Assembly (NCBI RefSeq): GCF_002157685.2
Contig: NZ_AP026738.1
Location: 2,914,001 to 2,978,000, forward strand
Origin: Comamonas thiooxydans
Lineage (GTDB): Bacteria > Pseudomonadota > Gammaproteobacteria > Burkholderiales > Burkholderiaceae_C
Length of the DNA: 64,000 nucleotides
Direction of reading: 5' to 3'
Part shown: positions 1 to 64,000 of the stretch, piece by piece
Position numbering within the stretch: position 1 is the stretch's first letter
Layout of the letters: the number at the start of each line of letters is the position of its first letter
The notes under the pieces: model-generated
What the model saw: only the letters and a program-made list of their open reading frames with translations
Told to the model about the DNA's origin: nothing
The model's database searches: none
Translations under genes and position numbers: made by a program

Positions 1-1
1 C

Positions 2-787
2 GGCTACAACCAACCGCATGCTCAGGTGGGCAATTTCGAAGCGATCCCTGGACGAGGCGTCAAAGGCAACGTCGATGGAGATGTCTATTACGTCGGCAAC
101 CACCGGCTGATCAAAGAGCTGGGACTTTCAACACTCGAGATCGAGACTCAGCTCGATGCGTTGGAGAACGAGGCCAAGACCGTTGTGCTCCTCGCAACTG
201 ACCAGCAAGTACTCGCCCTGCTGGCCGTGGCCGACACGGTGCGCGACACCAGCCGGCAAGCGATCGCCGAACTCAGGTCGCTGGGGATCGAGCCAGTCAT
301 GTTGACTGGCGATAATTCGAAAACCGCGCAAGCCGTGGCTGCGCAGGTGGGCATCACCGACGCCAAGGGCGAACTACTTCCGCAGGACAAACTGTTGGCA
401 ATCGAAGGGCTACTCGCGCGCGGGCCAGTCGGTATGGTGGGGGATGGCGTTAACGATGCGCCAGCGTTGGCCAAGTCGAGCATTGGCTTTGCGATGGGCG
501 CTGCTGGCACCGATACAGCGATCGAAACGGCTGACGTCGCATTGATGCAAGACAACCTCCGTAAGCTTCCGGAGTTCATCCGGCTATCGCAACGCGTTGC
601 GGGCATCTTGACGGCCAATATCGTGTTTGCGCTTGGGACAAAGGCGGTGTTCATGGCCTTGGCCTTTACTGGACATGCAAGTCTGTGGCTGGCGATTCTG
701 GCCGACATGGGGGCTAGCCTGGCCGTCGTTTTCAATGGGATGCGCTTGCTGCGGTCGTCTGAGGAAATCAAGCCCCATGGCCATTAA
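2..787 (+). CDS. pbrA: Pb/Cd/Zn P1B-type ATPase, C-terminal part (cut by window edge)
   Basis: This is the C-terminal third of a heavy-metal P-type ATPase that exports divalent soft metals from cytoplasm to periplasm. The frame is open from base 2, so the real start lies outside the window. Visible are the ATP-binding/hinge motifs MLTGDN (near base 300) and [12 protein letters not shown] (near base 440). The last two membrane helices carry the P1B-2 signature, a Lys in GTKAVF and the D-x-G of ADMGAS. The stop overlaps the next gene by 11 bp. The PbrB/PbrC/PbrT-type neighbours favour a lead ATPase, but cadmium/zinc specificity cannot be excluded from this fragment. Confidence 0.85.
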   Translation, partial: GYNQPHAQVGNFEAIPGRGVKGNVDGDVYYVGNHRLIKELGLSTLEIETQLDALENEAKTVVLLATDQQVLALLAVADTVRDTSRQAIAELRSLGIEPVMLTGDNSKTAQAVAAQVGITDAKGELLPQDKLLAIEGLLARGPVGMVGDGVNDAPALAKSSIGFAMGAAGTDTAIETADVALMQDNLRKLPEFIRLSQRVAGILTANIVFALGTKAVFMALAFTGHASLWLAILADMGASLAVVFNGMRLLRSSEEIKPHGH

Positions 788-1283
788 GAGGACTAATTTG
801 TGGGTATACCTGCTGGCCGTGACTGTGCTTACCGCCGACATAGCGACCAAGGCGGCCATCGTCGCGTGGATTCCTTTGTATGGCTCCCATGAAATCACAC
901 CATGGTTCAACATCGGGCATTGGCTGAATCCAGGTGCGGCCTTCAGCTTCTTGGCGCAGGCGGGTGGATGGCAACGCAGCTTTTTAGTTGCTCTTGGCAT
1001 CGCTGCTTCTGCCTTTCTCACCTGGCTTATTGCCCGCGAGAAGACTGCAACACCTGAGGCTGTGGGCTATGCGGCAATTCTCGGAGGCGCGCTCGGCAAT
1101 GTTATTGATCGCGTGCGGCATGGGGCCGTGGTGGACTGGCTCGATTTCCATTGGGGTGATTGGCACTGGCCGGCGTTCAATGCAGCCGACATTGGCATCA
1201 CCCTGGGAGCGGGGGTTCTGCTGATCGCTGCTTTTCGCGGCCATGAACGAAACGGCGCAGATTCCCATACGCCAGCAAGATGA
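777..1283 (+). CDS. pbrC: Signal peptidase II-like protein PbrC (LspA family)
   Basis: A 168-residue membrane protein of the lipoprotein signal peptidase (LspA) family. It has about four membrane helices, the LNPGAAFSF motif near residue 51, GNVIDR near 107, and the two aspartates expected for catalysis (VVDW, D120; FNAADIG, D138). ATG 777 is chosen because it makes the normal LspA N-terminus and overlaps the ATPase stop, as in translationally coupled genes; a longer frame from 627 only shadows the ATPase. In pbr operons such a protein accompanies the ATPase and PbrB. A housekeeping lspA is unlikely in this context. Confidence 0.88.
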   Translation: MAIKRTNLWVYLLAVTVLTADIATKAAIVAWIPLYGSHEITPWFNIGHWLNPGAAFSFLAQAGGWQRSFLVALGIAASAFLTWLIAREKTATPEAVGYAAILGGALGNVIDRVRHGAVVDWLDFHWGDWHWPAFNAADIGITLGAGVLLIAAFRGHERNGADSHTPAR

Positions 1284-1370
1284 TCCATCTTTTCATTGAC
1301 ACATGCGGAGCCGTGAACATGGCTTCGGAGAAACTGATGTCCCACTCGACTCTACCAATGCCGCCTGCAA

Positions 1371-2174
1371 ATGCACGCTGAACTTGTTCTCAAGACGCTA
1401 ATGATGGGCGTCGTCGAAGGCATCACGGAATTCTTGCCAGTCTCCTCGACAGGGCACTTGATCCTGGCGGGCAATGCGCTCTCATTCCTTGCGAAAGAGA
1501 AACGCGACGTCTTTGAAGTGTTCATCCAGTTCGGCGCGATGCTCGCGGTCATCTGGGAATATAGGGCTCGTCTGGCAAACGTTGTTGTCTCAGCGCGTGC
1601 CGATCAGGGCGCTCGCCGGTTCTTAGTGAACCTCGCCATTGCATTCATGCCTGCGGCAGTGCTCGGATTGCTGATTGGATCTCATGTGCAGAGGCTGCTA
1701 TTTAGCCCAGGGCCAGTGGCCGTCGCACTCGTAATCGGTGGTATCGCGATTCTGTGGGCCGAGCGGCGGCCCGTGCATGTAAAGGCCGAGCGTGCCGAAG
1801 AGATCAGCCGAATCGACGCATTGAAGATTGGTTTCGTGCAGTGCCTTGCACTTTGGCCGGGTACTTCGCGCTCAGGCGCGACGATTATCGGCGGGCTATG
1901 GTTCGGGGCTTCACGCCAGGCGGCGACGGAGTTTTCGTTTTTCCTTGGCATTCCAGTCTTGGGGGCCGCCTCCGGATACAACCTCTTCAAGCACTGGAAC
2001 GCATTGTCGAGCGACGACATCGGCGTTTTTGTAATGGGTCTCCTTGCCTCTTTCGTATTTGCGCTGCTTGCCATACGCCTTCTGATGCGCTATCTGACCG
2101 GACATGGATTTGGAGTTTTCGCGTGGTATCGCATTGCACTGGGAACACTAATCTTGGCAGTGCTCGTCACGTAA
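1371..2174 (+). CDS. pbrB: Undecaprenyl-diphosphate phosphatase PbrB (UppP/BacA family)
   Basis: A 267-residue polytopic membrane protein of the UppP family, which removes a phosphate from undecaprenyl diphosphate on the periplasmic side. The family's two signature segments are present: EGITEFLPVSSTGH near residue 16 and PGTSRSGATI near residue 163. In the Cupriavidus pbr system this enzyme is thought to release phosphate that precipitates Pb(II) exported by PbrA. It lies 87 bp after pbrC in the same direction and is probably co-transcribed. The ribosome site before ATG 1371 is weak. A role in polyprenyl recycling or bacitracin resistance is the alternative. Confidence 0.9.
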   Translation: MHAELVLKTLMMGVVEGITEFLPVSSTGHLILAGNALSFLAKEKRDVFEVFIQFGAMLAVIWEYRARLANVVVSARADQGARRFLVNLAIAFMPAAVLGLLIGSHVQRLLFSPGPVAVALVIGGIAILWAERRPVHVKAERAEEISRIDALKIGFVQCLALWPGTSRSGATIIGGLWFGASRQAATEFSFFLGIPVLGAASGYNLFKHWNALSSDDIGVFVMGLLASFVFALLAIRLLMRYLTGHGFGVFAWYRIALGTLILAVLVT

Positions 2175-2374
2175 TCGTTCAGCAACCATGACGAAGATGA
2201 ATATGTTGCCTCTTATAGGCATTCAGCACAGTTGGCTGTGACTCGATCGATAAATGCAACCTAAGTTATGCGGCGTTGTTGGTTGAGCCATTTTTTGCCT
2301 ACAACAAGCAAACCTCCTTTTTAGAAACTTATGCCGAACGGCCTTGAGCAACGCCCAGTGGGCCATATCCTGAA

Positions 2375-2393
2375 TAAAATGAGAATCAATAAC
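2375..2393 (+). promoter_or_regulatory. Fur-box-like site before pbrT
   Basis: TAAAATGAGAATCAATAAC matches the 19-bp Fur consensus at 14 positions and ends 11 bp before the pbrT start codon. It suggests iron-dependent repression of the FTR1-type permease rather than control by a lead sensor. Position so close to the ATG fits an operator overlapping the transcription start. Inference only. Confidence 0.5.
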
Positions 2394-2404
2394 ACTTCCA
2401 TATC

Positions 2405-4354
2405 ATGAAAATGCTTTCTCTTTACGCCAGAAGATTCCTGGCAATAGCCGCATTGTTTGTGCTCTGGTCGGTTTCTCCCGCCTGGGCTGCCGACCCTGCT
2501 GCCAGCGATCAGGCTAAGCAAACCTGGCAGTTGCTGGACTACCTGGCGGTTGACTACGGTGGCGCAGTAAGCAACGGCCAGATTCAAAGTGCGAGTGAAT
2601 ACGAAGAAATGAAGGAATTCGCGGCAACCGCTGTGCTGCAGCTAGCCGCATTGCCGAGCACTGCGGTGCTGCCCGAGTTGCAGCGGCAGGCCAAAGTGCT
2701 AGTAGACCTCATTGCCGCAAAGGCGGATGCCAAAGCAGTGGCCGACAGCGCCAATTCGCTGGCAGCGGCGTTGGTCAAAGCCTATCCGTTTCCGCTATCT
2801 CCTACTCAGCCACCGGATCTCGCACGCGCTAAGGTGCTGTTTGAAGCCAAGTGCGCGTCATGCCACGGGGCAACTGGTGCTGGCGACGGCCCACTCAGCA
2901 CCAAGCTAGACCCGCCCCCGATCGCCTTCACCGATCATGATCGTGCCCGTTCGCGAAGTGTGCTCGCGCTGTACCAGGTCATTTCTCAAGGCGTGACCGG
3001 CACATCGATGCAGGGCTTCGGCACGCTCGCTGACGAGGATCGTTGGGCGCTGGCCTTCTTCACAGGAACACTGTCGCATGACGATGCCATGCGTGCTCGC
3101 GGCGAACAATCCTGGGGTCGAGACACCGCCGCCAAGACTGTCTTTCCCGATCTAGCTGCTGCAGCGACCTTGACCGAAGCCGCTTTATCCGAACTGATAG
3201 CACCAGATGCAGCTCGCGACCTCACCGCATATGTTCGTAGCCACCCAGAAGTCACCGCTGTTGCGAGCGGCTCTGGCGGACTAACCCTGGCCCGCTCACT
3301 CCTTCAGAAGAGCCTTGCCGCGGCGCGCGCGGGCGACCGGGCCAGCGCAACACGACTGGGCCTGTCGGCTTACTTGGATGGTTTTGAGCCGCTTGAGCCT
3401 GCATTGCGCGCACGCAACCAGGCACTTCTCACAGAAGTCGAAAACGCCATGCTGGCCTATCGCGGTGCGCTCGCCGGTGGGCGGTTGGAACAAGCCGATG
3501 CCACAGCACAGAAGCTGGACGATCTGTTTGCCCAGGTGGACGCCGAACTCGGCGCTAATAAGGCAGACCCACTAACCACCTTCATTGCCTCCCTAACCAT
3601 CCTGCTACGCGAAGGGGTTGAAGCGCTGTTGATCGTCGTGGGAATGCTGGCTTTCCTGAAGAAGGCAGAACGACGCGATGTGCTGGGCTATGTGCATGGC
3701 GGTTGGGTGACCGCACTGGCTTGCGGTGGTCTAACCTGGGCGGTGGCCACCTACTTCATGAGCATCAGCGGCGCAAGCCGTGAGGTGACCGAGGGGGTTT
3801 CATCACTGTTCGCGGCCGTTGTGCTGCTGAGCGTAGGGCTCTGGATGCACCAGAAAAGCGCAGCGGGCAAGTGGCAGGCCTACCTAAAGGACAAACTTTC
3901 GGCAGCCATGACGCGGCGTTCAGCGTGGGCATTGTTCGCCTTGTCGTTCATCGCCGTCTACCGCGAGGTGTTTGAGACCGTGTTGTTTTACTCTGCACTG
4001 ACCAGTGACGGCAACAACAGTGCCTTGCTAGGCGGATTGGTATGCGGAGTGGCCATCCTGGCCGTCATTGCATGGCTTATGCTGCGGAGCAGTGCGCGCA
4101 TGCCGATTGGTAAGTTCTTCAGCCTCAGTTCGATCCTGGTTGCGGTGCTCGCGGTAGTGCTCGCTGGCAAGGGGGTTGCTGGCCTCCAGGAGGCTGGCTG
4201 GTTGAGCGCGAGCCCGATCCATTGGCCGCGCATTGAAGTGCTTGGCATCTATCCGTCAGCGGAAACCGCGATTGCGCAAGCTTTGGTGCTTGCCATTGCC
4301 TTAGCGGGCTTTGCCATGAACGCCGTGAAGGCTCGGAACCCCCGAATCGTTTGA
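2405..4354 (+). CDS. pbrT: Cytochrome c-FTR1 family metal permease (PbrT type)
   Basis: A 649-residue fusion protein. An N-terminal signal peptide (cleavage near AWAAD) is followed by a helical periplasmic region with a haem c site, CASCH at residues 150-154. The C-terminal half is an FTR1/EfeU-type permease of about seven helices. It has the two acidic metal motifs REGVE (402-406) and REVFE (520-524; the usual Gly is Val). FTR1 proteins import iron; the pbr version was named for lead uptake. The size matches PbrT. The gene stands alone behind its own promoter, 230 bp after pbrB, with a Fur-like box just upstream, so iron uptake is at least as likely as lead uptake. Confidence 0.85.
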   Translation: MKMLSLYARRFLAIAALFVLWSVSPAWAADPAASDQAKQTWQLLDYLAVDYGGAVSNGQIQSASEYEEMKEFAATAVLQLAALPSTAVLPELQRQAKVLVDLIAAKADAKAVADSANSLAAALVKAYPFPLSPTQPPDLARAKVLFEAKCASCHGATGAGDGPLSTKLDPPPIAFTDHDRARSRSVLALYQVISQGVTGTSMQGFGTLADEDRWALAFFTGTLSHDDAMRARGEQSWGRDTAAKTVFPDLAAAATLTEAALSELIAPDAARDLTAYVRSHPEVTAVASGSGGLTLARSLLQKSLAAARAGDRASATRLGLSAYLDGFEPLEPALRARNQALLTEVENAMLAYRGALAGGRLEQADATAQKLDDLFAQVDAELGANKADPLTTFIASLTILLREGVEALLIVVGMLAFLKKAERRDVLGYVHGGWVTALACGGLTWAVATYFMSISGASREVTEGVSSLFAAVVLLSVGLWMHQKSAAGKWQAYLKDKLSAAMTRRSAWALFALSFIAVYREVFETVLFYSALTSDGNNSALLGGLVCGVAILAVIAWLMLRSSARMPIGKFFSLSSILVAVLAVVLAGKGVAGLQEAGWLSASPIHWPRIEVLGIYPSAETAIAQALVLAIALAGFAMNAVKARNPRIV

Positions 4355-4374
4355 GATTAATAGGCCCCCTTGGT

Positions 4375-4404
4375 AGGGTGCTCCGAATATGCTCCGAGCA
4401 CCCT
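4375..4404 (+). terminator. Hairpin after pbrT
   Basis: A 9-bp perfect GC-rich stem, AGGGTGCTC paired with GAGCACCCT around a 12-nt loop, starts 20 bp after the pbrT stop. There is no good T-run after it, so it is a weak or factor-assisted terminator candidate. Confidence 0.4.
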
Positions 4405-4616
4405 GACTCTCAAAGATCTTCAGGCACCGGCAAAAACATGATCCATAGGGGAGTTTCAAACAGCAATAGCCTGAAGCACACACCTGTGCTGCCACTAATG
4501 GATGCCTGCTTTAGGCCAATCTTCGGCTGTTGGCAGAAAGTAAACGAAAGCCCACGATGACTTGCGAGTTTGGAGCTCTGCTAGTACGGTCTGCTGCCTA
4601 AACGAATGTCTTGAAC
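4405..4616. other. Non-coding stretch
   Basis: Together with the hairpin before it, this makes about 260 bp between pbrT and the next terminator. I see no recognisable gene, RNA or repeat. A short frame across it has no ribosome site and no family resemblance. Confidence 0.4.
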
Positions 4617-4647
4617 AAAGAGCCTGCCGTGGACGGCAGGCTCTTTT
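4617..4647. terminator. Strong hairpin terminator, possibly bidirectional
   Basis: A perfect 14-bp stem (AAAGAGCCTGCCGT and its complement) with a minimal loop, with a T-run on the right and an A-run on the left. It can stop transcription in both directions. It lies just past the end of the cusF remnant and probably once terminated that gene. Confidence 0.75.
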
Positions 4648-4650
4648 CTA

Positions 4651-4821
4651 TCAGCGACTTGGTTTCAGCTCCGTCACCATGCCTTGCCATTGATCACCTC
4701 TGCTTAGGACTTCACCTTATCTCCAACCTTTAGCATCTTCTTTTCGGATGCCGCGAAGCCCATGGTCATGGTCGGCTTAGCCTGGTTCGGAATATCGCCG
4801 TGACGCAAGACGACAAGGTTC
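4651..4821 (-). pseudogene. cusF: Remnant of a CusF-like copper-binding protein gene
   Basis: These bases closely match the 3' half of the intact cusF at 28448-28786, on the same strand relative to reading direction, including the stop region. They carry many substitutions, a 9-bp loss in the middle and no start. The similarity ends abruptly at about 4818-4821, where a transposase fragment begins. So a second cusF copy was cut by an IS3-family element and has since decayed. No functional product is expected. Confidence 0.8.
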
Positions 4822-5134
4822 CTCGACCCGTGTAACCTAAAACCCTTATCGTGGCAGCAATACAGTGATAGTGGACGAGGTAATGAGCAACCGCTGCCTG
4901 TCTTTGCTGCAGCGAATATTTCGGTGCTCTTGGCGCTTGGCTTACTGACAAATCCTGATACTTCAGGAAGTGCTGATACCAGCCTTTCAATGCGTTCTTG
5001 ATTGGGTATCCCAACTGGCGAATTGTGGCCCTGATACGCAAGCCAAGCTTGAAGTAACGTTCAACTGCACGAATCCTGTCTTCGTATGAGAATATGAACT
5101 AAATCCTGGTAGTCCTAGCATTTGTTCGCATCCC
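4818..5134 (-). pseudogene. Remnant of an IS3-family transposase (left end and N-terminus)
   Basis: Read on the minus strand, this matches the left end and the first ~95 codons of the intact transposase at 15920. It runs from the terminal repeat (GGGGATGCG followed by AACAAATGCTAGGAC near 5115-5134) to the region encoding GYTGRGTL, then breaks into cusF sequence. The start codon is mutated to ATA and the rest of the element is missing. It is an older, diverged relative of the 15.9-kb copy. Confidence 0.82.
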
Positions 5135-5237
5135 CCTTCGGGCTACGCCCCTGTTTGCCACTGATAGCGACAAACCATGCTATGCCTTTATCCAACCAGA
5201 TAGTCAGAAACCCATTTGCTCAACATCGCTTCAAAAA

Positions 5238-6881
5238 TCAATACTTCCTGCATTTTTTAAAAATATCAAGATCAGGATTGTAGATCTCAGACTTTACATT
5301 CATCATTCCCAAAACCGAATGGAAATAATTATCATGACTTATCTTGGCATCAACGTCTAATAGAGCAGCACATCCATTTTCGTCGAATTTCTCGCGCTTA
5401 AATGATTCAGAGAACCAAGCGATCCAAGGAATCCGTTTCTGAGCATCGGGTGCCAAACTATAAGGTAGGCCATGGAGGTATATATTATTTTCTCCTAAAG
5501 ACTCGCCATGATCTGAGACATACATCATTGCAGTTGGTCGATCTGGATATGTTTCCTTAATCCAATCAATTGCATTCGAAATGAAATAATCAGTCTCTCT
5601 TATGCTATTGTCATATGCATTAACTACTTGGTCTCGACTGCAGGTTTGCAGAGCTGAAGAGTCACACTCTGGGAAGTAGGCTTTTCTATCTGATGAAGAG
5701 CGCTTGTAATAGGCTGGACCATGGCTTCCCATTTGGTGAACTAGAATAACGGTTCCTTTAGCTTTGCCAGGTTTTGGCAAGTCTTCAATTTTCTTTTGGA
5801 GATTGTTCAACACTGCTGCATCAAAACAGCCATCATCTCTGCAATTGATATTACCTTCGATAATCTCTTGATTACTAGCAGGTATTCTCGCACATACCCC
5901 CTTACACCCTGATTGATTGTCAACCCAAAGGACATCCAATCCTGCCCTTTTTAGAACATCTAATAAATTTTCGTAATTTTCGCTTCGATCAAAAAATTCC
6001 TCTCTTGATAAATGAGAAAACATGCACGGCAATGACTCTGCGGTGCTCGTTCCACAAGCCCAGGCATTTTTAAATGACAAAATGTCTTTTCGACTTGATA
6101 GCAAAGGTGTGGTATCTCTTAAATAGCCATTCAACCCCAAATGATCTGAACGAGCGGTTTCTCCGACTACAAGAAATACTATAGGGTCTATAGTCCCTTC
6201 AATGTATGCTCCTTCTCCTATTTTTACCAAATCTTTAGATTTCCTCTTCTGGGAATCGTCAATTTTCTTGAAAACCGCATATATTCCGTTGTATGGATTA
6301 ATCAAATAGCGAATCTCCTTATGGTTCCTCATGGTTGAGGAGAACGCCTGAAAAGAAACAATTAGGCTTACCACTGCTATTGAAATCCCCAGGAGAGCAA
6401 GCATCAAACGTTGCAATATCAGTTTGCCAAAAGTAGATTTTGAGAAATTTCTGCGCCATATAAACCACAATGGAGGCAACGACAGCAGCAAGATCACGAA
6501 AATCATCTGCAAGTTAATCAGATCCGAGGCTTCATTGAAGTCTGTTTGAAGCACATTAGTTATCATATTGGAATCAATAACAATCCCGTATGCTTGCATG
6601 AAATAGGCACCTGAAGCCGCACCGACTACAAAGATGCTGGCAATTGGCCTTAAAAGCCACCCCCATCCCAAAACAGAAATCGAAAAAATATTCACACCAA
6701 TCAATATAAAAACAAAAGATATTATTAAACTTATATTCGATTCTTCACCTAGTTTAGATATCTTCAGCCAAAGATAATAATTAGAAAAAATAGCAATCCA
6801 TATACTAACTCCAATGATCATGCGTGTTGATTGCATGCCACTAGAGCGCAGGAATTCACTTATTTTATTTAAAGTCTTCAT
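5238..6881 (-). CDS. eptA: Phosphoethanolamine-lipid A transferase, EptA/MCR class
   Basis: A 547-residue inner-membrane enzyme with about five N-terminal helices (residues 1-170) and a periplasmic sulfatase-fold domain. It should move PEtN from phosphatidylethanolamine to lipid A phosphates, lowering negative charge. Catalytic motifs are all present: GETARSDHLGLNGY (metal-binding Glu), CGTSTAESLPCMFS (nucleophile Thr), HQMGSHGPAYYKR and YVSDHGESLGEN. The cysteine pairs typical of EptA/MCR are also present (GCKGVC, NCRDDGC, ECDSSALQTC). The gene is AT-rich compared with its neighbours, a sign of transfer. A CusR/CopR-like box lies 113 bp before the start. I do not assign it to a numbered mcr type. 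Confidence 0.92.
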   Translation of the reverse strand: MKTLNKISEFLRSSGMQSTRMIIGVSIWIAIFSNYYLWLKISKLGEESNISLIISFVFILIGVNIFSISVLGWGWLLRPIASIFVVGAASGAYFMQAYGIVIDSNMITNVLQTDFNEASDLINLQMIFVILLLSLPPLWFIWRRNFSKSTFGKLILQRLMLALLGISIAVVSLIVSFQAFSSTMRNHKEIRYLINPYNGIYAVFKKIDDSQKRKSKDLVKIGEGAYIEGTIDPIVFLVVGETARSDHLGLNGYLRDTTPLLSSRKDILSFKNAWACGTSTAESLPCMFSHLSREEFFDRSENYENLLDVLKRAGLDVLWVDNQSGCKGVCARIPASNQEIIEGNINCRDDGCFDAAVLNNLQKKIEDLPKPGKAKGTVILVHQMGSHGPAYYKRSSSDRKAYFPECDSSALQTCSRDQVVNAYDNSIRETDYFISNAIDWIKETYPDRPTAMMYVSDHGESLGENNIYLHGLPYSLAPDAQKRIPWIAWFSESFKREKFDENGCAALLDVDAKISHDNYFHSVLGMMNVKSEIYNPDLDIFKKCRKY

Positions 6882-6993
6882 TTTACGAAAAGAATTTAAT
6901 CAAGAACTATTCAGCTTCTCAATGAAACTATTTTTGAATTTATATAAACCCACAATCCTAGAGATAAAATCTGATCTGCACGATGACATTCCG

Positions 6994-7009
6994 ATTACAT
7001 TTTTGTCAT
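6994..7009. promoter_or_regulatory. CusR/CopR-like box before eptA
   Basis: ATTACA-TTTT-TGTCAT is a hybrid between the CusR-type half (TGTCAT) and the CopR-type half (ATTACA), with the same 4-bp spacing as the other boxes in this window. It begins 113 bp upstream of the eptA start, close to the 109-110 bp seen for the DUF4148 genes. Confidence 0.65.
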
Positions 7010-7072
7010 TTTTTGAGCGAAAAAAAACGTGGATCGTGTTACCACGAATCCACGCCAAGAAAATATTACTGA

Positions 7073-7420
7073 TTACCCAGCTATAGCTTGGTTACGAGCA
7101 TCTCGCTGCGAAGGGGTTTCTTTAATCAGTTCGTCGATAACTTGCTGACGTGTCTTTTCGGGCTCCGTACCTTTCGCCTCAGCTGGGTAGTTTCCGCTGC
7201 GCAGTCGATTGTCCCCGCCCTCTCGTACGGCATTCGCTGCTTCTTCACGAACTTGGTCACGGGTTCGAGAGCTCTTGAAATGCTCGGGGTATACTTTTAC
7301 ACCAGCCTCATTATTTGTGGGGTGCCAGTACGTATCTGCGACTGCGACGCCAGGCATTGCCATAACGGTTGCCATTGCGGCTGCGGCGGTGAGAGATGCA
7401 AAAATTTTACGGTGAGCCAT
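7073..7420 (-). CDS. DUF4148 secreted protein, copy 1
   Basis: A 115-residue exported protein with a clear signal peptide (AMPGVAVAD, cleavage near residue 28) and a charged, helical mature part. Repeated motifs of the type TRDQVREEA and TRQQVIDEL are characteristic of DUF4148, a small periplasmic family common in Burkholderiales and of unknown function. AAGGAG precedes ATG 7420. It has a paralogue at 35647-35991 with the same architecture. Each copy has a CusR-like box about 110 bp upstream, so both are probably metal-induced. The gene is downstream of czcA on the same strand but separated by a terminator. Confidence 0.88.
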   Translation of the reverse strand: MAHRKIFASLTAAAAMATVMAMPGVAVADTYWHPTNNEAGVKVYPEHFKSSRTRDQVREEAANAVREGGDNRLRSGNYPAEAKGTEPEKTRQQVIDELIKETPSQRDARNQAIAG

Positions 7421-7529
7421 TTAATACTCCTTAAGTGAATTGATTTTCTTCTCCATCTAAGAAAGTCGTCTATTCAGAGAAGATGGCTTAAGTGTAGAAA
7501 ATACCCACCGACAGATTGCCAACAGGAAT

Positions 7530-7545
7530 GTGACAATGTTGTCAT
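7530..7545. promoter_or_regulatory. CusR-like box before DUF4148 copy 1
   Basis: GTGACA-ATGT-TGTCAT fits the CusR/CzcR-type core GACAANNTTGTC exactly. It lies 110 bp upstream of the DUF4148 start codon, between that gene and the czcA terminator. Confidence 0.72.
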
Positions 7546-7565
7546 ATTAAGTATTGTTACAAGAA

Positions 7566-7596
7566 AAAAGCCATGGCCTTAGAGGCCATGGCTTTT
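7566..7596 (-). terminator. Terminator of the czcCBA operon
   Basis: A perfect 14-bp stem (AAAAGCCATGGCCT and its complement) with a 3-nt loop, starting 24 bp after the czcA stop. It is followed by a T-run on the minus strand, so it is a classical intrinsic terminator. Confidence 0.85.
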
Positions 7597-7620
7597 ATGA
7601 GGTGAATTGAACTACTTGTA

Positions 7621-10600
7621 TCAGGCTGGCTTTTCCTCAGTAGACGCCAACACCTGCTCATCCTCCGTCTCGGAGAGATCCTTGCGGTGTATCAAGCTAT
7701 AAAGCAATGGCAACACGAGAAGGGTCAGCAAAGTCGACGACAAGATCCCGCCGATCACCACTGTGGCCAAGGGGCGCTGAACTTCCGCGCCTGTGCCCGT
7801 TGCGATGGCCATCGGAACAAAGCCTAGCGATGCAACCAACGCGGTCATCAGAACTGGCCGCAGTCGGGTCAAAGCACCTTCAGTGACTGCTTCATATAGG
7901 CGCTTTCCTTCTTCGCGCAGCGATCGGATGTAGGCAATCATCACCAAGCCATTGAGCACTGCCACGCCTGACAGCGCGATAAACCCGATCGCTGCCGAGA
8001 TGGATAAAGGAATACCGCGCATCCAGAGCGCCAAGATGCCACCTGTCAGCGCAAACGGAATGCCCGTGAACACGATGAGACCATCACGAACATTGCCGAA
8101 CATTGCAAACAGCAAGACAAAGACCATCAGCAATGCTGCCGGCACAACAATCGTCAAGCGTTTTCTAGCCGACTCGAGGTTCTCGAAGGTTCCGCCCCAT
8201 CGGGTCCAGTAGCCGGCAGGCAGTTGCAGCGATTCGAGGCGTTGTTGTGCTTCTGTGACGAAAGATCCAATATCACGTCCGCGCACGTTGGCACTCACCA
8301 CGATGCGGCGCTTACCATCCTCTCGGCTCACCTGGTTAGGGCCTGGTGCGATATCAAAACTAGCCACGGCCGAAAGCGGAACAAAACCAAGTCGGCCATC
8401 CGTACCGCGTGGAAGCGCGATAGGTAGGCGTCCTATCGCTTCCATGTCATTGCGCACTTCGTCCGGCAAGCGAACCTGAATGTCGAATCGCTTGTCGCCT
8501 TCGAAAACTGTGCCGGCTTCACGACCGCCCAGTGCCGTACTGATGGTGTCTTGCACGTCACCCATGTTCAAACCATAGCGCGAGGCCTTCTCACGGTCGA
8601 TTTTCACGGTGAGCATTGGCAAGCCTGTGGTCTGTTCGACCTTGACTTCAGAGGCTCCAGAAATTTGCTGCAACATGCCTGCGACAGCTTGTGCGTTCTT
8701 CTCCAGCACGGTCATGTCGTCGCCAAAAATCTTTACAGCGACATCACTACGCACACCCGATATCAACTCATTGAAGCGCAGCTGAATGGGTTGAGAGAAC
8801 TCGAAATTGTTGCCTGGAACTCGATCTGCGGCGGCCTGAATTGCTGCCAGCAAATCGTCTCGTGTACGTGCCGGATCCGGCCATTCGGACTGCGGCTTAA
8901 GCATGATGTAGCCGTCCGAAATGTTCGGAGGCATCGGGTCAGAGGCAATCTCCGCGGTACCTGTACGAGCAAATACCCTGTCGATCTCAGGAAACTCTTT
9001 CTTCAAGGTTTTCTCGATCTGCATTTGCATCTCAAGGGACTGGGTCAGGCTGGTTCCTGGAATCCGCAGAGCCTGAATGGCGAAATCGCCCTCGTTGAGG
9101 TTTGGTGCAAATTCACTACCAAGACGCGTTGCCAGCAGCAGGCTTAGCACCACCGCCACACCAGCTGCAGTCAGAACAACTGCAGGAGCTCTCATGACGC
9201 GATGAAGGGCTGGTGCATAAACGCGACGTGCCCAAACCATGAGGCGATTTTCCTTCTCCGCAACCTTGTTACCCATGAAAAGAGCAATCGCCGCAGGAAT
9301 GAAGGTAATGGACAGCAGCATTGCGCCAGCAAGCGCGATCACCACAGTCAGCGCCATGGGATGGAACATCTTGCCCTCTACACCCGTGAGCGCAAAGATT
9401 GGCAAATAGACCACCATGATGATCAATTGTCCAAACAACAATGGCCGACGCGCTTCCTTGGCTGCAGCAAATACTTCGTGGAAGCGTTCACTGCGCGTCA
9501 AAGAGCGTCCGCGTGCTTCTTGCGCGTGGGCAAGACGACGCACGCAGTTCTCCACAATGACCACCGCGCCATCAATGATGATGCCGAAGTCAAGAGCGCC
9601 CAGACTCATCAAGTTGGCACTGACTTTGTATTGCACCATGCCAGTAAAGGTGAACAGCATGGACAACGGAATGATCAGCGCTGTAATCAGGGCCGCGCGG
9701 AGGTTGCCTAGGAAAAGGAAGAGGATGACAACAACTAAAGCCGCACCTTCCACCAAATTCTTCTTGACCGTTGCGATGGCTTTATCGACGAGGTTTGTGC
9801 GATCGTAGACCGTGATCGCTTTCACGCCTTCAGGAAGACTGCGGTTAATCTGCTCCATACGTGCAGCCACAGCCTGCGAGACCACACGGCTGTTCTCCCC
9901 GATCAGCATGAAGACCGTGCCAAGCACGACCTCTCGGCCGTTATCCGTGGCAGCTCCAGTGCGAAGCTCACGACCCAAGCCAACCTCTGCCAAATCACGA
10001 ATACGTATGGGCTGGCCTTGAGCCGAACCCACGATCACTTCTCGAATGTCAGCAATGCCAGAGACTTGACCTGGGGCACGGATCAAATACTGTTCACCTT
10101 GACGCTCAATGTATCCAGCTCCCACATTGGTATTGTTGCGTTCCAACGCAGCAACCAGGTCAGCAAGAGTGAAACCATAGGACGCCAGCTGTTCTGGGCG
10201 TGGCGAAACCAGATACTCTTTCGCGAACCCGCCAATAGAGTTGATTTCAGTGACACCAGGCACATTACGCAGTTGCGGTTTGATCACCCAGTCCTGTATC
10301 TCGCGCAGATCCATAGGTGTGTAAGGCGTTCCATCTGCCTTCTTTGCACCGTCCTCGGCCTCAACGGTCCAAAGATAGATCTCACCCAAACCTGTAGAGA
10401 TAGGTCCCAGCGTGGGAGTGACACCAGCGGGAAGATTGTCACGGGCCTGTTGGATGCGTTCGTTGACTAACTGGCGAGCAAAGTAGATGTCAGTGCCATC
10501 TTTAAACACTACTGTCACTTGCGACAGGCCGTAGCGCGACAGCGAGCGAGTCTGTTCCAGATTGGGCAGGCCGGCCATCACCGTTTCAATTGGGTAAGTG

Positions 10601-10794
10601 ACTCGCTGCTCAGTCTCAAGCGGTGAGTAGCCGCTGGCCTGCGTATTGATCTGTACCTGAACATTGGTAATGTCAGGTACAGCATCAATAGCGAGGCGTT
10701 GATAGTTGTATACGCCAAGAGCCGCTAGGGCCAGAACGGCAACCATGACCAGCCAGCGCTGCTCAATGGCAAATCGGATAATTCGTTCGAACAT
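7621..10794 (-). CDS. czcA: CzcA, RND cation/proton antiporter for Co/Zn/Cd
   Basis: A 1057-residue inner-membrane RND pump of the heavy-metal (HME) group. It drives divalent cations out of the periplasm and cytoplasm in exchange for protons, in complex with CzcB and CzcC. The membrane relay motif DFGIIIDGAVVIVEN is intact, with D402, D408 and E415 at exactly the CzcA positions. The N-terminus (MFERIIRFAIEQRWLV) and the large periplasmic loops follow CzcA closely. It is the last gene of czcCBA, 13 bp after czcB, and ends before a strong terminator. Length and motifs are complete. Confidence 0.97.
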   Translation of the reverse strand: MFERIIRFAIEQRWLVMVAVLALAALGVYNYQRLAIDAVPDITNVQVQINTQASGYSPLETEQRVTYPIETVMAGLPNLEQTRSLSRYGLSQVTVVFKDGTDIYFARQLVNERIQQARDNLPAGVTPTLGPISTGLGEIYLWTVEAEDGAKKADGTPYTPMDLREIQDWVIKPQLRNVPGVTEINSIGGFAKEYLVSPRPEQLASYGFTLADLVAALERNNTNVGAGYIERQGEQYLIRAPGQVSGIADIREVIVGSAQGQPIRIRDLAEVGLGRELRTGAATDNGREVVLGTVFMLIGENSRVVSQAVAARMEQINRSLPEGVKAITVYDRTNLVDKAIATVKKNLVEGAALVVVILFLFLGNLRAALITALIIPLSMLFTFTGMVQYKVSANLMSLGALDFGIIIDGAVVIVENCVRRLAHAQEARGRSLTRSERFHEVFAAAKEARRPLLFGQLIIMVVYLPIFALTGVEGKMFHPMALTVVIALAGAMLLSITFIPAAIALFMGNKVAEKENRLMVWARRVYAPALHRVMRAPAVVLTAAGVAVVLSLLLATRLGSEFAPNLNEGDFAIQALRIPGTSLTQSLEMQMQIEKTLKKEFPEIDRVFARTGTAEIASDPMPPNISDGYIMLKPQSEWPDPARTRDDLLAAIQAAADRVPGNNFEFSQPIQLRFNELISGVRSDVAVKIFGDDMTVLEKNAQAVAGMLQQISGASEVKVEQTTGLPMLTVKIDREKASRYGLNMGDVQDTISTALGGREAGTVFEGDKRFDIQVRLPDEVRNDMEAIGRLPIALPRGTDGRLGFVPLSAVASFDIAPGPNQVSREDGKRRIVVSANVRGRDIGSFVTEAQQRLESLQLPAGYWTRWGGTFENLESARKRLTIVVPAALLMVFVLLFAMFGNVRDGLIVFTGIPFALTGGILALWMRGIPLSISAAIGFIALSGVAVLNGLVMIAYIRSLREEGKRLYEAVTEGALTRLRPVLMTALVASLGFVPMAIATGTGAEVQRPLATVVIGGILSSTLLTLLVLPLLYSLIHRKDLSETEDEQVLASTEEKPA

Positions 10795-10807
10795 TTGCAG
10801 CCCTTGC

Positions 10808-12157
10808 TTAGTGTGCGTGCTCGGCTGTAGCCTTGCCCAGTTCGGCCTTAAGCATGAAGCTGCCTTCAGTCACATAGGACTGGCCGGACTTCAGCCCTTC
10901 AAGAATTTCTGTTGTCTGGGGATCTGAGCGACCAACGCGTACAGGTTGAGCTCGGAAACCCCCCTTGACGGGCACAAACACAACACTGTTTTGGCCGTCC
11001 AGACGCTGGATAGCACTGGAAGCTACCGCCACTGGCACTTGTTGCGAAGAGGCCGTCAACTCCACATTAACGAATAGACCTGGGCGCCACGCACCTTCAG
11101 GATTCTCTAGAGTGATTCGAGCAGGAGCGGTACGTGTTTCCTGGCCAATCAGAGCACCCACGTAAGCAACCACCCCAGTCGCAGACGACGAGAATGCTGT
11201 CGCTTTGACAGTTGCTTTTTCCCCTACCTTCACGGCGGGCAAGTCAGATGCTGCAACCCTCATTTCAGCCCAAACGGAGCGCAAGTCTGAGATTGTGAAA
11301 ACTTGGGTAGTGTCCTGAACAGCTTCACCGACGGCGAGATGCTTCTCGACGATCACTCCGTCAAAAGGAGCCCTTAATTCAAATCGGTTTAGTGCACCGC
11401 CACCGCCTCCGGCGCCGTTGGCTGCCAATTTCTGTTGAGCATTTGAAACGGCAATTTCTGCCTCGCGCAGTGTCTGCCGAGCCTGCAAGTAATCCTGTTC
11501 AGCCGATACCTTCTCCTCCCACAGCTTTTGCTCTCTGGCATAGCTTGTACGCGCCAGTGCTAAGCGTTGGCTAGCGGCTTGAAGTTCACTTCGTTGCTCA
11601 GAAACAGCCGCACTGCTCAACACAGCCAGCAACTGCCCCTTCTTTACAACCTGCCCGAGATTGGCGGGTACCGAGTCGACGACGCCAGGGACTCGAGGGA
11701 CAACGTGAGCCGTTTTGTCTTCGTTGAAGCGTATTTCCCCCGGAAGTTGCAGTACTGAGCGAACAGTTGCAGCGCCGACCTCTGCGGTTCGAATGCCTGC
11801 AGCCTGCATACGCTGCGAATCCATTTGGATTAGACCTTCATCGTCATCATGAGCACCTTCGGCGCTTTTCTTCTCTGCAGACTTGGCTCCGTCCTTTTGC
11901 TCTTTTTCATCATGGTGCTCACCATCTGCGTGTCCTTTTTCATCTTTGTGATCACCGCTTTGCTTCTCGCCGTGATGTTCTGTGTCTGCGTGGCTAGCGG
12001 CTTCTGAGTGCCCCTGACCTCCGGCACCTTTAGCACTGCTGCTGTCTGGACCACTGCGAAGAATTAGTGCAGCAGAAAGAGCGCCAACTACTAGGATTGC
12101 AGCAATTGCAATCTGAGTACGCCGAGTCCCAAATGGAGATGGTTTTGTATCGTTCAT
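10808..12157 (-). CDS. czcB: CzcB, periplasmic adaptor of the Czc pump
   Basis: A membrane-fusion (adaptor) protein that links CzcA to CzcC. I take ATG 12157 (MNDTKPSPFG, 449 residues) because it places one membrane anchor at residues ~14-34 and follows the czcC stop by 22 bp; a longer frame from 12226 would overlap czcC. The periplasmic segment after the anchor is rich in His, Asp and Glu (many HH, HAD and HGE clusters, roughly residues 40-110), as expected for metal capture. Then come the alpha-hairpin, lipoyl and beta-barrel parts (RAPFDGVIVEKHLAVGE). Confidence 0.93.
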   Translation of the reverse strand: MNDTKPSPFGTRRTQIAIAAILVVGALSAALILRSGPDSSSAKGAGGQGHSEAASHADTEHHGEKQSGDHKDEKGHADGEHHDEKEQKDGAKSAEKKSAEGAHDDDEGLIQMDSQRMQAAGIRTAEVGAATVRSVLQLPGEIRFNEDKTAHVVPRVPGVVDSVPANLGQVVKKGQLLAVLSSAAVSEQRSELQAASQRLALARTSYAREQKLWEEKVSAEQDYLQARQTLREAEIAVSNAQQKLAANGAGGGGGALNRFELRAPFDGVIVEKHLAVGEAVQDTTQVFTISDLRSVWAEMRVAASDLPAVKVGEKATVKATAFSSSATGVVAYVGALIGQETRTAPARITLENPEGAWRPGLFVNVELTASSQQVPVAVASSAIQRLDGQNSVVFVPVKGGFRAQPVRVGRSDPQTTEILEGLKSGQSYVTEGSFMLKAELGKATAEHAH

Positions 12158-12179
12158 GTTGATGATCTGTGCAAAAAAC

Positions 12180-13457
12180 TTACTCGTCTGTTGTGCCCAA
12201 CAAGCGTTCGATATCGGCCGAAGCACGATGTGTGGCCATTAACTGGTCCAGGTATTGACTACGTACATCAAACAAAGAGCGTTGCGCGTCAAGTACGTCC
12301 AGATAGCCGAATTTCCCTAGCGCAAATCCTTTGCTTGCCGCCTCATAGGCGACTTGTGCAGTCGGCAGCACGCGTTCAGACAGTTGGATAGCTTGTTTAC
12401 GACTTGCCTCTAGCGTCTCTCGCGCCGCATAAAGTTGAGACTGAAGTTCCAACCGGGTAGCTAGCAAGCGCTCTTCAGCTTGGTCAGCCAGGCGGAGGGC
12501 TTGCAACTGATTTCCTCGATTGGTATCGAGCACAGGCAAAGGAATGGAGACGCCGACTACGAGTTGATTGCCGGTCTCTTGAGCGCGCTTCATACCTAGA
12601 CTCACCGTTGGGTCAGGAATTCGCTTTGCGCGCTCCAGATCTGCGGTCGCCCGGCTCTGTTCAACAGTGAAGCGAGCTTGCTGAATGGAAGGCGACTGCT
12701 CCAAGCGGCTTTGAAGAACCCCAATTTCCGGAACAGTAGGCAACGCGTCAAGTTTGCCTTGCGCATCACCAAATACAGGGCCTCCCTCTCCTATAAGGGC
12801 CTGTAATTGTTGACGAGCCACTCGTTTTGCGGCCTGAGCTTGGGCTTGCTCCAGCTCTGCACTGGACTCAGCGACACTGGCCCGGTTGGCCTCTAGGGGC
12901 GCTGCCTTGCCCGCTGCTACACGCTTCGATGCAGCCTCACGCGCGCTTCGAGCGATGTCAAGAGTTTGTCCTGCGAGGACTTCACGCTGCTGTGCGACTA
13001 ACAACCCGAAGAATGCGAGTCGGACATCTGCGACAAGATTAGCTTTGGCGGCATCCAGCTCCGCCTCAGCCACATCTCGGCCACGTGCTGCAGCACGCAT
13101 GCGCGCATCGCGCTTGCCACCGATTTCCAGCATTTGGGTCCATTGAACCGTCGTGGTACGTTTATCTCTGCTCGTATCTTCTTGTGAATACGAGAGCGCA
13201 GGGTTAGGCCTCGCCTTACTTTGCAGAACGGCTCCATCGCTTGCCTCAAGACCGCGCTGGGCAGCTCGTAAACGAGGGTGTTGGTCGATAGCGCGTGCTA
13301 CTGCAGTGTCCAGAGTCAGTGGTGCCAGAGACGCCTTATTGGCAGGATTGTCCTGCGCTATGCCTGCCACGCCAGTTAAAGCCAAACTGGTGGACAACAA
13401 CGCATGACGCAACGCACTAGCTGCTCGGCCAGCACGATGAGACGACGAAGAAATCAT
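12180..13457 (-). CDS. czcC: CzcC, outer-membrane factor of the Czc pump
   Basis: A 425-residue TolC-like outer-membrane channel. It has a signal peptide at the N-terminus (ALLSTSLALTGVAGIAQ) and two repeated halves of long amphipathic helices, the OEP fold. It is the first gene of czcCBA and gives the efflux complex its exit. AGGAG stands before ATG 13457. The promoter region is shared with the divergent czcRS genes and holds a perfect 16-bp palindrome 124 bp upstream. Confidence 0.93.
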   Translation of the reverse strand: MISSSSHRAGRAASALRHALLSTSLALTGVAGIAQDNPANKASLAPLTLDTAVARAIDQHPRLRAAQRGLEASDGAVLQSKARPNPALSYSQEDTSRDKRTTTVQWTQMLEIGGKRDARMRAAARGRDVAEAELDAAKANLVADVRLAFFGLLVAQQREVLAGQTLDIARSAREAASKRVAAGKAAPLEANRASVAESSAELEQAQAQAAKRVARQQLQALIGEGGPVFGDAQGKLDALPTVPEIGVLQSRLEQSPSIQQARFTVEQSRATADLERAKRIPDPTVSLGMKRAQETGNQLVVGVSIPLPVLDTNRGNQLQALRLADQAEERLLATRLELQSQLYAARETLEASRKQAIQLSERVLPTAQVAYEAASKGFALGKFGYLDVLDAQRSLFDVRSQYLDQLMATHRASADIERLLGTTDE

Positions 13458-13580
13458 TGTTAAAACTCCTACCCGTGCAATCCAAAGTCAGCCGGGCGAT
13501 ACATTGCCCAGGTGAGGAATAGAAAGCGGGTGGGCGCTGCCACTATAATAAAGTGCTCCCCTCACCATCCTGACAGCCGG

Positions 13581-13596
13581 ATGACAAATTTGTCAT
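13581..13596. promoter_or_regulatory. CusR-type palindrome between czcC and czcR
   Basis: ATGACAAATTTGTCAT is a perfect palindrome followed by TTT. It matches the known CusR box core (ATGACAANNTTGTCATTTT). It is 124 bp from czcC and 37 bp from czcR, so one site could serve both promoters, giving CzcR-driven induction and autoregulation. Confidence 0.85.
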
Positions 13597-13632
13597 TTTC
13601 AAAATGCGTGCGCCTATCTCAGAATAGTCAGC

Positions 13633-14325
13633 ATGAAAATCCTGGTTGTAGAAGATGAGATCAAGCTCGCCGATTACCTAAACAAGGGTCTGGCGGAAGA
13701 GGGCTTCACTGTGGATGTAGCCCACAACGGTATTGACGGTCTGCACCTGGCCAGTGAAATGGACTATGACCTGATCGTGCTTGACGGCATGCTTCCGGGC
13801 ATCGATGGCCTAGCCGTGCTAGCTGCGCTGAGGCAAACGAAACAAACACCTGTACTGATGTTGACTGCCCGTGGCCAGGTTGAGGATCGCGTCAAGGGAC
13901 TGCAGTGTGGCGCCGATGACTATCTCGTTAAGCCATTTGCATTTTCTGAACTGGTCGCACGCCTGCATGTTCTATTACGGCGCAGTGGCCCCAGCGTTGC
14001 CCAAGCCGCCCCCGAAGCGACGACTCTGCGCTTAGCTGACTTAGAGTTAGACCTAATTCGTCGTAGGGCCACGCGGGCGGGCCAGAGAATCGAGCTCACG
14101 GCCAAAGAGTTCAATTTGCTTAGCCTTCTATTACGCCGCCAAGGGGAAGTGTTAACACGAACAGAGTTGGCATCTCAGGTTTGGGATATGAATTTCGACA
14201 GTGAGACCAACGTGGTAGAGGTCGCTATCCGACGCCTGCGGCTAAAGCTTGATCAGCCTTTTGAGCAACATCTCCTCCACACCGTCCGTGGCATGGGCTA
14301 TGTGCTCGAATCTCGCACAACATGA
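13633..14325 (+). CDS. czcR: CzcR, metal-responsive response regulator (OmpR family)
   Basis: A 230-residue OmpR/PhoB-type regulator. The receiver domain (1-115) has the acidic pocket (E7, D8), phosphoacceptor D51 in VLDGMLPG, Thr in MLTARG and Lys in YLVKPF. The winged-helix DNA-binding domain fills residues 130-228 and ends in [11 protein letters not shown]. It is divergent from czcCBA and overlaps czcS by 4 bp (ATGA). It belongs to the CzcR/CusR/CopR subgroup that recognises palindromes of the kind found in this intergenic region. Confidence 0.94.
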
Positions 14326-15716
14326 GCAAGACCGCTGCACCACATTTAGCTCGACGTTTAGCCCGCGCCTTAGCACTGCAAACCATTGTTGGCCTCGGTT
14401 TTGTATGCATTGCTGTCTATTTCGTGATCTCCGTCACGCTGTCGGAACGTCAGCAAGACACCTTAGATCACAAGAAAACAGCAATCGAGCACCTGTTAAG
14501 CGAGAGCCGAGGGGTTCACTCCCCGGAGGCCTTGAACCACATGCTTAACGACTTCGTCACGGGGCATGACGAACTGTCTTTACGCCTGGTGCCAACCTCC
14601 GGTAAAAGCGCATTTGAACTTTTGCGCCAACCTGAAGATGACGACCGGGTTGCAGTTCGCAAATTTTCAGTGGAAGTTCCGACAGTTAACGACGGCCTGC
14701 AGCCAATGCAAGCGGTCCTGTTGCTAGACCGTAGACCAGATGACCGACTGCTTAATCGTCTGGCCTGGACCCTGGGCATTGCCGCCGTGGCGGGTGCATT
14801 GCTGGTCTCATTTGCGAGCACATGGCTTGTTCGCATAGGACTCAAGCCTTTACGCCTACTGGTGGATCAAACGCGAAGCCTTTCTGCGCAAGACTTGCAT
14901 CGCCGTTTAGATGATAGCCATCAACCTCAAGAATTAAGACCATTGATCGCACAGTTCAATGCATTGCTTGACCGACTGGCCATCGCCTATCAACAAATGG
15001 AGGCGTTCAATGCTGACGTGGCACACGAACTAAACACACCGTTGACCACCTTGATCAGTAGTTGCGAGTTGGCGCTTCGTAAACCGCGTAGTGCTGTTGA
15101 ACTACAGGACATCTTGGCCTCCAACCTAGAGGATCTACAGCGCATGGCCGGAATCGTGGCTGACATGCTGTTTCTGTCACACGCAGACCGCGGTACTGAA
15201 GCGCGGCGATCCGCCAAAGTGAGTCTTGCAGAGCTTGCCTCAGAAGTGGCCGAGTTCCATGAGGCAGTGCTTCAAGAAGCGCACCTTCAAGTTCTAATCG
15301 ATGGAGATGCAAGTGTTGCTGTGGATGCGCGTTTGGTTCGCCGTGCACTATCCAATCTTTTAGGCAACGCTTCACGCTATGCAGAAGCCGGATCAACGAT
15401 CACTATCGAGATCTCCCAAAGCGTAGTGGAGACACCCGATGGCAAACGTGACAACGTTAGCATTGCGGTGATCAACCGAGGAGCGGAGATCGATCCCATC
15501 CATCTGCCACGCCTGTTTGATCGGTTCTATCGTGCTGATGCGTCCCGCGCACATGCAAATCTCAATCACGGCTTAGGACTGGCCATCGTTGCGGCTATAG
15601 CGCGGATGCACGGCGGTACCGCTTTCGCGACATCCTCAAGCGGGATCACCAAAATTGGGATTTCATTACCTGCCTCACCTAAGACAACGCCACACATCTT
15701 TGAATCTCAGTCGTGA
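14322..15716 (+). CDS. czcS: CzcS, metal-sensing histidine kinase
   Basis: A 464-residue membrane sensor kinase. Two helices (about 20-40 and 145-170) frame a periplasmic sensor loop. A HAMP linker follows, then the dimerisation helix with the phospho-accepting His in [12 protein letters not shown], and an ATPase domain with N (LLGNASRYA), G1 (INRGAEIDP) and G2 (HGLGLAIV) boxes. The heavy-metal sensor kinase type (CusS/CopS/CzcS) and its position behind czcR identify it. It should phosphorylate CzcR when zinc, cadmium or cobalt builds up in the periplasm. Confidence 0.93.
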
Positions 15717-15850
15717 GATTCCAACTTGGATCGACCTGAGTTTCATAGCTAGTTCAGAGCCTCCTCGTTCCATCAGGAGTCCTTATGAGCTGCCAACGTT
15801 ACCTCGAAGAACTCGAGAATGAAGCAGCCAGGCAAATCCTGGAGCACGAC

Positions 15851-15876
15851 TGTTGATTTCCACCCAGAAGTGACCC
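15851..15876 (+). repeat. Left terminal repeat of a lost IS21-like element
   Basis: These 26 bp, beginning TGTTGATTTCCACCCAGAAG, are the imperfect inverse (22 of 26) of 17501-17526. TG/CA tips and this sequence are typical of IS21-family ends. The two copies now bracket the IS3-family element with only 3 bp left between this repeat and the IS3 left end. No istA/istB gene remains. Confidence 0.6.
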
Positions 15877-15879
15877 ACT

Positions 15880-17487
15880 GGGGATGCGGACAAAAACTTG
15901 GACTACCAGGAGGTAGTTCATGTACTCATACGAAGACAGGATTCTTGCAGTTGAGCTTTACATCAAGCTTGGCTTGCGTGTCAGAGCCACAATTCGCCAG
16001 TTGGGATACCCAACCAAGAACGCATTGAAAGGCTGGTATCAGCACTACCTGAAGCATCAGGATTTGCCAGCGAGCCAAGCGCCAAGGGCACCAAAATATT
16101 CGCTGCAGCAAAGACAGGTTGCGGTTGCTCATTACCTCGCGCACGATCGCTGTATTGCAGCAACGATGAGGGCTTTGGGTTACCCGGGTCGAGGAACGTT
16201 GACTGCGTGGGTTCGGCACGACTGCCCCGAGACCAGCAAATCGATAGTGGGCAGATCTTGGCCGGCTACAAAGCCTGATGCCTTGATGTGTGAGGGAGTG
16301 GTGCAACTGTGTTCCCGCCAATCAAGTGCACAGGAGATTGCGGACAAGTTAGGGGTATGTAGGGGGACCTTGTACAACTGGAAAAATCAGTTGCTTGGCC
16401 CTTGTGCCCCTGTCGCAATGAAACACAGTCCAAAGCGATCACCAGTGTTGGATGAAGCAGCACTCAGGCGCCAAGTTGAATCATTGCGCCAGGATGTTCG
16501 GCGGCTGAAGATAGAACGTGAGCTTCTCAAGCAGGCCCATGAAATCTTAAAAAATGGGGCTGACATTGATCTGCATAGGCTGGCAAACAAAGATAAGGCT
16601 GTGCTGGTTGACGCGTTGCACGGGCAGTATGAATTGCCAGAACTACTTTCTCTTGTTGGACTTGCTAGAAGCTCGTATTTTTACCATCGTGCCCGGCTGA
16701 AGCTGGCTGACAAATACTTGGATGTACGCCGAAGCATCACCGAGATCTTCGACAACAACTACCGTTGCTATGGATATCGCAGAGTGCAGGCATCCTTGCT
16801 CAAGGAGTGCACGGGCATCTCAGAGAAGGTGGTGCGTCGGCTGATGAAGCAGGAAGGGTTGATCGTGGCCAAGCCCAAACGCCGCAGATATAACTCATAC
16901 CTTGGAGAGATAGGTGCTGCCCCTCAAAACCTCATCAATCGAGACTTCCATGCTGCTGCGCCCAATGAGAAGTGGCTCACCGACATTACTGAATTCCAGA
17001 TTCCTGCTGGTAAGGTTTACCTGTCGCCAGTCATTGATTGCTTTGACGGGCTGGTGGTGAGCTGGTCGATTGGGACTCATCCCAATGCAAATCTCGTCAA
17101 CACAATGCTGGATGCGGCCATTGATGCTGTTCAAGGTAGCGAGAGCCGCCCTGTGATTCATTCTGATCGTGGAGCTCACTACCGATGGCCCGGCTGGCTC
17201 TCGAGGGTCCATGATGCAAAGTTGGTTCGCTCGATGTCTCGCAAAGGGTGCTCGCCAGACAATGCTGCATGCGAAGGCTTCTTTGGAAGGCTGAAAATAG
17301 AGCTGTTCTATCCCTGCAACTGGCAATCAACAACGATTGAGCAGTTCATTGAAGCTGTCGATACTTACATTCATTGGTACAACGAAAAACGTATCAAGGT
17401 ATCTCTGGGACGTTTAAGTCCTGTGGAATACCGACAAGAACTTGGTCTAGCCGCATAAAACCAGTCCAAGTTTTTATCCGCACCCCC
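15880..17487 (+). mobile_element. IS3-family insertion sequence, complete
   Basis: An element of about 1.6 kb bounded by 24-bp near-perfect inverted repeats: GGGGATGCGGACAAAAACTT at 15880 and its partner ending at 17487 (GTCCAAGTTTTTATCCGCAC). One transposase gene fills it. I see no clear target duplication at the ends. A diverged, truncated relative lies at 4818-5134, which shows that this family has been active in the region more than once. Confidence 0.88.
15920..17458 (+). CDS. IS3-family transposase (single open frame)
   Basis: A 512-residue transposase. The N-terminal half has helix-turn-helix regions (SYEDRILAVELYIKLG; ATIRQLGYPTKNALKGW; SSAQEIADKLGVCRGTLYNW) and a leucine-rich coiled segment (LRQDVRRLKIERELLKQ). 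The C-terminal half is the DDE integrase core: D in TDITEF, D in HSDRGAHY, E in AACEGFFGRLK. Most IS3 elements make OrfAB by frameshifting, whereas here both parts are in one frame. AGGAGG precedes the ATG. It is probably functional. Confidence 0.93.
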   Translation: MYSYEDRILAVELYIKLGLRVRATIRQLGYPTKNALKGWYQHYLKHQDLPASQAPRAPKYSLQQRQVAVAHYLAHDRCIAATMRALGYPGRGTLTAWVRHDCPETSKSIVGRSWPATKPDALMCEGVVQLCSRQSSAQEIADKLGVCRGTLYNWKNQLLGPCAPVAMKHSPKRSPVLDEAALRRQVESLRQDVRRLKIERELLKQAHEILKNGADIDLHRLANKDKAVLVDALHGQYELPELLSLVGLARSSYFYHRARLKLADKYLDVRRSITEIFDNNYRCYGYRRVQASLLKECTGISEKVVRRLMKQEGLIVAKPKRRRYNSYLGEIGAAPQNLINRDFHAAAPNEKWLTDITEFQIPAGKVYLSPVIDCFDGLVVSWSIGTHPNANLVNTMLDAAIDAVQGSESRPVIHSDRGAHYRWPGWLSRVHDAKLVRSMSRKGCSPDNAACEGFFGRLKIELFYPCNWQSTTIEQFIEAVDTYIHWYNEKRIKVSLGRLSPVEYRQELGLAA

Positions 17488-17500
17488 CTTAGCCTCCGGC

Positions 17501-17526
17501 GGGTCAGTTTTGAGTGGAAATCAACA
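17501..17526 (-). repeat. Right terminal repeat of the lost IS21-like element
   Basis: The partner of 15851-15876, ending in GAGTGGAAATCAACA. Only 13 bp separate it from the IS3 right end. It shows that the IS3 copy sits inside, and has replaced the interior of, another element. Confidence 0.58.
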
Positions 17527-17671
17527 GGGGAGTGCATGGACAGCCCTAATGGCGGTATCGACGTAGCTTTCTTGCTAGAGGCCAGCGCTTTGAAAATGCG
17601 AGCCATTTCTAAAGCCCAGAACTCAAAAAAGGCTATGTTCCTCAAGCATTTTGATCGCTTGTAAACTTTAG

Positions 17672-17840
17672 TCCCCCTTGGGGAGTAGCCTGCTTCCACC
17701 CTGGAAGCGCATGCGTCAACATACTCGGCATTCAATTTGCTGTGGCGTATGCATCCGTTCTTCGGTTGGCGAGACCATAGGCATTTCATCGCGACGAGCT
17801 CGGGCCGCGGTGAGATGCCGTTGTGCTCATGCCCGACCGT
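17672..17840 (+). ncRNA. yybP-ykoY manganese riboswitch
   Basis: The two hallmark loops of this riboswitch are present. GGGGAGTAGCC at 17680-17690 pairs in the usual arrangement with GTCAACATACTCGGC at 17715-17729. The three-way junction closes with GGCGAGACC near 17768. This class binds Mn(II) and switches on manganese exporter genes; the next gene is mntP, its standard target. After the aptamer, the GC-rich segment around 17800-17835 probably forms the expression platform. The exact 3' end is uncertain. Confidence 0.85.
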
Positions 17841-17856
17841 TAAGAATGAATTCCCC

Positions 17857-18412
17857 ATGAATGCCGCTTCTATCTTGCTCCTGGCCTTTGCCATGTCCAC
17901 CGATGCCTTTGCCGCAGCCGTCGGCAAAGGTTCTGCGCTACTCAAACCGCGCTGGGACTGGCGCCATCTTCGGTGTCATCGAAGCCATCACACCCTTGGT
18001 AGGCTGGGCGCTGGGCTATGCGGCTTCAGATTACGTCAAGGCCTGGGACCACTGGATCGCCTTCGTGCTGCTTCTGGTGCTAGGTGGAAGAATGTTGATC
18101 GGGGCAATCAAAGTGCCTGATGGTGAAGAGCCCAGCAAGCCTGCACGACATGGCTTCTGGCTATTAGTTGCAACTGGATTTGCAACAAGCATTGATGCCA
18201 TGGACGTGGGCGTAGGACTTGCTTTTCTGGACGTAAGCATCGCCACCGTTGCTCTCGCTATCGGCTTCGCAACATTCGCAATGGTGACGTTGGGCGTGAT
18301 GGTCGGGCGTGTACTGGGGAATATTGCTGGGCGCTGGGCCGAAGCCATCGGCGGTGTCCTGCTGATCGGTATTGGCTCGATCATTTTGTACGAACATTTA
18401 GTCGCTATCTAA
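17857..18412 (+). pseudogene. mntP: mntP manganese exporter, frameshifted
   Basis: MntP exports Mn(II) across the inner membrane and has six helices. The start ATG 17857 gives a normal N-terminus ([20 protein letters not shown]), but after KPRW near base 17955 the frame fails. The rest continues in another frame from [15 protein letters not shown] to the end at 18412. Compared with E. coli MntP, about five codons (SEALR) are replaced by one base, so a loss of about 14 bp explains the shift. The second half ([14 protein letters not shown]) is otherwise well kept, suggesting a recent lesion. A sequencing error is less likely for a loss this size. Confidence 0.85.
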
Positions 18413-19108
18413 TTCAATTGATTGAGATTTAGATGCCGGCTTCAGTTCGAGTGGGGTCGGCCACTCAGTACAGTCAGAGTAGGCAGTGAGCTAGGGCAGG
18501 AGCGGTCCACTTTTGCCCTTGCCAGTAGTATCTTCCTTGCCTACAACTGGCTCCGCTTCTGTTTGGAGCAGAGCAAATTCAGCACAGATATGAAGGCTCG
18601 GACCCTTTGTGGCACAGAGGAGTACAGCCACAAGTAGAAAGGTTCGGTAGAGCCGCTTCGGCCAGCGTGACCGGCACCAAGCCTACACCGGCGGGCATCC
18701 ACTGCGCCCACAGGTGCGATCACGCCAAGCCCAAGTTTCTCAGGCGCGGCACATGCTTCAAACACTCAAGGGGACCTCTGGTCAGTCAGTTCAAAACCAC
18801 CGGGAGGAGCGATACATATGGCGAAGCTCATCGCAGGCATTGCAAACTTTGCATCGAATTAAAGCTCTGCTGCTCAGTGCAGGATCACCTTCATCGGTCT
18901 TTCCGTCACGGGCAACACGATGCCACGGCAAAAAGCAGCCGGCCTCACCGCGCGCAGAAATCCGTGAAATCTTCGTGAGGCATGAGCGGACATATTGGAC
19001 GCTTTGCCCGACGAACAAGAGTTGGCATCACCCTGTAAGCGTGAAGACGCATGTTAAGCGATGCATGAGGTGCATCCCTGTAATGTATTCCAGCTGTTAG
19101 GCAGAAAA
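18413..19108. other. About 700 bp with no recognisable gene
   Basis: Between the mntP remnant and dgkA I find no convincing gene. Short frames exist on both strands (for example a minus-strand frame at 18791-19018 with a CKVCNACDEL cysteine cluster) but none has a family signature or a good ribosome site. The GC-rich composition contrasts with the AT-rich dgkA block that follows. This may be decayed accessory DNA. Confidence 0.4.
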
Positions 19109-19510
19109 TTAAATAAAGTTTTTATAAATTAAAGAAGACCAGATTATCAGACAAAAAATAATTGTCATTAATACGGAAGCACTTCCCAAATCTTTGGCTT
19201 TCCTGGAAAGTTCGTGATATTGAAGTCCTACTCTATCTATTGCGGACTCTATCGCAGAATTAATTACCTCAACTATCATCAAAAACCAGATACAAGAGAT
19301 CAGGAGCAATTTTTCCATCATAGATCTCCCAATCAATTGAGCCAATGGAAGCGAAATCACAAATAATATTACCTCAAGGCGGAATGCAGGCTCTAGCCAC
19401 GCATCTTTTATACCCGAACATGAGTACTTTGATGCATGCCAGACTCTAGAAAATCCTTTTCTATTCTTTTGAATATTATTAAAGATGTTGGATTTTGAGT
19501 TGTTTTTCAT
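19109..19510 (-). CDS. dgkA: Diacylglycerol kinase DgkA
   Basis: A 133-residue integral membrane protein of the prokaryotic DgkA family, three helices per subunit. It phosphorylates diacylglycerol to phosphatidic acid. Family motifs are present: EPAFRLEVILF near residue 40 and VEVINSAIESAIDRV with E-x-N-x-A-I-E near 85, then AKDLGSASV. Diacylglycerol is the by-product of PEtN transfer, so DgkA often travels with eptA/mcr genes. It overlaps the PAP2 gene by 32 bp and is AT-rich. It is somewhat longer than the 122-residue E. coli enzyme at the N-terminus. Confidence 0.9.
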   Translation of the reverse strand: MKNNSKSNIFNNIQKNRKGFSRVWHASKYSCSGIKDAWLEPAFRLEVILFVISLPLAQLIGRSMMEKLLLISCIWFLMIVEVINSAIESAIDRVGLQYHELSRKAKDLGSASVLMTIIFCLIIWSSLIYKNFI

Positions 19511-20228
19511 TTTTAACAGTATATTTCTTGATACTAAAGAATATAAACAAAAGAGTGGCGATCAACCAACAAATGAGAATCGTGACAATGTCATGAGAAA
19601 TGAAATGGGCTCCTCTCAATTGTTGAGAGATACCAAATGTCAATCCAACCATAATGCCGCACAGCAATCCTAACCATCGATACTTAGGGATGATCATCTT
19701 AAAGAAGAAATATAAACCAACCCAGGCATAGCCAGCGCTCGCATGACCAGCCGGAAAGCATTTTCCGCTCCCCATCTCTTGAGGCCTGTGTTCGAAAAGA
19801 CCAATAAAAGGGCGATCGCCACCAAATTGATTTAAGTTCCACGGGCAATCCATATTTGTCAATACCTTAAGAAGGCTCACCAAAATTACACTGACCAAAC
19901 TGGATAAAATCAGGTAAAGCAATGGGGACCGCCATTTTTTCCGCTGTTCAGATTTGGAGGCAAGTACAAATATATATAGTGCAATGATCACAACGATTGC
20001 TAGGGTGCTCAGATGCTTCCCACCCTTATGAAGCAATTTGTTTGTAACCCAATGATCATTCAAAGACCATTCATAACCCTGCAGGGCATATATTTTCTCG
20101 GCAAAGAAAAAGTCCCCTCCAAGATACATGAAATAATAAAAAATTAGCGCCAGGAAAGTAATCGGAATCAGTAAGTGATTTACAAAGAATTCTCTATTTA
20201 TATTATTTGGCATCTTCCAGCTTGTCAC
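19479..20228 (-). CDS. PAP2-family membrane lipid phosphatase
   Basis: A 249-residue membrane protein with about six helices and the acid phosphatase (PAP2) triad motifs in diverged form: PAGHASAGYAW (phosphatase His in the second motif) and LRGAHFISHDIVT (third motif with His and Asp). The first motif lies near LTNMDCPWNL. Such enzymes dephosphorylate phosphatidic acid, undecaprenyl-PP or lipid A, and one (pap2) accompanies mcr-1. The first codon at 20228 is GTG; ATG 20213 is an alternative. It is translationally linked to dgkA. The exact substrate cannot be read from sequence. Confidence 0.85.
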   Translation of the reverse strand: MTSWKMPNNINREFFVNHLLIPITFLALIFYYFMYLGGDFFFAEKIYALQGYEWSLNDHWVTNKLLHKGGKHLSTLAIVVIIALYIFVLASKSEQRKKWRSPLLYLILSSLVSVILVSLLKVLTNMDCPWNLNQFGGDRPFIGLFEHRPQEMGSGKCFPAGHASAGYAWVGLYFFFKMIIPKYRWLGLLCGIMVGLTFGISQQLRGAHFISHDIVTILICWLIATLLFIFFSIKKYTVKNEKQLKIQHL

Positions 20229-20311
20229 TTTTTGAAAATATTCATTATTTCAACCAACGAAATAGTTGGCAACTACTTTGTCGCGAATTTTATTCTTCTA
20301 CTACCAGAATT

Positions 20312-20339
20312 AAAAAAAGAGCGCAAATAAATGCGCTCT
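20312..20339 (-). terminator. Terminator of flgB
   Basis: An 8-bp stem (AGAGCGCA/TGCGCTCT) with a 6-nt loop, followed on the minus strand by seven T residues, 23 bp after the flgB stop. It separates flgB from the PAP2-dgkA pair. Confidence 0.82.
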
Positions 20340-20361
20340 ATGAATGACCAACTAAATAAAA

Positions 20362-20745
20362 TTAAACTAATTTCGACAGCATTTGCCCCATCTCTACATA
20401 TTCATCGACAGCTTGATTCATAGCGAATTGTGTACGAATAGCATTAGCTGTAAATGATGCCCTCTCTTGATCGAGATCAACCGTATTTCTATCCATTGCA
20501 TTCTGAGAGACAGGGCGAAATGCAATCTGAGGATCAATTGATGTTGGAGCAATGTTCCCAAGGTGGGACTTATTCGTAGACTGCACTGTCAGCATTTGCC
20601 TTTGCGTCTCTTCAAGCGCAGCCTTGAAGTCTATATCTTTCGCTTGGTATCCAGGAGTGTCAGCATTCGCAATATTGCTTGCTAATACTTCCATCCTCTT
20701 AACTCTAAGATATAGAGCGGCATCCTCGAATCTAAGAGAATCCAT
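20362..20745 (-). CDS. flgB: Orphan FlgB-like flagellar rod protein
   Basis: A 127-residue protein with the FlgB N-terminal signature VLASNIANADTPGYQAKDIDF and the C-terminal heptad helix (FTANAIRTQFAMNQAVDEYVEM). FlgB forms the proximal rod of the flagellum and is normally followed by flgC and the rest of the rod genes. Here it stands alone, ends in its own terminator, is AT-rich, and has two degenerate CopR-like boxes 59 and 101 bp upstream. Either it is a transferred fragment of a flagellar operon or it has been co-opted. The protein itself looks intact. Confidence 0.85.
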   Translation of the reverse strand: MDSLRFEDAALYLRVKRMEVLASNIANADTPGYQAKDIDFKAALEETQRQMLTVQSTNKSHLGNIAPTSIDPQIAFRPVSQNAMDRNTVDLDQERASFTANAIRTQFAMNQAVDEYVEMGQMLSKLV

Positions 20746-20803
20746 AGGATTTTTCTAGTAAATTTCGAAGCTTCAATGGTAGCGAAGTTGTCCTCTCAGC
20801 AAG

Positions 20804-20819
20804 ATTACATTTTTGACAC
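20804..20819. promoter_or_regulatory. Degenerate CopR-like box, proximal to flgB
   Basis: ATTACA-TTTT-TGACAC: the first half is exact, the second half degenerate. The same 16-bp pattern recurs 42 bp further upstream, four helical turns away, which suggests two regulator dimers on one face. Confidence 0.45.
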
Positions 20820-20845
20820 TATTCAGCCATTTACATGGTCTGAAG

Positions 20846-20861
20846 ATTACATTTCTGACAC
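20846..20861. promoter_or_regulatory. Degenerate CopR-like box, distal to flgB
   Basis: ATTACA-TTTC-TGACAC, a near-identical repeat of the proximal box, 101 bp before the flgB start. A further inverted half site, GTAATC, follows at 20868. Confidence 0.45.
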
Positions 20862-20927
20862 CTTCTTGTAATCTGAGATCTCAGGAGAACAGAGATCACC
20901 CAGCCGATCATCTGCTCTCCCTAAGTT

Positions 20928-21200
20928 CTAAGCAGACTTTCCGCAGTTTGAGCAAAAACGCGATCCAAGCGCCATCTGCACGCCGCATGCGTTGCAGGCC
21001 TGGGGGGCTAGGCCGCTTCCGCACTGTTGACAGAACCGTGCTTGGGGAGAGCTTTGAGTTCGGCAGTTAGGACAAATGATCCCACCGGACACTCCTGGAT
21101 CGTTGTAGGAGGCGGGTGTCCGTTTTTGATGATGACCATTCCCATGATGATCGCCACCAGATCGGTGATGGCCTCCGAGTAGGCGTTCAAAAAAGCTCAT
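20928..21200 (-). CDS. Small His-rich double zinc-ribbon protein
   Basis: A protein of about 90 residues, starting at MSFFERLLGG (ATG 21200). It has a His/Gly-rich segment (GGHHRSGGDHHGNGHH, residues ~9-25) followed by zinc-ribbon repeats built on CxxC pairs: CPNC...CQQC, then CNAC...CSNC. Such proteins bind zinc structurally; no enzymatic domain is visible. It follows cadA on the same strand with a 49-bp gap. The His-rich head and the Cd/Zn pump next door suggest a metal-buffering or sensing role, but this is inference. Confidence 0.7.
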   Translation of the reverse strand: MSFFERLLGGHHRSGGDHHGNGHHQKRTPASYNDPGVSGGIICPNCRTQSSPQARFCQQCGSGLAPQACNACGVQMALGSRFCSNCGKSA

Positions 21201-21249
21201 AACTATCCTCACAATTCAAGCTAGTGCACACGAAAACTCTCTGTCGAAT

Positions 21250-23481
21250 TCAGGACTTGGGCACTTTTCCAAGCAGCCTTAGCCCATTGACTACAACTAG
21301 GAGACTTGCCCCCATATCTGCGAATACCGCCATCCACATGGATGCATTCCCGAACACTGCCAAGACTAGAAATACGGCCTTGATGCCAAGAGCAAGAGTG
21401 ATGTTTTGCCAAAGGATCGCATGGGTGGATCGAGACAGCTTCACTGTCTCAGCAATCCTTCGCAAGTCATCATTCATCACGACGACGTCGGCTGCTTCCA
21501 TAGCGGTATCTGTACCGGCGGCACCCATGGCAACCCCGACGTCTGCTTGGGCCAGCGCTGGGGCATCATTGATACCGTCGCCCGTCATTGCTGTGAGTCC
21601 ATATTGGCCCTGGAGCGTTTTGATGGCAGCTAGCTTGTCCTCCGGCAACAAGTTTCCTCGTGCTTGCTCGATACCAGCTTCACTGGCTACTGAAGAGGCG
21701 GTGGCTTGGTTATCTCCAGTCAGCATGACTGGGGTGATACCAAGCGCTTTCAATTCAGATATAGCTTCACGAGAGGAGCCCTTAATCGTGTCGGCAACTG
21801 CAAACAGTGCGATGACTCGTTCCGGGTCGGCAAGCAATGTGACAGTACGGCCGGATTCTTCATGCCGCTTGAGCGTGGCTTCAAGCTCTGAGGAGCATTG
21901 GCCACGTTCCTCAATCAAGCGATGATTCCCTAGTACATAGACTGTTCCACTCAGTTCGGCCTGCACACCTCGTCCAGCAAGTGCCGTGAAGTTCTGAATG
22001 TCTGCGTTGTTAGGCTTCAGGCCCGCTGCGATGGCGCGCGACACAGGATGATCTGAGTGGCCAGCGAGAGCTGCTGCCACCGACTCCGCGGTATCAAGGC
22101 TGCTCGCGGCATCAACCAACGACCAGTCCACAAGGCGCGGCTTGCCCTCGGTAATTGTTCCGGTCTTGTCCAGCGCGATTGCCTTAAGCTTGCGCGCCTC
22201 TTCCAGATAGATACCGCCTTTGATCAAAATACCACGGCGGGCTGCTGCCGCTAAGCCGCTCACAATCGTCACTGGTGTGGAAATGACGAGTGCGCAGGGG
22301 CAAGCAATAACTAGCAGAACCAGTGCCTTATAGACGGCCTGCATCCACGTCCAGCCAAGTAGCCAGGGGCCTACCAATGCTACGACGACGGCGATAACGA
22401 AAATTGCAGGTGTGTAAATTGCAGCAAATCGATCAACGAACCCCTGAGTAGGTGCTCGAGTCGCTTGTGCTTGCTCAACGGCATGAATAATCCTCGCCAA
22501 CGTCGAGTTGGAGGCCAATGCAGTAACTTCAAACTCAAAAGTTCCAGACTCGTTGATGGTGCCCGCAAACACCGGGTCACCCACCGCCTTGTCAACGGGG
22601 ATACTTTCACCAGTTACGGGGGCCTGGTTGATGCTCGTTTGTCCTGCCTGAACGACTCCATCCATAGGAACGCGCTCACCTGGCTTGACTCGCAGCGTCG
22701 AGCCCACTGCGATTTGTGCAACTGCGACGGTTAGCCAACTACCGTCACTTTGGCGAACCGATGCTTGGTCCGGAGCCATCGCAAGCAACCCCTGAATGGC
22801 ATTGCGGGCCCGATCGACTGCCCTCGCCTCGATTGCCTCGGCGATGGCATACAACGCCATCACCATCGCCGCTTCAGGCCATTGACCGATGACAAACGCA
22901 CCAGTCACAGCAACAGTCATCAATGCATTGATGTTCAGCTTGCCACGACGCAGTGCTCCAAACCCTTTTTTATAGACGTCAAAGCCCGCAAGCCAAATCG
23001 CAATCGCGGCGACTGCAAAGCCGGCGACTTTCCAAGCCATGGTTTCTGGCGCGAAGTAGCCGACACCTTCCGCAGCGATAGCAAGAGCAAGCGCCGCGAC
23101 CAACTTTGGAGTTGTGCCACGCACAAGCTCATTGTCGTGGCTGTCGCCGGCCGCATGGCTTGAGTCCGCAGTGTTCGATGAGATCAGCTTTGGCTCAAAG
23201 CCAGCTTCAGTGATTGCCAACAATGCGGCAGCAAGGGCATCAGTGTCCGCATCAATTTTGAGAGTTCTCTGCGAGAGCTGGAATCTGAGTCCCCGGATAC
23301 CTGCAATTGGTTCAAGTGCACGACGTATCTCAGCTTCCTCGCCAGCGCAATCCATCGTTGGAATGCGGTACGTTAGCCCTCGATCCAACGGAGTTGCCTC
23401 CACGCTCGGGATGGTGTGTGAGCTACAGCAATCCGTGGTGGCGGTACTAAGCATGTTGTCATCAATGTTTGGGGGCTTCAT
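21250..23481 (-). CDS. cadA: CadA, Cd/Zn/Pb-exporting P1B-type ATPase
   Basis: A 743-residue P1B-2 ATPase. The N-terminus has CCSSH and one HMA-like domain in which the usual metal site is reduced to MDCAGEEAEI. The membrane metal site ACPCAL, the phosphorylation site DKTGTITEG, the SDHPVS motif, MLTGDN and [10 protein letters not shown] are intact, and the final helices show GIKAVF and ADMGAS (Cd/Zn/Pb signature). ATG 23481 is chosen over a codon 21 bp upstream because AGGAG stands right before it and the upstream codon sits on the -10. cadR is divergent. Confidence 0.95.
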   Translation of the reverse strand: MKPPNIDDNMLSTATTDCCSSHTIPSVEATPLDRGLTYRIPTMDCAGEEAEIRRALEPIAGIRGLRFQLSQRTLKIDADTDALAAALLAITEAGFEPKLISSNTADSSHAAGDSHDNELVRGTTPKLVAALALAIAAEGVGYFAPETMAWKVAGFAVAAIAIWLAGFDVYKKGFGALRRGKLNINALMTVAVTGAFVIGQWPEAAMVMALYAIAEAIEARAVDRARNAIQGLLAMAPDQASVRQSDGSWLTVAVAQIAVGSTLRVKPGERVPMDGVVQAGQTSINQAPVTGESIPVDKAVGDPVFAGTINESGTFEFEVTALASNSTLARIIHAVEQAQATRAPTQGFVDRFAAIYTPAIFVIAVVVALVGPWLLGWTWMQAVYKALVLLVIACPCALVISTPVTIVSGLAAAARRGILIKGGIYLEEARKLKAIALDKTGTITEGKPRLVDWSLVDAASSLDTAESVAAALAGHSDHPVSRAIAAGLKPNNADIQNFTALAGRGVQAELSGTVYVLGNHRLIEERGQCSSELEATLKRHEESGRTVTLLADPERVIALFAVADTIKGSSREAISELKALGITPVMLTGDNQATASSVASEAGIEQARGNLLPEDKLAAIKTLQGQYGLTAMTGDGINDAPALAQADVGVAMGAAGTDTAMEAADVVVMNDDLRRIAETVKLSRSTHAILWQNITLALGIKAVFLVLAVFGNASMWMAVFADMGASLLVVVNGLRLLGKVPKS

Positions 23482-23508
23482 ACTCGATCTCCTGTTGACC
23501 ATGTGGCA

Positions 23509-23539
23509 ATTAAAAACCTTTTAGTTAGTATAGAGTCAA
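23509..23539 (-). promoter_or_regulatory. MerR-type promoter of cadA
   Basis: On the minus strand, TTGACT (23534-23539) and TTTAAT (23509-23514) are separated by 19 bp, the over-long spacer that MerR-family regulators correct by bending DNA. It sits between cadA and the divergent cadR and is the expected CadR binding site. Confidence 0.7.
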
Positions 23540-23558
23540 CTCATTTCGAACCGGGTCT

Positions 23559-24005
23559 ATGAAGATTGGTGAACTGGCTGAGGTCGCTGGTACGGCGGTT
23601 GAGACCATTCACTTTTATGAACGCGAGAAACTGCTGCCTTCGGCTGCTACAGCTGAAAACAACTACCGTGTTTACTCGACGGACCACATAGACCAACTTG
23701 CCTTCATTCGATGCTGCCGATCGCTGAATATGACACTTGATGAAGTACGTTCTTTGCTCTCGCTACGGGAGTCATCTGCGAAGGACTGTGCAGAGGTCAA
23801 TGCGCTCTTGCACACACACATAGAACATGTCAATCATCGCATCCAGGATCTGAGTGTTCTCGTTGCTGAACTTCAGACGATTCGTGCAAGCTACAGAGCT
23901 TCACAGGCACTTTCTGAATGCGGAGTTCTTTCTAGGCTGATGTCAGGTTCCACGACAAGCTGCGGGTCTCCTCGTCCCCAGCGCCATATCTACGGCGCGC
24001 ACTAG
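23559..24005 (+). CDS. cadR: CadR/PbrR-type MerR-family regulator
   Basis: A 148-residue MerR-family activator. It has the winged-helix head (MKIGELAEVAGTAVETIHFYEREKLLP), a second helix pair (YRVYSTDHIDQLAFIRCCRSL), a dimer coiled coil (residues ~82-115), and metal-binding cysteines at C77 (KDCAEV), C121 (SECGVL) and C135 (TTSCG), close to the CadR/PbrR pattern. The tail has His residues. It is divergent from cadA, which it should switch on with Cd, Zn or Pb. No other MerR-type gene is visible in the window. Confidence 0.9.
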   Translation: MKIGELAEVAGTAVETIHFYEREKLLPSAATAENNYRVYSTDHIDQLAFIRCCRSLNMTLDEVRSLLSLRESSAKDCAEVNALLHTHIEHVNHRIQDLSVLVAELQTIRASYRASQALSECGVLSRLMSGSTTSCGSPRPQRHIYGAH

Positions 24006-24050
24006 GAAGCCATGCGCTGACAAATTGACCAGACGCTCATGGCTTTCTAT
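24006..24050 (+). terminator. Hairpin after cadR
   Basis: GAAGCCATG pairs with CATGGCTTTC over a long loop, followed by a T-rich stretch, immediately after the cadR stop. It may also serve czcE from the other side. Confidence 0.45.
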
Positions 24051-24071
24051 TGTTGTGCACACGGGTAGCAA

Positions 24072-24473
24072 TCAATGGCGCTCGAGCTCATTTTTCGCAA
24101 CGTAGATCTTTAGCGTGCTACCTGCAAACGCTGCAGGTGCGATCTTCGACAGGTCGACGGGCCTATGACCCATCACATCAAATTTCCAGATGAACTGTTC
24201 CTTGCCGTTGGTGAACTCGACCGTCTCTCCACATACAAGATTGAGATATTGAGTGCTTCGTGTTGTGTCTACAACGCGTGAGACCTGAGACTCAGCACCT
24301 GCTCGTCCAAAAGTTCTGTCTGCAGTACGTGTGGTCGAGCTGGTACTTTCGAAGGACTTTGTAGTCGCGCTTTCCGATGGACCCAAGACGCCACTTTCAT
24401 TTGCAGATGCAGACATTGAAACGGTGGCGCAGGACAGCACGATTGAAGCCAGAAATACGAGATTAGTTTTCAT
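24072..24473 (-). CDS. czcE: CzcE-like periplasmic metal-binding protein
   Basis: A 133-residue exported protein with a signal peptide (VLSCATVSMSASAN, cleavage near residue 25), a Ser/Thr-rich linker and a C-terminal domain. That domain has the CzcE pattern: CGETVEFTNGKEQFIWKFD, then DLSKIAP and IYVAKN. CzcE of Cupriavidus binds copper and other cations in the periplasm and is linked to czc regulation. It is convergent with cadR. A CopR-like box lies 103 bp upstream and a second one follows toward the divergent PEtN transferase. The family call rests on motif resemblance only. Confidence 0.72.
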   Translation of the reverse strand: MKTNLVFLASIVLSCATVSMSASANESGVLGPSESATTKSFESTSSTTRTADRTFGRAGAESQVSRVVDTTRSTQYLNLVCGETVEFTNGKEQFIWKFDVMGHRPVDLSKIAPAAFAGSTLKIYVAKNELERH

Positions 24474-24575
24474 GATAAAGATTCCTTGATCAATTACTTG
24501 AAGAACGTCTGAGTGCTTTTCTACCCAGACACATCAAATATATAGATAGGCACTTTACGCAATATTGTCTGCAAC

Positions 24576-24591
24576 ATGATATTTTTGTAAT
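24576..24591. promoter_or_regulatory. CopR/CusR-like box before czcE
   Basis: Read toward czcE, ATTACA-AAAA-TATCAT has one mismatch to the hybrid box in front of eptA. It starts 103 bp upstream of the czcE start codon. Confidence 0.58.
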
Positions 24592-24611
24592 CCACAGCTA
24601 AAATTAACCTG

Positions 24612-24627
24612 ATTACTAAAATGTAAT
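24612..24627. promoter_or_regulatory. CopR-like box before the second PEtN transferase
   Basis: ATTACT-AAAA-TGTAAT differs from the copA box ends (ATTACA/TGTAAT) by one base. It ends 98 bp before the PEtN transferase start and lies 20 bp from the czcE box, so the two may act as a divergent pair. Confidence 0.62.
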
Positions 24628-24724
24628 CTGAATGTCAGATTTCTGTCGGTATTGCACACATAGAGTTCTGTGCCCCTATTCCAAATCGAATTTCGATATT
24701 TCCATTAGGGTTAATAGGATTTCT

Positions 24725-26485
24725 ATGAGCGCACCAGCATCCGAAGATAATCTTAAATTTCACCGGTCAAGAATAGCATTGTTTTTTCAAAAATCTACCG
24801 ATCGCCATAAGCTATGGGTAACTATTATTGCTCTACTTGTGATGCAAGTTGTTTTTGCATCTCTAGGATATGAAGGCAGAAAAATATTACAGATAAGCGT
24901 CCTACTTATACCGACTCTATTATTGTTACTAATTCCAATCAATAACTCTAGATTAAATCTAATTAGAGCATTTCTTGTTTGGAGTTTTGTTCTTGTATTT
25001 TTATTAGACTCAGCCGTCCGAGCGCATCTCATCTCAATTTATGCTGCTGCGCCAGATAGTACGATGGTGGTAAGTGCACTTGCAAACACAAATACATCGG
25101 AAATGGGAGGCTATATCTCCACACACATCCGTGATTTCAGTGGATCTAGCATTATTTTACTTATTTCAGCGGGTGTTGCTCTCTGGTTATCTTTAAAAGG
25201 GGCAAGGAAAAGAACGAAGGTCTCGAAGATTGAGCTGATTGCTTTATCCATCATCATTTTGATATCCGCCGTTTCATACATCAGCAAGCCATGGAGAAGG
25301 ATAAATCCTCTAATTTTTTGGTCTAATTTAGCTGAATCCGTAAAGAATACGAAAGATAGCTGGGCATCATATGGAAAAGAACGCGCCTTAGCACAAAGGT
25401 CAGCAAAAAGTGAGATTCCTTCGATTGCTAGAAAAGACAAATCCACCGTAGTTCTTATTATTTCTGAAAGCATAAATCGAGATAACATGCGCATTTATGG
25501 CTACGAAAGAAATACGACGCCGATGCTCGAAAAGCTTCAAAAAGATATGGGCGATAGATTTCTCGTTATCCGTAACTCATGGTCCACGGAAGCAACCACT
25601 ATTCCTGCCATTGATAGCATGATGAACTTCACAACTGCTGAAACAGATACGAAACTAAACATAATTGCTCTCGCAAAAGAAGCAGGATATAAAACTTGGT
25701 GGATAAGCAATCATGATGATATTGCAATTACGCAAAAGCATGCAGCAATGGCCGATGTGATTTCCATGGAAAATAATAAACCAGGTAGATCTAGCAATTC
25801 ACTTGATGAGATTTTATTACCATCATATGAGAATGCCCTTAAAGATTCACACCCTCGGAAATTGATTGTTTTACATATGCTGGGTGCTCATCCTCATTAT
25901 CGTCTGCGATACCCGGAAAAGCAGCCTATATTTACCGATGATGAAGTATCAAGAATAATGTCTGCGGCTGAACGTTCAATGTGGGTTCAGGAATTTAGAA
26001 ATGACTACGATTCAGCTGTTGTTTATCAAGACAGGGTAGTTGCATCTGTCTTTGAAAAATTAATAAGTTCCCCATCCAGTGCAGATGACTATAAGTCCAT
26101 TATTTACGTATCAGATCACGGACAAGAAGTTGGACATCAAACAAATAAAGTTGGTCACAGTCCAAGTACTGCATCCGGTTATAAAATACCCACAATAATT
26201 TGGACATCGACTGGAACTGATGTTGCTTCTAAAAATATATCTGATAGACCATTTAGAGCTGACTGGCTCGCTTGGACCATGTCGGATTTAATGGCATTAA
26301 GATGGAATAGTTACGAGCCATCTCGAAGCATTATCAACCCAAGCTATAGCTGGGTTAGCCCAAGCTTACCTATAAAAGACCCAATAACTGGGGCGTTGTT
26401 GCACATATCAGCCCCAGGCCAGATTTCCCCAACCCCAGGCGCGGCTAGGCCACAGCCACCGTCTGCGGGCAGCCCAGTTCAGTAA
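24725..26485 (+). CDS. Second phosphoethanolamine transferase (sulfatase family), 3' end altered by an IS
   Basis: A 586-codon frame starting at ATG 24725 (AGGA 5 bp before it). There are about five N-terminal helices, then a periplasmic sulfatase domain with ISESINRDNMRIYGY (metal Glu), WSTEATTIPAIDS (nucleophile Thr), LHMLGAHPHYRLRYP and YVSDHGQEVG. It lacks the cysteine pairs of EptA/MCR, so it resembles the CptA/EptC/OpgE side of the family and may modify core sugars or another glycan. From base 26390 (residue ~556) the frame is IS5-derived and the composition turns GC-rich, so the native C-terminus is lost or replaced. All catalytic motifs lie upstream of this point. Confidence 0.85.
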   Translation: MSAPASEDNLKFHRSRIALFFQKSTDRHKLWVTIIALLVMQVVFASLGYEGRKILQISVLLIPTLLLLLIPINNSRLNLIRAFLVWSFVLVFLLDSAVRAHLISIYAAAPDSTMVVSALANTNTSEMGGYISTHIRDFSGSSIILLISAGVALWLSLKGARKRTKVSKIELIALSIIILISAVSYISKPWRRINPLIFWSNLAESVKNTKDSWASYGKERALAQRSAKSEIPSIARKDKSTVVLIISESINRDNMRIYGYERNTTPMLEKLQKDMGDRFLVIRNSWSTEATTIPAIDSMMNFTTAETDTKLNIIALAKEAGYKTWWISNHDDIAITQKHAAMADVISMENNKPGRSSNSLDEILLPSYENALKDSHPRKLIVLHMLGAHPHYRLRYPEKQPIFTDDEVSRIMSAAERSMWVQEFRNDYDSAVVYQDRVVASVFEKLISSPSSADDYKSIIYVSDHGQEVGHQTNKVGHSPSTASGYKIPTIIWTSTGTDVASKNISDRPFRADWLAWTMSDLMALRWNSYEPSRSIINPSYSWVSPSLPIKDPITGALLHISAPGQISPTPGAARPQPPSAGSPVQ

Positions 26486-26990
26486 ACCGATTGGGGATGG
26501 CGGCTCGAATGTGCAGTTCGGCAACTTGGCGGCGACACTCTGGCCCATGCTTTTTGCACTTCCACTCGGCTTCGTCCAGGAACTTGATGCCCGTGGAGTC
26601 GACCAGTAGGCGCAGGCCGGCGGAGCTGGACCGGTAAGACTGCGTTAGCGGTTGCACAACGTGCTGAAGTCGGGAACTGGTCACAGCAGTCCAGACAACG
26701 CCAGTAGTGTCAGAACAAAGCATGTGGTCTGCCGCAAGGTCAATCCAAAGAGGTTTGATGGTCAGGCCGTACTGGATGGCCGCATCGGAGAACTTCGGGC
26801 TGTGCCCGCGTTTGCCGCTGGCAGCTGCAAACCAGCCATGCCTTTGTCCAGCCAGATGGTCGGTGAGCCCCGCGCATTGAGCGCTGCGTTGTATTGCTTC
26901 CAGTTGGTGGTGCGATAGCGGGGTTTGGACTACGGGGACTGACACATCGCACGAGGCTACCTAGCCTTAGCCGGCAATTTGAATACGAAG
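26390..26990 (-). pseudogene. Decayed IS5-family element
   Basis: A broken transposase on the minus strand with recognisable IS5-type pieces (WFAAASGKRGHSPKFSDAAIQYGLTI; LLVDSTGIKFL; KKHGPECRRQ) spread over two frames. The middle and C-terminal parts are missing. GGGGCGTTGTTGCACATATC at 26390 looks like the terminal repeat and marks where it entered the PEtN transferase gene. The right end is not clear. Confidence 0.75.
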
Positions 26991-27077
26991 GACTTCCCGC
27001 CATCTTGGTCTGCTGGATACGCAGTGTCACGTTGGATCGGCAAGCCAATTTCTTCGTCATTCATCAGGAGTCGTGCC

Positions 27078-28138
27078 ATGCAAAACATCGTCCGTGTTGG
27101 GGTAGATCTCGCAAAGAATGTGCTGCAGGCCCATGCAGTCAATGCTCAAGGGAGGATGGTCACTAACCGGGCCATCCAGCGCAGCAAGTTCTTGGCATGG
27201 TGTGCGCAATTACCTGCAGGGTGCCTGATGGTCATGGAGGCTTGCGGTGGTGCGCACCACTGGTGTTCGGCAGTTGCTGCGCATGGACTTGGATGCACGC
27301 ATGATGGCAGCAGCATTGGTTGCACCCTATCGCTTGCAGGGCAAGAGCGGAAACAAAATGCCAATTATGCCGCTGCCATTTGCGAGGCAGCCAGCCGTCC
27401 TCAGATGCGCCTTGTTCCCGTTAAGACTTCAGAGCAGCAGGGCATACTATGTGTGCATCAGCCGCGCGAAGGGTCAATGAGGAACGCACAGCATGCATCA
27501 AACGTATTCGAGAAATGCTCGCCGAGTTTGGCATCGTCCTGCCGCAAAGCCCCAGAGGCTTGCGCACCTATTTGCACGATATCTTGGAAGATGCGAGCAA
27601 TGACCTCGCAGGCGCAGCCCGCATTGCGCTACAGCGTGCACTCATGCATTGACAAGAGCTCGATGAACATCTTCACTGGTGTGAGCAGCGTATTACAGCT
27701 CACTGTGAAGAAGATGCCCAGGTGCAGCGAGCTGCCGCCATCAAGGGCTTGGGATCACTCACTGCATTAGCGATGGTCGGCGACTTCAAGCAGTTTAGGA
27801 AGGGTGCACAGTTTGCCGCCTGGCTTGGGTTGACGCCCAGACAGAATTCCAGCGGAGGCAAATCCAACCTCGGAGCCATCACCAAGCGAGGCGATAGTTA
27901 CCTGCGCACTTTGCTGGTGTAAGGAGCCAAGGCCGTAGTGCTGACCGGCAAACACAACCTCGACCCTATCTCCCAATCGGTAATGGCCTTGAGGCCGCGC
28001 AGTGGCTGGCAAAAGGCCGCCGTGGCTTTAGCCAACAAAAATGCACGCATCCTGTGGGCGCTCATGACACAGGAGCGCACCTGTAACGCAGGCCATGCCA
28101 GCGAACGCCCTAGACCACCCATTTCTGCCGTTGCCTGA
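27078..28138 (+). pseudogene. Decayed IS110-family transposase
   Basis: The pieces read as an IS110/IS1111-type transposase: VRVGVDLAKNVLQAHAV at the start (DEDD catalytic Asp), VMEACGGAHHW, then after a frameshift RMDLDARMMAAALVAPYR, back to the first frame for AAAICEAASRPQMR. The C-terminal transposase_20 domain (IKGLGSLTALAMVGDFKQF; AAWLGLTPRQNSSGGK) is in a third frame. In-frame stops occur at 27650 and 27920. At least three frame changes and two stops make it inactive. Confidence 0.85.
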
Positions 28139-28447
28139 GGCAAGCACTTCAACATGCCAGACGTGAAATCAAAGATGCAATGAACAGGTTAGATCAGCAG
28201 CAGGCAAGCTCGGTTGTTGCATTGTGAGTCGCAATACGTCACGAGATTTGAATAGCACCCTGCTGCGCGGTTTGTTTCAGGGGGCGCACACCTCGTGCCT
28301 AACACCGTCTGTAGATGTGCAGTCTGTTTCTCGTTTCAAGCACCTTGATCGTCTTGGCAGTCAGGTTAGTCAAAAGTTACTGATCAGCGCTTGCGTTGAC
28401 GGGAAGTCCCTGTAGTGCAACAACGCCAATGACAGTCCCTTCTTCTA
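28139..28447. other. Non-coding flank between IS110 remnant and cusF
   Basis: About 310 bp without a recognisable gene. It probably includes the right end of the IS110 element and the transcription end of the cus operon. I see no clear hairpin terminator. Confidence 0.35.
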
Positions 28448-28786
28448 TCAATGGTTCGGTTTCAATTCCGTGACCATAGCTTTGCCATTGATCGACTCTG
28501 CTTGGAACTTCACCTTATCGCCAACCTTTAAGCCGTCGAGCATCTTCTTATCGGATACCTCGAAGCCCATGGTCATGGCCGGCATCGCCAGGTTCGGAAT
28601 ATCTCCGTGACGCAGGACGACAAGGTTCTTTTGGATGTCAACCTTGCGGACTTCACCATCAACTAAGGGCATGGTGGAAGCTGATGCACTTGCAGCTGGC
28701 TTCATTGGCATTTTCATGTCCTGAGCATGGACTGTTGTGAACGCTGCACATGTGAGGGCTGCGGCAAGTAAGTGAGTTGTTTTCAT
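28448..28786 (-). CDS. cusF: CusF periplasmic Cu(I)/Ag(I) chaperone
   Basis: A 112-residue exported protein: signal peptide (AAALTCAAFTTVHA, cleavage near residue 21), a Met-rich stretch (QDMKMPMKPA) and a small OB-like CusF domain. The metal site residues are in place: the GDIPNLAMPAMTMGFEV segment carries the two Met and nearby residues used to bind Cu(I). It is the last gene of the cus operon, 23 bp after cusA. It hands copper to the CusCBA pump. A decayed duplicate lies at 4651-4821. Confidence 0.93.
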   Translation of the reverse strand: MKTTHLLAAALTCAAFTTVHAQDMKMPMKPAASASASTMPLVDGEVRKVDIQKNLVVLRHGDIPNLAMPAMTMGFEVSDKKMLDGLKVGDKVKFQAESINGKAMVTELKPNH

Positions 28787-28809
28787 GGGTCTTTCTTTCT
28801 AAAAAATGG

Positions 28810-31800
28810 TTATGAAGCCTCGACTGAGGACGCTTTTAGGTTCGGAGAGTGGTGTTTAGTGATGGGGCGCTTCCGATGGATCAAGTACCAGGCAGCGGGG
28901 ATGACAAGCATGCTCAATAGCGGGGCCGTGACCATCCCGCCGACCATGGGAGCAGCGATGCGGGTCATGACTTCAGAGCCGGTGCCATGTCCGATCAGGA
29001 TGGGCAATAAGCCCGCCATAACCACGGCAACAGTCATGGCCTTTGGCCGCACGCGCATCACTGCGCCCTCGCGAATGGCAGCCAGCAACGTCTCCTCATT
29101 GTCTGGCTCGCCCGCGGCCAGATGCTGTTTCCATGCGTTCTGCAGGTAGACCAGCATCACGACGCCAAACTCCGCGGCAACGCCGGCCAGAGCAATGAAT
29201 CCCACAGCGGAGGCGACTGACACAGCGTGGCCAAGTGCCCAGATGAACCAAAAGCCTCCCACCAACGAAAACGGTACTGCAGCCATGACCAATGCAGCGT
29301 CACTTGCGCTACGAAACAGTAAGTAGAGAAGCATGAAGATGACGGCCAATGTGAGTGGCACGACGACTGTCATGCGCTCTGTGGCACGCTCTAGATACTC
29401 GAACTGACCGGACCAAGACAATGAATAGCCAGCAGGCATGGTCACCTGTTTTCCGACTAAAGCTTGCATGTCGTGAACGACGGAGCGCAGGTCCCGGCCA
29501 CGCACGTCCACATAGACCCAGCCCGAAAGCCGTGCGTTCTCACTGCGGATCATCGGAGGTCCTTCCGTGACGGCGATTCTCGCCACATCCTGCAGGAGGA
29601 CGGTCGCCCCCTTGTCAGTCACGAAAGGTAGCTTGCGCAGGCGTTCCAGCGAATCACGGATTTCGCGTGGGTAGCGTACGTTCACTGGGAAGCGCTCTCG
29701 CCCCTGAATAACTTCCCCTACATTCTCACCGCCGATGGCGGTGGATATGACCGCCTGCACGTCAGCCACAGAAAGGCCGAACCGTGCCGCGGCGTGTCGG
29801 TCTACATCCACGTCAATGTACCGGCCTCCAGTCAAGCGCTCTGCCAAGGCAGAAGCAACACCAGGCACGCCGCGCACGGCGGACTCAATCTGTGCCGCGA
29901 GCTTGTCGATGGTGGCGAGGTCCGGTCCGGCGACCTTGATGCCGACGGGACTCTTAATGCCGGTGGCCAGCATGTCGATACGGTTGCGGATCGGTGGCAC
30001 CCACACGTTTGATAGACCCGGAACCTTGACCACCCGGTCCAGTTCTTCAACCAACTTCTCCGGGGTCATACCAGGACGCCATTGCTCACGTGGCTTGAAC
30101 TGGATCGTGGTCTCGAACATCTCCAGCGGCGCAGGATCGGTCGCAGTATCTGCTCGTCCTGCCTTGCCGAACACACGCTGAACCTCGGGCACTGTCTTGA
30201 TAAGCCGGTCTGTCTGTTGCAACAACTCTGCGGCCTTTGAGACCGAAATACCAGGTAACGCCGAGGGCATGTACAACAGATCGCCTTCGTCCAGCGGCGG
30301 CATGAACTCACCGCCCAGCCGCATGACCGGAATTGCGGTGATGGCCAGGGCCAATGCCGCTGCCAGCAGCGTGGACTTAGGAAAACGCAAAACCAACTCC
30401 AAAGCAGGCCGGTAAATGGCGATAAGGCTTCTGTTGATAGGGTTCGCAGTTTCCTTTGGAATGCGTCCTCGAATGAGGTATCCCATCAGCACTGGAACCA
30501 GAGTCACCGACAAGCCAGCAGCAGCAGCCATTGCGTAGGTCTTGGTGAAAGCCAGTGGTGAGAACAGCCGTCCTTCCTGGGCCTCTAGGGTGAACACGGG
30601 CAGGAACGACAACGTGATGACCAGCAACGAGAAGAACAGCGCAGGGCCGACTTCCACGGCTGATTGCGCGATCAGTTCCCAGCGCTCGGCCACGGACGGT
30701 GGGCGTCCATGTCGTTCTTCAAAGTGCTCCAGATGCTTGTGCGCAGCTTCGACCAGGACCACCGAGGCATCGACCATAGCCCCTAGAGCAATGGCCACAC
30801 CGCCCAACGAGAGAATGTTCGCGCTCACGCCTTGCCAGTGCATCACGCCAAAAGCCGCTAGCACCCCAATAGGCAGCGTTACAACGGCCACCAGCGCCGA
30901 GCGCAGGTGGAATAGGAAGATGGCACAGACTACGGCGACGACGGCGAACTCCTCCAGGAGCTTGACACGCAGGTTATCGACCGCACGATCAATGAGCTGG
31001 GAGCGGTCATAGGTTTCCACCACCTCAACGCCTTTGGGCAGACTGGGCTTTAGCGTCTCTAGCTTGGCTTTGACGGCTTCGATGGTGGCACGGGCATTCT
31101 TTCCGGAGCGCATGACCACCACACCGCCCGTGACTTCACCCTCGCCATCCAGTTCGGCGATGCCTCGGCGCATTTCTGGGCCGATCTGGACAGTGGCCAC
31201 GTCTTTAAGCAGCACAGGTGTCGCTCCGCTGAGGGTGAGCGGGATGGTACGGAAGTCCTCCAGTGATTGAAGAAATCCGCGCGAGCGCACCATGTACTCG
31301 GTCTCGGCCATTTCCACTACCGAACCGCCCGACGACTGATTGGCCTTCTGCAGAGCCTGCACGACCACGGACTGCGTAATGCCGAGCACTCGCATCCGGT
31401 CCGCGTCGAGCACCACCTGGTATTGACGGACCATGCCGCCGATGCTGGCGACTTCTGCCACATCCGGAACGGTTTTCAGCTCGAATTTCAGAAACCAGTC
31501 GTTGAGGGCTCTCAGCTGTCCAATATCGTTATGGCCGCTGCGGTCGACCAGCGCGTACTCGTAGACCCAGCCCACACCTGTGGCATCCGGGCCTAGCGCG
31601 GCTGTCGCACCTATTGGTAAGCGGCTTTGCACCTGGTTCAGATACTCCACAACCCGTGACCGTGCCCAGTACGGATCGGTCTTGTCGTCGAACAGGATGT
31701 AGACGAAGGAGTCGCCAAAGAACGAATAGCCTCGGACGGTTTTAGCCCCAGGTACGCTCAACATGGTCGTGGTCAGCGGGTAGGTCACGAGGTCTTCCAC

Positions 31801-31980
31801 CACCTGAGGTGGTTTGCCTGGATAGGTGGTGCGGACGATTACCTGCACGTCGCTCAGGTCTGGCAGTGCATCGACTGGAGTGCGAGATGCCGACCAGATG
31901 CCTGCCGCCACAAGGAACGCTGTGACGACCAACACCAAAAAGCGGTTGGCGATGGACCAACGGATAAGGGTAGCAATCAC
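28810..31980 (-). CDS. cusA: CusA/SilA-type RND pump for Cu(I)/Ag(I)
   Basis: A 1056-residue RND efflux pump of the monovalent-cation group. The start is GTG 31980, overlapping the cusB stop by 4 bp (GTGA); a longer frame to 32148 merely runs through cusB. The methionines used by E. coli CusA to relay copper are conserved in [19 protein letters not shown] and NRIDMLATG. The membrane relay shows [16 protein letters not shown]. It captures periplasmic Cu(I) from CusF/CusB and expels it through CusC. The length is normal and the gene intact. Confidence 0.95.
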
Positions 31981-33497
31981 TTGGCGCCTCCGGTGGTTCC
32001 TGCGTCGCTGCCGCTTTTCTTCACGGAGACGACTTCCCAATCTAGGGGCCCGCCTTTTCGGAACTCGAAGCGCACCAGATCTCCTGGCTTCAAACCCGTG
32101 AGCGTCATCAAGTCGGCCTTGCCAAAGCTCATTGTCATGGCGGGCCACTTGAGAGCAGCCACGGGGCCATGCGAAATCGTGATCCCGTCGTCATCGATGC
32201 TTTCCACTTTGCCCTCTCCTCGGTAGATGGAGGTGGCTTCGGTGGCCGTAGCGGAAGACGGCTGGGATTGGCCGGCTTCCATGGCTCCCAGAGCTGACTT
32301 GAGCCGCGCTTCGGAGTCCACTAGGAATTGGCCGCTGGTAATTACTTCCTCGCCTTCGCGCAAGCCTTGCAGCACCTCCAATTGATCACCCAAGTCCTCA
32401 CCCAGTTTGATTTCCCGAGGCTCGAAGTTGTCAGACTCCTTGCGGACGATGACCAATGCACGGGTGCCGGTACGGATGACGGCTTCAGCAGGCACGACCA
32501 GGCGAGAGGTTGGAGCCCCGCCAACCTGCAAGCGCAGCAGCAACCCCGGTATCAGTTTGCCGCTGCGGTTATCGACCTCGAATCGTGCCTGCAAGGTGCG
32601 CGTGCTGGCGTTGACCTGCGGTAGGATCTCCTTCAATTCGCCGTCGAAGGTTTGGGATGCATCGGCTTGCAGAACGGCCTTGACCTTCTGGCCACGCGTC
32701 AGACGTACGGCTTGTGCTTCCGGCACTTCAGCCACGGCCCAGACCTTCTCTAGGCCGGAGATACGGAACAACGTAAGGCCAGGTGACACCTGGGCTCCAT
32801 CTCGCACACCAAGTTCCGTCACCACGCCATTTACCGGAGCCTGCAAGGTATAGCGAGCTTGGGCGACCCCGGTTTCCTCACTCTTGCGTACCAGTTCTGC
32901 GGGGATGGACATGGCGCGCATGCGCTCACGGGTTGCCGTAATAAGTTCCAGGGGCACACCTGAACGCTTGAGTGCGAGCAGTTCGTTTTGTGGCCCCAGC
33001 CACTCGGGCGCAAAAATGGTGGCCAAAGCCTGACCTTTGCGAACCTGATCCATGGGAGCGCGCACAGCCAAATGCTCGACATAGCCGGCAACACGGGTCT
33101 GAACGGCGACGCTCAGACGCTCATCGAACTGCACCGTTCCAACGGCGTCGAACGACGCGCCGATGTCGGCTCGCTTGACCGTCGCGGTCCGAATGCCAAG
33201 GTTCTGCTGCACCGTAGAACTGACTTTGACGCCCGTGTCATTGGCTTCGTCCGCATAGACGGGCACCAGTTGCATGTCCATGAATGGCGACTTGCCTGGC
33301 TTGTCAAAGCGAGGTCCCGGCACCATGGGGTCATGCCAGTAGAGGACCTTGCGCTCGCCTGTGGGAGCCTTGGATTCCGAGGCGGCTACGGCCTGGGGGG
33401 CAGCGCCTTCGGAGGTCAAGCGGCCAATAAAGAAGCCACCGGCTGCCAGCAGTACGCCTGCCGTAACCAATGAAGTGACCAGTGCTGTGCGCTTCAT
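31977..33497 (-). CDS. cusB: CusB adaptor with N-terminal metal-binding and C-terminal CusF-like domain
   Basis: A 506-residue membrane-fusion protein, longer than E. coli CusB (407). After the N-terminal anchor comes a heavy-metal-binding segment ([22 protein letters not shown], residues ~52-75), then hairpin, lipoyl and barrel parts. From residue ~425 there is a CusF-like domain: [19 protein letters not shown] followed by [16 protein letters not shown], with the W, M and M of the Cu(I) site. So this adaptor carries its own chaperone domain in addition to the free CusF. It overlaps cusC by 4 bp upstream and cusA by 4 bp downstream. Confidence 0.93.
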
Positions 33498-34726
33498 TGG
33501 GCACCTCCCTGAGCGATGGGTTTGAGGTTTAGTTGGGCCTGCGTACGTACCAAATCACGCTGCAGTGCGAGGAGTTTTCTCTGAGCTTCGACCTCGGCAT
33601 GTCGTGCCTCAAACACGGCGGTCAGGGCCAATTGATTTGAGCGGTAGGCTGCCAGGGCGGCGGAAGTGCGCTGTCTGGCCGGAGTCACTACGGAGCCTTG
33701 GTATCTCTCGATACGCTGCTGCAGGCGCGCGGCGTCGCTAGTCAAGGTGCGGTAATCGGCCATGGCTGCGCGCATTCCCTCCGTCAGGTCAGCCTCTGCT
33801 TTGTCCACCATGGACAGCTTGGCCGAGGTTTCGCGGTCTTGGCGCTGGCTTGGTGCGATTTGGAGCGGGATGCTGACGCCGACTGAAACCAAATCGGAAT
33901 AGCCAGTGCGCTGGCCGTAGGAAACTTCCCAGGTCCAGTTGGGAGAGCGCTCTTTGGCTGCGACGTTCGCATTCTGGCGAGCAATTTCGACGTCGCTTTT
34001 TAAGCCAGCGACGGCTGGATATCTCGCCACGTAGTCCCGCTCCTCGGGAACCGGGAAGGTCGGTGGCTTGTTGAGAGCGTCGGGAAGAACGCCGATCCAG
34101 CGTTGCAGACTGACCATGGCTGCAGACTGCTGTTGGCGAACCTCTTCACTTTCATCCTCTGCAATCCCTTTGGCGGATAGGAGTTGCAACGCTTCTGCGC
34201 TGTTGCCTGTGGCAGCTGCTATGCGGCTTTTTGCCGCATTCAGCTCCTCGTGCAAGTGATGTTCGGTCTGGGTGGTTAGCTTGAGTGCTTCAGTGGCGAA
34301 CCAAGCATCGACATACGCCATGCTGGCCTGCAGGCGAGCCTCGGCTTCGGCAATGTCTTTTTGTACGGCGTCGCGGTCGGCTCTTGCACGAGCCGCACCT
34401 TCGCGCGCGGCTCGTTTATCGGCGGAGAGCCACTCCTGGCTGACACCGATGCGCTTCATTGTCATGGACTCACGGGTACCGCTGAAGCGGTCTGAGCCGG
34501 TAACCGGGAAATTGTCGATGCCGGCCCGCAGCATGGGGTCTGGCAGCTGACCCGCAGCCTGGATGGAATGGACAGAGCCTTGCATCGCCGCCTGGGCTGC
34601 GCGGGCTGCTTCGGAGCGTTGGACGGCCAAGCTTATTGCCTGGTCGAATGAAATCGATTCTGCAGCAGCAACGGCCGGCAGAAAGACGGCAGCCAGGGAG
34701 GCCGCTCGCAAAAAAATAGGGGACAT
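33494..34726 (-). CDS. cusC: CusC-type outer-membrane factor
   Basis: A TolC-family outer-membrane channel of 410 residues from ATG 34726 (MSPIFLRAASLAAVFLPAVA). That start gives a clean signal peptide and follows GGAG; a 429-residue frame starts further upstream. Two helical repeats rich in Ala and Gln form the OEP fold. It is first of the cusCBA trio and overlaps cusB by ATGA. No N-terminal lipobox cysteine is obvious, so it differs from the lipoprotein E. coli CusC. Confidence 0.88.
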   Translation of the reverse strand: MSPIFLRAASLAAVFLPAVAAAESISFDQAISLAVQRSEAARAAQAAMQGSVHSIQAAGQLPDPMLRAGIDNFPVTGSDRFSGTRESMTMKRIGVSQEWLSADKRAAREGAARARADRDAVQKDIAEAEARLQASMAYVDAWFATEALKLTTQTEHHLHEELNAAKSRIAAATGNSAEALQLLSAKGIAEDESEEVRQQQSAAMVSLQRWIGVLPDALNKPPTFPVPEERDYVARYPAVAGLKSDVEIARQNANVAAKERSPNWTWEVSYGQRTGYSDLVSVGVSIPLQIAPSQRQDRETSAKLSMVDKAEADLTEGMRAAMADYRTLTSDAARLQQRIERYQGSVVTPARQRTSAALAAYRSNQLALTAVFEARHAEVEAQRKLLALQRDLVRTQAQLNLKPIAQGGAQ

Positions 34727-34802
34727 GGAAACTCCGTGGACGAATGAGGGCATCGCCGGCGTATGGACAAGCCATGCCAGCACCAGTCAGTCGACGGAGT
34801 GA

Positions 34803-35186
34803 TCAGACTCTGAGTCTGAGAGTAGAGAGAAAAAGAGGGTCCGGAGGCGGTCGAACCTCCAAGGTGATGGGCCAGGACACTGCAAGTGCAGCATCAAATT
34901 CGAGCACTAGCGGCAGTTCCAACACCTGCACGATGGCAGGTAATGACGCCACGGGCAGTTTGACTGCTTCGAAGGTCACATCCGGGGCATTGGTGTACTG
35001 ATGACACAGAACCGGTTGCTGTTGGTCCATACCTTCGCATGGTATGCCGGCCTCCATCCTGGCCGTCATTGCATCAACGCCTTCCTCCTGTGGGCAGACG
35101 TAACCCGCCAACGCCAACTGTGCGAACAGCAGCGAAAGCGCCACAAGGACTGCGGTGGATAGGCGGTGAATGCGACTTCGTAGCAT
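34803..35186 (-). CDS. Small exported protein of unknown family heading the cus operon
   Basis: About 127 residues from ATG 35186. It has a basic N-terminus and a signal or anchor helix (LSTAVLVALSLLFAQLALAG), then a short region with three Cys and several Met/His (YVCPQEEG, IPCEGMDQ, VLCHQYTN), a hydrophobic segment (LPAIVQVLELPLVLEF) and a proline-rich tail. I do not recognise the family. It lies 76 bp before cusC on the same strand and is probably co-transcribed. The thiols and methionines would suit a periplasmic copper ligand, but that is inference. The start is uncertain. Confidence 0.6.
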   Translation of the reverse strand: MLRSRIHRLSTAVLVALSLLFAQLALAGYVCPQEEGVDAMTARMEAGIPCEGMDQQQPVLCHQYTNAPDVTFEAVKLPVASLPAIVQVLELPLVLEFDAALAVSWPITLEVRPPPDPLFLSTLRLRV

Positions 35187-35207
35187 GGCAGCAGTTAGTG
35201 TAGTCAA

Positions 35208-35646
35208 TCTACCAGGGGTACGCGGTGAAGGCCATACGTTGCTACCGATCTTTAAATGCTACAGATCTTCGGCAAGCCAGTGGTTAACTCGCATCCTAGG
35301 AGCAAACGCTACAGCTGTGTCTGAAGGAAGCGCGACACCGTATGCACAACTCAGTTCTGAAGAAGGCGGTGTCCTGTCCCATCCTCAAGTTAATGGATGA
35401 GGAAACATGCAATGTGATGCTCGGTAGCGATATCCGCCTCGGTGAGTCCGCGCATCGTTGAACCCAGTGTCGCCCCCCTAAGTGATGATTGCGATCATCT
35501 GGGCCGAAATTCTTCCGGGAAATTTGTAGTTAGCTCAAGCTTATGTTCTACATGCAGAGGCCTCTGTTGCTTGAGGCCTCTGCGGTAGATCGGAACAAAA
35601 ATGCAGGAAAGAGCTGCATCCGCGATGCATGCGTCTTTGATGGAGA
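35208..35646. other. Intergenic region with hairpin at 35554-35583
   Basis: About 440 bp without a gene. It should contain the cus operon promoter near 35200. At 35554-35583 an 11-bp perfect stem (GCAGAGGCCTC and its complement, 8-nt loop) lies 64 bp after the DUF4148 stop and is a terminator candidate for that gene, though no T-run follows. I find no good CusR box here. Confidence 0.45.
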
Positions 35647-35991
35647 TCAGCCTGCAAATGATTGGAGGCGAGCATCTCGCGCAGCTGGCGATTCATTACG
35701 CGTTTCGTTGATCACTTGCTCGCGGGTTTTGCTCGATCCTGTCTCGGGAGTTCCACGTGGGAAATTGCTTTCACCGTAAGAAAGGCGGCCCTGCTTCATG
35801 GCAGCTTCAGTCTCGGCCTTGACTTGAGCTCGGGTTTTCTGGCTTTCAAAGTGCTGCGGATGCACGATCACGCCTTGTTCATTGTTGGCTGGATGCTCGT
35901 AGGCTGCAGAGGCCATTCCAGGAAGAGCCAGGGTGACAACGGCAGCAACGCTTGCGAGTACGGAGGAAATGGAGATGCGGTTTTGAGACAT
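35647..35991 (-). CDS. DUF4148 secreted protein, copy 2
   Basis: A 114-residue exported protein with signal peptide (VTLALPGMASAAYEHP, cleavage near residue 29) and the DUF4148 repeats (TRAQVKAETEAAMKQG; TREQVINETRNESP). It parallels the copy at 7073-7420 in length, the N-terminal HPANNEQGV segment and ending (ARDARLQSFAG). AGGAG precedes ATG 35991. A CusR-like box begins 109 bp upstream, almost the same spacing as for copy 1. The function of the family is unknown. Confidence 0.88.
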   Translation of the reverse strand: MSQNRISISSVLASVAAVVTLALPGMASAAYEHPANNEQGVIVHPQHFESQKTRAQVKAETEAAMKQGRLSYGESNFPRGTPETGSSKTREQVINETRNESPAARDARLQSFAG

Positions 35992-36099
35992 GGTTGGCTC
36001 CTAAGACAGTTGATGAACACATCTCCTGGGCCTTGATCAAGGTGAGGAGAAGATGAGTTGATCTTAGGAGTCGGAGCCCAACAAAATCAGGACTGCCCG

Positions 36100-36115
36100 G
36101 TGACATTGTTGTCAG
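36100..36115. promoter_or_regulatory. CusR-like box before DUF4148 copy 2
   Basis: GTGACA-TTGT-TGTCAG, a near-copy of the box at 7530, 109 bp upstream of the start codon. Confidence 0.65.
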
Positions 36116-36229
36116 CTTTTTCGCGGCAGCTCTTACCCCAAATCTGCATACCAATAAACCCAAAGCGAAAAGTGAAGACCAACGTAGTTGACGTACACAG
36201 CGTGCTCCAGTGCTTGTGCAGACAGATAC

Positions 36230-36261
36230 TTGACATTCACATCATGTGAAGGATGAAACTT
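36230..36261 (+). promoter_or_regulatory. CueR-type promoter of the HMA protein gene
   Basis: TTGACA (36230-36235) overlaps a perfect dyad TTCACATCATGTGAA (36236-36250) and leads to a weak -10 (AAACTT) after 19-20 bp. Over-long spacer and dyad are typical of copper-sensing MerR regulators (CueR/HmrR). A very similar promoter stands before the Cu ATPase at 43674. Confidence 0.72.
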
Positions 36262-36288
36262 TAGCCACAAACTTTAAAGGAGTACGTA

Positions 36289-36573
36289 ATGGCTATTTTT
36301 CGCATCAATGACATGAAATGTGGTGCCTGTGCCGCGCGGATTCAGCGCTCCATTTTGGCGATCGATGATGAAGCAAAGATCGGAGTGAATGCGCGAGATA
36401 AAACGGTGCAAGTCTCTGGCGATCTGAGCGACGCCGACTACATGTTGGCTATCCAGACCGCTGGATACACTCCAGAATTATTGGCGTTAGCCGAAGCCGA
36501 GCAGGCAAATGCTGAGAAGCCGCAGACGAAATGCTGCGGCTCAACTTCAGCAAAGACATCTTGCTGCGGATAG
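36289..36573 (+). CDS. CopZ-like HMA metallochaperone with cysteine-rich tail
   Basis: A 94-residue cytoplasmic protein: an HMA fold (residues 1-68) whose metal loop is MKCGACAARI (C11, C14), and an unusual tail ending in KCCGSTSAKTSCCG, which offers four more thiols. AGGAG precedes the ATG. The CueR-type promoter points to copper induction. It would pass Cu(I) to the P-type ATPase at 43733, whose N-terminus lacks an HMA domain. The Cys tail may store or sense metal. Mercury-binding MerP-like function is less likely because there is no signal peptide. Confidence 0.85.
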   Translation: MAIFRINDMKCGACAARIQRSILAIDDEAKIGVNARDKTVQVSGDLSDADYMLAIQTAGYTPELLALAEAEQANAEKPQTKCCGSTSAKTSCCG

Positions 36574-36613
36574 TGTCTTCTTGCTCTCAAGAAAAGCCTG
36601 TTTTCTGATCTGC

Positions 36614-38017
36614 TTAGGAAGTCGGCTGCGGAGTGGGGAATTTCAAGGTGAAGCGAGTTCGTCCATTGGCTGAAGTAGCGGTAATGGAGCCTCCATGAGC
36701 TTCGGCAATTGCTCGGGTGATTGCCAAACCCAATCCGCTACCGTCTGAGTCCGGATGAGCCCTGGAAGGGTCAGCTCGGTAGAAGCGGTCAAATAACCTG
36801 GGCAGGACTTTGGGATCAATGTCCTGCCCTGTATTTTCCACAGTGACAAGTGTCCAGGAAGCTGCGGTCTCAATGTCGATGGTGACCATGCCTGCATGCG
36901 GCGTGTAGCGCAAAGCATTAGATAGCAAATTACTCACAGCACGATGGAACATCAGTCGATCACCATCAACGAGTCCATCGCCTTTTAACTTCAAATGAAT
37001 TTGCTTTTCTTCAGCGACAGCCTCGTAGAACTCCAGCAATGCATACGATTCTTGCTGTGCCGAAAATTGCTCCTTGCGCGGCAGGCTTACGCCCCGTTCA
37101 GTTTTGGCCAGAAACAGCATGTCTGACACCATACGAGCCAAACGCTGAAACTCTTCGGCATTCGAGGCAAGAATGTCTCGGTATGTCGCGGCATCACGCT
37201 TGGACGCCAGCACAACCTGAGTCTGCGTCAACAGGTTGCTGATGGGCGTACGCAGTTCATGGGCCAAATCAGACGCGAAATCTGTCAGTCGCTGAAAATC
37301 GTCCTGCAACCGATCCAGCATGCGATTGAGCTCATGCGCCAAATCGGCCATTTCTACGGGTACAGCCTCGACCGGCATGCGTTCACTCATCTTCTGTCCC
37401 GTCACAACGGCCGCACGTGATTTCATCTCTCGCAGCGGTGCTAGCCCTTGTCGCGCCGCGAGCCAAGACAGAAGTGAGCACAGCAAAATTGCTGCGATCA
37501 CATAAATGGCAAAGCTTGTGCGAATTCCGTTGAGGAATTGAATGTGATGCTTTGTGTCTGCTGCGATCACTATCTTTAATGGCGACGGTGCGTAGGCCGG
37601 GAGCGTCTCAAAGCTCAAGGTGTGGAATTCTGCATCTGCGTGCCGCCACACCCCAAACGATCCTTCCTTGTCGATAAAAGTCGAATTGCGATCCGGCACT
37701 GCAAAGCCGGATGCGGGCGATTGAAATACGGTTTCTCCTTGGGCATCTTTCACCTGGACTTGAAGATCCTCGTGATAGTTCAGTGCCTCATTTAGACGCC
37801 AACGAGCATCATCGACCGACTTGGTGTTCTGGAGAATTTTCTCGATCAAATGGCGCTTGTCCTGAAGCGTCATTCGGTCCAATTCCACGAAATGCTTTTC
37901 TGTAACGACTAGAAATAGGCCGCCTAAACCTAGCACTACGGCTGCCGCAACAGCCGTGAAGAAGAGGGCCAAGCGAATCGTTAAAGAAAGCTTTCCCTTG
38001 CGAGTGAGACGCTGCAC
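36614..38017 (-). CDS. copS: CopS/CusS-type copper-sensing histidine kinase
   Basis: A 467-residue heavy-metal sensor kinase starting at GTG 38017, directly after the copR stop. Two membrane helices (about 12-35 and 165-185) frame a periplasmic domain of ~130 residues; HAMP follows. The phospho-accepting His is in LAHELRTPISNL; N box NLLSNALRYTP, G1 ENTGQDIDP and G2 GSGLGLAI are intact. Its position next to copR and the cop genes indicates that it senses periplasmic copper or silver. Confidence 0.93.
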   Translation of the reverse strand: MQRLTRKGKLSLTIRLALFFTAVAAAVVLGLGGLFLVVTEKHFVELDRMTLQDKRHLIEKILQNTKSVDDARWRLNEALNYHEDLQVQVKDAQGETVFQSPASGFAVPDRNSTFIDKEGSFGVWRHADAEFHTLSFETLPAYAPSPLKIVIAADTKHHIQFLNGIRTSFAIYVIAAILLCSLLSWLAARQGLAPLREMKSRAAVVTGQKMSERMPVEAVPVEMADLAHELNRMLDRLQDDFQRLTDFASDLAHELRTPISNLLTQTQVVLASKRDAATYRDILASNAEEFQRLARMVSDMLFLAKTERGVSLPRKEQFSAQQESYALLEFYEAVAEEKQIHLKLKGDGLVDGDRLMFHRAVSNLLSNALRYTPHAGMVTIDIETAASWTLVTVENTGQDIDPKVLPRLFDRFYRADPSRAHPDSDGSGLGLAITRAIAEAHGGSITATSANGRTRFTLKFPTPQPTS

Positions 38018-38701
38018 CTATTCCTCCTCGGGGACTTCAAGCACATAGCCCATTCCTCGTACGGTCTGGATCAGTTTGATCGAGTGGCCTTCGTCAATTT
38101 TTGCCCGCAGACGGCGCATGGCCACCTCAATGACGTTGGTGTCGCTGTCGAAATTCATGTCCCATACCTGCGATGCGATCAATGAACGTGGCAGCACTTC
38201 ACCATGTCGGCGCATCAGCAACTCCAAGAGTCCGAACTCTTTGGCTGTGAGGTCAACACGTTTGCCGTTGCGAGATACGCGGCGACGCAGCAGGTCTAGC
38301 TCGAGATCTGCAACAGTCAGAGTAGTACCTTCATTGGCCGGATGTCCACGTCTAAGAATAATGCGAACTCTGGCGAGTAGCTCTGCGAAAGAAAACGGCT
38401 TTACCAGGTAATCATCAGCGCCGAGCTCTAGTCCTTTGACACGGTCCTCGACATGGTCCCGTGCAGTAAGAAACAGGACCGGCATATGTAGTCCTCGATC
38501 ACGCAAAGACTGGAGCACCTGCCAACCATTGAGGCCCGGCAGCATAACATCCAAGATCACCAAGGAGTACTCCCCTTGCAAAGCCAGATGTAAGCCGTCT
38601 GAGCCATTTGGGACGAGGTCAGCAATGTAGCCAGCCTCGGTCAATCCCTGGCGCAGGTACTCACCTGTTTTAGGCTCATCTTCAACAATCAAAATCCTCA
38701 T
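38018..38701 (-). CDS. copR: CopR/CusR-type response regulator
   Basis: A 227-residue OmpR-family regulator: receiver domain with E7, D8, phosphoacceptor D51 (VILDVMLPG), LTARD and DYLVKPF, then a winged helix ending in [13 protein letters not shown]. It is divergent from copABCD with a 365-bp gap that holds two inverted-repeat boxes. It is closely similar in layout to CzcR in this window, so the two may bind overlapping sets of sites. Confidence 0.94.
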
Positions 38702-38764
38702 GTACTCGCTCCGCTGCAGTGGACGATCAAGAGTGTGCCGAGTTTGAAGCCCTCTGACATGAAG

Positions 38765-38780
38765 ATAAGAAAAATGTAAT
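38765..38780. promoter_or_regulatory. Degenerate CopR-like box before copR
   Basis: ATAAGA-AAAA-TGTAAT keeps one exact half site and the 4-bp spacing, 64 bp upstream of the copR start. It would allow autoregulation. Confidence 0.42.
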
Positions 38781-38930
38781 GTTCCTGAAATCCTGGCGAT
38801 AGAAAGGCCAACACTGCCTCGTTGTTCCTTCCTGGGAAGTCATCAAGCGTGGCTAGCAGAGTGAACCTTTTGACTGCATCGAAGGCATTTCTGGATAGAA
38901 GCCCTCCGTCGCACCAAACATGACGCGAGC

Positions 38931-38946
38931 ATTACATGAATGTAAT
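38931..38946. promoter_or_regulatory. CopR box before copA
   Basis: ATTACA-TGAA-TGTAAT, two exact inverted half sites, ends 120 bp before the copA start. It is the best example in the window of the ATTACA/TGTAAT variant. Confidence 0.75.
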
Positions 38947-39066
38947 GAATGAGTCACTCCTCCGAAATTCAGCACGCCCTAGCATACTGAACATATCGAG
39001 CGCTCATTGCATCAGGCAAGCGTCGCCGAAAACGAATTTCTTGGAAGCTCTGGAGGATTTCACCTT

Positions 39067-41010
39067 ATGCCGCGTCATTCGCCATTTTTTGTCACTCCCA
39101 CTCAAGGGTTCTCTCGTCGGCGCTTCGTTCAGGGGCTGGCCGCAGGAGGCGTTCTGGCGGGCCTGTCAACGCAGTCGCTCATGGCATTCGCACAGCAGAG
39201 CTCCACAGTCCGCGGGGCCGCTCCGGTGCTGAAGGGTAACGAGTTCGATTTGGTGATCGCCGAGTCCGCCGTGAACTTTACGGGCAAGCCAGGGATGGCG
39301 ACAACGATCAATGGATCGCTTCCTGCACCAACCCTGCGCTGGCGAGAGGGGGAGACGGTGACGATTCGCGTCACGAACAAGCTGCGCGAGGCCACTTCTA
39401 TTCATTGGCACGGCATTATCTTGCCCTACCAGATGGACGGAGTTCCAGGCATCAGCTTTGCGGGCATTCCTCCTGGAGAGACGTTTACCTACCGTTTCAA
39501 GGTTCAGCAAAGCGGTTCCTACTGGTATCACTCACATTCAGGCATGCAGGAACTCACCGGCATGTATGGAGCGATCATCATTGATCCCGCAGGACCTGAG
39601 ACTATCCGTGCAGATCGTGATCATGTCGTGCTCTTCTCTGACTGGACTGACGAAGACCCCATGCGCGTTTTCGCAAAGCTCAAGGTTCAGGGCGACTACT
39701 ACAACTACAACCAGCCCACGGTCTTTGATTTCTTCCGTGATGCATCGCGTGATGGCGTGTCAGCGGCATTAGACAAGCGCAAGATGTGGAACGAGATGCG
39801 CATGAATCCAACGGATTTAGCCGACCTCTCTTCTGCGACCCTGACCTACCTCGCAAATGGCGTCACACCTGCAGGCAATTGGACTGCTCTTTTCCGTCCG
39901 GGCGAGCGTGTCCGGCTGCGCATGGTCAACGGCGCGGGCAATACCTTCTATGACGTACGTATACCGGGCCTGAAGCTCACGGTGGTTCATGTTGACGGTG
40001 TCGACGTAGAGCCTGTGACTGTCGATGAATTCCGATTCGGCCCTGGCGAAACCATAGACGTGATTGTCGAGCCACGTGATGACGCCTATACGATTTTTGC
40101 CCAGTCGATGGACCGAACAGGCTACGCACGCGCTACGTTAGCAGTGCGCGAAGGCCTGCAGGCTCCAGTCCCCGCACTCGATCCCGTCGAATGGCTGGGT
40201 ATGAGCGACATGATGGGCGCCATGAGCCATGGCAGTTCTGGAGCCGACATGGACATGACCGGCATGTCTGGGATGACCGGCATGTCTGGGATGACCGGCA
40301 TGTCTGGGATGACCGGCATGTCTGGGATGACCGGCATGTCTGGGATGACGGGTATGGCCGGGATGGCTGGTATGTCGGGGGCAATGGCCGGCATGGATCA
40401 TGGTGCGATGGCCGGCATGAATCACGGTGGTATGGCGATGGACCATAGTCAGCATGCCAAGCCTGCTGGGAGCTTGGCAGTGCCCAGCACCACCGCACGC
40501 CATGCTCGCACTGAATATGGCGCAAGAACAGATATGCGAGTCGATATGGCCCGCACCAATCTTGACGATCCCGGTATCGGTCTGCGCAATAACGGCAGAC
40601 GGGTGCTGACCTTGGCAGATCTGCATACACCTTCAGGTCCGATGGACTCGCGCGGTCCTGGACGAGAGGTGGAGTTGCACCTGACGGGGAATATGGAGCG
40701 ATATTCCTGGTCTCTTGATGGATTGGAGTTCGGGCAATCAACGCCTGTTCACTTCCGTCACGGCGAGCGTTTGCGAGTCATCCTGCACAACGACACGATG
40801 ATGACTCACCCTATGCACTTGCATGGGATGTGGAGTGAACTGGAGAGCCCTGATGGTCGATTCCTCGCCCGTCGACACACCTTGCCAGTACAGCCTGCAC
40901 AACGCATCAGCTTCTTGGTGACGGCAGATGCTCTGGGGCGCTGGGCATGGCATTGCCACCTGATGTTCCACATGGATGCAGGCATGTTCCGCGAAGTCGT
41001 AGTGTCTTGA
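39067..41010 (+). CDS. copA: CopA/PcoA multicopper oxidase
   Basis: A 647-residue periplasmic multicopper oxidase that oxidises Cu(I) to the less toxic Cu(II). ATG 39067 is chosen because GGAGG lies before it and it gives a twin-arginine signal (SRRRFVQGLAAGG, residues 16-28). Copper ligands are in SIHWHG, YHSHSG, HPMHLHG and WAWHCHLMFHMDAGM. Residues ~396-470 form a Met-rich insert built from repeats of MSGMTG, then MDHGAM and MNHGGM units, which bind Cu(I). It starts copABCD and is divergent from copRS. Confidence 0.96.
   Translation: MPRHSPFFVTPTQGFSRRRFVQGLAAGGVLAGLSTQSLMAFAQQSSTVRGAAPVLKGNEFDLVIAESAVNFTGKPGMATTINGSLPAPTLRWREGETVTIRVTNKLREATSIHWHGIILPYQMDGVPGISFAGIPPGETFTYRFKVQQSGSYWYHSHSGMQELTGMYGAIIIDPAGPETIRADRDHVVLFSDWTDEDPMRVFAKLKVQGDYYNYNQPTVFDFFRDASRDGVSAALDKRKMWNEMRMNPTDLADLSSATLTYLANGVTPAGNWTALFRPGERVRLRMVNGAGNTFYDVRIPGLKLTVVHVDGVDVEPVTVDEFRFGPGETIDVIVEPRDDAYTIFAQSMDRTGYARATLAVREGLQAPVPALDPVEWLGMSDMMGAMSHGSSGADMDMTGMSGMTGMSGMTGMSGMTGMSGMTGMSGMTGMAGMAGMSGAMAGMDHGAMAGMNHGGMAMDHSQHAKPAGSLAVPSTTARHARTEYGARTDMRVDMARTNLDDPGIGLRNNGRRVLTLADLHTPSGPMDSRGPGREVELHLTGNMERYSWSLDGLEFGQSTPVHFRHGERLRVILHNDTMMTHPMHLHGMWSELESPDGRFLARRHTLPVQPAQRISFLVTADALGRWAWHCHLMFHMDAGMFREVVVS
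40261..40350 (+). repeat. Five tandem 18-bp units inside copA
   Basis: GGCATGTCTGGGATGACC is repeated five times without interruption, the last copy differing by one base. Each unit encodes GMSGMT. The near-identity implies recent expansion, so the number of Met motifs may vary between strains. Confidence 0.92.
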
Positions 41011-41035
41011 ACAAACCTCACAAGGAAGATCAAAA

Positions 41036-42007
41036 ATGTCCAAAGCACTCCCTATTCGTGCATTGTCCACTGCGCTCCTCGCTCTGGTGAGTATTGCGGC
41101 CCAGGCGCAAAGCGACCATTCATCGCATGGCCAAGCGAATATGCAAATGGAAGCACCGGCAAGCCCTGCCACAACTGCAGCTGATCCACATGCAGGTCAT
41201 GGTGCTATGACTGGCAGCGCTGCAAGCGGCCCTGCGATGGATCACGGCAGCATGCAGATGCAAGGGGGATCCGCACCTCCAGATGCTCGCGACCCACATG
41301 GGTATTCCAATGGGTTGACCTTGGGATCGGGCGATTACGCGGTGCCTGGCGTCCCGCGCTTGATGCTTGCGGACGAGCATACCTTTGCCTCGCTGCGTGG
41401 TGAGACCCTGGAACGCCGTTTTTCACGCAGAGGTGATGATTCAACGGCCTATGACTTGCAAGCATGGTACGGGACCTCATACAACAAAGCTGTCTTGAAG
41501 GCAGAAGGTGACGTCGCCAAAGGAAAGCTCGAAGAGTCTCGCACCGAACTGCTTTGGAGCCGTGCTGCCACAACCTATTGGGATACACAGTTGGGTCTGC
41601 GCTTAGACAACGGCGTGGGACCTAGCCGTCAATGGCTGGCATTTGGTGTGCAGGGCCTGGCCCCTTACTGGTTCGAGCTGGAGGCCACAGCCTATGTTGG
41701 CAGTGGCGGCAGAACTGCGCTTCGCCTAAATGCAAGCTACGAACTATTGCTGACTCAGCGCCTGATCCTTGAGCCAAGAGCTGAAATGCAGTTTTACGGC
41801 AAGGATGATCCAGAGCGGCATATCGGCAAGGGCCTAGCCGAAGCATCTGCGGGCCTGCGACTGCGCTACGAGTTCAGCCGTCAGTTCGCTCCATATATCG
41901 GAGTGGAACGTGCGGGAAGTTTCGGGCGAACCGCTGATCTCGTTCGTGCCGACGGTGGCCGTGCTCAGCAAACACGTTGGGTGGCCGGTGTCCGCTTCTG
42001 GTTCTAG
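41036..42007 (+). CDS. copB: CopB/PcoB outer-membrane copper protein
   Basis: A 323-residue outer-membrane beta-barrel. It has a signal peptide (LLALVSIAAQAQS), a Met/His-rich periplasmic segment (DPHAGHGAMTG; MDHGSMQMQGG; residues ~27-85), then the CopB domain with alternating strands and a terminal Phe (GVRFWF), the usual barrel-assembly signal. It follows copA by 25 bp. It is thought to bind or export excess copper at the outer membrane together with CopA. Confidence 0.94.
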   Translation: MSKALPIRALSTALLALVSIAAQAQSDHSSHGQANMQMEAPASPATTAADPHAGHGAMTGSAASGPAMDHGSMQMQGGSAPPDARDPHGYSNGLTLGSGDYAVPGVPRLMLADEHTFASLRGETLERRFSRRGDDSTAYDLQAWYGTSYNKAVLKAEGDVAKGKLEESRTELLWSRAATTYWDTQLGLRLDNGVGPSRQWLAFGVQGLAPYWFELEATAYVGSGGRTALRLNASYELLLTQRLILEPRAEMQFYGKDDPERHIGKGLAEASAGLRLRYEFSRQFAPYIGVERAGSFGRTADLVRADGGRAQQTRWVAGVRFWF

Positions 42008-42028
42008 CCTGGCCAATGTCCCCTTCCT

Positions 42029-42056
42029 AGTTGGCGCGTCCTTGGGAGCGCCAACT
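42029..42056 (+). terminator. Hairpin between copB and copC
   Basis: AGTTGGCGC pairs with GCGCCAACT over a 10-nt loop, 21 bp after copB. No T-run follows, so it is more likely a partial terminator or mRNA-stability element that sets copAB above copCD. Confidence 0.5.
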
Positions 42057-42117
42057 CTACAGACCTAGATTCGACATCTGTTTTCAAACCACCATCACAC
42101 TTAGATAGGAGTCTCTC

Positions 42118-42504
42118 ATGAACCGCTCAAACCTGGTCGCTAAGTTCATCGCGCCAATTGCCGCAACACTGTTCGCTTCCGCAGCATTTGCACATCCTTC
42201 GTTAGTTTCCTCCTCTCCTGCGGATAAGTCGCAGGTCGCGGCACCTGCCACGATTGAGTTGAAGTTCTCGGAAACGCTGGTTCCTCAGTTCTCGGCAGCG
42301 AACTTGATCATGACGGGGATGCCCGGAATGCCGAACCACGGCGCAATGAAGGTCAGCGCAAGCGTCTCTGGCGCTAGCGATGGCAAAACCATGGTCATTA
42401 CTCCCGCTCAGACGCTTCAACCCGGTGCCTATCGCGTGGATTGGCGTGCAGTGTCGTCAGACACACACCCTATCAATGGCAACGTCACATTCCAGGTGAA
42501 GTAA
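42118..42504 (+). CDS. copC: CopC periplasmic copper-binding protein
   Basis: A 128-residue exported beta-barrel protein. The signal peptide ends in ASAAFA, so the mature chain begins with His (HPSLVSSSP), the N-terminal Cu(II) ligand of CopC. A Met-rich loop (MTGMPGMPNHGAM, residues ~64-76) can hold Cu(I), and HPINGNVTFQV near the end supplies the second His. It carries copper in the periplasm and probably delivers it to CopD, which follows after 4 bp. Confidence 0.94.
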   Translation: MNRSNLVAKFIAPIAATLFASAAFAHPSLVSSSPADKSQVAAPATIELKFSETLVPQFSAANLIMTGMPGMPNHGAMKVSASVSGASDGKTMVITPAQTLQPGAYRVDWRAVSSDTHPINGNVTFQVK

Positions 42505-42508
42505 GCAA

Positions 42509-43435
42509 ATGGCCGAGGATTGGTTCACCATCGTATTGCGCCTTGCGCTGTATCTGGACATGGCTGCAGGTTTTGGCGTCGCCATGTTCAGCGTCTATGC
42601 CCTTGGCCACGACGAGCGATCCTTGGCAATTGCGCGTCGCTATCGCGTTTGCGTTGGTGTATGTGCAGTAATCGGGATTGGACTGTCAGTGATTGGCATG
42701 ACAGTCCTTGCCAAGGCCATGTCCGGTGCGCAAACTTACTCCGAGTTGTCAACGCATATCTTCGAGATGCTCATCACCGGCACTCACATGGGCCTTGCTT
42801 GGTGCATTCGTATTCTTGCGCTAGCGCTTTGCATCTTGATTGCCCTAGTGAAGTTCAATCCAACGTTTCGCTTCGTTGCCATGTCCGTATCTAGCGGTGT
42901 AGCGCTGGCGACACTGGCCTGGGCTGGTCATGGAGCGATGGACGACGGAATGCGTGGATACATCCACCTTGCTTCAGACATCTCCCACCTCTGGGCAGCA
43001 GGTGCATGGGTCGGCGCGTTGCTTGCTTTTTTGATCTTAGCCACAAGTAGGGCAAATGCGACACAGGACACCGTAGCCATATTGAGCCGCACATCAAACG
43101 GCTTTGCCCATGTCGGAACGCTGATCGTTTTCGTTCTTGCGGCCAGTGGTGTAGTCAACTATGTATTGATCGCAGGGCCTTCGCTTGATCCGCTTGTTTC
43201 GACACTCTATGGTCAGTTGCTGCTAGGCAAGCTAGTGCTGGTTCTCGGAATGCTTGCTTTGGCAGCTGCAAATCGGTTCCGGCTTAGTCCAAGTCTGGAG
43301 GCATCATTGGGCTCAGGGAATCGCGCGCAAGCAGTCGCTAAGCTACGCCAGAGCCTGTTCATGGAGACAACACTTGCAGTTCTGGTTTTGGCGAGTGTGG
43401 CTTGGCTAGGGATTCTTTCCCCAAAAGGAATTTGA
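42509..43435 (+). CDS. copD: CopD inner-membrane copper protein
   Basis: A 308-residue membrane protein with about eight helices of the CopD/PcoD family. Conserved histidines lie in helices (GTHMGLAW; AGHGAMDDG; DISHLWAAGAWVGAL). With CopC it is believed to move copper into the cytoplasm. It is the last gene of copABCD and starts 4 bp after the copC stop, so translation is probably coupled. Confidence 0.92.
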   Translation: MAEDWFTIVLRLALYLDMAAGFGVAMFSVYALGHDERSLAIARRYRVCVGVCAVIGIGLSVIGMTVLAKAMSGAQTYSELSTHIFEMLITGTHMGLAWCIRILALALCILIALVKFNPTFRFVAMSVSSGVALATLAWAGHGAMDDGMRGYIHLASDISHLWAAGAWVGALLAFLILATSRANATQDTVAILSRTSNGFAHVGTLIVFVLAASGVVNYVLIAGPSLDPLVSTLYGQLLLGKLVLVLGMLALAAANRFRLSPSLEASLGSGNRAQAVAKLRQSLFMETTLAVLVLASVAWLGILSPKGI

Positions 43436-43562
43436 TCCTCCGAGATCAACCACCGACAGCAGAAGCGGAGCTGCTCTAAGCAGACGTAGACACTGATAGG
43501 AAGGGTAAAACGCTTCCGTCGATTCATGCTTGGATGGCGTCCGCGTCATGTAGTCAGACAAA

Positions 43563-43603
43563 GGCCATCTCAACAAAGAACTATTTCTTAAATTGAGATG
43601 GCC
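43563..43603 (+). terminator. Hairpin after copD
   Basis: An 11-bp perfect stem (GGCCATCTCAA/TTGAGATGGCC) with a 19-nt A/T-rich loop, 127 bp after copD. It may end copABCD transcription before the separately controlled ATPase gene; no T-run follows directly. Confidence 0.45.
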
Positions 43604-43673
43604 ACAAGCAGCGAACTCTGATTGCGCTATCTCAGAATAGGTGGATAGAGTTGTTTTTCGAGCAGATTCTGGC

Positions 43674-43704
43674 TTGACATTCACATGGTGTAAGGGCCAA
43701 GAAT
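43674..43704 (+). promoter_or_regulatory. CueR-type promoter of the Cu(I) ATPase
   Basis: TTGACA (43674-43679) and AAGAAT (43699-43704) are 19 bp apart, with an imperfect dyad TTCACATGGTGTAAG between them. The first bases (TTGACATTCACAT) are the same as in the promoter at 36230, so both genes should answer to one copper-sensing MerR protein. Confidence 0.72.
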
Positions 43705-43732
43705 CGATCCAACATCGTGAAGGGCCATCGGC

Positions 43733-46252
43733 ATGCATCATCATCAGCATCGATCTTCTTCAGAGTCAGTTGAGTTGGAAAACACCATGACTGAGGCTGA
43801 GCCTTTGAAGGATCCTGTTTGCGGCATGACTGTCTCTCTACAGTCGCCTCATCAGATAGTTCACGAGGGACGGACCTATCGCTTCTGTAGTGCCGATTGC
43901 CAGCAAAAATTTGCTCATGCCCCTGCGCAATTCATATCGAGTAGCGGGCAGGCGGATCACGCAGTAGAGGGCTCAGTCTATGTATGCCCAATGCATCCTG
44001 AAGTCCATCAAGATCATCCGGGGCGTTGTCCTAAATGCCAAATGCATTTAGTGCCTGAGGCCCAGTTGCTCAGCTCGCACGAACATGCTCATGTGGCTGC
44101 AAGTCATTCAGATCAGAAATCGTTTGATGACTCGGGCGTGGTTCCCGCCGGAACGATCTATACCTGCCCGATGCATCCGGAGGTCCGGCAAGATCATCCC
44201 GGAAACTGCCCTAAATGCGGAATGACTCTGGAGCCACTGATCCCGGTTGGAGAAGAGGACAACAGCGAGTTGCAAGACTTTCAACGGCGATTCTGGTGGA
44301 CGCTACCACTCACCCTGATTGTTACCACTCTGGCCATGTTCGGACACAAGTTCGGCTGGTTCACTATGCAGACCCAAACATGGGTCGAGTTGACTCTTTC
44401 CCTGCCCGTGGTGCTATGGACGGGCTGGCCCTTTTTTGTTCGAGGCTGGCAGTCAATCATCCACCGCAGTCCGAACATGTGGACGTTGATCAGCTTGGGA
44501 TCGGGAGCCGCCTTTGTCTACAGCCTCGTAGCGACGCTGGCACCTGGTGTGTTTCCCGACTCGTTCGTATCCATGGGCCGTGTAGCTGTTTATTTCGAGG
44601 CAGCGGTGGTCATCATTTCTTTGACCATGTTGGGGCAGATCATTGAGCTGAAGGCTCGCTCTCAGACCTCGGCCGCTATCAAATCATTGCTTAGCCTAGC
44701 TCCTAAGACGGCAAGGCGTATCAATGCAGATGGCAGTGAGGAAGATGTTCCCCTCAGCCACGTGCATGTCGGAGACCTGCTGCGCGTACGTCCAGGCGAG
44801 AAAGTACCCGTGGATGGCATTGTCACGGAAGGTCAAAGCGCCGTTGATGAATCGATGCTCACGGGCGAGCCAATACCTGTGACAAAGCGCGTTGACGACA
44901 AACTGATCGGCGCCACACTCAATACGAGTGGAGCTCTGGTCATGAGGTCAGAAAAGGTGGGCACTGCCACCATGCTCTCCCAGATAGTTCAGATGGTTGC
45001 ATCGGCCCAACGGTCTAAGGCACCGATGCAGCGAATGGCCGACGTAGTGGCTGGAAAGTTCGTTCTGGTTGTCGTGCTAGTTGCTGTAGTGACCTTCTTC
45101 GTCTGGGGAATTTTTGGCCCAGAGCCCAGTTGGGTGTTTGGGTTGATCAATGCCGTCGCGGTACTCATCATCGCCTGCCCATGCGCGCTAGGTTTGGCCA
45201 CACCCATGTCAGTAATGGTGGCCACAGGGCGCGCTGCAGAGCAAGGCGTTTTGTTCCGTGACGCAGGCGCCATCGAAAAAATGCGTGAAGTGGATACGCT
45301 CATCGTAGATAAAACGGGCACCCTGACAGAAGGTCGGCCTGCATTCGATAAAGCGATTCCTGCTCCAGATTTCACCGCTGACGAAGTTTTGAGGCTTGCC
45401 GCTAGCTTGGATCAGGGGAGCGAGCATCCGCTTGCGGATGCCATCGTCCGAGCTGCACGTGAACAAGGCTTGCAACTCGCTAAACCTGTGGACTTCGATT
45501 CCGCCAGCGGTATTGGTGTACGTGGAACCGTTGAGGGGCGGCGCTTGGCATTAGGCAACACCACACTGATGGCTCAAGAAGGCGTTTCTGTATCTTCCTT
45601 GCAAGCGGACGGAGAACGCCTGCGAGGAGAGGGTGCAAGCATCATGCATTTAGCGGCTGATGGGAAGTTCGCAGGCATCCTGGCAGTAACAGACCCTATC
45701 AAAGCTAGCACTTTGGATGCCATTCAAACGCTTCATGCAAGCGGCTTGCGAATTGTCATGGCAACCGGAGATGGTCTTACCACAGCCAAGGCTGTTGGTG
45801 CCAAGCTTGGAATTGATGAAGTCCATGGCGAAGTCAAGCCCGCCGACAAGCTAGCTCTCGTGGAGCGATTGCAAAGTGAAGGCCATGTGGTTGCCATGGC
45901 TGGTGATGGGATCAACGATGCGCCGGCCTTGGCAAAAGCTGATGTAGGTGTGGCCATGGGAACCGGGACCGACGTAGCAATGAACAGCGGTCAGATCACG
46001 CTGGTCAAGGGTGATTTGCGTGGCATTGCCCAGTCGCGTGAAATCTCAACTGACACAGTGCGCAACATGCGGCAGAACTTACTATTTGCCTTTATATACA
46101 ACGGAATTGGTGTGCCGATTGCTGCGGGAGTTCTGTACCCGTTCACTGGGTGGCTTCTTTCGCCAATGATCGCAGCGTTAGCAATGAGCTTAAGTTCAGC
46201 ATCTGTGATCTTCAACGCGCTGCGGTTGAGTAAGTCGAATCGCCTCAACTGA
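43733..46252 (+). CDS. copF: Cu(I)-exporting P1B-type ATPase with YHS and two HMBD domains (CopF type)
   Basis: An 839-residue P1B-1 ATPase. Instead of HMA domains its N-terminus has a His-rich start, a YHS domain ([10 protein letters not shown]...CSADCQQKF, residues ~27-63) and two heavy-metal-binding motifs ([36 protein letters not shown]). The core has [29 protein letters not shown] and [10 protein letters not shown]. The last helices show the Cu(I) signature YNGIGVP and MSLSS. GAAGG precedes ATG 43733. It pumps Cu(I) or Ag(I) to the periplasm. Confidence 0.95.
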
Positions 46253-46340
46253 ATTAGCGACCAGTGTCTACGAAATCACTGATTCGGCCCCTTTCGCCAT
46301 AAGCTGCATTTATGGAGGGGTCGACTTTGCTCATAGCTCT

Positions 46341-46366
46341 ATACATTAATTCAATAATTGATGTAT
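46341..46366. promoter_or_regulatory. Candidate ArsR operator
   Basis: An imperfect 26-bp palindrome beginning ATACATTAATTC and ending ATGTAT, AT-rich, 10 bp before the chosen arsR start codon. It should overlap the ars promoter so that ArsR represses the operon until arsenite binds. Confidence 0.6.
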
Positions 46367-46375
46367 TATCAACTC

Positions 46376-46699
46376 ATGCAAGAAGCAAACGTCATTCGCT
46401 CACTCTCCGCTCTGGCTCACGAGGCCCGATTGCGCGTATTTCGCGCCCTTGTTGTGGCCGGACCTGAAGGCCTGACACCTAGTGCATTAGCTGAGCAGCT
46501 AGGCATCGCGCCGAATGCACTGTCCTTTCATTTGAAAGAGCTTTTTCATGCCGACCTGGTCAGCCAGGAACGGCAGGGCCGAAACGTGCTCTATCGCGCG
46601 GCCTTCCCCGTGATGAACGATCTGTTGGCATATCTCACCGAGAACTGCTGCCAGGGCGCGGTTTGTACCGATGACGCCGCTATGCCATGCCAGTGCTAG
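46376..46699 (+). CDS. arsR: ArsR arsenite-responsive repressor
   Basis: A 107-residue winged-helix repressor of the ArsR/SmtB family. The recognition helix region is LTPSALAEQLGIAPNALSFHLKEL. The arsenite site is of the C-terminal type, ENCCQG..C with adjacent cysteines followed by another, plus CQC at the end. ATG 46376 (MQEANVIRSLSALAHEA) is preferred over TTG 46358 or ATG 46361, which lie inside the operator palindrome. It heads arsR-arsC-arsB-arsC-arsH. Confidence 0.92.
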   Translation: MQEANVIRSLSALAHEARLRVFRALVVAGPEGLTPSALAEQLGIAPNALSFHLKELFHADLVSQERQGRNVLYRAAFPVMNDLLAYLTENCCQGAVCTDDAAMPCQC

Positions 46700-46745
46700 A
46701 CGTCGCTGCAAGCTTTTCCCACACCCAAGTCCTGCTGCCAAAACC

Positions 46746-47252
46746 ATGTCTGACAACAAAGCTCCCCTGAACGTCCTGTTCCTGTGCACTCACAACTCGG
46801 CACGCAGCATCTTGGCCGAGGCCTTGCTCAACGATATGGGTCAAGGCCGTTTTAAGGCCTATTCGGCGGGCAGCAGCCCCCGAGAGAATCAGCAACCCAA
46901 TCCGCTGGGGCTGCAAGTGCTGCAAAAGGCCGGTGTCTCGGTAGATGGTTTGCGCAGCAAGAGCTGGGACGAGTTTGCGGTGTCTGGCGCGCCGCATATG
47001 GATCTGATCATCACCGTGTGCGACAACGCCGCTGGTGAAGTCTGTCCGTTTTGGCCTGGTCACCCCGCCACAGCGCATTGGGGCTACCCGGACCCCTCGG
47101 AAGGCGATGCCTCTGACGATGCAAAGCTGGAAGCCTTCCGGCAGACGATGCACATGATTCGTCGTCGCCTGGAGCTATTGGTGAACCTGCCGGCGCAAAA
47201 GCTGGAGCAGGCTGTGCTGCAGTCCACGGCGCGTGAACTCTCTTCGCACTGA
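46746..47252 (+). CDS. arsC: Arsenate reductase, low-molecular-weight phosphatase type
   Basis: A 168-residue cytoplasmic arsenate reductase with the phosphatase-like loop CTHNSARS (C14-x5-R20) and a later Cys pair (VCDNAAGEVCPFWPG). ATG 46746 is chosen because a frame from 46671 would overlap arsR and lacks a family N-terminus. It reduces As(V) to As(III), the form exported by ArsB. A second, unrelated ArsC lies at 48690. LWPc protein-tyrosine phosphatase activity is unlikely given the context. Confidence 0.92.
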   Translation: MSDNKAPLNVLFLCTHNSARSILAEALLNDMGQGRFKAYSAGSSPRENQQPNPLGLQVLQKAGVSVDGLRSKSWDEFAVSGAPHMDLIITVCDNAAGEVCPFWPGHPATAHWGYPDPSEGDASDDAKLEAFRQTMHMIRRRLELLVNLPAQKLEQAVLQSTARELSSH

Positions 47253-47374
47253 ATCCCGTTACTGCCATTGCGATCCAGCTCCAAAGTCTGGATTGCAGCA
47301 CCAGGCTTCACTGACGTCCGCACGCTGTGGGCGGCACTGATGCCGACTCATAGCTTTTCTAGGACCTATACGTC

Positions 47375-48664
47375 ATGTTGACGGCCATCCTTATTTTCAT
47401 CTTCACCCTGGCGCTGGTTATCTGGCAGCCACGCGGCCTTGGTATTGGTTGGAGCGCTTCGATTGGGGCCGGTATCGCGCTGCTGATGGGAGTCGTGCAC
47501 TTGGCTGATATTCCGGTGGTCTGGCATATCGTCTGGAATGCCACGGCGACCTTTGTCGCCGTCATCATCATCAGCCTTTTGCTGGATGAGGCCGGTTTCT
47601 TCGAATGGGCTGCATTGCACTTTGCCCGCTGGGGTGGTGGCAGTGGAGTCAAGCTGTTTGCTTTCATCGTGCTGCTGGGGGCCGCCGTTTCGGCCCTGTT
47701 CGCCAATGACGGAGCAGCCCTGATTCTCACGCCCATCGTGATGGCCATGCTGGTGGCGCTGGGCTTTTCTCCGGCAGCAACGCTGGCATTTGTCATGGCC
47801 GCCGGGTTTATTGCCGACACCGCGAGTCTGCCGCTGATCGTCTCCAATTTGGTGAATATCGTTTCCGCCGACTTTTTCAAGATAGGCTTCAACGACTACG
47901 CATCGGTGATGGTGCCGGTCAACATCGCCTCGGTCCTGGCCAGCCTCGGTGTGCTGCTGCTGTTTTTCCGACGCGATATTCCTGCCACCTACGACGTGGC
48001 CCAGCTCAAACAGCCCTCGGCTGCGATCAAGGATGTGGCCACCTTCCAGGCCGGCTGGGTCGTGCTGGTCTTGCTGCTGGTCGGCTTCTTCGCGCTGGAG
48101 CCCCTGGGCGTCCCTGTCAGTGCCGTGGCCGCCGTGGGAGCTGCGATCTTGTTGGCGGTGGCTGCGCGTGGCCATGTCATCAGCACCAGGAAGGTGCTTC
48201 ATGGCGCTCCATGGCAGATTGTGGTGTTCTCGCTGGGTATGTACCTGGTGGTCTATGGGCTGCGCAACGCGGGGCTTACGGATTACATCGCCATGTTGCT
48301 GAAGCAGTTTGCAGCCGGTGGCGTGTGGACCGCTTCACTGGGCACAGGCGTGCTGTCTGCGGTGCTGTCTTCCATCATGAACAACATGCCCACGGTCTTG
48401 ATCGGAGCTTTGTCCATCGACGCATCCACGGCCAGCGGGACGGTCAAGGAAGCCATGGTCTACGCCAATGTGATTGGCTGCGATCTCGGCCCCAAGATCA
48501 CGCCGATTGGCAGCCTGGCCACGCTCCTCTGGCTGCATGTGCTCGCCAAGAAAGGCGCAACCATTGGCTGGGGCTACTACTTCAAAGTCGGTGCGGTGCT
48601 GACCATGCCCGTGCTGCTCATCGCACTTGCAGCGCTGGCCTTGCGGCTCAGCGTGGCGTCTTGA
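47375..48664 (+). CDS. arsB: ArsB arsenite exporter
   Basis: A 429-residue inner-membrane carrier with about 12 helices, the normal ArsB length. Recognisable family segments are [16 protein letters not shown] near residue 107, [19 protein letters not shown] near 147 and MNNMPTVL near 335. It exports arsenite and antimonite by proton antiport. It follows arsC by 122 bp in the same direction. Confidence 0.95.
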
Positions 48665-48689
48665 ATCTTTGCAACGGAAATCTAGCGCT

Positions 48690-49121
48690 ATGAGCGACAT
48701 CACGATCTACCACAACCCTGCTTGCGGTACCTCTCGCAATGTTCTGGCCCTGATCTGCAACAGCGGGGAAGAGCCCACGGTCATTGAATACCTCAAGACG
48801 CCTCCTGATCGCGCCACGCTGGCGGGCCTGATCCAGGCCATGGGCATGCCAGCGCGCGATCTGTTGCGCCAAAAAGGTACGCCGTATGACGAGCTTGGCT
48901 TGGGTGCGCCCAAATGGACGGACGAGCAATTGATTGACTTCATGCTCCAGCACCCCATCCTGATCAATCGCCCGATAGTGGTCACCCCTCTGGGAACCCG
49001 CTTGTGCCGTCCCTCGGAGGCCGTGCTGGACATCCTGTCAAAGCCTCAGCAGGCCGCATTCTCCAAAGAAGACGGGGAAGCCGTCATTGACTCGAAAGGA
49101 AATCGAATTGGCAATCTCTGA
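48690..49121 (+). CDS. arsC: Arsenate reductase, glutaredoxin-dependent type
   Basis: A 143-residue ArsC of the thioredoxin-fold, glutaredoxin-linked class. The catalytic cysteine is C12 in [11 protein letters not shown], and the substrate-holding arginines include those in [15 protein letters not shown] 48690 gives the standard N-terminus ([10 protein letters not shown]), 25 bp after arsB. Together with the phosphatase-type ArsC the operon has two arsenate reductases with different electron donors. The end overlaps arsH slightly. Confidence 0.94.
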
Positions 49122-49824
49122 TCTACCGAACCTCGACGAACAAGTCTTTGAAAAGCCCAGCCTGGAAGGCCTTTTACCCGCACAGCGCGCGACGCATGCG
49201 CCTCGCATTCTGCTGCTGTATGGCTCGGTTCGTGACCGTTCCTACAGCCGACTGCTGACCGAAGAGGCGGCGCGCCTGCTGCGCAAGATGGGTGCCGAGA
49301 CCAGGATCTTCGATCCGCGTGGCCTGCCGCAGCCCGATGGTGCCCCCGACGATCACCCGAAGGTCAAGCAACTGCGTGAGCTGGCTGTGTGGGCCGAGGG
49401 GATGGTCTGGACCTCTCCAGAGCGTCATGGTGCCATGAGCAGCATCCTCAAAGCGCAGATAGACTGGATTCCTTTGTCCGCTGGTGCCGTGCGACCGACG
49501 CAAGGCAAGACATTGGCGGTGATGCAAGTCTCGGGTGGTTCGCAGTCCTTCAATGCGGTCAACCAGATGCGGGTGCTGGGTCGCTGGATGCGCATGATCA
49601 CCGTCCCGAATCAGTCGTCCGTTGCCAAGGCATTTTCCGAGTTCGACGAGACTGGCCGGATGAAGCCCTCTTCGTATTACGAACGGGTGGTGGACGTGAT
49701 GGAAGAGTTGGTCAAGTTCACGCTGCTGACGCGAGACTGTTCGGACTACCTGGTGGATCGCTACAGCGAGCGCCGTGAAAGTGCCGAAGAACTGTCCAAA
49801 CGGGTCAACCAACGCAGCATTTAA
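49108..49824 (+). CDS. arsH: ArsH NADPH-dependent FMN oxidoreductase
   Basis: A flavodoxin-like reductase of about 238 residues. The FMN-binding segment is [42 protein letters not shown] is typical of ArsH. The family oxidises trivalent organoarsenicals. The start is taken as TTG 49108 because GAAAGGAAA lies 7 bp before it; TTG 49087 would give 245 residues. Both overlap the arsC end, implying coupled translation. Confidence 0.9.
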
Positions 49825-49833
49825 ACGATACAG

Positions 49834-50238
49834 ATGGCACTGAGCCGCACGCAAGTCACAGTCATGCTCGGGATTGCCCAGACCCTGTCCTGGGCCTCGT
49901 CGTACTACTTGCTCGCGGTGCTGGCCAGGCCAATCAGTCAGTCGACAAGCACCTCGTACTCTCTGGTGTTCGGCGCTTTCTCGGCAGCCTTGCTGGTGGC
50001 TGCGGCGGTAGGCCCCATCGCGGGCCGACTGATTGATCGCTTTGGCGGAAGGTCGGTGCTTCTCGCCAGCAATCTGGTTTTTGCCTGTGGCTTGCTGATG
50101 TTGAGCCAGGCCACGCAGACACTGCATATCTTCGTGGCGTGGGCGTTCATGGGCGTGGCGATGGGCAGCGGCCTCTACGAAGCCGCGTTTACCAGTGTGG
50201 TGCACCTGTATGGGGTCGCCTCAGAAAACGGAAAATAA
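49834..50238 (+). pseudogene. MFS transporter, truncated by a Tn3-family transposon
   Basis: The first ~126 residues of a major-facilitator protein with four helices (TVMLGIAQTLSWASSYYL; FGAFSAALLVAAAVGPIAGRLIDRFGG with the MFS loop). At base 50212 the transposon end begins, and the last nine codons are transposon sequence. The remaining eight helices are not found on the other side of the transposon. The gene lies 9 bp after arsH and was probably an arsenic-operon efflux gene. It is not functional as it stands. Confidence 0.85.
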
Positions 50239-50249
50239 AGCACGTTAAG
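50212..50249 (+). repeat. Left 38-bp terminal inverted repeat of the transposon
   Basis: Starts GGGGTCGCC and ends GCACGTTAAG. It matches the right repeat except near its inner end (GTTAAG against GCTAAG). Confidence 0.93.
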
Positions 50250-50287
50250 GCAAAACGGCTCCGCCGTTGGGCATCAATACGGCTTTG

Positions 50288-50623
50288 TCATTGACGCGCT
50301 GTCGCGCATTCCTGGCAGAACACAACAGCAGGATCGGCGTTCAACAGTTCCGGCTCCAAATCACTGTGACAGGCGCAGCACAGCCCATAGGTGCCAGAGT
50401 CGAGGCGGGCCAGCGCAGCTTCGACCTTGCGCTTGCGAATGGTCAGCCGCTCCCGCAATCCTTGGGCAAGAGCCTGTTGTTGGAGGGCGTCGATACGCGA
50501 CACCCTACCGACACAGGATTGATCCAGCTCGACCGGCGCGGCGGACTGTTGAGCCTGCTGGATTGCCTCAACGGTTTCCCTTTGCTCGATCAGCAGTCGA
50601 GCGCGGAACTGTTCCATGTCCAT
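50288..50623 (-). CDS. TraR/DksA-type zinc-finger protein
   Basis: A 111-residue protein: N-terminal coiled helix pair (residues ~1-70) and a C-terminal four-cysteine zinc finger (GLCCACHSDL ... VFCQECATA). DksA proteins enter the RNA polymerase secondary channel and modulate transcription with ppGpp; short versions travel on plasmids and transposons. AAGGAG stands before the ATG. It is the last of the sulP-uspA-dksA operon, 16 bp after uspA. The acidic tip residues needed for DksA activity are not obvious, so the effect on polymerase is uncertain. Confidence 0.82.
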   Translation of the reverse strand: MDMEQFRARLLIEQRETVEAIQQAQQSAAPVELDQSCVGRVSRIDALQQQALAQGLRERLTIRKRKVEAALARLDSGTYGLCCACHSDLEPELLNADPAVVFCQECATARQ

Positions 50624-50639
50624 TGAGGCGACTCCTTCG

Positions 50640-51503
50640 CTATCGCAGTAGAAGCGTGGGGATGGTCGAGGAACGCAGCAGGTCAGCGGTCTTGCTGCCG
50701 AACATCAAAGTGCGCAGCGGCGAGTGACCGAATGCGCCCATGATGAGCATGTCGATGGACTGCTCCTTGACCGTCTTGGCGATGATGCTTTCCGCATCGC
50801 CGGGGATCAGTGAGGCGGTGACGTCGAAGCCAGCCGATTCCAAGGTGGTCTTGGCCCAATCAAGCTGCTTGGGTGCATCCTGGCTTTTCTTCCCCGACAT
50901 CAGCAGGATGATAGGCAAACCTCGGAACAGCGGGCTGCCAGCGACCATTTCGACGCCACGCCGGGTCACGACACCGCCGTCGAAGGCGATCATCACGCGC
51001 TGCGGCTCTTTGAAGCCTTCGGTCACGGTCAGGATCGGTTTGTGCAGCGAACGTACCACCCGCTCCACATTGCGGCCCAAGTCGCGCTGTGTGGCTTCTG
51101 CGGCTTCGCCACGGCGTCCGAGTATCAGCAGGCGCACGCCGTCTTCCTGTTCGGCCAGCGTTGCTTCAAGTTCGCCGTGCCGCTGGCGAACATCGACCAG
51201 CGCGGCACCGGCAGCGGTGGCCCGTTCGCGCAGTCGGTTCAGGAAGATGCGGCCTTGCTCGCGAGCATTCTTGGTGCGGGCCTCGTCTTCGGCGGTGAGC
51301 TTGGTCAGCAGATTTTCCTGGGCGTCAATGCCGATGGCACCGCTGTGATCTTCGCCCGATCCCTGCTCGGGGTGGCGGTCGATGACGTGCAGAAACTCCA
51401 GCGGCGCGTCCATTCGGCGAGCGGCCCATGCGGCGTAGTCGGCCACGTAATCGGCGAAGTGGGATTGATCCACGCAGGCCAGCACTTTGTTTTCGTTCTT
51501 CAT
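50640..51503 (-). CDS. Tandem universal stress protein (UspA family)
   Basis: A 287-residue protein of two Usp domains (about 1-150 and 155-287). The second has the ATP-binding loop GAFGHSPLRTLMFGS; the first has ILGRRGEAAEATQRDLG. Such tandem Usps are cytoplasmic stress proteins. It begins 14 bp after sulP on the same strand and is likely translated from the same message. The pairing with a SulP transporter suggests regulation of anion or bicarbonate transport, or general stress tolerance. Confidence 0.9.
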   Translation of the reverse strand: MKNENKVLACVDQSHFADYVADYAAWAARRMDAPLEFLHVIDRHPEQGSGEDHSGAIGIDAQENLLTKLTAEDEARTKNAREQGRIFLNRLRERATAAGAALVDVRQRHGELEATLAEQEDGVRLLILGRRGEAAEATQRDLGRNVERVVRSLHKPILTVTEGFKEPQRVMIAFDGGVVTRRGVEMVAGSPLFRGLPIILLMSGKKSQDAPKQLDWAKTTLESAGFDVTASLIPGDAESIIAKTVKEQSIDMLIMGAFGHSPLRTLMFGSKTADLLRSSTIPTLLLR

Positions 51504-51517
51504 GATCCTGTTTCCTC

Positions 51518-52996
51518 TCAGTGGCCCATCAGCATGTCTTCGGCACCGTCTTTGTCATGCACGGCGAACTTGTCCACCATTGTGGCGCTGGCCTCGTTCA
51601 AGCCGATGACTTCGACCTCGGTGGCTTCACGGCGGAACTTGATGACCACCTTGTCTAAGGCGCTAACAGCGGTGATGTCCCAGAAGTGGGCGCGACTTAC
51701 GTCAATGCGCACTTTCTCGATGACTTCCTTGTAGTCGAAGGTATTGATGAAGCGATCCGCCGAGGCAAAGAACACTTGGCCGGTAATGGTGTAGGTGCGC
51801 ACGCGGCCTTCGTCCTCGGTGCGAGAGGTGACGCGCAGAATCTGGCCCACCTTGTGGGCGAAGAAGAAGCCCGACAGCAGCACTCCGATTAGCACGCCCT
51901 TGGCCAAGTCGTGGGTGCCAACCGTCACTACCACGGTGGCCAGCATCACCATGCTGGAACTTTTTGGGTGCTCGCGCAGATTGCGGATCGAGGCCCAGTT
52001 GAAGGTGCCGATAGACACCATGATCATCACCGCGACCAGTGCGGCCATCGGAATGCGGGCCACCCAGTCACCGATAAACACCACCATCAGCAGCAGAAAC
52101 ACGCCAGCGGCCAGCGTGGAGAGTCGGCCACGACCGCCGGATTTTACGTTGATGACCGACTGGCCAATCATGGCGCAACCTGCCATGCCGCCGAGGAAGC
52201 CGGTAGCAATGTTTGCCACACCTTGACCCACGCATTCGCGGTTCTTGTTGCTGTTGGAGTCGGTCAGGTCATCGACGATGGAAGCCGTCATCATGGATTC
52301 CAGCAAGCCGACGACCGCCAAGGTGGCCGAGACAGGGAAGATGATCTTGAGCGTTTCGAGGTTCAGCGGCACATCAGGCAGCAGGAACACCGGCAGACTG
52401 TCAGGCAGTTTGCCCATGTCGCCCACAGTGCGAATGTCGAGGCCGAGGAAGATCGCCACTCCGGTCAACACGACGATGGCAACCAGCGGCGACGGCACGG
52501 CCTTGGTGATGTAGGGAAAGCCGTAGATGATGCCGAGACCTGCCGCCGTCATGGCATAAACGTGCCACGTCACATTGGTCAGCTCGGGCAACTGCGCCAT
52601 GAAGATCAGGATGGCCAGCGCATTGACGAAGCCGGTGATGACCGAGCGAGAGACAAAGCGCATCAATGCGCCCAGCTTGAGCCACCCCGCGAGAATTTGC
52701 AGTACGCCGGTCAACACGGTGGCAGCCAGCAGATATTGCAGGCCGTGGTCTTTGACCAAGGTCACCATCAGCAGCGCCATTGCACCTGTGGCCGCAGACA
52801 CCATGCCAGGGCGACCACCGGCAAAGGCAATGATCGCGGCAATGCTGAATGAGGCGTAAAGACCGACCTTCGGATCAACGCCCGCAATGATCGAGAAGGC
52901 GATTGCCTCGGGGATGAGCGCTAGCGCGACGACGATGCCCGCTAGTAAGTCGTTTCGGACATTGGAAAGCCAGTCCTGGCGTAAGGATTTCATCAT
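51518..52996 (-). CDS. SulP-family anion transporter with STAS domain
   Basis: A 492-residue membrane transporter of the SulP family from ATG 52996 ([20 protein letters not shown]). About 10-12 helices include the family segment [26 protein letters not shown] and [23 protein letters not shown]. The C-terminal ~100 residues form a STAS domain ([34 protein letters not shown]). Substrates may be sulfate, bicarbonate or another anion. It is the promoter-proximal passenger gene of the transposon. Confidence 0.92.
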
Positions 52997-53408
52997 TCTT
53001 CTATTCCGTTGTGGTTGCCAGCCAGTGGTGGCAGTTGGGGCGAACGCAAGCGCGTCTTCCCGGCCAGCGGAATAGAGAACGAACCCCGAGTAATCCAGGG
53101 CCAGCAAGACGCAGTGAATCGGACGTGCAGCCTCGTGCGAGCGTGGTGTGTATTGAAGCTGGCTCGCAGCGAGAAAGAGGCTTACACGGGTAGGAACTCC
53201 GATAGTTGGCTTGCTGATTCTTTGGGAAAAGGCATTTTACCTTCTTTGCGGCGGCGCAACAATAATAATGTCAGTCTGAGCTATACCCTATCCTGATGTC
53301 AGGAGAAGCCACCCAGCAACGTCAGAATAGAGTTAACTTTTGTGTTTCTTGACACCTGCGGCGAAAGGTCATAGATTTCTTCCTGACACTTTCGTATTTG
53401 GAGGTATC
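52997..53408. other. Transposon control region with res site (about 53285-53405)
   Basis: 412 bp between the divergent sulP and tnpR genes. The part next to tnpR contains the dyads expected of a Tn21-type res site: TCCTGATGTCAGGA near 53290, GTGTTTCTTGACAC near 53341, and TTCCTGACACTTTCG near 53380. It should hold the resolvase sites and the tnpR and tnpA promoters. The exact crossover site cannot be fixed by eye. Nothing else is seen toward sulP. Confidence 0.65.
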
Positions 53409-53969
53409 TTGCAGGGTCAACGCATCGGCTACGTCCGGGTCAGCAGCTTCGACCAGAACCCGGAGCGGCAACTGGAGCATGTCGAAGTCGGCAGGGTGTT
53501 CACCGACAAGGCGTCGGGCAAGGACACCCAGCGGCCCGAGCTTGATTCGCTGCTGGCCTTCGTGCGCGAAGGCGACACCGTGGTGGTTCACAGCATGGAT
53601 CGCTTGGCGCGCAACCTCGATGACTTGCGCCGCCTCGTACAAAAGCTGACCAAGCGCGGCGTGCGCATCGAGTTCGTCAAGGAAAGCCTGACCTTCACCG
53701 GCGAGGATTCACCGATGGCGAACCTGATGCTGTCGGTCATGGGGGCATTCGCCGAATTCGAGCGGGCCTTGATCCGTGAGCGGCAGCGCGAAGGCATCGC
53801 GCTCGCTAAGCAACGCGGAGCCTACCGAGGCCGAAAGAAGTCTCTGAGCGGTGAACAGATTGCTGAACTGAAACGGCGCGTCACGGCGGGCGAGCAAAAA
53901 GCGAAGCTGGCCCGTGAATTTGGTGTCAGCCGGGAGACCCTGTATCAATACTTGAAATTGGATCAATAA
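53409..53969 (+). CDS. tnpR: TnpR serine resolvase (Tn21 type)
   Basis: A 186-residue serine recombinase that resolves transposition cointegrates at res. Catalytic Ser is in [15 protein letters not shown]; further core motifs are [16 protein letters not shown] and [18 protein letters not shown], with a C-terminal helix-turn-helix ([19 protein letters not shown]). The start is TTG 53409 with GGAGG just before it; a longer frame from 53340 runs through the res site. It lies directly before tnpA. Confidence 0.93.
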
Positions 53970-53971
53970 AT

Positions 53972-56941
53972 ATGCCTCGTCGTTCCATACTGTCCGCCGC
54001 CGAGCGCGAAAGCCTGTTGGCGTTGCCGGACACCAAGGACGACCTAATTCGACATTACACGTTCAGCGATACCGATCTCTCCATCATCCGCCAGCGGCGC
54101 GGGCCTGCGAATCGCTTGGGCTTTGCCGTGCAGCTCTGCTACCTGCGCTTTCCCGGAATCTTCCTTGGTGTCGATCAGGCGCCGTCTTTGCCCCTACTGA
54201 AACTGGTCGCCGACCAGCTCAAGGTCGGCGTCGAAAGCTGGGACGACTACGGACAGCGGGAGCAGACCCGGCGCGAGCACCTGGTCGAGCTGCAAACGGT
54301 GTTTGGCTTCCAGCCGTTCACCATGAGCCACTACCGGCAGGCCGTGCACACGCTGACCGACCTGGCCATGCAAACCGACAAAGGCATCGTGCTGGCTAGC
54401 ACCTTGGTTGAGCATCTGCGGCGACAGTCGATCATCCTGCCCGCGCTCAACGCCATCGAGCGCGCTAGCGCCGAGGCCATCACTCGCGCCAACCGGCGCA
54501 TCTATGATGCCTTGGCCGAACCACTGTCGGACACGCATCGCCGCCGCCTCGACGATCTGCTCAGGCGCCGGGACAACGGCAAAACGACCTGGCTGGCCTG
54601 GCTGCGCCAGTCGCCGGTTAAACCGAACTCGCGGCACATGCTGGAACACATCGAACGCCTCAAGGCGTGGCAGGCGCTCGATCTGCCTTCCGGTATCGAG
54701 CGGTCGGTGCACCAGAACCGCCTGCTCAAGATCGCCCGTGAGGGTGGCCAGATGACGCCCGCCGACTTAGCCAAGTTCGAGCCGCAACGGCGCTGCGCCA
54801 CCCTCGTGGCGCTGGCCATCGAGGGCATGGCCACGGTCACCGACGAAATCATCGACTTGCACGACCGCATCCTGGGCAAGCTGTTCAACGCCGCCAAGAA
54901 CAAGCATCAGCAGCAGTTTCAGGCATCCGGCAAGGCGATCAACGCCAAGGTGCGGCTGTTCGGGCGCATCGGCCAGGCGCTGATCGAGGCCAAGCAAGCT
55001 GGCCGCGATCCGTTCGCCGCCATCGAGGCCGTCATGTCCTGGGATGCCTTCGCCGAAAGCGTCACCGAGGCGCAGAAGCTCGCTCAGCCCGATGACTTCG
55101 ATTTCCTGCACCGCATCGGCGAAAGTTACGCCACCTTGCGCCGCTACGCGCCGGAATTCCTTGCCGTGCTCAAGCTGCGGGCCGCACCCGCCGCCAAGAA
55201 CGTGCTCGATGCCATCGAGGTACTGCGTGGCATGAACACCGACAACGCCCGCAAAGTGCCTGCCGATGCCCCGACCGACTTCATCAAGCCGCGCTGGCAG
55301 AAGCTGGTGATGACTGACGCGGGTATCGACCGGCGCTACTACGAGCTGTGCGCGCTGTCCGAGCTGAAGAACTCGCTGCGCTCGGGCGACATCTGGGTGC
55401 AGGGATCGCGCCAGTTCAAGGACTTCGAGGACTACCTGGTGCCGCCCGCGAAGTTCGCCAGCCTCAAGCAGTCCAGCGCATTGCCGCTGGCCGTGGCCAC
55501 TGACGGCGACCAGTACCTGCACGACCGCCTGACGCTGCTTGAAGCGCAGCTTGCCACGGTCAACCGCATGGCAGCGGCCAACGACCTGCCGAATGCGATC
55601 ATCACCGAGTCGGGCCTGAAGATCACGCCGCTGGATGCGGCGGTACCCGACACCGCGCAGGCGCTGATCGACCAGACAGCCATGATCCTGCCACACGTCA
55701 AGATCACCGAACTGCTGCTCGAAGTCGATGAGTGGACGGGCTTCACCCGCCACTTCACGCACCTGAAATCGGGCGATCTGGCCAAGGACAAAAATCTGCT
55801 GTTGACCACCATCCTGGCCGACGCGATCAACCTGGGCCTGACCAAGATGGCCGAGTCCTGCCCCGGCACGACCTACGCCAAGCTCGCCTGGCTACAAGCC
55901 TGGCATACCCGCGACGAAACCTATTCGACAGCGCTGGCCGAGTTGGTGAACGCCCAATTCCGGCATCCCTTCGCCGAACACTGGGGCGACGGCACCACGT
56001 CATCGTCGGACGGCCAGAACTTCCGAACCGGGAGCAAGGCCGAGAGTACCGGTCACATCAACCCGAAATATGGCAGCAGCCCTGGGCGAACCTTCTACAC
56101 CCATATATCCGACCAGTACGCGCCGTTCCACACCAAGGTGGTCAATGTCGGCGTGCGCGACTCGACCTATGTACTTGACGGCCTGCTGTACCACGAGTCC
56201 GACCTGCGCATCGAGGAACACTACACCGACACGGCAGGCTTCACCGATCACGTCTTTGCCCTGATGCATCTCCTGGGCTTCCGCTTTGCGCCGCGCATCC
56301 GTGACCTGGGCGACACCAAGCTGTTCATCCCCAAGGGGGATACCGCCTATGACGCGCTCAAACCGATGATTAGCAGCGACAGGCTGAACATCAAGGCTAT
56401 TCGTGCCCACTGGGATGAAATTCTGCGGCTGGCGACCTCGATCAAGCAGGGCACGGTGACAGCCTCGCTGATGCTTCGGAAACTCGGCAGCTATCCGCGC
56501 CAGAACGGCTTAGCCATCGCCCTGCGCGAGCTGGGGCGCATCGAACGCACGCTGTTCATCCTGGACTGGTTGCAAAGCGTGGAGCTGCGCCGCCGCGTCC
56601 ACGCTGGACTGAACAAGGGCGAAGCGCGCAACGCGCTGGCCCGCGCCGTATTCTTCAACCGTCTGGGCGAAATCCGCGACCGCAGCTTCGAGCAGCAGCG
56701 CTACCGGGCCAGCGGCCTCAACCTGGTGACGGCGGCCGTCGTGTTGTGGAACACGGTCTATCTGGAGCGCGCAGCACATGCGTTGCGTGGCAACGGGCAT
56801 GCTGTCGATGACGCGCTATTGCAATACCTGTCGCCGCTCGGCTGGGAACACATCAACCTGACCGGCGATTACCTCTGGCGCAGCAGCGCCAAGATCGGCG
56901 CGGGCAAGTTCAGGCCGCTACGACCGTTGCAACCGGCTTAG
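53972..56941 (+). CDS. tnpA: TnpA transposase of the Tn3 family (Tn21 subgroup)
   Basis: A 989-residue transposase, the full length for the Tn21 group (988). The N-terminal DNA-binding region ([30 protein letters not shown]) and the C-terminal catalytic domain are intact, including [14 protein letters not shown] near residue 680 and [26 protein letters not shown]. The stop lies inside the right terminal repeat, as usual. With both repeats and tnpR present the element looks able to move. Confidence 0.96.
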
Positions 56942-56974
56942 CGTGCTTTATTTTCCGTTTTCTGAGGCGACCCC
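56937..56974 (-). repeat. Right 38-bp terminal inverted repeat of the transposon
   Basis: Begins CTTAGCGTGC and ends GAGGCGACCCC. It contains the last codons of tnpA. Confidence 0.93.
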
Positions 56975-57042
56975 AAGCAATGAAAGCCTCCGCCGTACTA
57001 AGTCCCAAAGTGCCGCCGATGCTCAGTGAAATAGCCAAAAGG

Positions 57043-57062
57043 CATAGCTGATATAGCCGCTA
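57043..57062. promoter_or_regulatory. LysR-type operator before the hydrolase operon
   Basis: CATAGCTGATATAGCCGCTA is repeated with 18 of 20 bases at 62776-62795, next to the LysR gene. It ends 41 bp before the hydrolase start codon. The shared sequence suggests one regulator for both promoters. Confidence 0.65.
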
Positions 57063-57102
57063 GAGGCTTTTTGCAGTGCCAGTGGCGTAAGAGACTGGTT
57101 CT

Positions 57103-57936
57103 ATGACTAACACAACTAAAGAGACATCACGCCGACTTGTTCGGTACCTCCCACCAAAGAGCAATACGGAAGTTCATATCGAATATGCCGATCAAGGCAC
57201 TGGTCGAATCATTTGCATTCTTCCTTCCTTGGCTCGATCAGGTCGCGATTACGACGTCGTGGCGGACTACCTGCAGCAAGACGGCTTCCGCGTAATTCGC
57301 CCAGAGCCGCGCGGTATCGGGCACAGCCATGGTCCCATGCAGGGCCTCAGCTTGCATGACTTTGCCGCCGATGTGGCCGCTGTCTTAGATCAGGAACGCA
57401 CCGGCCCTATCCTCATAGTGGGTCATGCCTGGGGCAGCCAACCCGCTCGCATGCTGGCCGCTGATCGACCCGACTTGGTATGCGGCGTCATCATGGCTGC
57501 TGCATCTGCGGGCAAGCTTCCGCCTGAGTCGAGCGAAATGCCATACAGCCGTCTGCGCGACGCCATAGATGGAGCAAGTGACTTTAGCCTGTCAGAGGAA
57601 CAGCGGCTGGACTGCCTGCGCCGAGCCTTCTTTGCCCCTGGTCACGATCCACGCGTCTGGCTAGACGGCTGGAACACTGAGACTCACGAGGCTCAAAGCC
57701 ATGCTCGACGCAGCACCCCTGTCGATGACTATTTCTCTGCTGGTACCCATGTGCCCATCCTGGATCTACAGGCCGAGCACGATGCGGTAGTGATTCCGAA
57801 GGTAATGAAACTCTACCTTGGCGAGCGTGTCACTGAGCAGGTGATTAGTGACGCCGGTCACGCAATGGCACCAGAGCAGCCACGTGCCATGGCCGATGCC
57901 ATCGCTGCTTTTGCTCATCGCATCTATCAGAAGTAA
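57103..57936 (+). CDS. Alpha/beta-hydrolase-fold protein lacking the usual nucleophile
   Basis: A 277-residue alpha/beta hydrolase. The acid (AEHDAVV) and the His (DAGHAMAPEQP) of the triad are visible, but the nucleophile elbow reads GHAWGSQ, so the residue at the Ser/Asp/Cys position is Ala109. The oxyanion-side segment LPSLARSGRDYD and a RGIGHSHGP turn are normal. This implies altered chemistry or a non-catalytic role. It is the first gene after the transposon and probably leads an operon with the Bug receptors under LysR control. Confidence 0.85.
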   Translation: MTNTTKETSRRLVRYLPPKSNTEVHIEYADQGTGRIICILPSLARSGRDYDVVADYLQQDGFRVIRPEPRGIGHSHGPMQGLSLHDFAADVAAVLDQERTGPILIVGHAWGSQPARMLAADRPDLVCGVIMAAASAGKLPPESSEMPYSRLRDAIDGASDFSLSEEQRLDCLRRAFFAPGHDPRVWLDGWNTETHEAQSHARRSTPVDDYFSAGTHVPILDLQAEHDAVVIPKVMKLYLGERVTEQVISDAGHAMAPEQPRAMADAIAAFAHRIYQK

Positions 57937-58185
57937 GCGAGCCCTGCCACAGCGCTCGCCCAGACCGACAGCAATCCGCTTCTTTGCGTTGTTTCTATTT
58001 CGATAGCGCGCCTACCAAAAGGGAGCGTAAACACCGCGTGCCCACTGAAACCGAGCATGGTATGGGCGCATGGCCTGCCACGCCTTGTAGGAATCAGCAC
58101 AGTTCGACCTCCCTGCAGCAAGACAAGACCACGCAAGAGTCAGCTGCAGGGGTTTTGATAGACATAAAAATTACCGGAGACATCA
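57937..58185. other. Intergenic stretch between the hydrolase and Bug genes
   Basis: About 250 bp without a recognisable gene or clear hairpin. It may hold a separate promoter for the receptor genes. Confidence 0.35.
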
Positions 58186-59175
58186 ATGAAACATTCCTTC
58201 CAACGCACTATTAGAACGTCCCTCAAGGCGGCCACTATGTTTGCGGCCACCCTGGCCATTGGTCTCAACGCGGCCCAGGCAGCGTTCCCTGACAAACCAG
58301 TTAAGTTAGTGGTTCCATTCGCACCCGGAGGTGGGGCAGATCTGATCGCGCGAACGCTCGCAGTCGGAATGTCACAAGAACTCGGGCAATCGGTCATCGT
58401 TGAAAACAAACCTGGAGCAGGCACCATCATCGGCTCGGAAATGGTTGCCAAGAGTGCTCCGGACGGCTACACGCTACTCGTGTCCTCTATAGCGCACTCG
58501 GTCAACCCGAGTCTTATGGAAAAGCTTCCTTACGCTACAGAAAAAGCTTTCACGCCGGTGTCCATGGTGGTGCGCTCCCCAAATGTACTGGTCGTGCGCG
58601 CAAGTAGCCCGTACAAGACAGTCAAGGAGATCATTGCGGCAGCCAAAGCAAAGCCCAACCAGCTGACATACGCATCGCCTGGTAACGGGACTTCGTCTCA
58701 CCTCGCTGCAGCTCTTTTTGCGGATCTGGCTAAGCTACAGATTCAGCACATCACCTACAAAGGATCCTCCCCTGCCCTCACTGATTTGCTGGGCGGGCAG
58801 ACCGACATCCTGTTCGGCACATCGGGTTCTGTTGGTCCATTCATTGACAGCGGAAAACTAAGAGCGCTAGCGGTGACTTCGGCGACTCGCTCGAGCGCCT
58901 ACCCGAATGTACCCACCATGGCTGAAGCCGGTGTCGCAGGATATGTATCGGAGGGTTGGTACGGCCTGCATGCTCCCGCCGGCACGCCTGCCGCCATCAT
59001 TGAACAACTCAATGCCGCGACCCGTAAAGCGGCTCAGAGCGACTTCTTTAAATCGAAGTTGGTTCATGAAGGCATGGTGGCCCAAACGGGCACTCCAACC
59101 GAATACGAAGCATTTGTTCGAACTGAGATTGCCCGTTGGTCCAAGCTTGTCAAGGCAGACGTGATCACGAAATAA
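58186..59175 (+). CDS. Bug/TctC solute-binding protein 1
   Basis: A 329-residue periplasmic receptor of the Bug (TctC) family: signal peptide (AATLAIGLNAAQA), then KPVKLVVPFAPGGGADLIAR with the conserved ligand-binding loop, IVENKPGAGTIIG, ADGYT-like PDGYTLL and a second lobe (ITYKGSSPALTDLLGGQ). These proteins bind small carboxylates, either for a TctAB transporter or as sensors; no TctAB genes are seen here. It is one of four such genes in this cluster. Confidence 0.93.
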   Translation: MKHSFQRTIRTSLKAATMFAATLAIGLNAAQAAFPDKPVKLVVPFAPGGGADLIARTLAVGMSQELGQSVIVENKPGAGTIIGSEMVAKSAPDGYTLLVSSIAHSVNPSLMEKLPYATEKAFTPVSMVVRSPNVLVVRASSPYKTVKEIIAAAKAKPNQLTYASPGNGTSSHLAAALFADLAKLQIQHITYKGSSPALTDLLGGQTDILFGTSGSVGPFIDSGKLRALAVTSATRSSAYPNVPTMAEAGVAGYVSEGWYGLHAPAGTPAAIIEQLNAATRKAAQSDFFKSKLVHEGMVAQTGTPTEYEAFVRTEIARWSKLVKADVITK

Positions 59176-59197
59176 GAAGCCATAACGGGAGACAAGC

Positions 59198-60181
59198 ATG
59201 AACAAAGCAAATACCTCGCTCGCCCTGAGACTTGCTCTAACAAGCGCCTTGTTTGGAATTAGCGCGATAGCTAGTGCGCAAGACTATCCGAGCAAGACCA
59301 TCCGTATGGTGATTCCCTACACTCCAGGAGGATCCATCGATACCGTTGGCAGACTGGTAGCTGACCAGTTGCAGCGCCAACTCGGTCAGCCGATCGTCAT
59401 TGAAAACACACCAGGCGCTTCTGGCCTCCTTGGTTCCATGCATGTGAAGAACGCGAAGGCCGATGGCTACACTTTGCTGTTCAACGCCTCCAGCCAGGCA
59501 TACCTGCCGCTCGTAGTTGCCAAGAAGACCTACGACCCGCAGCGAGACTTCACTCCTGTGGCGCAGATAGGGTACGTGCCGCTAATCGTTGCCGTAAACA
59601 ACGGGGTTCAAGCCAAAACGATCGAAGAATTCATCAAATTGGCCAAAGCCAACCCTGGGAAATTCACTTGGGCAACTTCAGGCTTAGGTACGACCAGTCA
59701 CTTGAGTGAAGAAATGCTCAACCGAGCACTTGGTCTGCAAATGGAGATCGTTCCTTACAAGGGCGCTGTGCCTCAATTGACTGACGTGGTTGGTGGCCAT
59801 GTCTCCGCCGCGATCTCGCCTATGCCCGGGGTCACACCCTTTGTTCAGGCTGGCCGCCTGCGGCCGCTGGCGGTGACTAGCAAAACGCGAGCTCCATCAC
59901 TGCCAGACGTTCCGGCGCTAGCTGAAAGCACTGTCCCGGGATTCGAGTTGTTGTCTTGGTATGGCGTATGGGGCCCAGCCAACATGCCAGTCGAAGTTAC
60001 CAACAGACTGAATGCAGAGATCGCCAAGGCCGTCGAAGCACCGTCCTTAAAGACCAAATTTGCCGAGCTGTCATTTGTGCCTACAAAGTCCAGCCCCTCG
60101 CAATTTCGGCAGCTGATCGCAGAAGACTTGCTGAAAATCGGCAAAGCGGTCAAGGAAGCTGAGATTCGAATTGACTTCTAA
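59198..60181 (+). CDS. Bug/TctC solute-binding protein 2
   Basis: A 327-residue Bug-family receptor with signal peptide (FGISAIASAQDYPSK), TIRMVIPYTPGGSIDTVGR, IVIENTPGASGLLGS and YKGAVPQLTDVVGGH. GGGAGA lies just before the ATG, 22 bp after the previous gene. The binding loop (GGSID instead of GGGAD) differs from copy 1, so it may bind another ligand. Confidence 0.93.
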   Translation: MNKANTSLALRLALTSALFGISAIASAQDYPSKTIRMVIPYTPGGSIDTVGRLVADQLQRQLGQPIVIENTPGASGLLGSMHVKNAKADGYTLLFNASSQAYLPLVVAKKTYDPQRDFTPVAQIGYVPLIVAVNNGVQAKTIEEFIKLAKANPGKFTWATSGLGTTSHLSEEMLNRALGLQMEIVPYKGAVPQLTDVVGGHVSAAISPMPGVTPFVQAGRLRPLAVTSKTRAPSLPDVPALAESTVPGFELLSWYGVWGPANMPVEVTNRLNAEIAKAVEAPSLKTKFAELSFVPTKSSPSQFRQLIAEDLLKIGKAVKEAEIRIDF

Positions 60182-60202
60182 CTAGCAGCCAGGAACTCAT
60201 AA

Positions 60203-61195
60203 ATGTCGCACTCTGTTTTCACACGTCGCCAGGTTCTGCGGACCGGTACAGCTCTTGCCTCGGCTTCGTCACTTATAAGCTTGGAAGCCTGGTCTGCCGA
60301 CAACTTCCCGACACGCACCATACGTGTGATCGTGCCGTTCGCCCCGGGCGGGGGCACCGATGTCATCGGGCGGGCTTTGCTGGAAGGAATGCAGCGGGAA
60401 CTTGGAAAAGCCTTGATCATTGACAACAAGCCCGGTGGCGGCACCATCATAGGCACAGACATCGTGGCCAAATCGCCTGCCGACGGCTACACGTTGCTTC
60501 TTACGACCTCAGCTATTGCGATCAACGACTCTCTGGTCAAGAAGCTCCCCTACAAGACGCAAAAGGACTTCACTGAAGTGGCACGGGTCTGCAGCGGGCC
60601 TAACGTCCTGGTCACCCCCCCCAACAGCCGCTTCAAAAGCGTCGCTGACGTCATTGCTGCCGCGAAAGCAGCCCCCGGAAGGCTGACGTATGCATCGTCG
60701 GGCAACGGATCTGCCGTCCACTTGGCTGGCGAACTGTTCAAGACCATGGCTGACGTGGATATCACGCATGTGCCTTACCGAGGAGCTGGCCCTGCTTACA
60801 CCGACCTGATTGGCGGTCAAGTCGACCTTTTGTTCGGTACGGCGGGTGGAGTGGCAAAAATGGTTGCTAGCGGCACAATGCGACCGCTCGGCATAACCTC
60901 TCCAAAACGCAGCGAAGCCTACAAAGGGGTTCCAGCAATTGCAGAGACCCTGCCAGGGTATGAGGCCGATGTCTGGTACGCAGCGTTTGCACCTGCGGGA
61001 ACGCCAGCACCAGTCATTTCGAAGATTAATGCAGCTCTACGCAAAGTTGCAGAAACAAGCGCTTATCGCGAGCGCCTTGCTCGCGAAGGGTTGACGGTAG
61101 CGGTAAATACGCCGGAGCAAATGACCCAGTTCATGCGCGCCGAGGAGGCACGCTGGCGTAAGGTGGTGATCGCTGGCAAAGTCACTATCGACTGA
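60203..61195 (+). CDS. Bug/TctC solute-binding protein 3
   Basis: A 330-residue Bug-family receptor. The N-terminus has a Tat-like pattern (TRRQVLRTGTALAS), then TIRVIVPFAPGGGTDVIGR, IIDNKPGGGTIIG, PADGYTLL and YRGAGPAYTDLIGGQ. It starts 21 bp after copy 2. The twin-arginine motif, if used, means export in a folded state, unlike the other copies. Confidence 0.92.
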   Translation: MSHSVFTRRQVLRTGTALASASSLISLEAWSADNFPTRTIRVIVPFAPGGGTDVIGRALLEGMQRELGKALIIDNKPGGGTIIGTDIVAKSPADGYTLLLTTSAIAINDSLVKKLPYKTQKDFTEVARVCSGPNVLVTPPNSRFKSVADVIAAAKAAPGRLTYASSGNGSAVHLAGELFKTMADVDITHVPYRGAGPAYTDLIGGQVDLLFGTAGGVAKMVASGTMRPLGITSPKRSEAYKGVPAIAETLPGYEADVWYAAFAPAGTPAPVISKINAALRKVAETSAYRERLAREGLTVAVNTPEQMTQFMRAEEARWRKVVIAGKVTID

Positions 61196-61238
61196 AGCCT
61201 CAATCCTTCATCGCTCCGTAAGTCCCCTCCGTGAACAT

Positions 61239-61844
61239 ATGTCCAGTGAATTCCTCCCCACAGACATGATTTTGCTGCGCATGAAGGGCGCGCAGCAATC
61301 CATGATTTCCGGCCTCGAACTGCACGTGATGGCCAATCCCCTCAATGCAGAGTTGCGGGGCTCAATCGTGCGCAAGGCCTGGGTAGAGCATTCCCAAACT
61401 GCTTATGTTTATCTTGCTCTGCCCCACCGTTTGTCTCTCGCGAAGCAAACATTGGATACTCTGACATGCCCATCCATGCCCGGCATAAGCCTATCTGCCA
61501 GTCGCATGACTTTGATGGATAGCTTGACCGGAGCTAGCTTGGTAAGACAGGCGTCGTTTCACTACGTTGTGGAAACGACGCCTGAAACGGGCTGGGAGTT
61601 GGAGCTTCAGAGATGGTATGTAATGGAACATCTCCCGGGTCTTTCTCGGACTCCTGGATGCGTGCAGGCACAGAGATTCTGGAACCATGACGAAGGACCC
61701 CGGTCTTTCGCATGCTACGACCTAGTCGACGAACAAGCTCTGGCTTCACCCGAATGGCTAGCGGTCCGCCAAACTTCCTGGAGTGATCGCGTGCGCCCTC
61801 ATTTCACCAACACCATTCGGACCATGTTCACCATTCAGTTGTGA
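61239..61844 (+). CDS. Small dimeric alpha-beta-barrel-like protein of unknown function
   Basis: A 201-residue cytoplasmic protein without signal or membrane segments. The second half has the pattern QRWYVMEHLPGLSRTPGC...ARY-type sequence RFWNHDEGPRSFACYDL and ends RPHFTNTIRTMF. This resembles DUF4286/EthD-like ferredoxin-fold proteins found beside catabolic enzymes. The first half may be a degenerate copy of the same fold. It follows the third Bug gene by 43 bp. A role as a small degradative enzyme is only inferred from context. Confidence 0.6.
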   Translation: MSSEFLPTDMILLRMKGAQQSMISGLELHVMANPLNAELRGSIVRKAWVEHSQTAYVYLALPHRLSLAKQTLDTLTCPSMPGISLSASRMTLMDSLTGASLVRQASFHYVVETTPETGWELELQRWYVMEHLPGLSRTPGCVQAQRFWNHDEGPRSFACYDLVDEQALASPEWLAVRQTSWSDRVRPHFTNTIRTMFTIQL

Positions 61845-61865
61845 ATGTGAGCAAGCGCGTATGGC

Positions 61866-62765
61866 TCAAAGTGAGCGTGCCCCGTTACGGAAATCCAACT
61901 CTCGCAGCAGTTTGGCAGTCTCTGCGACCAGACGTGTTGCGGGCCGAGCACGCGGCATTGCGAGGACTAAGAGATTGTGAATGGCTGGCGGTCCAATCGG
62001 AGTTGCTTGGATCTCTGACCTTCTACTGCTCAAGCACAGGGCACTGTCTGGAAGAATAGAACAAGCTAGGCCGTCCTCCACCACCGCCAATGCGGTATGC
62101 ACTGCCCCAACCTCCGCAACGACGTTCAGCACGATGCGGTGGGGCAGAAGCACCGAATCCACCAGACTCCGGATCGGGTTGTGCGACCCTGGCAGCACCA
62201 ACGGGAAGTCGGCCAACACCTCAAGGCTAACTTGCCTCGGTAATCGGTAGCCTTTCGGCGCAACAAGCACCATCCGCTCGCGCATCAACGGTTCATACGA
62301 CAGCAGCGGCGTGGGTGCTGGATCAAATAGCAAACCCAGATCGATACGACCTGCTATTAAGCCTTCGCGCAGCGAAAGACTAAGCCCCTCGACTACGGAC
62401 AACAATGCATTCGGCAAACGACGCCGAAATTCCCGAATCAGGGGGACCCCCAAGCCCATGGCCACTCGATTAGGCAAGCCAACGACGATTCGTCCAACGG
62501 GTTCTGAATGCATCTCCTTAAGGTCCGACAGTGCTTGGCTGGCCGCATTGAGCATGACGCGCGCATGAGCGAGCAGCGCATGACCGGCAGCTGTCGCAGT
62601 GACCCCCCTCCCGGTGCGTTCCAACAAACGTTGTCCAAGCTCCTCTTCCAGCAAGGCTATCTGCCGACTGACACTGGGTTGCGCAAGGTTGAGGGTCGCT
62701 GCGGCACGGCTGAAACTACCTTGCTCAGCAACAGCGACGAAGTATTCAAGCTGCCGCAGATCCAT
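61866..62765 (-). CDS. LysR-family transcription regulator
   Basis: A 299-residue LysR-type regulator: winged helix at the N-terminus (MDLRQLEYFVAVAEQGSFSRAAATLNLAQPSVSRQI, in two parts) and a periplasmic-binding-protein-like effector domain from residue ~90. It is convergent with the small unknown gene and divergent from the SDR gene. A 20-bp operator 11 bp before its start recurs before the hydrolase gene at 57103. It probably controls the whole cluster in response to a substrate of the pathway. Confidence 0.93.
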   Translation of the reverse strand: MDLRQLEYFVAVAEQGSFSRAAATLNLAQPSVSRQIALLEEELGQRLLERTGRGVTATAAGHALLAHARVMLNAASQALSDLKEMHSEPVGRIVVGLPNRVAMGLGVPLIREFRRRLPNALLSVVEGLSLSLREGLIAGRIDLGLLFDPAPTPLLSYEPLMRERMVLVAPKGYRLPRQVSLEVLADFPLVLPGSHNPIRSLVDSVLLPHRIVLNVVAEVGAVHTALAVVEDGLACSILPDSALCLSSRRSEIQATPIGPPAIHNLLVLAMPRARPATRLVAETAKLLRELDFRNGARSL

Positions 62766-62775
62766 AGGAAATAGA

Positions 62776-62795
62776 CATAGCTGATATAGGAGCTA
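62776..62795. promoter_or_regulatory. LysR-type operator between lysR and the SDR gene
   Basis: CATAGCTGATATAGGAGCTA includes the inverted repeat ATAGCT-N8-AGCTAT, a LysR-type dyad, 11 bp upstream of the LysR start. Its twin is at 57043. Confidence 0.68.
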
Positions 62796-62888
62796 TCGAG
62801 TTTAACTTACCCACTCGAAAGCGCAAACTGATTTCCATGCAGCATCCGCAACAACGGTTGCTCAGCTAATTCAATGACAGGAGCAAGC

Positions 62889-63686
62889 ATGAGAAGGTTC
62901 GAATCCAAAATCGCCATCGTAACGGGCGCCGGTTGCGTCGGAGCAGGCTGGGGCAACGGTCGTGCAATGGCCGTTCGCCTCGCCGAGGAAGGCGCCAAAG
63001 TACTGGCTGTCGATCGCGACCAGGATCGATTGAATGAAACGCTATCTCTAGCGGGCGATGCAGCCTCTTCCATCACGACCTGCATCTGTGATGTGACCAG
63101 TTCTGCAAGCGTACAAGCCATGGTCGAAGCATGTCTGTCGACTTATGGTGCCCCGGACATCTTGATCAACAACGTAGGCGGCTCCGCTGCAGGAGGGCCA
63201 GTGCAGTTGAGCGAGGAAGCCTGGGACAGTCAGATTGACATCAACCTCAAAAGCGTCTTCCTGACCTGCAAATATGTGCTGCCACACATGGTGGAGCACA
63301 AACGCGGCGCCATTGTCAATGTGGCGTCCACATCAGGCCTTCGCTGGACTGGCAGCGCTCAGGTTGCTTACGCCGCAAGCAAAGCCGGCGTGATCCATCT
63401 TTCTCGCGTAGTTGCCGTTCAGCATGCTCCGGATGGGATCCGCGTGAATACGGTAGTCCCAGGTCAGTTGCACACCCCTATGGTTGAGGTGCGCCTAGCC
63501 AAGCAGCGCACGGGAGGCGATGTGGAGTCTTTGCTGGCATCACGTGTCAAGCGTATTCCTCTTGGCTTCATGGGTGACGGTCGCGATACGGCAAGTGCTG
63601 CACTCTATCTCGCTAGTGACGAAGCACAGTTCATTACAGGAACGGAACTGGTCGTGGATGGTGGCATGACTGCTCGCTGCGACTGA
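62889..63686 (+). CDS. Short-chain dehydrogenase/reductase
   Basis: A 265-residue classical SDR from ATG 62889 (GGAG 6 bp before it; ATG 62874 is an alternative). The NAD(P) loop is an extended [15 protein letters not shown], followed by NNVGG, catalytic Ser in VASTSGL and YAASK with Tyr and Lys. D at AVDRD after strand 2 favours NAD(H). It ends with the usual GTELVVDGG. It likely oxidises a hydroxylated intermediate of the pathway served by the Bug receptors. Confidence 0.93.
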
Positions 63687-63713
63687 GCAATGCCAGTGCA
63701 AGGAGACATATTC

Positions 63714-64000
63714 GTGAACAAAAGACACATCCTCATCGCGGCGGCAGCGCTCTCGCTGGCACCTATCAGTTATGCGCAGTCCAGTGGAAAACCCGTGCGC
63801 ATCATCACCTCTTTCAGCGCAGGGGGTCCTGTCGATTTTGTTGCGCGTACCCTGGCTGATCAGCTAGGACGCGAACTCAAACGCTCAGTGATCGTGGAGA
63901 ACAAGCCTGGTGCAAATGGTGCATTAGGCGCAATGGAGACTCTGCGAGGAGAAGCCGATGGGACATCTATATGGATCACCAGTGTGGGGGCCGCAGCAAT
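63714..64000 (+). CDS. Bug/TctC solute-binding protein 4, 5' part
   Basis: The first 95 codons of a fourth Bug-family receptor, cut by the window end. It starts at GTG 63714 with AAGGAG upstream, has a signal peptide (ILIAAAALSLAPISYAQ), then VRIITSFSAGGPVDFVAR and IVENKPGANGALGA. It follows the SDR gene by 27 bp and is likely co-transcribed. Confidence 0.9.
   Translation, partial: MNKRHILIAAAALSLAPISYAQSSGKPVRIITSFSAGGPVDFVARTLADQLGRELKRSVIVENKPGANGALGAMETLRGEADGTSIWITSVGAAA

Follow-up and report, generated by a model that had tools for sequence, protein, structure and literature searches.

We analyzed a 64,000-nt stretch of the Comamonas thiooxydans genome (NZ_AP026738.1, positions 2,914,001–2,978,000, forward strand; hereafter, the window), which carries czc and cop genes together with phosphoethanolamine (PEtN) transferase genes. 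On the reverse strand, eptA (5238–6881) encodes a 547-aa lipid A PEtN transferase that scored 559.8 bits against model NF028537 (cut-off, 500) and 464.9 against the narrower EptA model PRK11598, under its cut-off of 660. Next to it in window coordinates are the gene for a small periplasmic DUF4148 protein (7073–7420, reverse; PF13663), putatively CopQ/PrsQ-like, the efflux genes czcA, czcB and czcC (7621–13457, reverse), and czcR and czcS (13633–14325 and 14322–15716, forward), followed by czcE (24072–24473, reverse; PF16986). The second PEtN transferase (24725–26485, forward; 586 aa) belongs to the sulfatase fold family and is CptA-like, an assignment that draws on the annotation of a near-identical record, its score against the CptA model being 209.8 bits (under the cut-off of 404). 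A second small periplasmic DUF4148 protein (35647–35991) and copS and copR (36614–38017 and 38018–38701) are encoded on the reverse strand, and the multicopper oxidase gene copA (39067–41010) lies on the forward strand.

We counted mismatches to the reference consensus ATKACANNNNTGTMAT, a 16-bp inverted repeat of 6-4-6 form. The sites stand exactly where the original prediction had placed them, with 0 mismatches at 6994, 13581 and 38931, 1 at 7530, 24576 and 24612, and 2 at 36100, 20804, 20846 and 38765. The predicted clustering of box-to-start distances in seven promoters was also observed, with gaps of 97–123 bp (eptA, 112; DUF4148 genes, 109 and 108; czcC, 123; czcE, 102; second PEtN transferase, 97, with the start assumed at 24725; copA, 120, with the start at 39067), as was the expected excess over shuffled DNA: the window holds 16 matches with at most two mismatches, compared with 5.79 ± 2.28 expected, a number reached in 0 of 100 shuffles. 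Perfect copies occur at eight places genome-wide (5.91 Mb), six of which precede metal regulators, efflux genes, copA or PEtN transferases, while two fall inside coding sequence (both genes judged from their translations). At up to one mismatch, the genome-wide count of the 16-mer was barely above that of a reversed control (24 vs 17 per strand); the short box alone is therefore weak evidence, and we rejected the 1-mismatch 16-mer as proof of a regulon.

The perfect form had been equated with the CusR box, presumably that of E. coli. This has to be corrected, the nearest published match being the AgrR box of Cupriavidus metallidurans, which has been footprinted and with which the consensus agrees letter for letter (PMC7380067, accessible text). 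The motif itself is genuine, and ATKACANNNNTGTMAT is the box type of CzcR/CopR/CusR-type regulators.

The box forms part of a longer, rigid layout in which 5 bp separate it from a third half-site and exactly 22 bp lie between that half-site and a –10-like YANNNT. The 27-mer consensus of box, 5-bp spacer and third half-site (ATKACAN4TGTMATN5TGTCAT) discriminates where the 16-mer does not: at up to three mismatches, 18 matches were found in the genome, compared with 4 in the control, and at up to two, 7 of 7 matches precede metal-regulator, efflux/TolC, copA or PEtN genes (0 mismatches at eptA; 1 at czcC, the third PEtN transferase and the distal copR site; 2 at the second PEtN transferase, copA and RR-D/TolC). 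Across 399 genomes of the order, the exact 27-mer yielded 22 matches (control, 0), of which 19 lie in 18 other genomes, and at up to one mismatch there were 56 matches in 53 genomes of the genus (control, 0). The promoter-proximal direct half-site is part of the layout and is weak at the DUF4148 genes and czcE. A first scan for –10 elements at offsets 15–21 found no enrichment, its level being reached in 1093 of 2000 shuffles; offset 22 was noticed in the table of that scan and then tested, also on sites not used to notice it. TANNNT stands at exactly this offset in 11 of 12 promoters of this genome, and YANNNT in 19 of 19 order-level sites unused in finding the rule, at most 5 of 5000 shuffles being as good in each case. 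A –10 element so placed would put box, spacer and third half-site between about –61 and –35 of the predicted transcription start, similar to the AgrR footprint on prsQ2, which spans –65 to –35 and where the promoter-proximal half-site is required (PMC7380067, accessible text).

We further scored the promoters with a weight matrix of 21 positions trained solely on other families of the order; background maxima were 8.5 (400 kb taken elsewhere in the same genome) and 14.6 (three shuffles of the window). The top eight scores in the window (37.1 to 18.1) belong to czcC, eptA, the second PEtN transferase, copA, two copR sites, one DUF4148 gene and czcE, and the third PEtN transferase, outside the window in the same genome, scored 40.4. 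The eptA element (6955–7009, reverse; 36.9) comprises box ATGACAAAAATGTAAT, TGTCAT, 22 bp and TAGGAT, and is the sole 27-mer in the genome without a mismatch to the consensus. That of the second PEtN transferase (24612–24666, forward; ATTACTAAAATGTAAT, TGTCAG, TAGAGT; 35.2) is retained in L109 and L110. The czcC element (13542–13596, reverse; 37.1) contains a palindrome that, read on the opposite strand, also lies upstream of czcR at a distance of 36 bp, and the czcE element (24537–24591, reverse; 18.1) is weaker, a core G being replaced by A in one half-site. A palindrome shared by copR and copA carries elements in both directions (38892–38985), namely the distal copR element (38892–38946, reverse; 26.5) and the copA element (38931–38985, forward; 30.1); the proximal copR element lies at 38726–38780 (reverse; 25.8). 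Zinc-activated ColRS is a two-component system that induces the PEtN transferases eptA/cptA in Pseudomonas (PMC4074579, PMC9952513, accessible parts), a precedent for metal sensing leading to PEtN through a different regulator and with no czc/cop box link. It is accordingly conceivable that a ColR- or PmrA-like regulator controls the PEtN promoters and that these resemble the metal box by chance, but this is highly improbable, given that the eptA and PEtN promoters match those of czcC and copA over all 21 scored positions of a matrix trained without them.

The element before the first DUF4148 gene (7491–7545, reverse; box ATGACAACATTGTCAC, TGTTGG, TACACT) scored 20.9. That before the second (36061–36115, reverse) is weak in the matrix at 11.6, and since the best score in the three shuffles was 14.6, it is the conservation of the site, not the matrix, that speaks for it. 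We compared 29 DUF4148 loci from 53 Comamonas genomes, with types sorted by reading the proteins. Upstream of CopQ-like genes, TKACAN4TGTMA was found without mismatch in 12 of 19 and at up to one mismatch in 16 of 19, compared with 0 of 10 at up to one mismatch for the other type; the matrix gave at least 9.9 in 16 of 19 CopQ-like upstream regions and at most 4.5 in the other type. The proposed link to small periplasmic proteins holds for the box before these genes, and a CopQ/PrsQ-like link was already partly known in C. metallidurans.

A flagellar gene had also been counted among the targets. Before flgB-PAP2-dgkA lie two repeats spaced by 42 bp (20804–20861, reverse), which are outside the layout. 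Read towards flgB, they scored 8.7 and 6.2, compared with the background maximum of 8.5; they lack the inverted-repeat core (the first half-site reads TGTCA where TKACA is expected) and the third half-site, and TANNNT is absent at offset 22. We thus rejected flgB as a regulon member, and of the proposed single metal regulon, what stands by sequence is the box shared by czc, cop, czcE, DUF4148 and two PEtN genes of the window, which is joined elsewhere in the genome by a third PEtN transferase gene and three further regulators of that family. The flgB element is itself conserved in relatives, with 3 of 75 bases changed in L227 and in L109 (18 of 107 in the flanks) and 2 of 75 in L188 (10 of 107). 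A genome search for GATTACATTTNTGACA at up to two mismatches found no third full copy: the further matches were the eptA box, with 1 mismatch, and three places with 2, and the element therefore marks no visible second regulon.

Five regulators in the genome exceed the TIGR01387 cut-off, namely czcR, copR and three of the same family elsewhere. A box with 0–2 mismatches lies near 5 of 5 of these genes, compared with 0 of the 5 next-best regulators, and in an alignment all five share a nearly identical recognition helix. Cross-regulation among five paralogues with a common helix is therefore likely. The PEtN box might nevertheless be genuine yet serve one local regulator and one metal, the paralogues running several look-alike small regulons without cross-regulation, and we give this slightly less than an even chance. 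Half-sites do differ in type (ATGACA/TGTCAT for czc, compared with ATTACA/TGTAAT for cop and for two PEtN genes), and Pseudomonas CopR, CusR and CzcR have similar targets in vitro and few common ones in vivo (PMC11195947, accessible text); however, eptA combines both half-site types, the five regulators hardly differ in their recognition helices, and the cusR-pcoA2 palindrome is common to the three Pseudomonas regulators, which share one palindrome (CopR consensus CTGACAn5GTAAT; PMC11195947, same limits). Judged by sequence, the box promoters probably form one CzcR/CopR-type regulon in which metals would induce PEtN addition besides efflux.

With the box, half-site, spacing, genome-wide specificity and shared helix in place, we infer binding and activation as follows. 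The 16-bp inverted repeat, spanning roughly –61 to –46, would be occupied by a regulator dimer, and one more subunit would sit on the half-site (roughly –40 to –35), adjoining RNA polymerase, which would then use the –10 element fixed 22 bp from the half-site. Excess periplasmic metal, the presumed inducer, would call forth efflux, metal-binding proteins and phosphoethanolamine addition to lipopolysaccharide; the benefit would be a lower negative charge of lipopolysaccharide and lower metal binding.

Efflux genes, copA and CopQ-like small proteins under the box are already known from Cupriavidus. The AgrR regulon of strain NA4 has the identical 16-bp consensus and a promoter-proximal direct half-site, and its targets include the copA2-copR2 region, czcL-czcR2, its own gene, CopQ-like prsQ2 and a porin (PMC7380067, accessible text). 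Comamonas differs in having three PEtN transferases and czcE under the layout and five regulators; the main text of the AgrR paper does not contain the word phosphoethanolamine. In strain CH34, which has 21 copQ homologues, many of them metal-induced, the 37-bp cop1 motif lies ~50 bp upstream of copper-induced starts and was proposed as the CopR1 site (PMC7563307, accessible text), and is a possible counterpart of our layout. Phosphoethanolamine and eptA are absent from the main text of that paper and from that of the Pseudomonas cross-regulation study (PMC11195947). As czcICBA itself is not under the control of CzcRS in C. metallidurans (PMC10127602, accessible text), the box need not mark the expected target in every species.

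This Comamonas lineage would have brought two types of PEtN transferase under the box, the three genes under the layout in this genome being one EptA and two CptA-like. Among 62 PEtN upstream regions from protein searches, the box occurs only in nine Comamonas island copies, and the remaining 53 scored –3.0 or less, including the paralogue L065 of the same genome. The box was not found in PEtN homologues of other genera: at up to one mismatch it occurs in 3 of 49 loci, all in this genome, the other 46 having at least three mismatches, and in 2 of 28 genome-contig loci, only L109 and L110; in L132, a site with two mismatches lies 272 bp upstream. Of five plasmid records, four have no scoring site, and one, L189 from Pseudomonas putida, has a site that reaches 16.6 (background, 8.5). 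As far as could be read, 0 of 19 order-level exact sites precede a PEtN transferase. On the plasmid of Pigmentiphaga litoralis that bears mcr-12 (PQ035968), czcCBA and further metal operons flank this PEtN transferase gene, for which the authors find constitutive expression and propose no shared regulation (PMC13373230, accessible text).

Box-bearing PEtN genes belong to metal gene clusters, and different Comamonas genomes carry near-identical eptA islands. The PEtN and DUF4148 boxes could hence be passengers, captured with metal islands in horizontal assembly and of no present benefit. Changed bases in close relatives (2 of 27 in the eptA promoter vs 9 of 164; 1 of 43 in the second PEtN promoter in L227 vs 15 of 208) come from genomes too close for a conservation test. 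In 93% eptA relatives, however, the box half-sites are unchanged, changes in the 27-mer are confined to the 5-bp spacer, and the –10 element, altered from TAGGAT to TACTAT, is still TANNNT; moreover, the full layout stands at three separate promoters of two differently diverged PEtN families. We therefore regard passenger boxes as improbable. The Delftia gene order czcR-czcS-PEtN and the one Pseudomonas plasmid hint at independent PEtN linkage. Whether CzcR/CopR-type regulators directly induce PEtN through a wiring that arose more than once (two Comamonas PEtN families, the Delftia gene order as a box-driven one, the Pseudomonas plasmid), with CopQ-like DUF4148 genes as constant companions, so that metals would co-regulate a polymyxin-type surface change and not just co-select for it, appears to us evenly balanced.

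PEtN transferases under a metal box seem to be new; a literature search, mostly lacking coverage of subscription journals, found no report linking PEtN to a czc/cop box. Taken together, box, half-site, 22-bp spacing and –10 element make a 55-bp rule that could be exact enough to forecast metal regulons across hundreds of genomes of the Burkholderiales, and a shared layout would give the uncharacterized CopQ-like DUF4148 proteins a function by regulation. Metal and polymyxin-type resistance often travel together, which is usually explained by co-selection. Through the box before predicted surface genes, metals may directly trigger remodelling of cell-surface charge and, if the layout is truly shared, zinc, cadmium or copper could directly switch on lipid A modification.

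All ten boxes (the 16-bp metal-regulator repeat AT(T/G)ACA-N4-TGT(A/C)AT) that the original prediction placed in the window were recovered at their positions, and the clustering of their distances to the start codon held, at 97–123 bp in seven promoters. Three of the ten sites match the consensus perfectly, three with one mismatch and four with two. The window contains 16 matches at up to two mismatches, compared with 5.79 ± 2.28 expected, and none of 100 shuffles reached 16. In the own genome, scanned as a single contig of 5.91 Mb, the perfect box occurs at eight places: 2906600 (regulator RR-A), 2920994 (eptA), 2927581 (czcR/czcC), 2952931 (copA/copR), 3097671 (a third phosphoethanolamine (PEtN) transferase), and 5456261 (regulator RR-D and an outer membrane efflux protein); the remaining two fall within genes that appear to be hscA and rpe. 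Allowing one mismatch, the box barely exceeds the reversed control across the whole genome (24 versus 17 per strand).

The box is not new. The motif predicted here is identical to ATKACANNNNTGTMAT, to which AgrR of Cupriavidus metallidurans binds according to one study (PMC7380067); in that system, full activation requires an extra direct half-site on the promoter side, the footprints at prsQ2 span –65 to –35, and the EMSA targets include agrR, prsQ2, czcI2, an ompC-like gene, czcL-czcR2 and copA2-copR2. CopR1 of strain CH34 probably acts through a 37-bp motif, which another study (PMC7563307) places some 50 bp ahead of copper-induced starts.

In the promoters of eptA and both CptA-like PEtN genes, TGTCAT or TGTCAG follows the box after 5 bp. 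The resulting 27-mer, ATKACAN4TGTMATN5TGTCAT, gave 18 matches at up to three mismatches in the own genome, compared with 4 for the reversed control; eptA was the only zero-mismatch match, and all seven matches at up to two mismatches precede eptA, czcC, copR, copA, the efflux gene beside RR-D or the two CptA-like PEtN genes. Across 399 genomes of the order, the exact form ATKACAN4TGTMATN5TGTCAK had 22 matches (3 in the own genome and 19 in 18 others) and the control none. A divergent response-regulator start was readable at 14 of these 19 sites (13 by a pattern applied to translations and L137 by reading); several downstream genes appear to encode outer membrane efflux proteins and one to be copA, and no PEtN transferase was recognised among them. 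Among 53 Comamonas genomes, 56 matches at up to one mismatch were found in 25 genomes (control, 0), and the readable neighbours of the 29 fetched loci outside the own genome, some being unread, were regulators, copA, efflux genes, eptA or the second PEtN gene. Sites of the eptA type and the second-PEtN type co-occur in the same seven genomes, including the own.

A –10-like TANNNT lies exactly 22 bp past the 27-mer in 11 of 12 own promoters (the twelfth has CAAACT), and at most five fell at any single offset in 5000 shuffles. Because this spacing was first seen in the own promoters, it is fairly tested only on the 19 order-level sites, all of which carry YANNNT at offset 22 (6 TA and 13 CA). 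TANNNT also stands there in 21 of the 29 genus loci, which include close copies of the same promoters. Counted back from this –10-like element, the box would span about –61 to –46 and the third half-site would occupy –40 to –35, in agreement with the AgrR footprints (PMC7380067).

A weight matrix was built from 18 unique order-level 55-mers (box to –10; Comamonas excluded; 21 positions scored); these were picked by the 27-mer, so that its independence extends to genes and species but not to the consensus itself. In the window it ranked czcC (37.1), eptA (36.9), the second PEtN gene (35.2), copA (30.1), the distal and proximal copR sites (26.5 and 25.8), the first DUF4148 gene (20.9) and czcE (18.1), followed by scores from 13.7 downward, including the second DUF4148 gene (11.6) and flgB (8.7 and 6.2). 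Outside the window, the third PEtN gene scored 40.4, the RR-D/efflux site 31.3 and a small-protein gene beside RR-A 22.9. The background reached 8.5 in 400 kb of evenly spaced own-genome DNA and 14.6 in three window shuffles. The small protein (L016:10197–10487) is secreted-looking, has 96 amino acids and no Pfam match, and has its box in common with RR-A.

The original prediction had also drawn flgB into the metal regulon, which the sequence does not bear out: the two 16-bp repeats before flgB-PAP2-dgkA (20801–20875, 42 bp apart) lack the TKACA core in one half, a third half-site and a correctly spaced –10. They are kept in eight other island copies while the flanks drift, and we consider this group to be under some regulation, which we do not think is by the metal box. 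The PAP2 phosphatase and diacylglycerol kinase genes (19109–20228) lie near two PEtN genes but are themselves preceded by a different promoter element, and such genes adjoin PEtN transferases on other plasmids too. An IS3 family transposase also lies within the metal island (15920–17458).

Three of the five own DUF4148 genes above the cut-off have TGACA-N4-TGTCA upstream; a sixth (24.3 bits, cut-off 27), between the third PEtN gene and regulator RR-E, has ATGACAATGTAGTCAT 103 bp upstream. The 29 Comamonas DUF4148 loci fall into two protein types: the CopQ-like type carries the box core without mismatch in 12/19 and with at most one in 16/19, and the other in 0/10 at up to one mismatch. The second DUF4148 site shows 0/16 changed bases versus 23/115 in the flanks at L205 and L209, and 2/16 versus 29–30/111 in more distant relatives.

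Upstream boxes occur in 3 of 11 own sulfatase-family genes, all PEtN transferases adjoining metal genes; at another (L037) a one-mismatch site lies downstream. About 120 kb from the window, a second PEtN-DUF4148-like-czcR-czcS arrangement (L017:7804–12167) has boxes before its first three genes; at up to one mismatch, no counterpart of its PEtN box turned up in the other 52 Comamonas genomes. Two eptA relatives (L100 and L101, 93% protein identity) keep box and half-site, with 27-mer changes confined to the spacer, and the –10 TAGGAT becomes TACTAT in L175 and L184. The second-PEtN layout is kept in Comamonas terrae (86%) and C. testosteroni (95%), scoring 35.2 each. In a 50% eptA relative (L102), the DUF4148-eptA order is kept; DUF4148 is preceded by a box (21.5), and eptA by no more than a remnant with three mismatches. 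Of 62 PEtN upstream regions from a protein search, nine exceeded a score of 12, and each of these belongs to a Comamonas island copy, the own three among them; the remaining 53 scored at most –3.0. On a short contig of Delftia tsuruhatensis NBRC 16741 (L118), a PEtN gene whose frame is split into two overlapping parts lies directly behind czcR-czcS-like genes; the kinase passes TIGR01386 (309.1, cut-off 292.55), the regulator falls slightly under TIGR01387 (277.7, cut-off 279.2), and boxes precede the regulator in both directions (27.9 and 16.4). On Pseudomonas putida plasmid pKF715B (L189), a PEtN gene adjoins a cation diffusion facilitator gene, with a site (16.6) about 250 bp upstream of the annotated start. 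The same search score was reached by three further Pseudomonas plasmid matches, and four other plasmid PEtN loci examined had no scoring site. A 19.65-kb linear record from an insect sample, labelled a Klebsiella variicola plasmid (L188, NZ_CP079804.1), is about 96% identical to the own island over 47% of the query, and it seems possible that it is mislabelled or contaminated.

Five own response regulators score above the TIGR01387 cut-off, and each has a box in its vicinity with 0 to 2 mismatches (perfect by one route for RR-A and CopR), compared with 0/5 of the next-best regulators. The residues N-F-D-S-x-T-N-V in the recognition region are common to all five and absent in the five control regulators, and therefore all five can plausibly read the same box, the metal not being assignable from sequence. 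Pseudomonas CusR, CopR and CzcR likewise have one palindrome in common (PMC11195947). Judged from these promoter layouts, the box-linked promoters are a real predicted regulon of largely known type, with a new target class.
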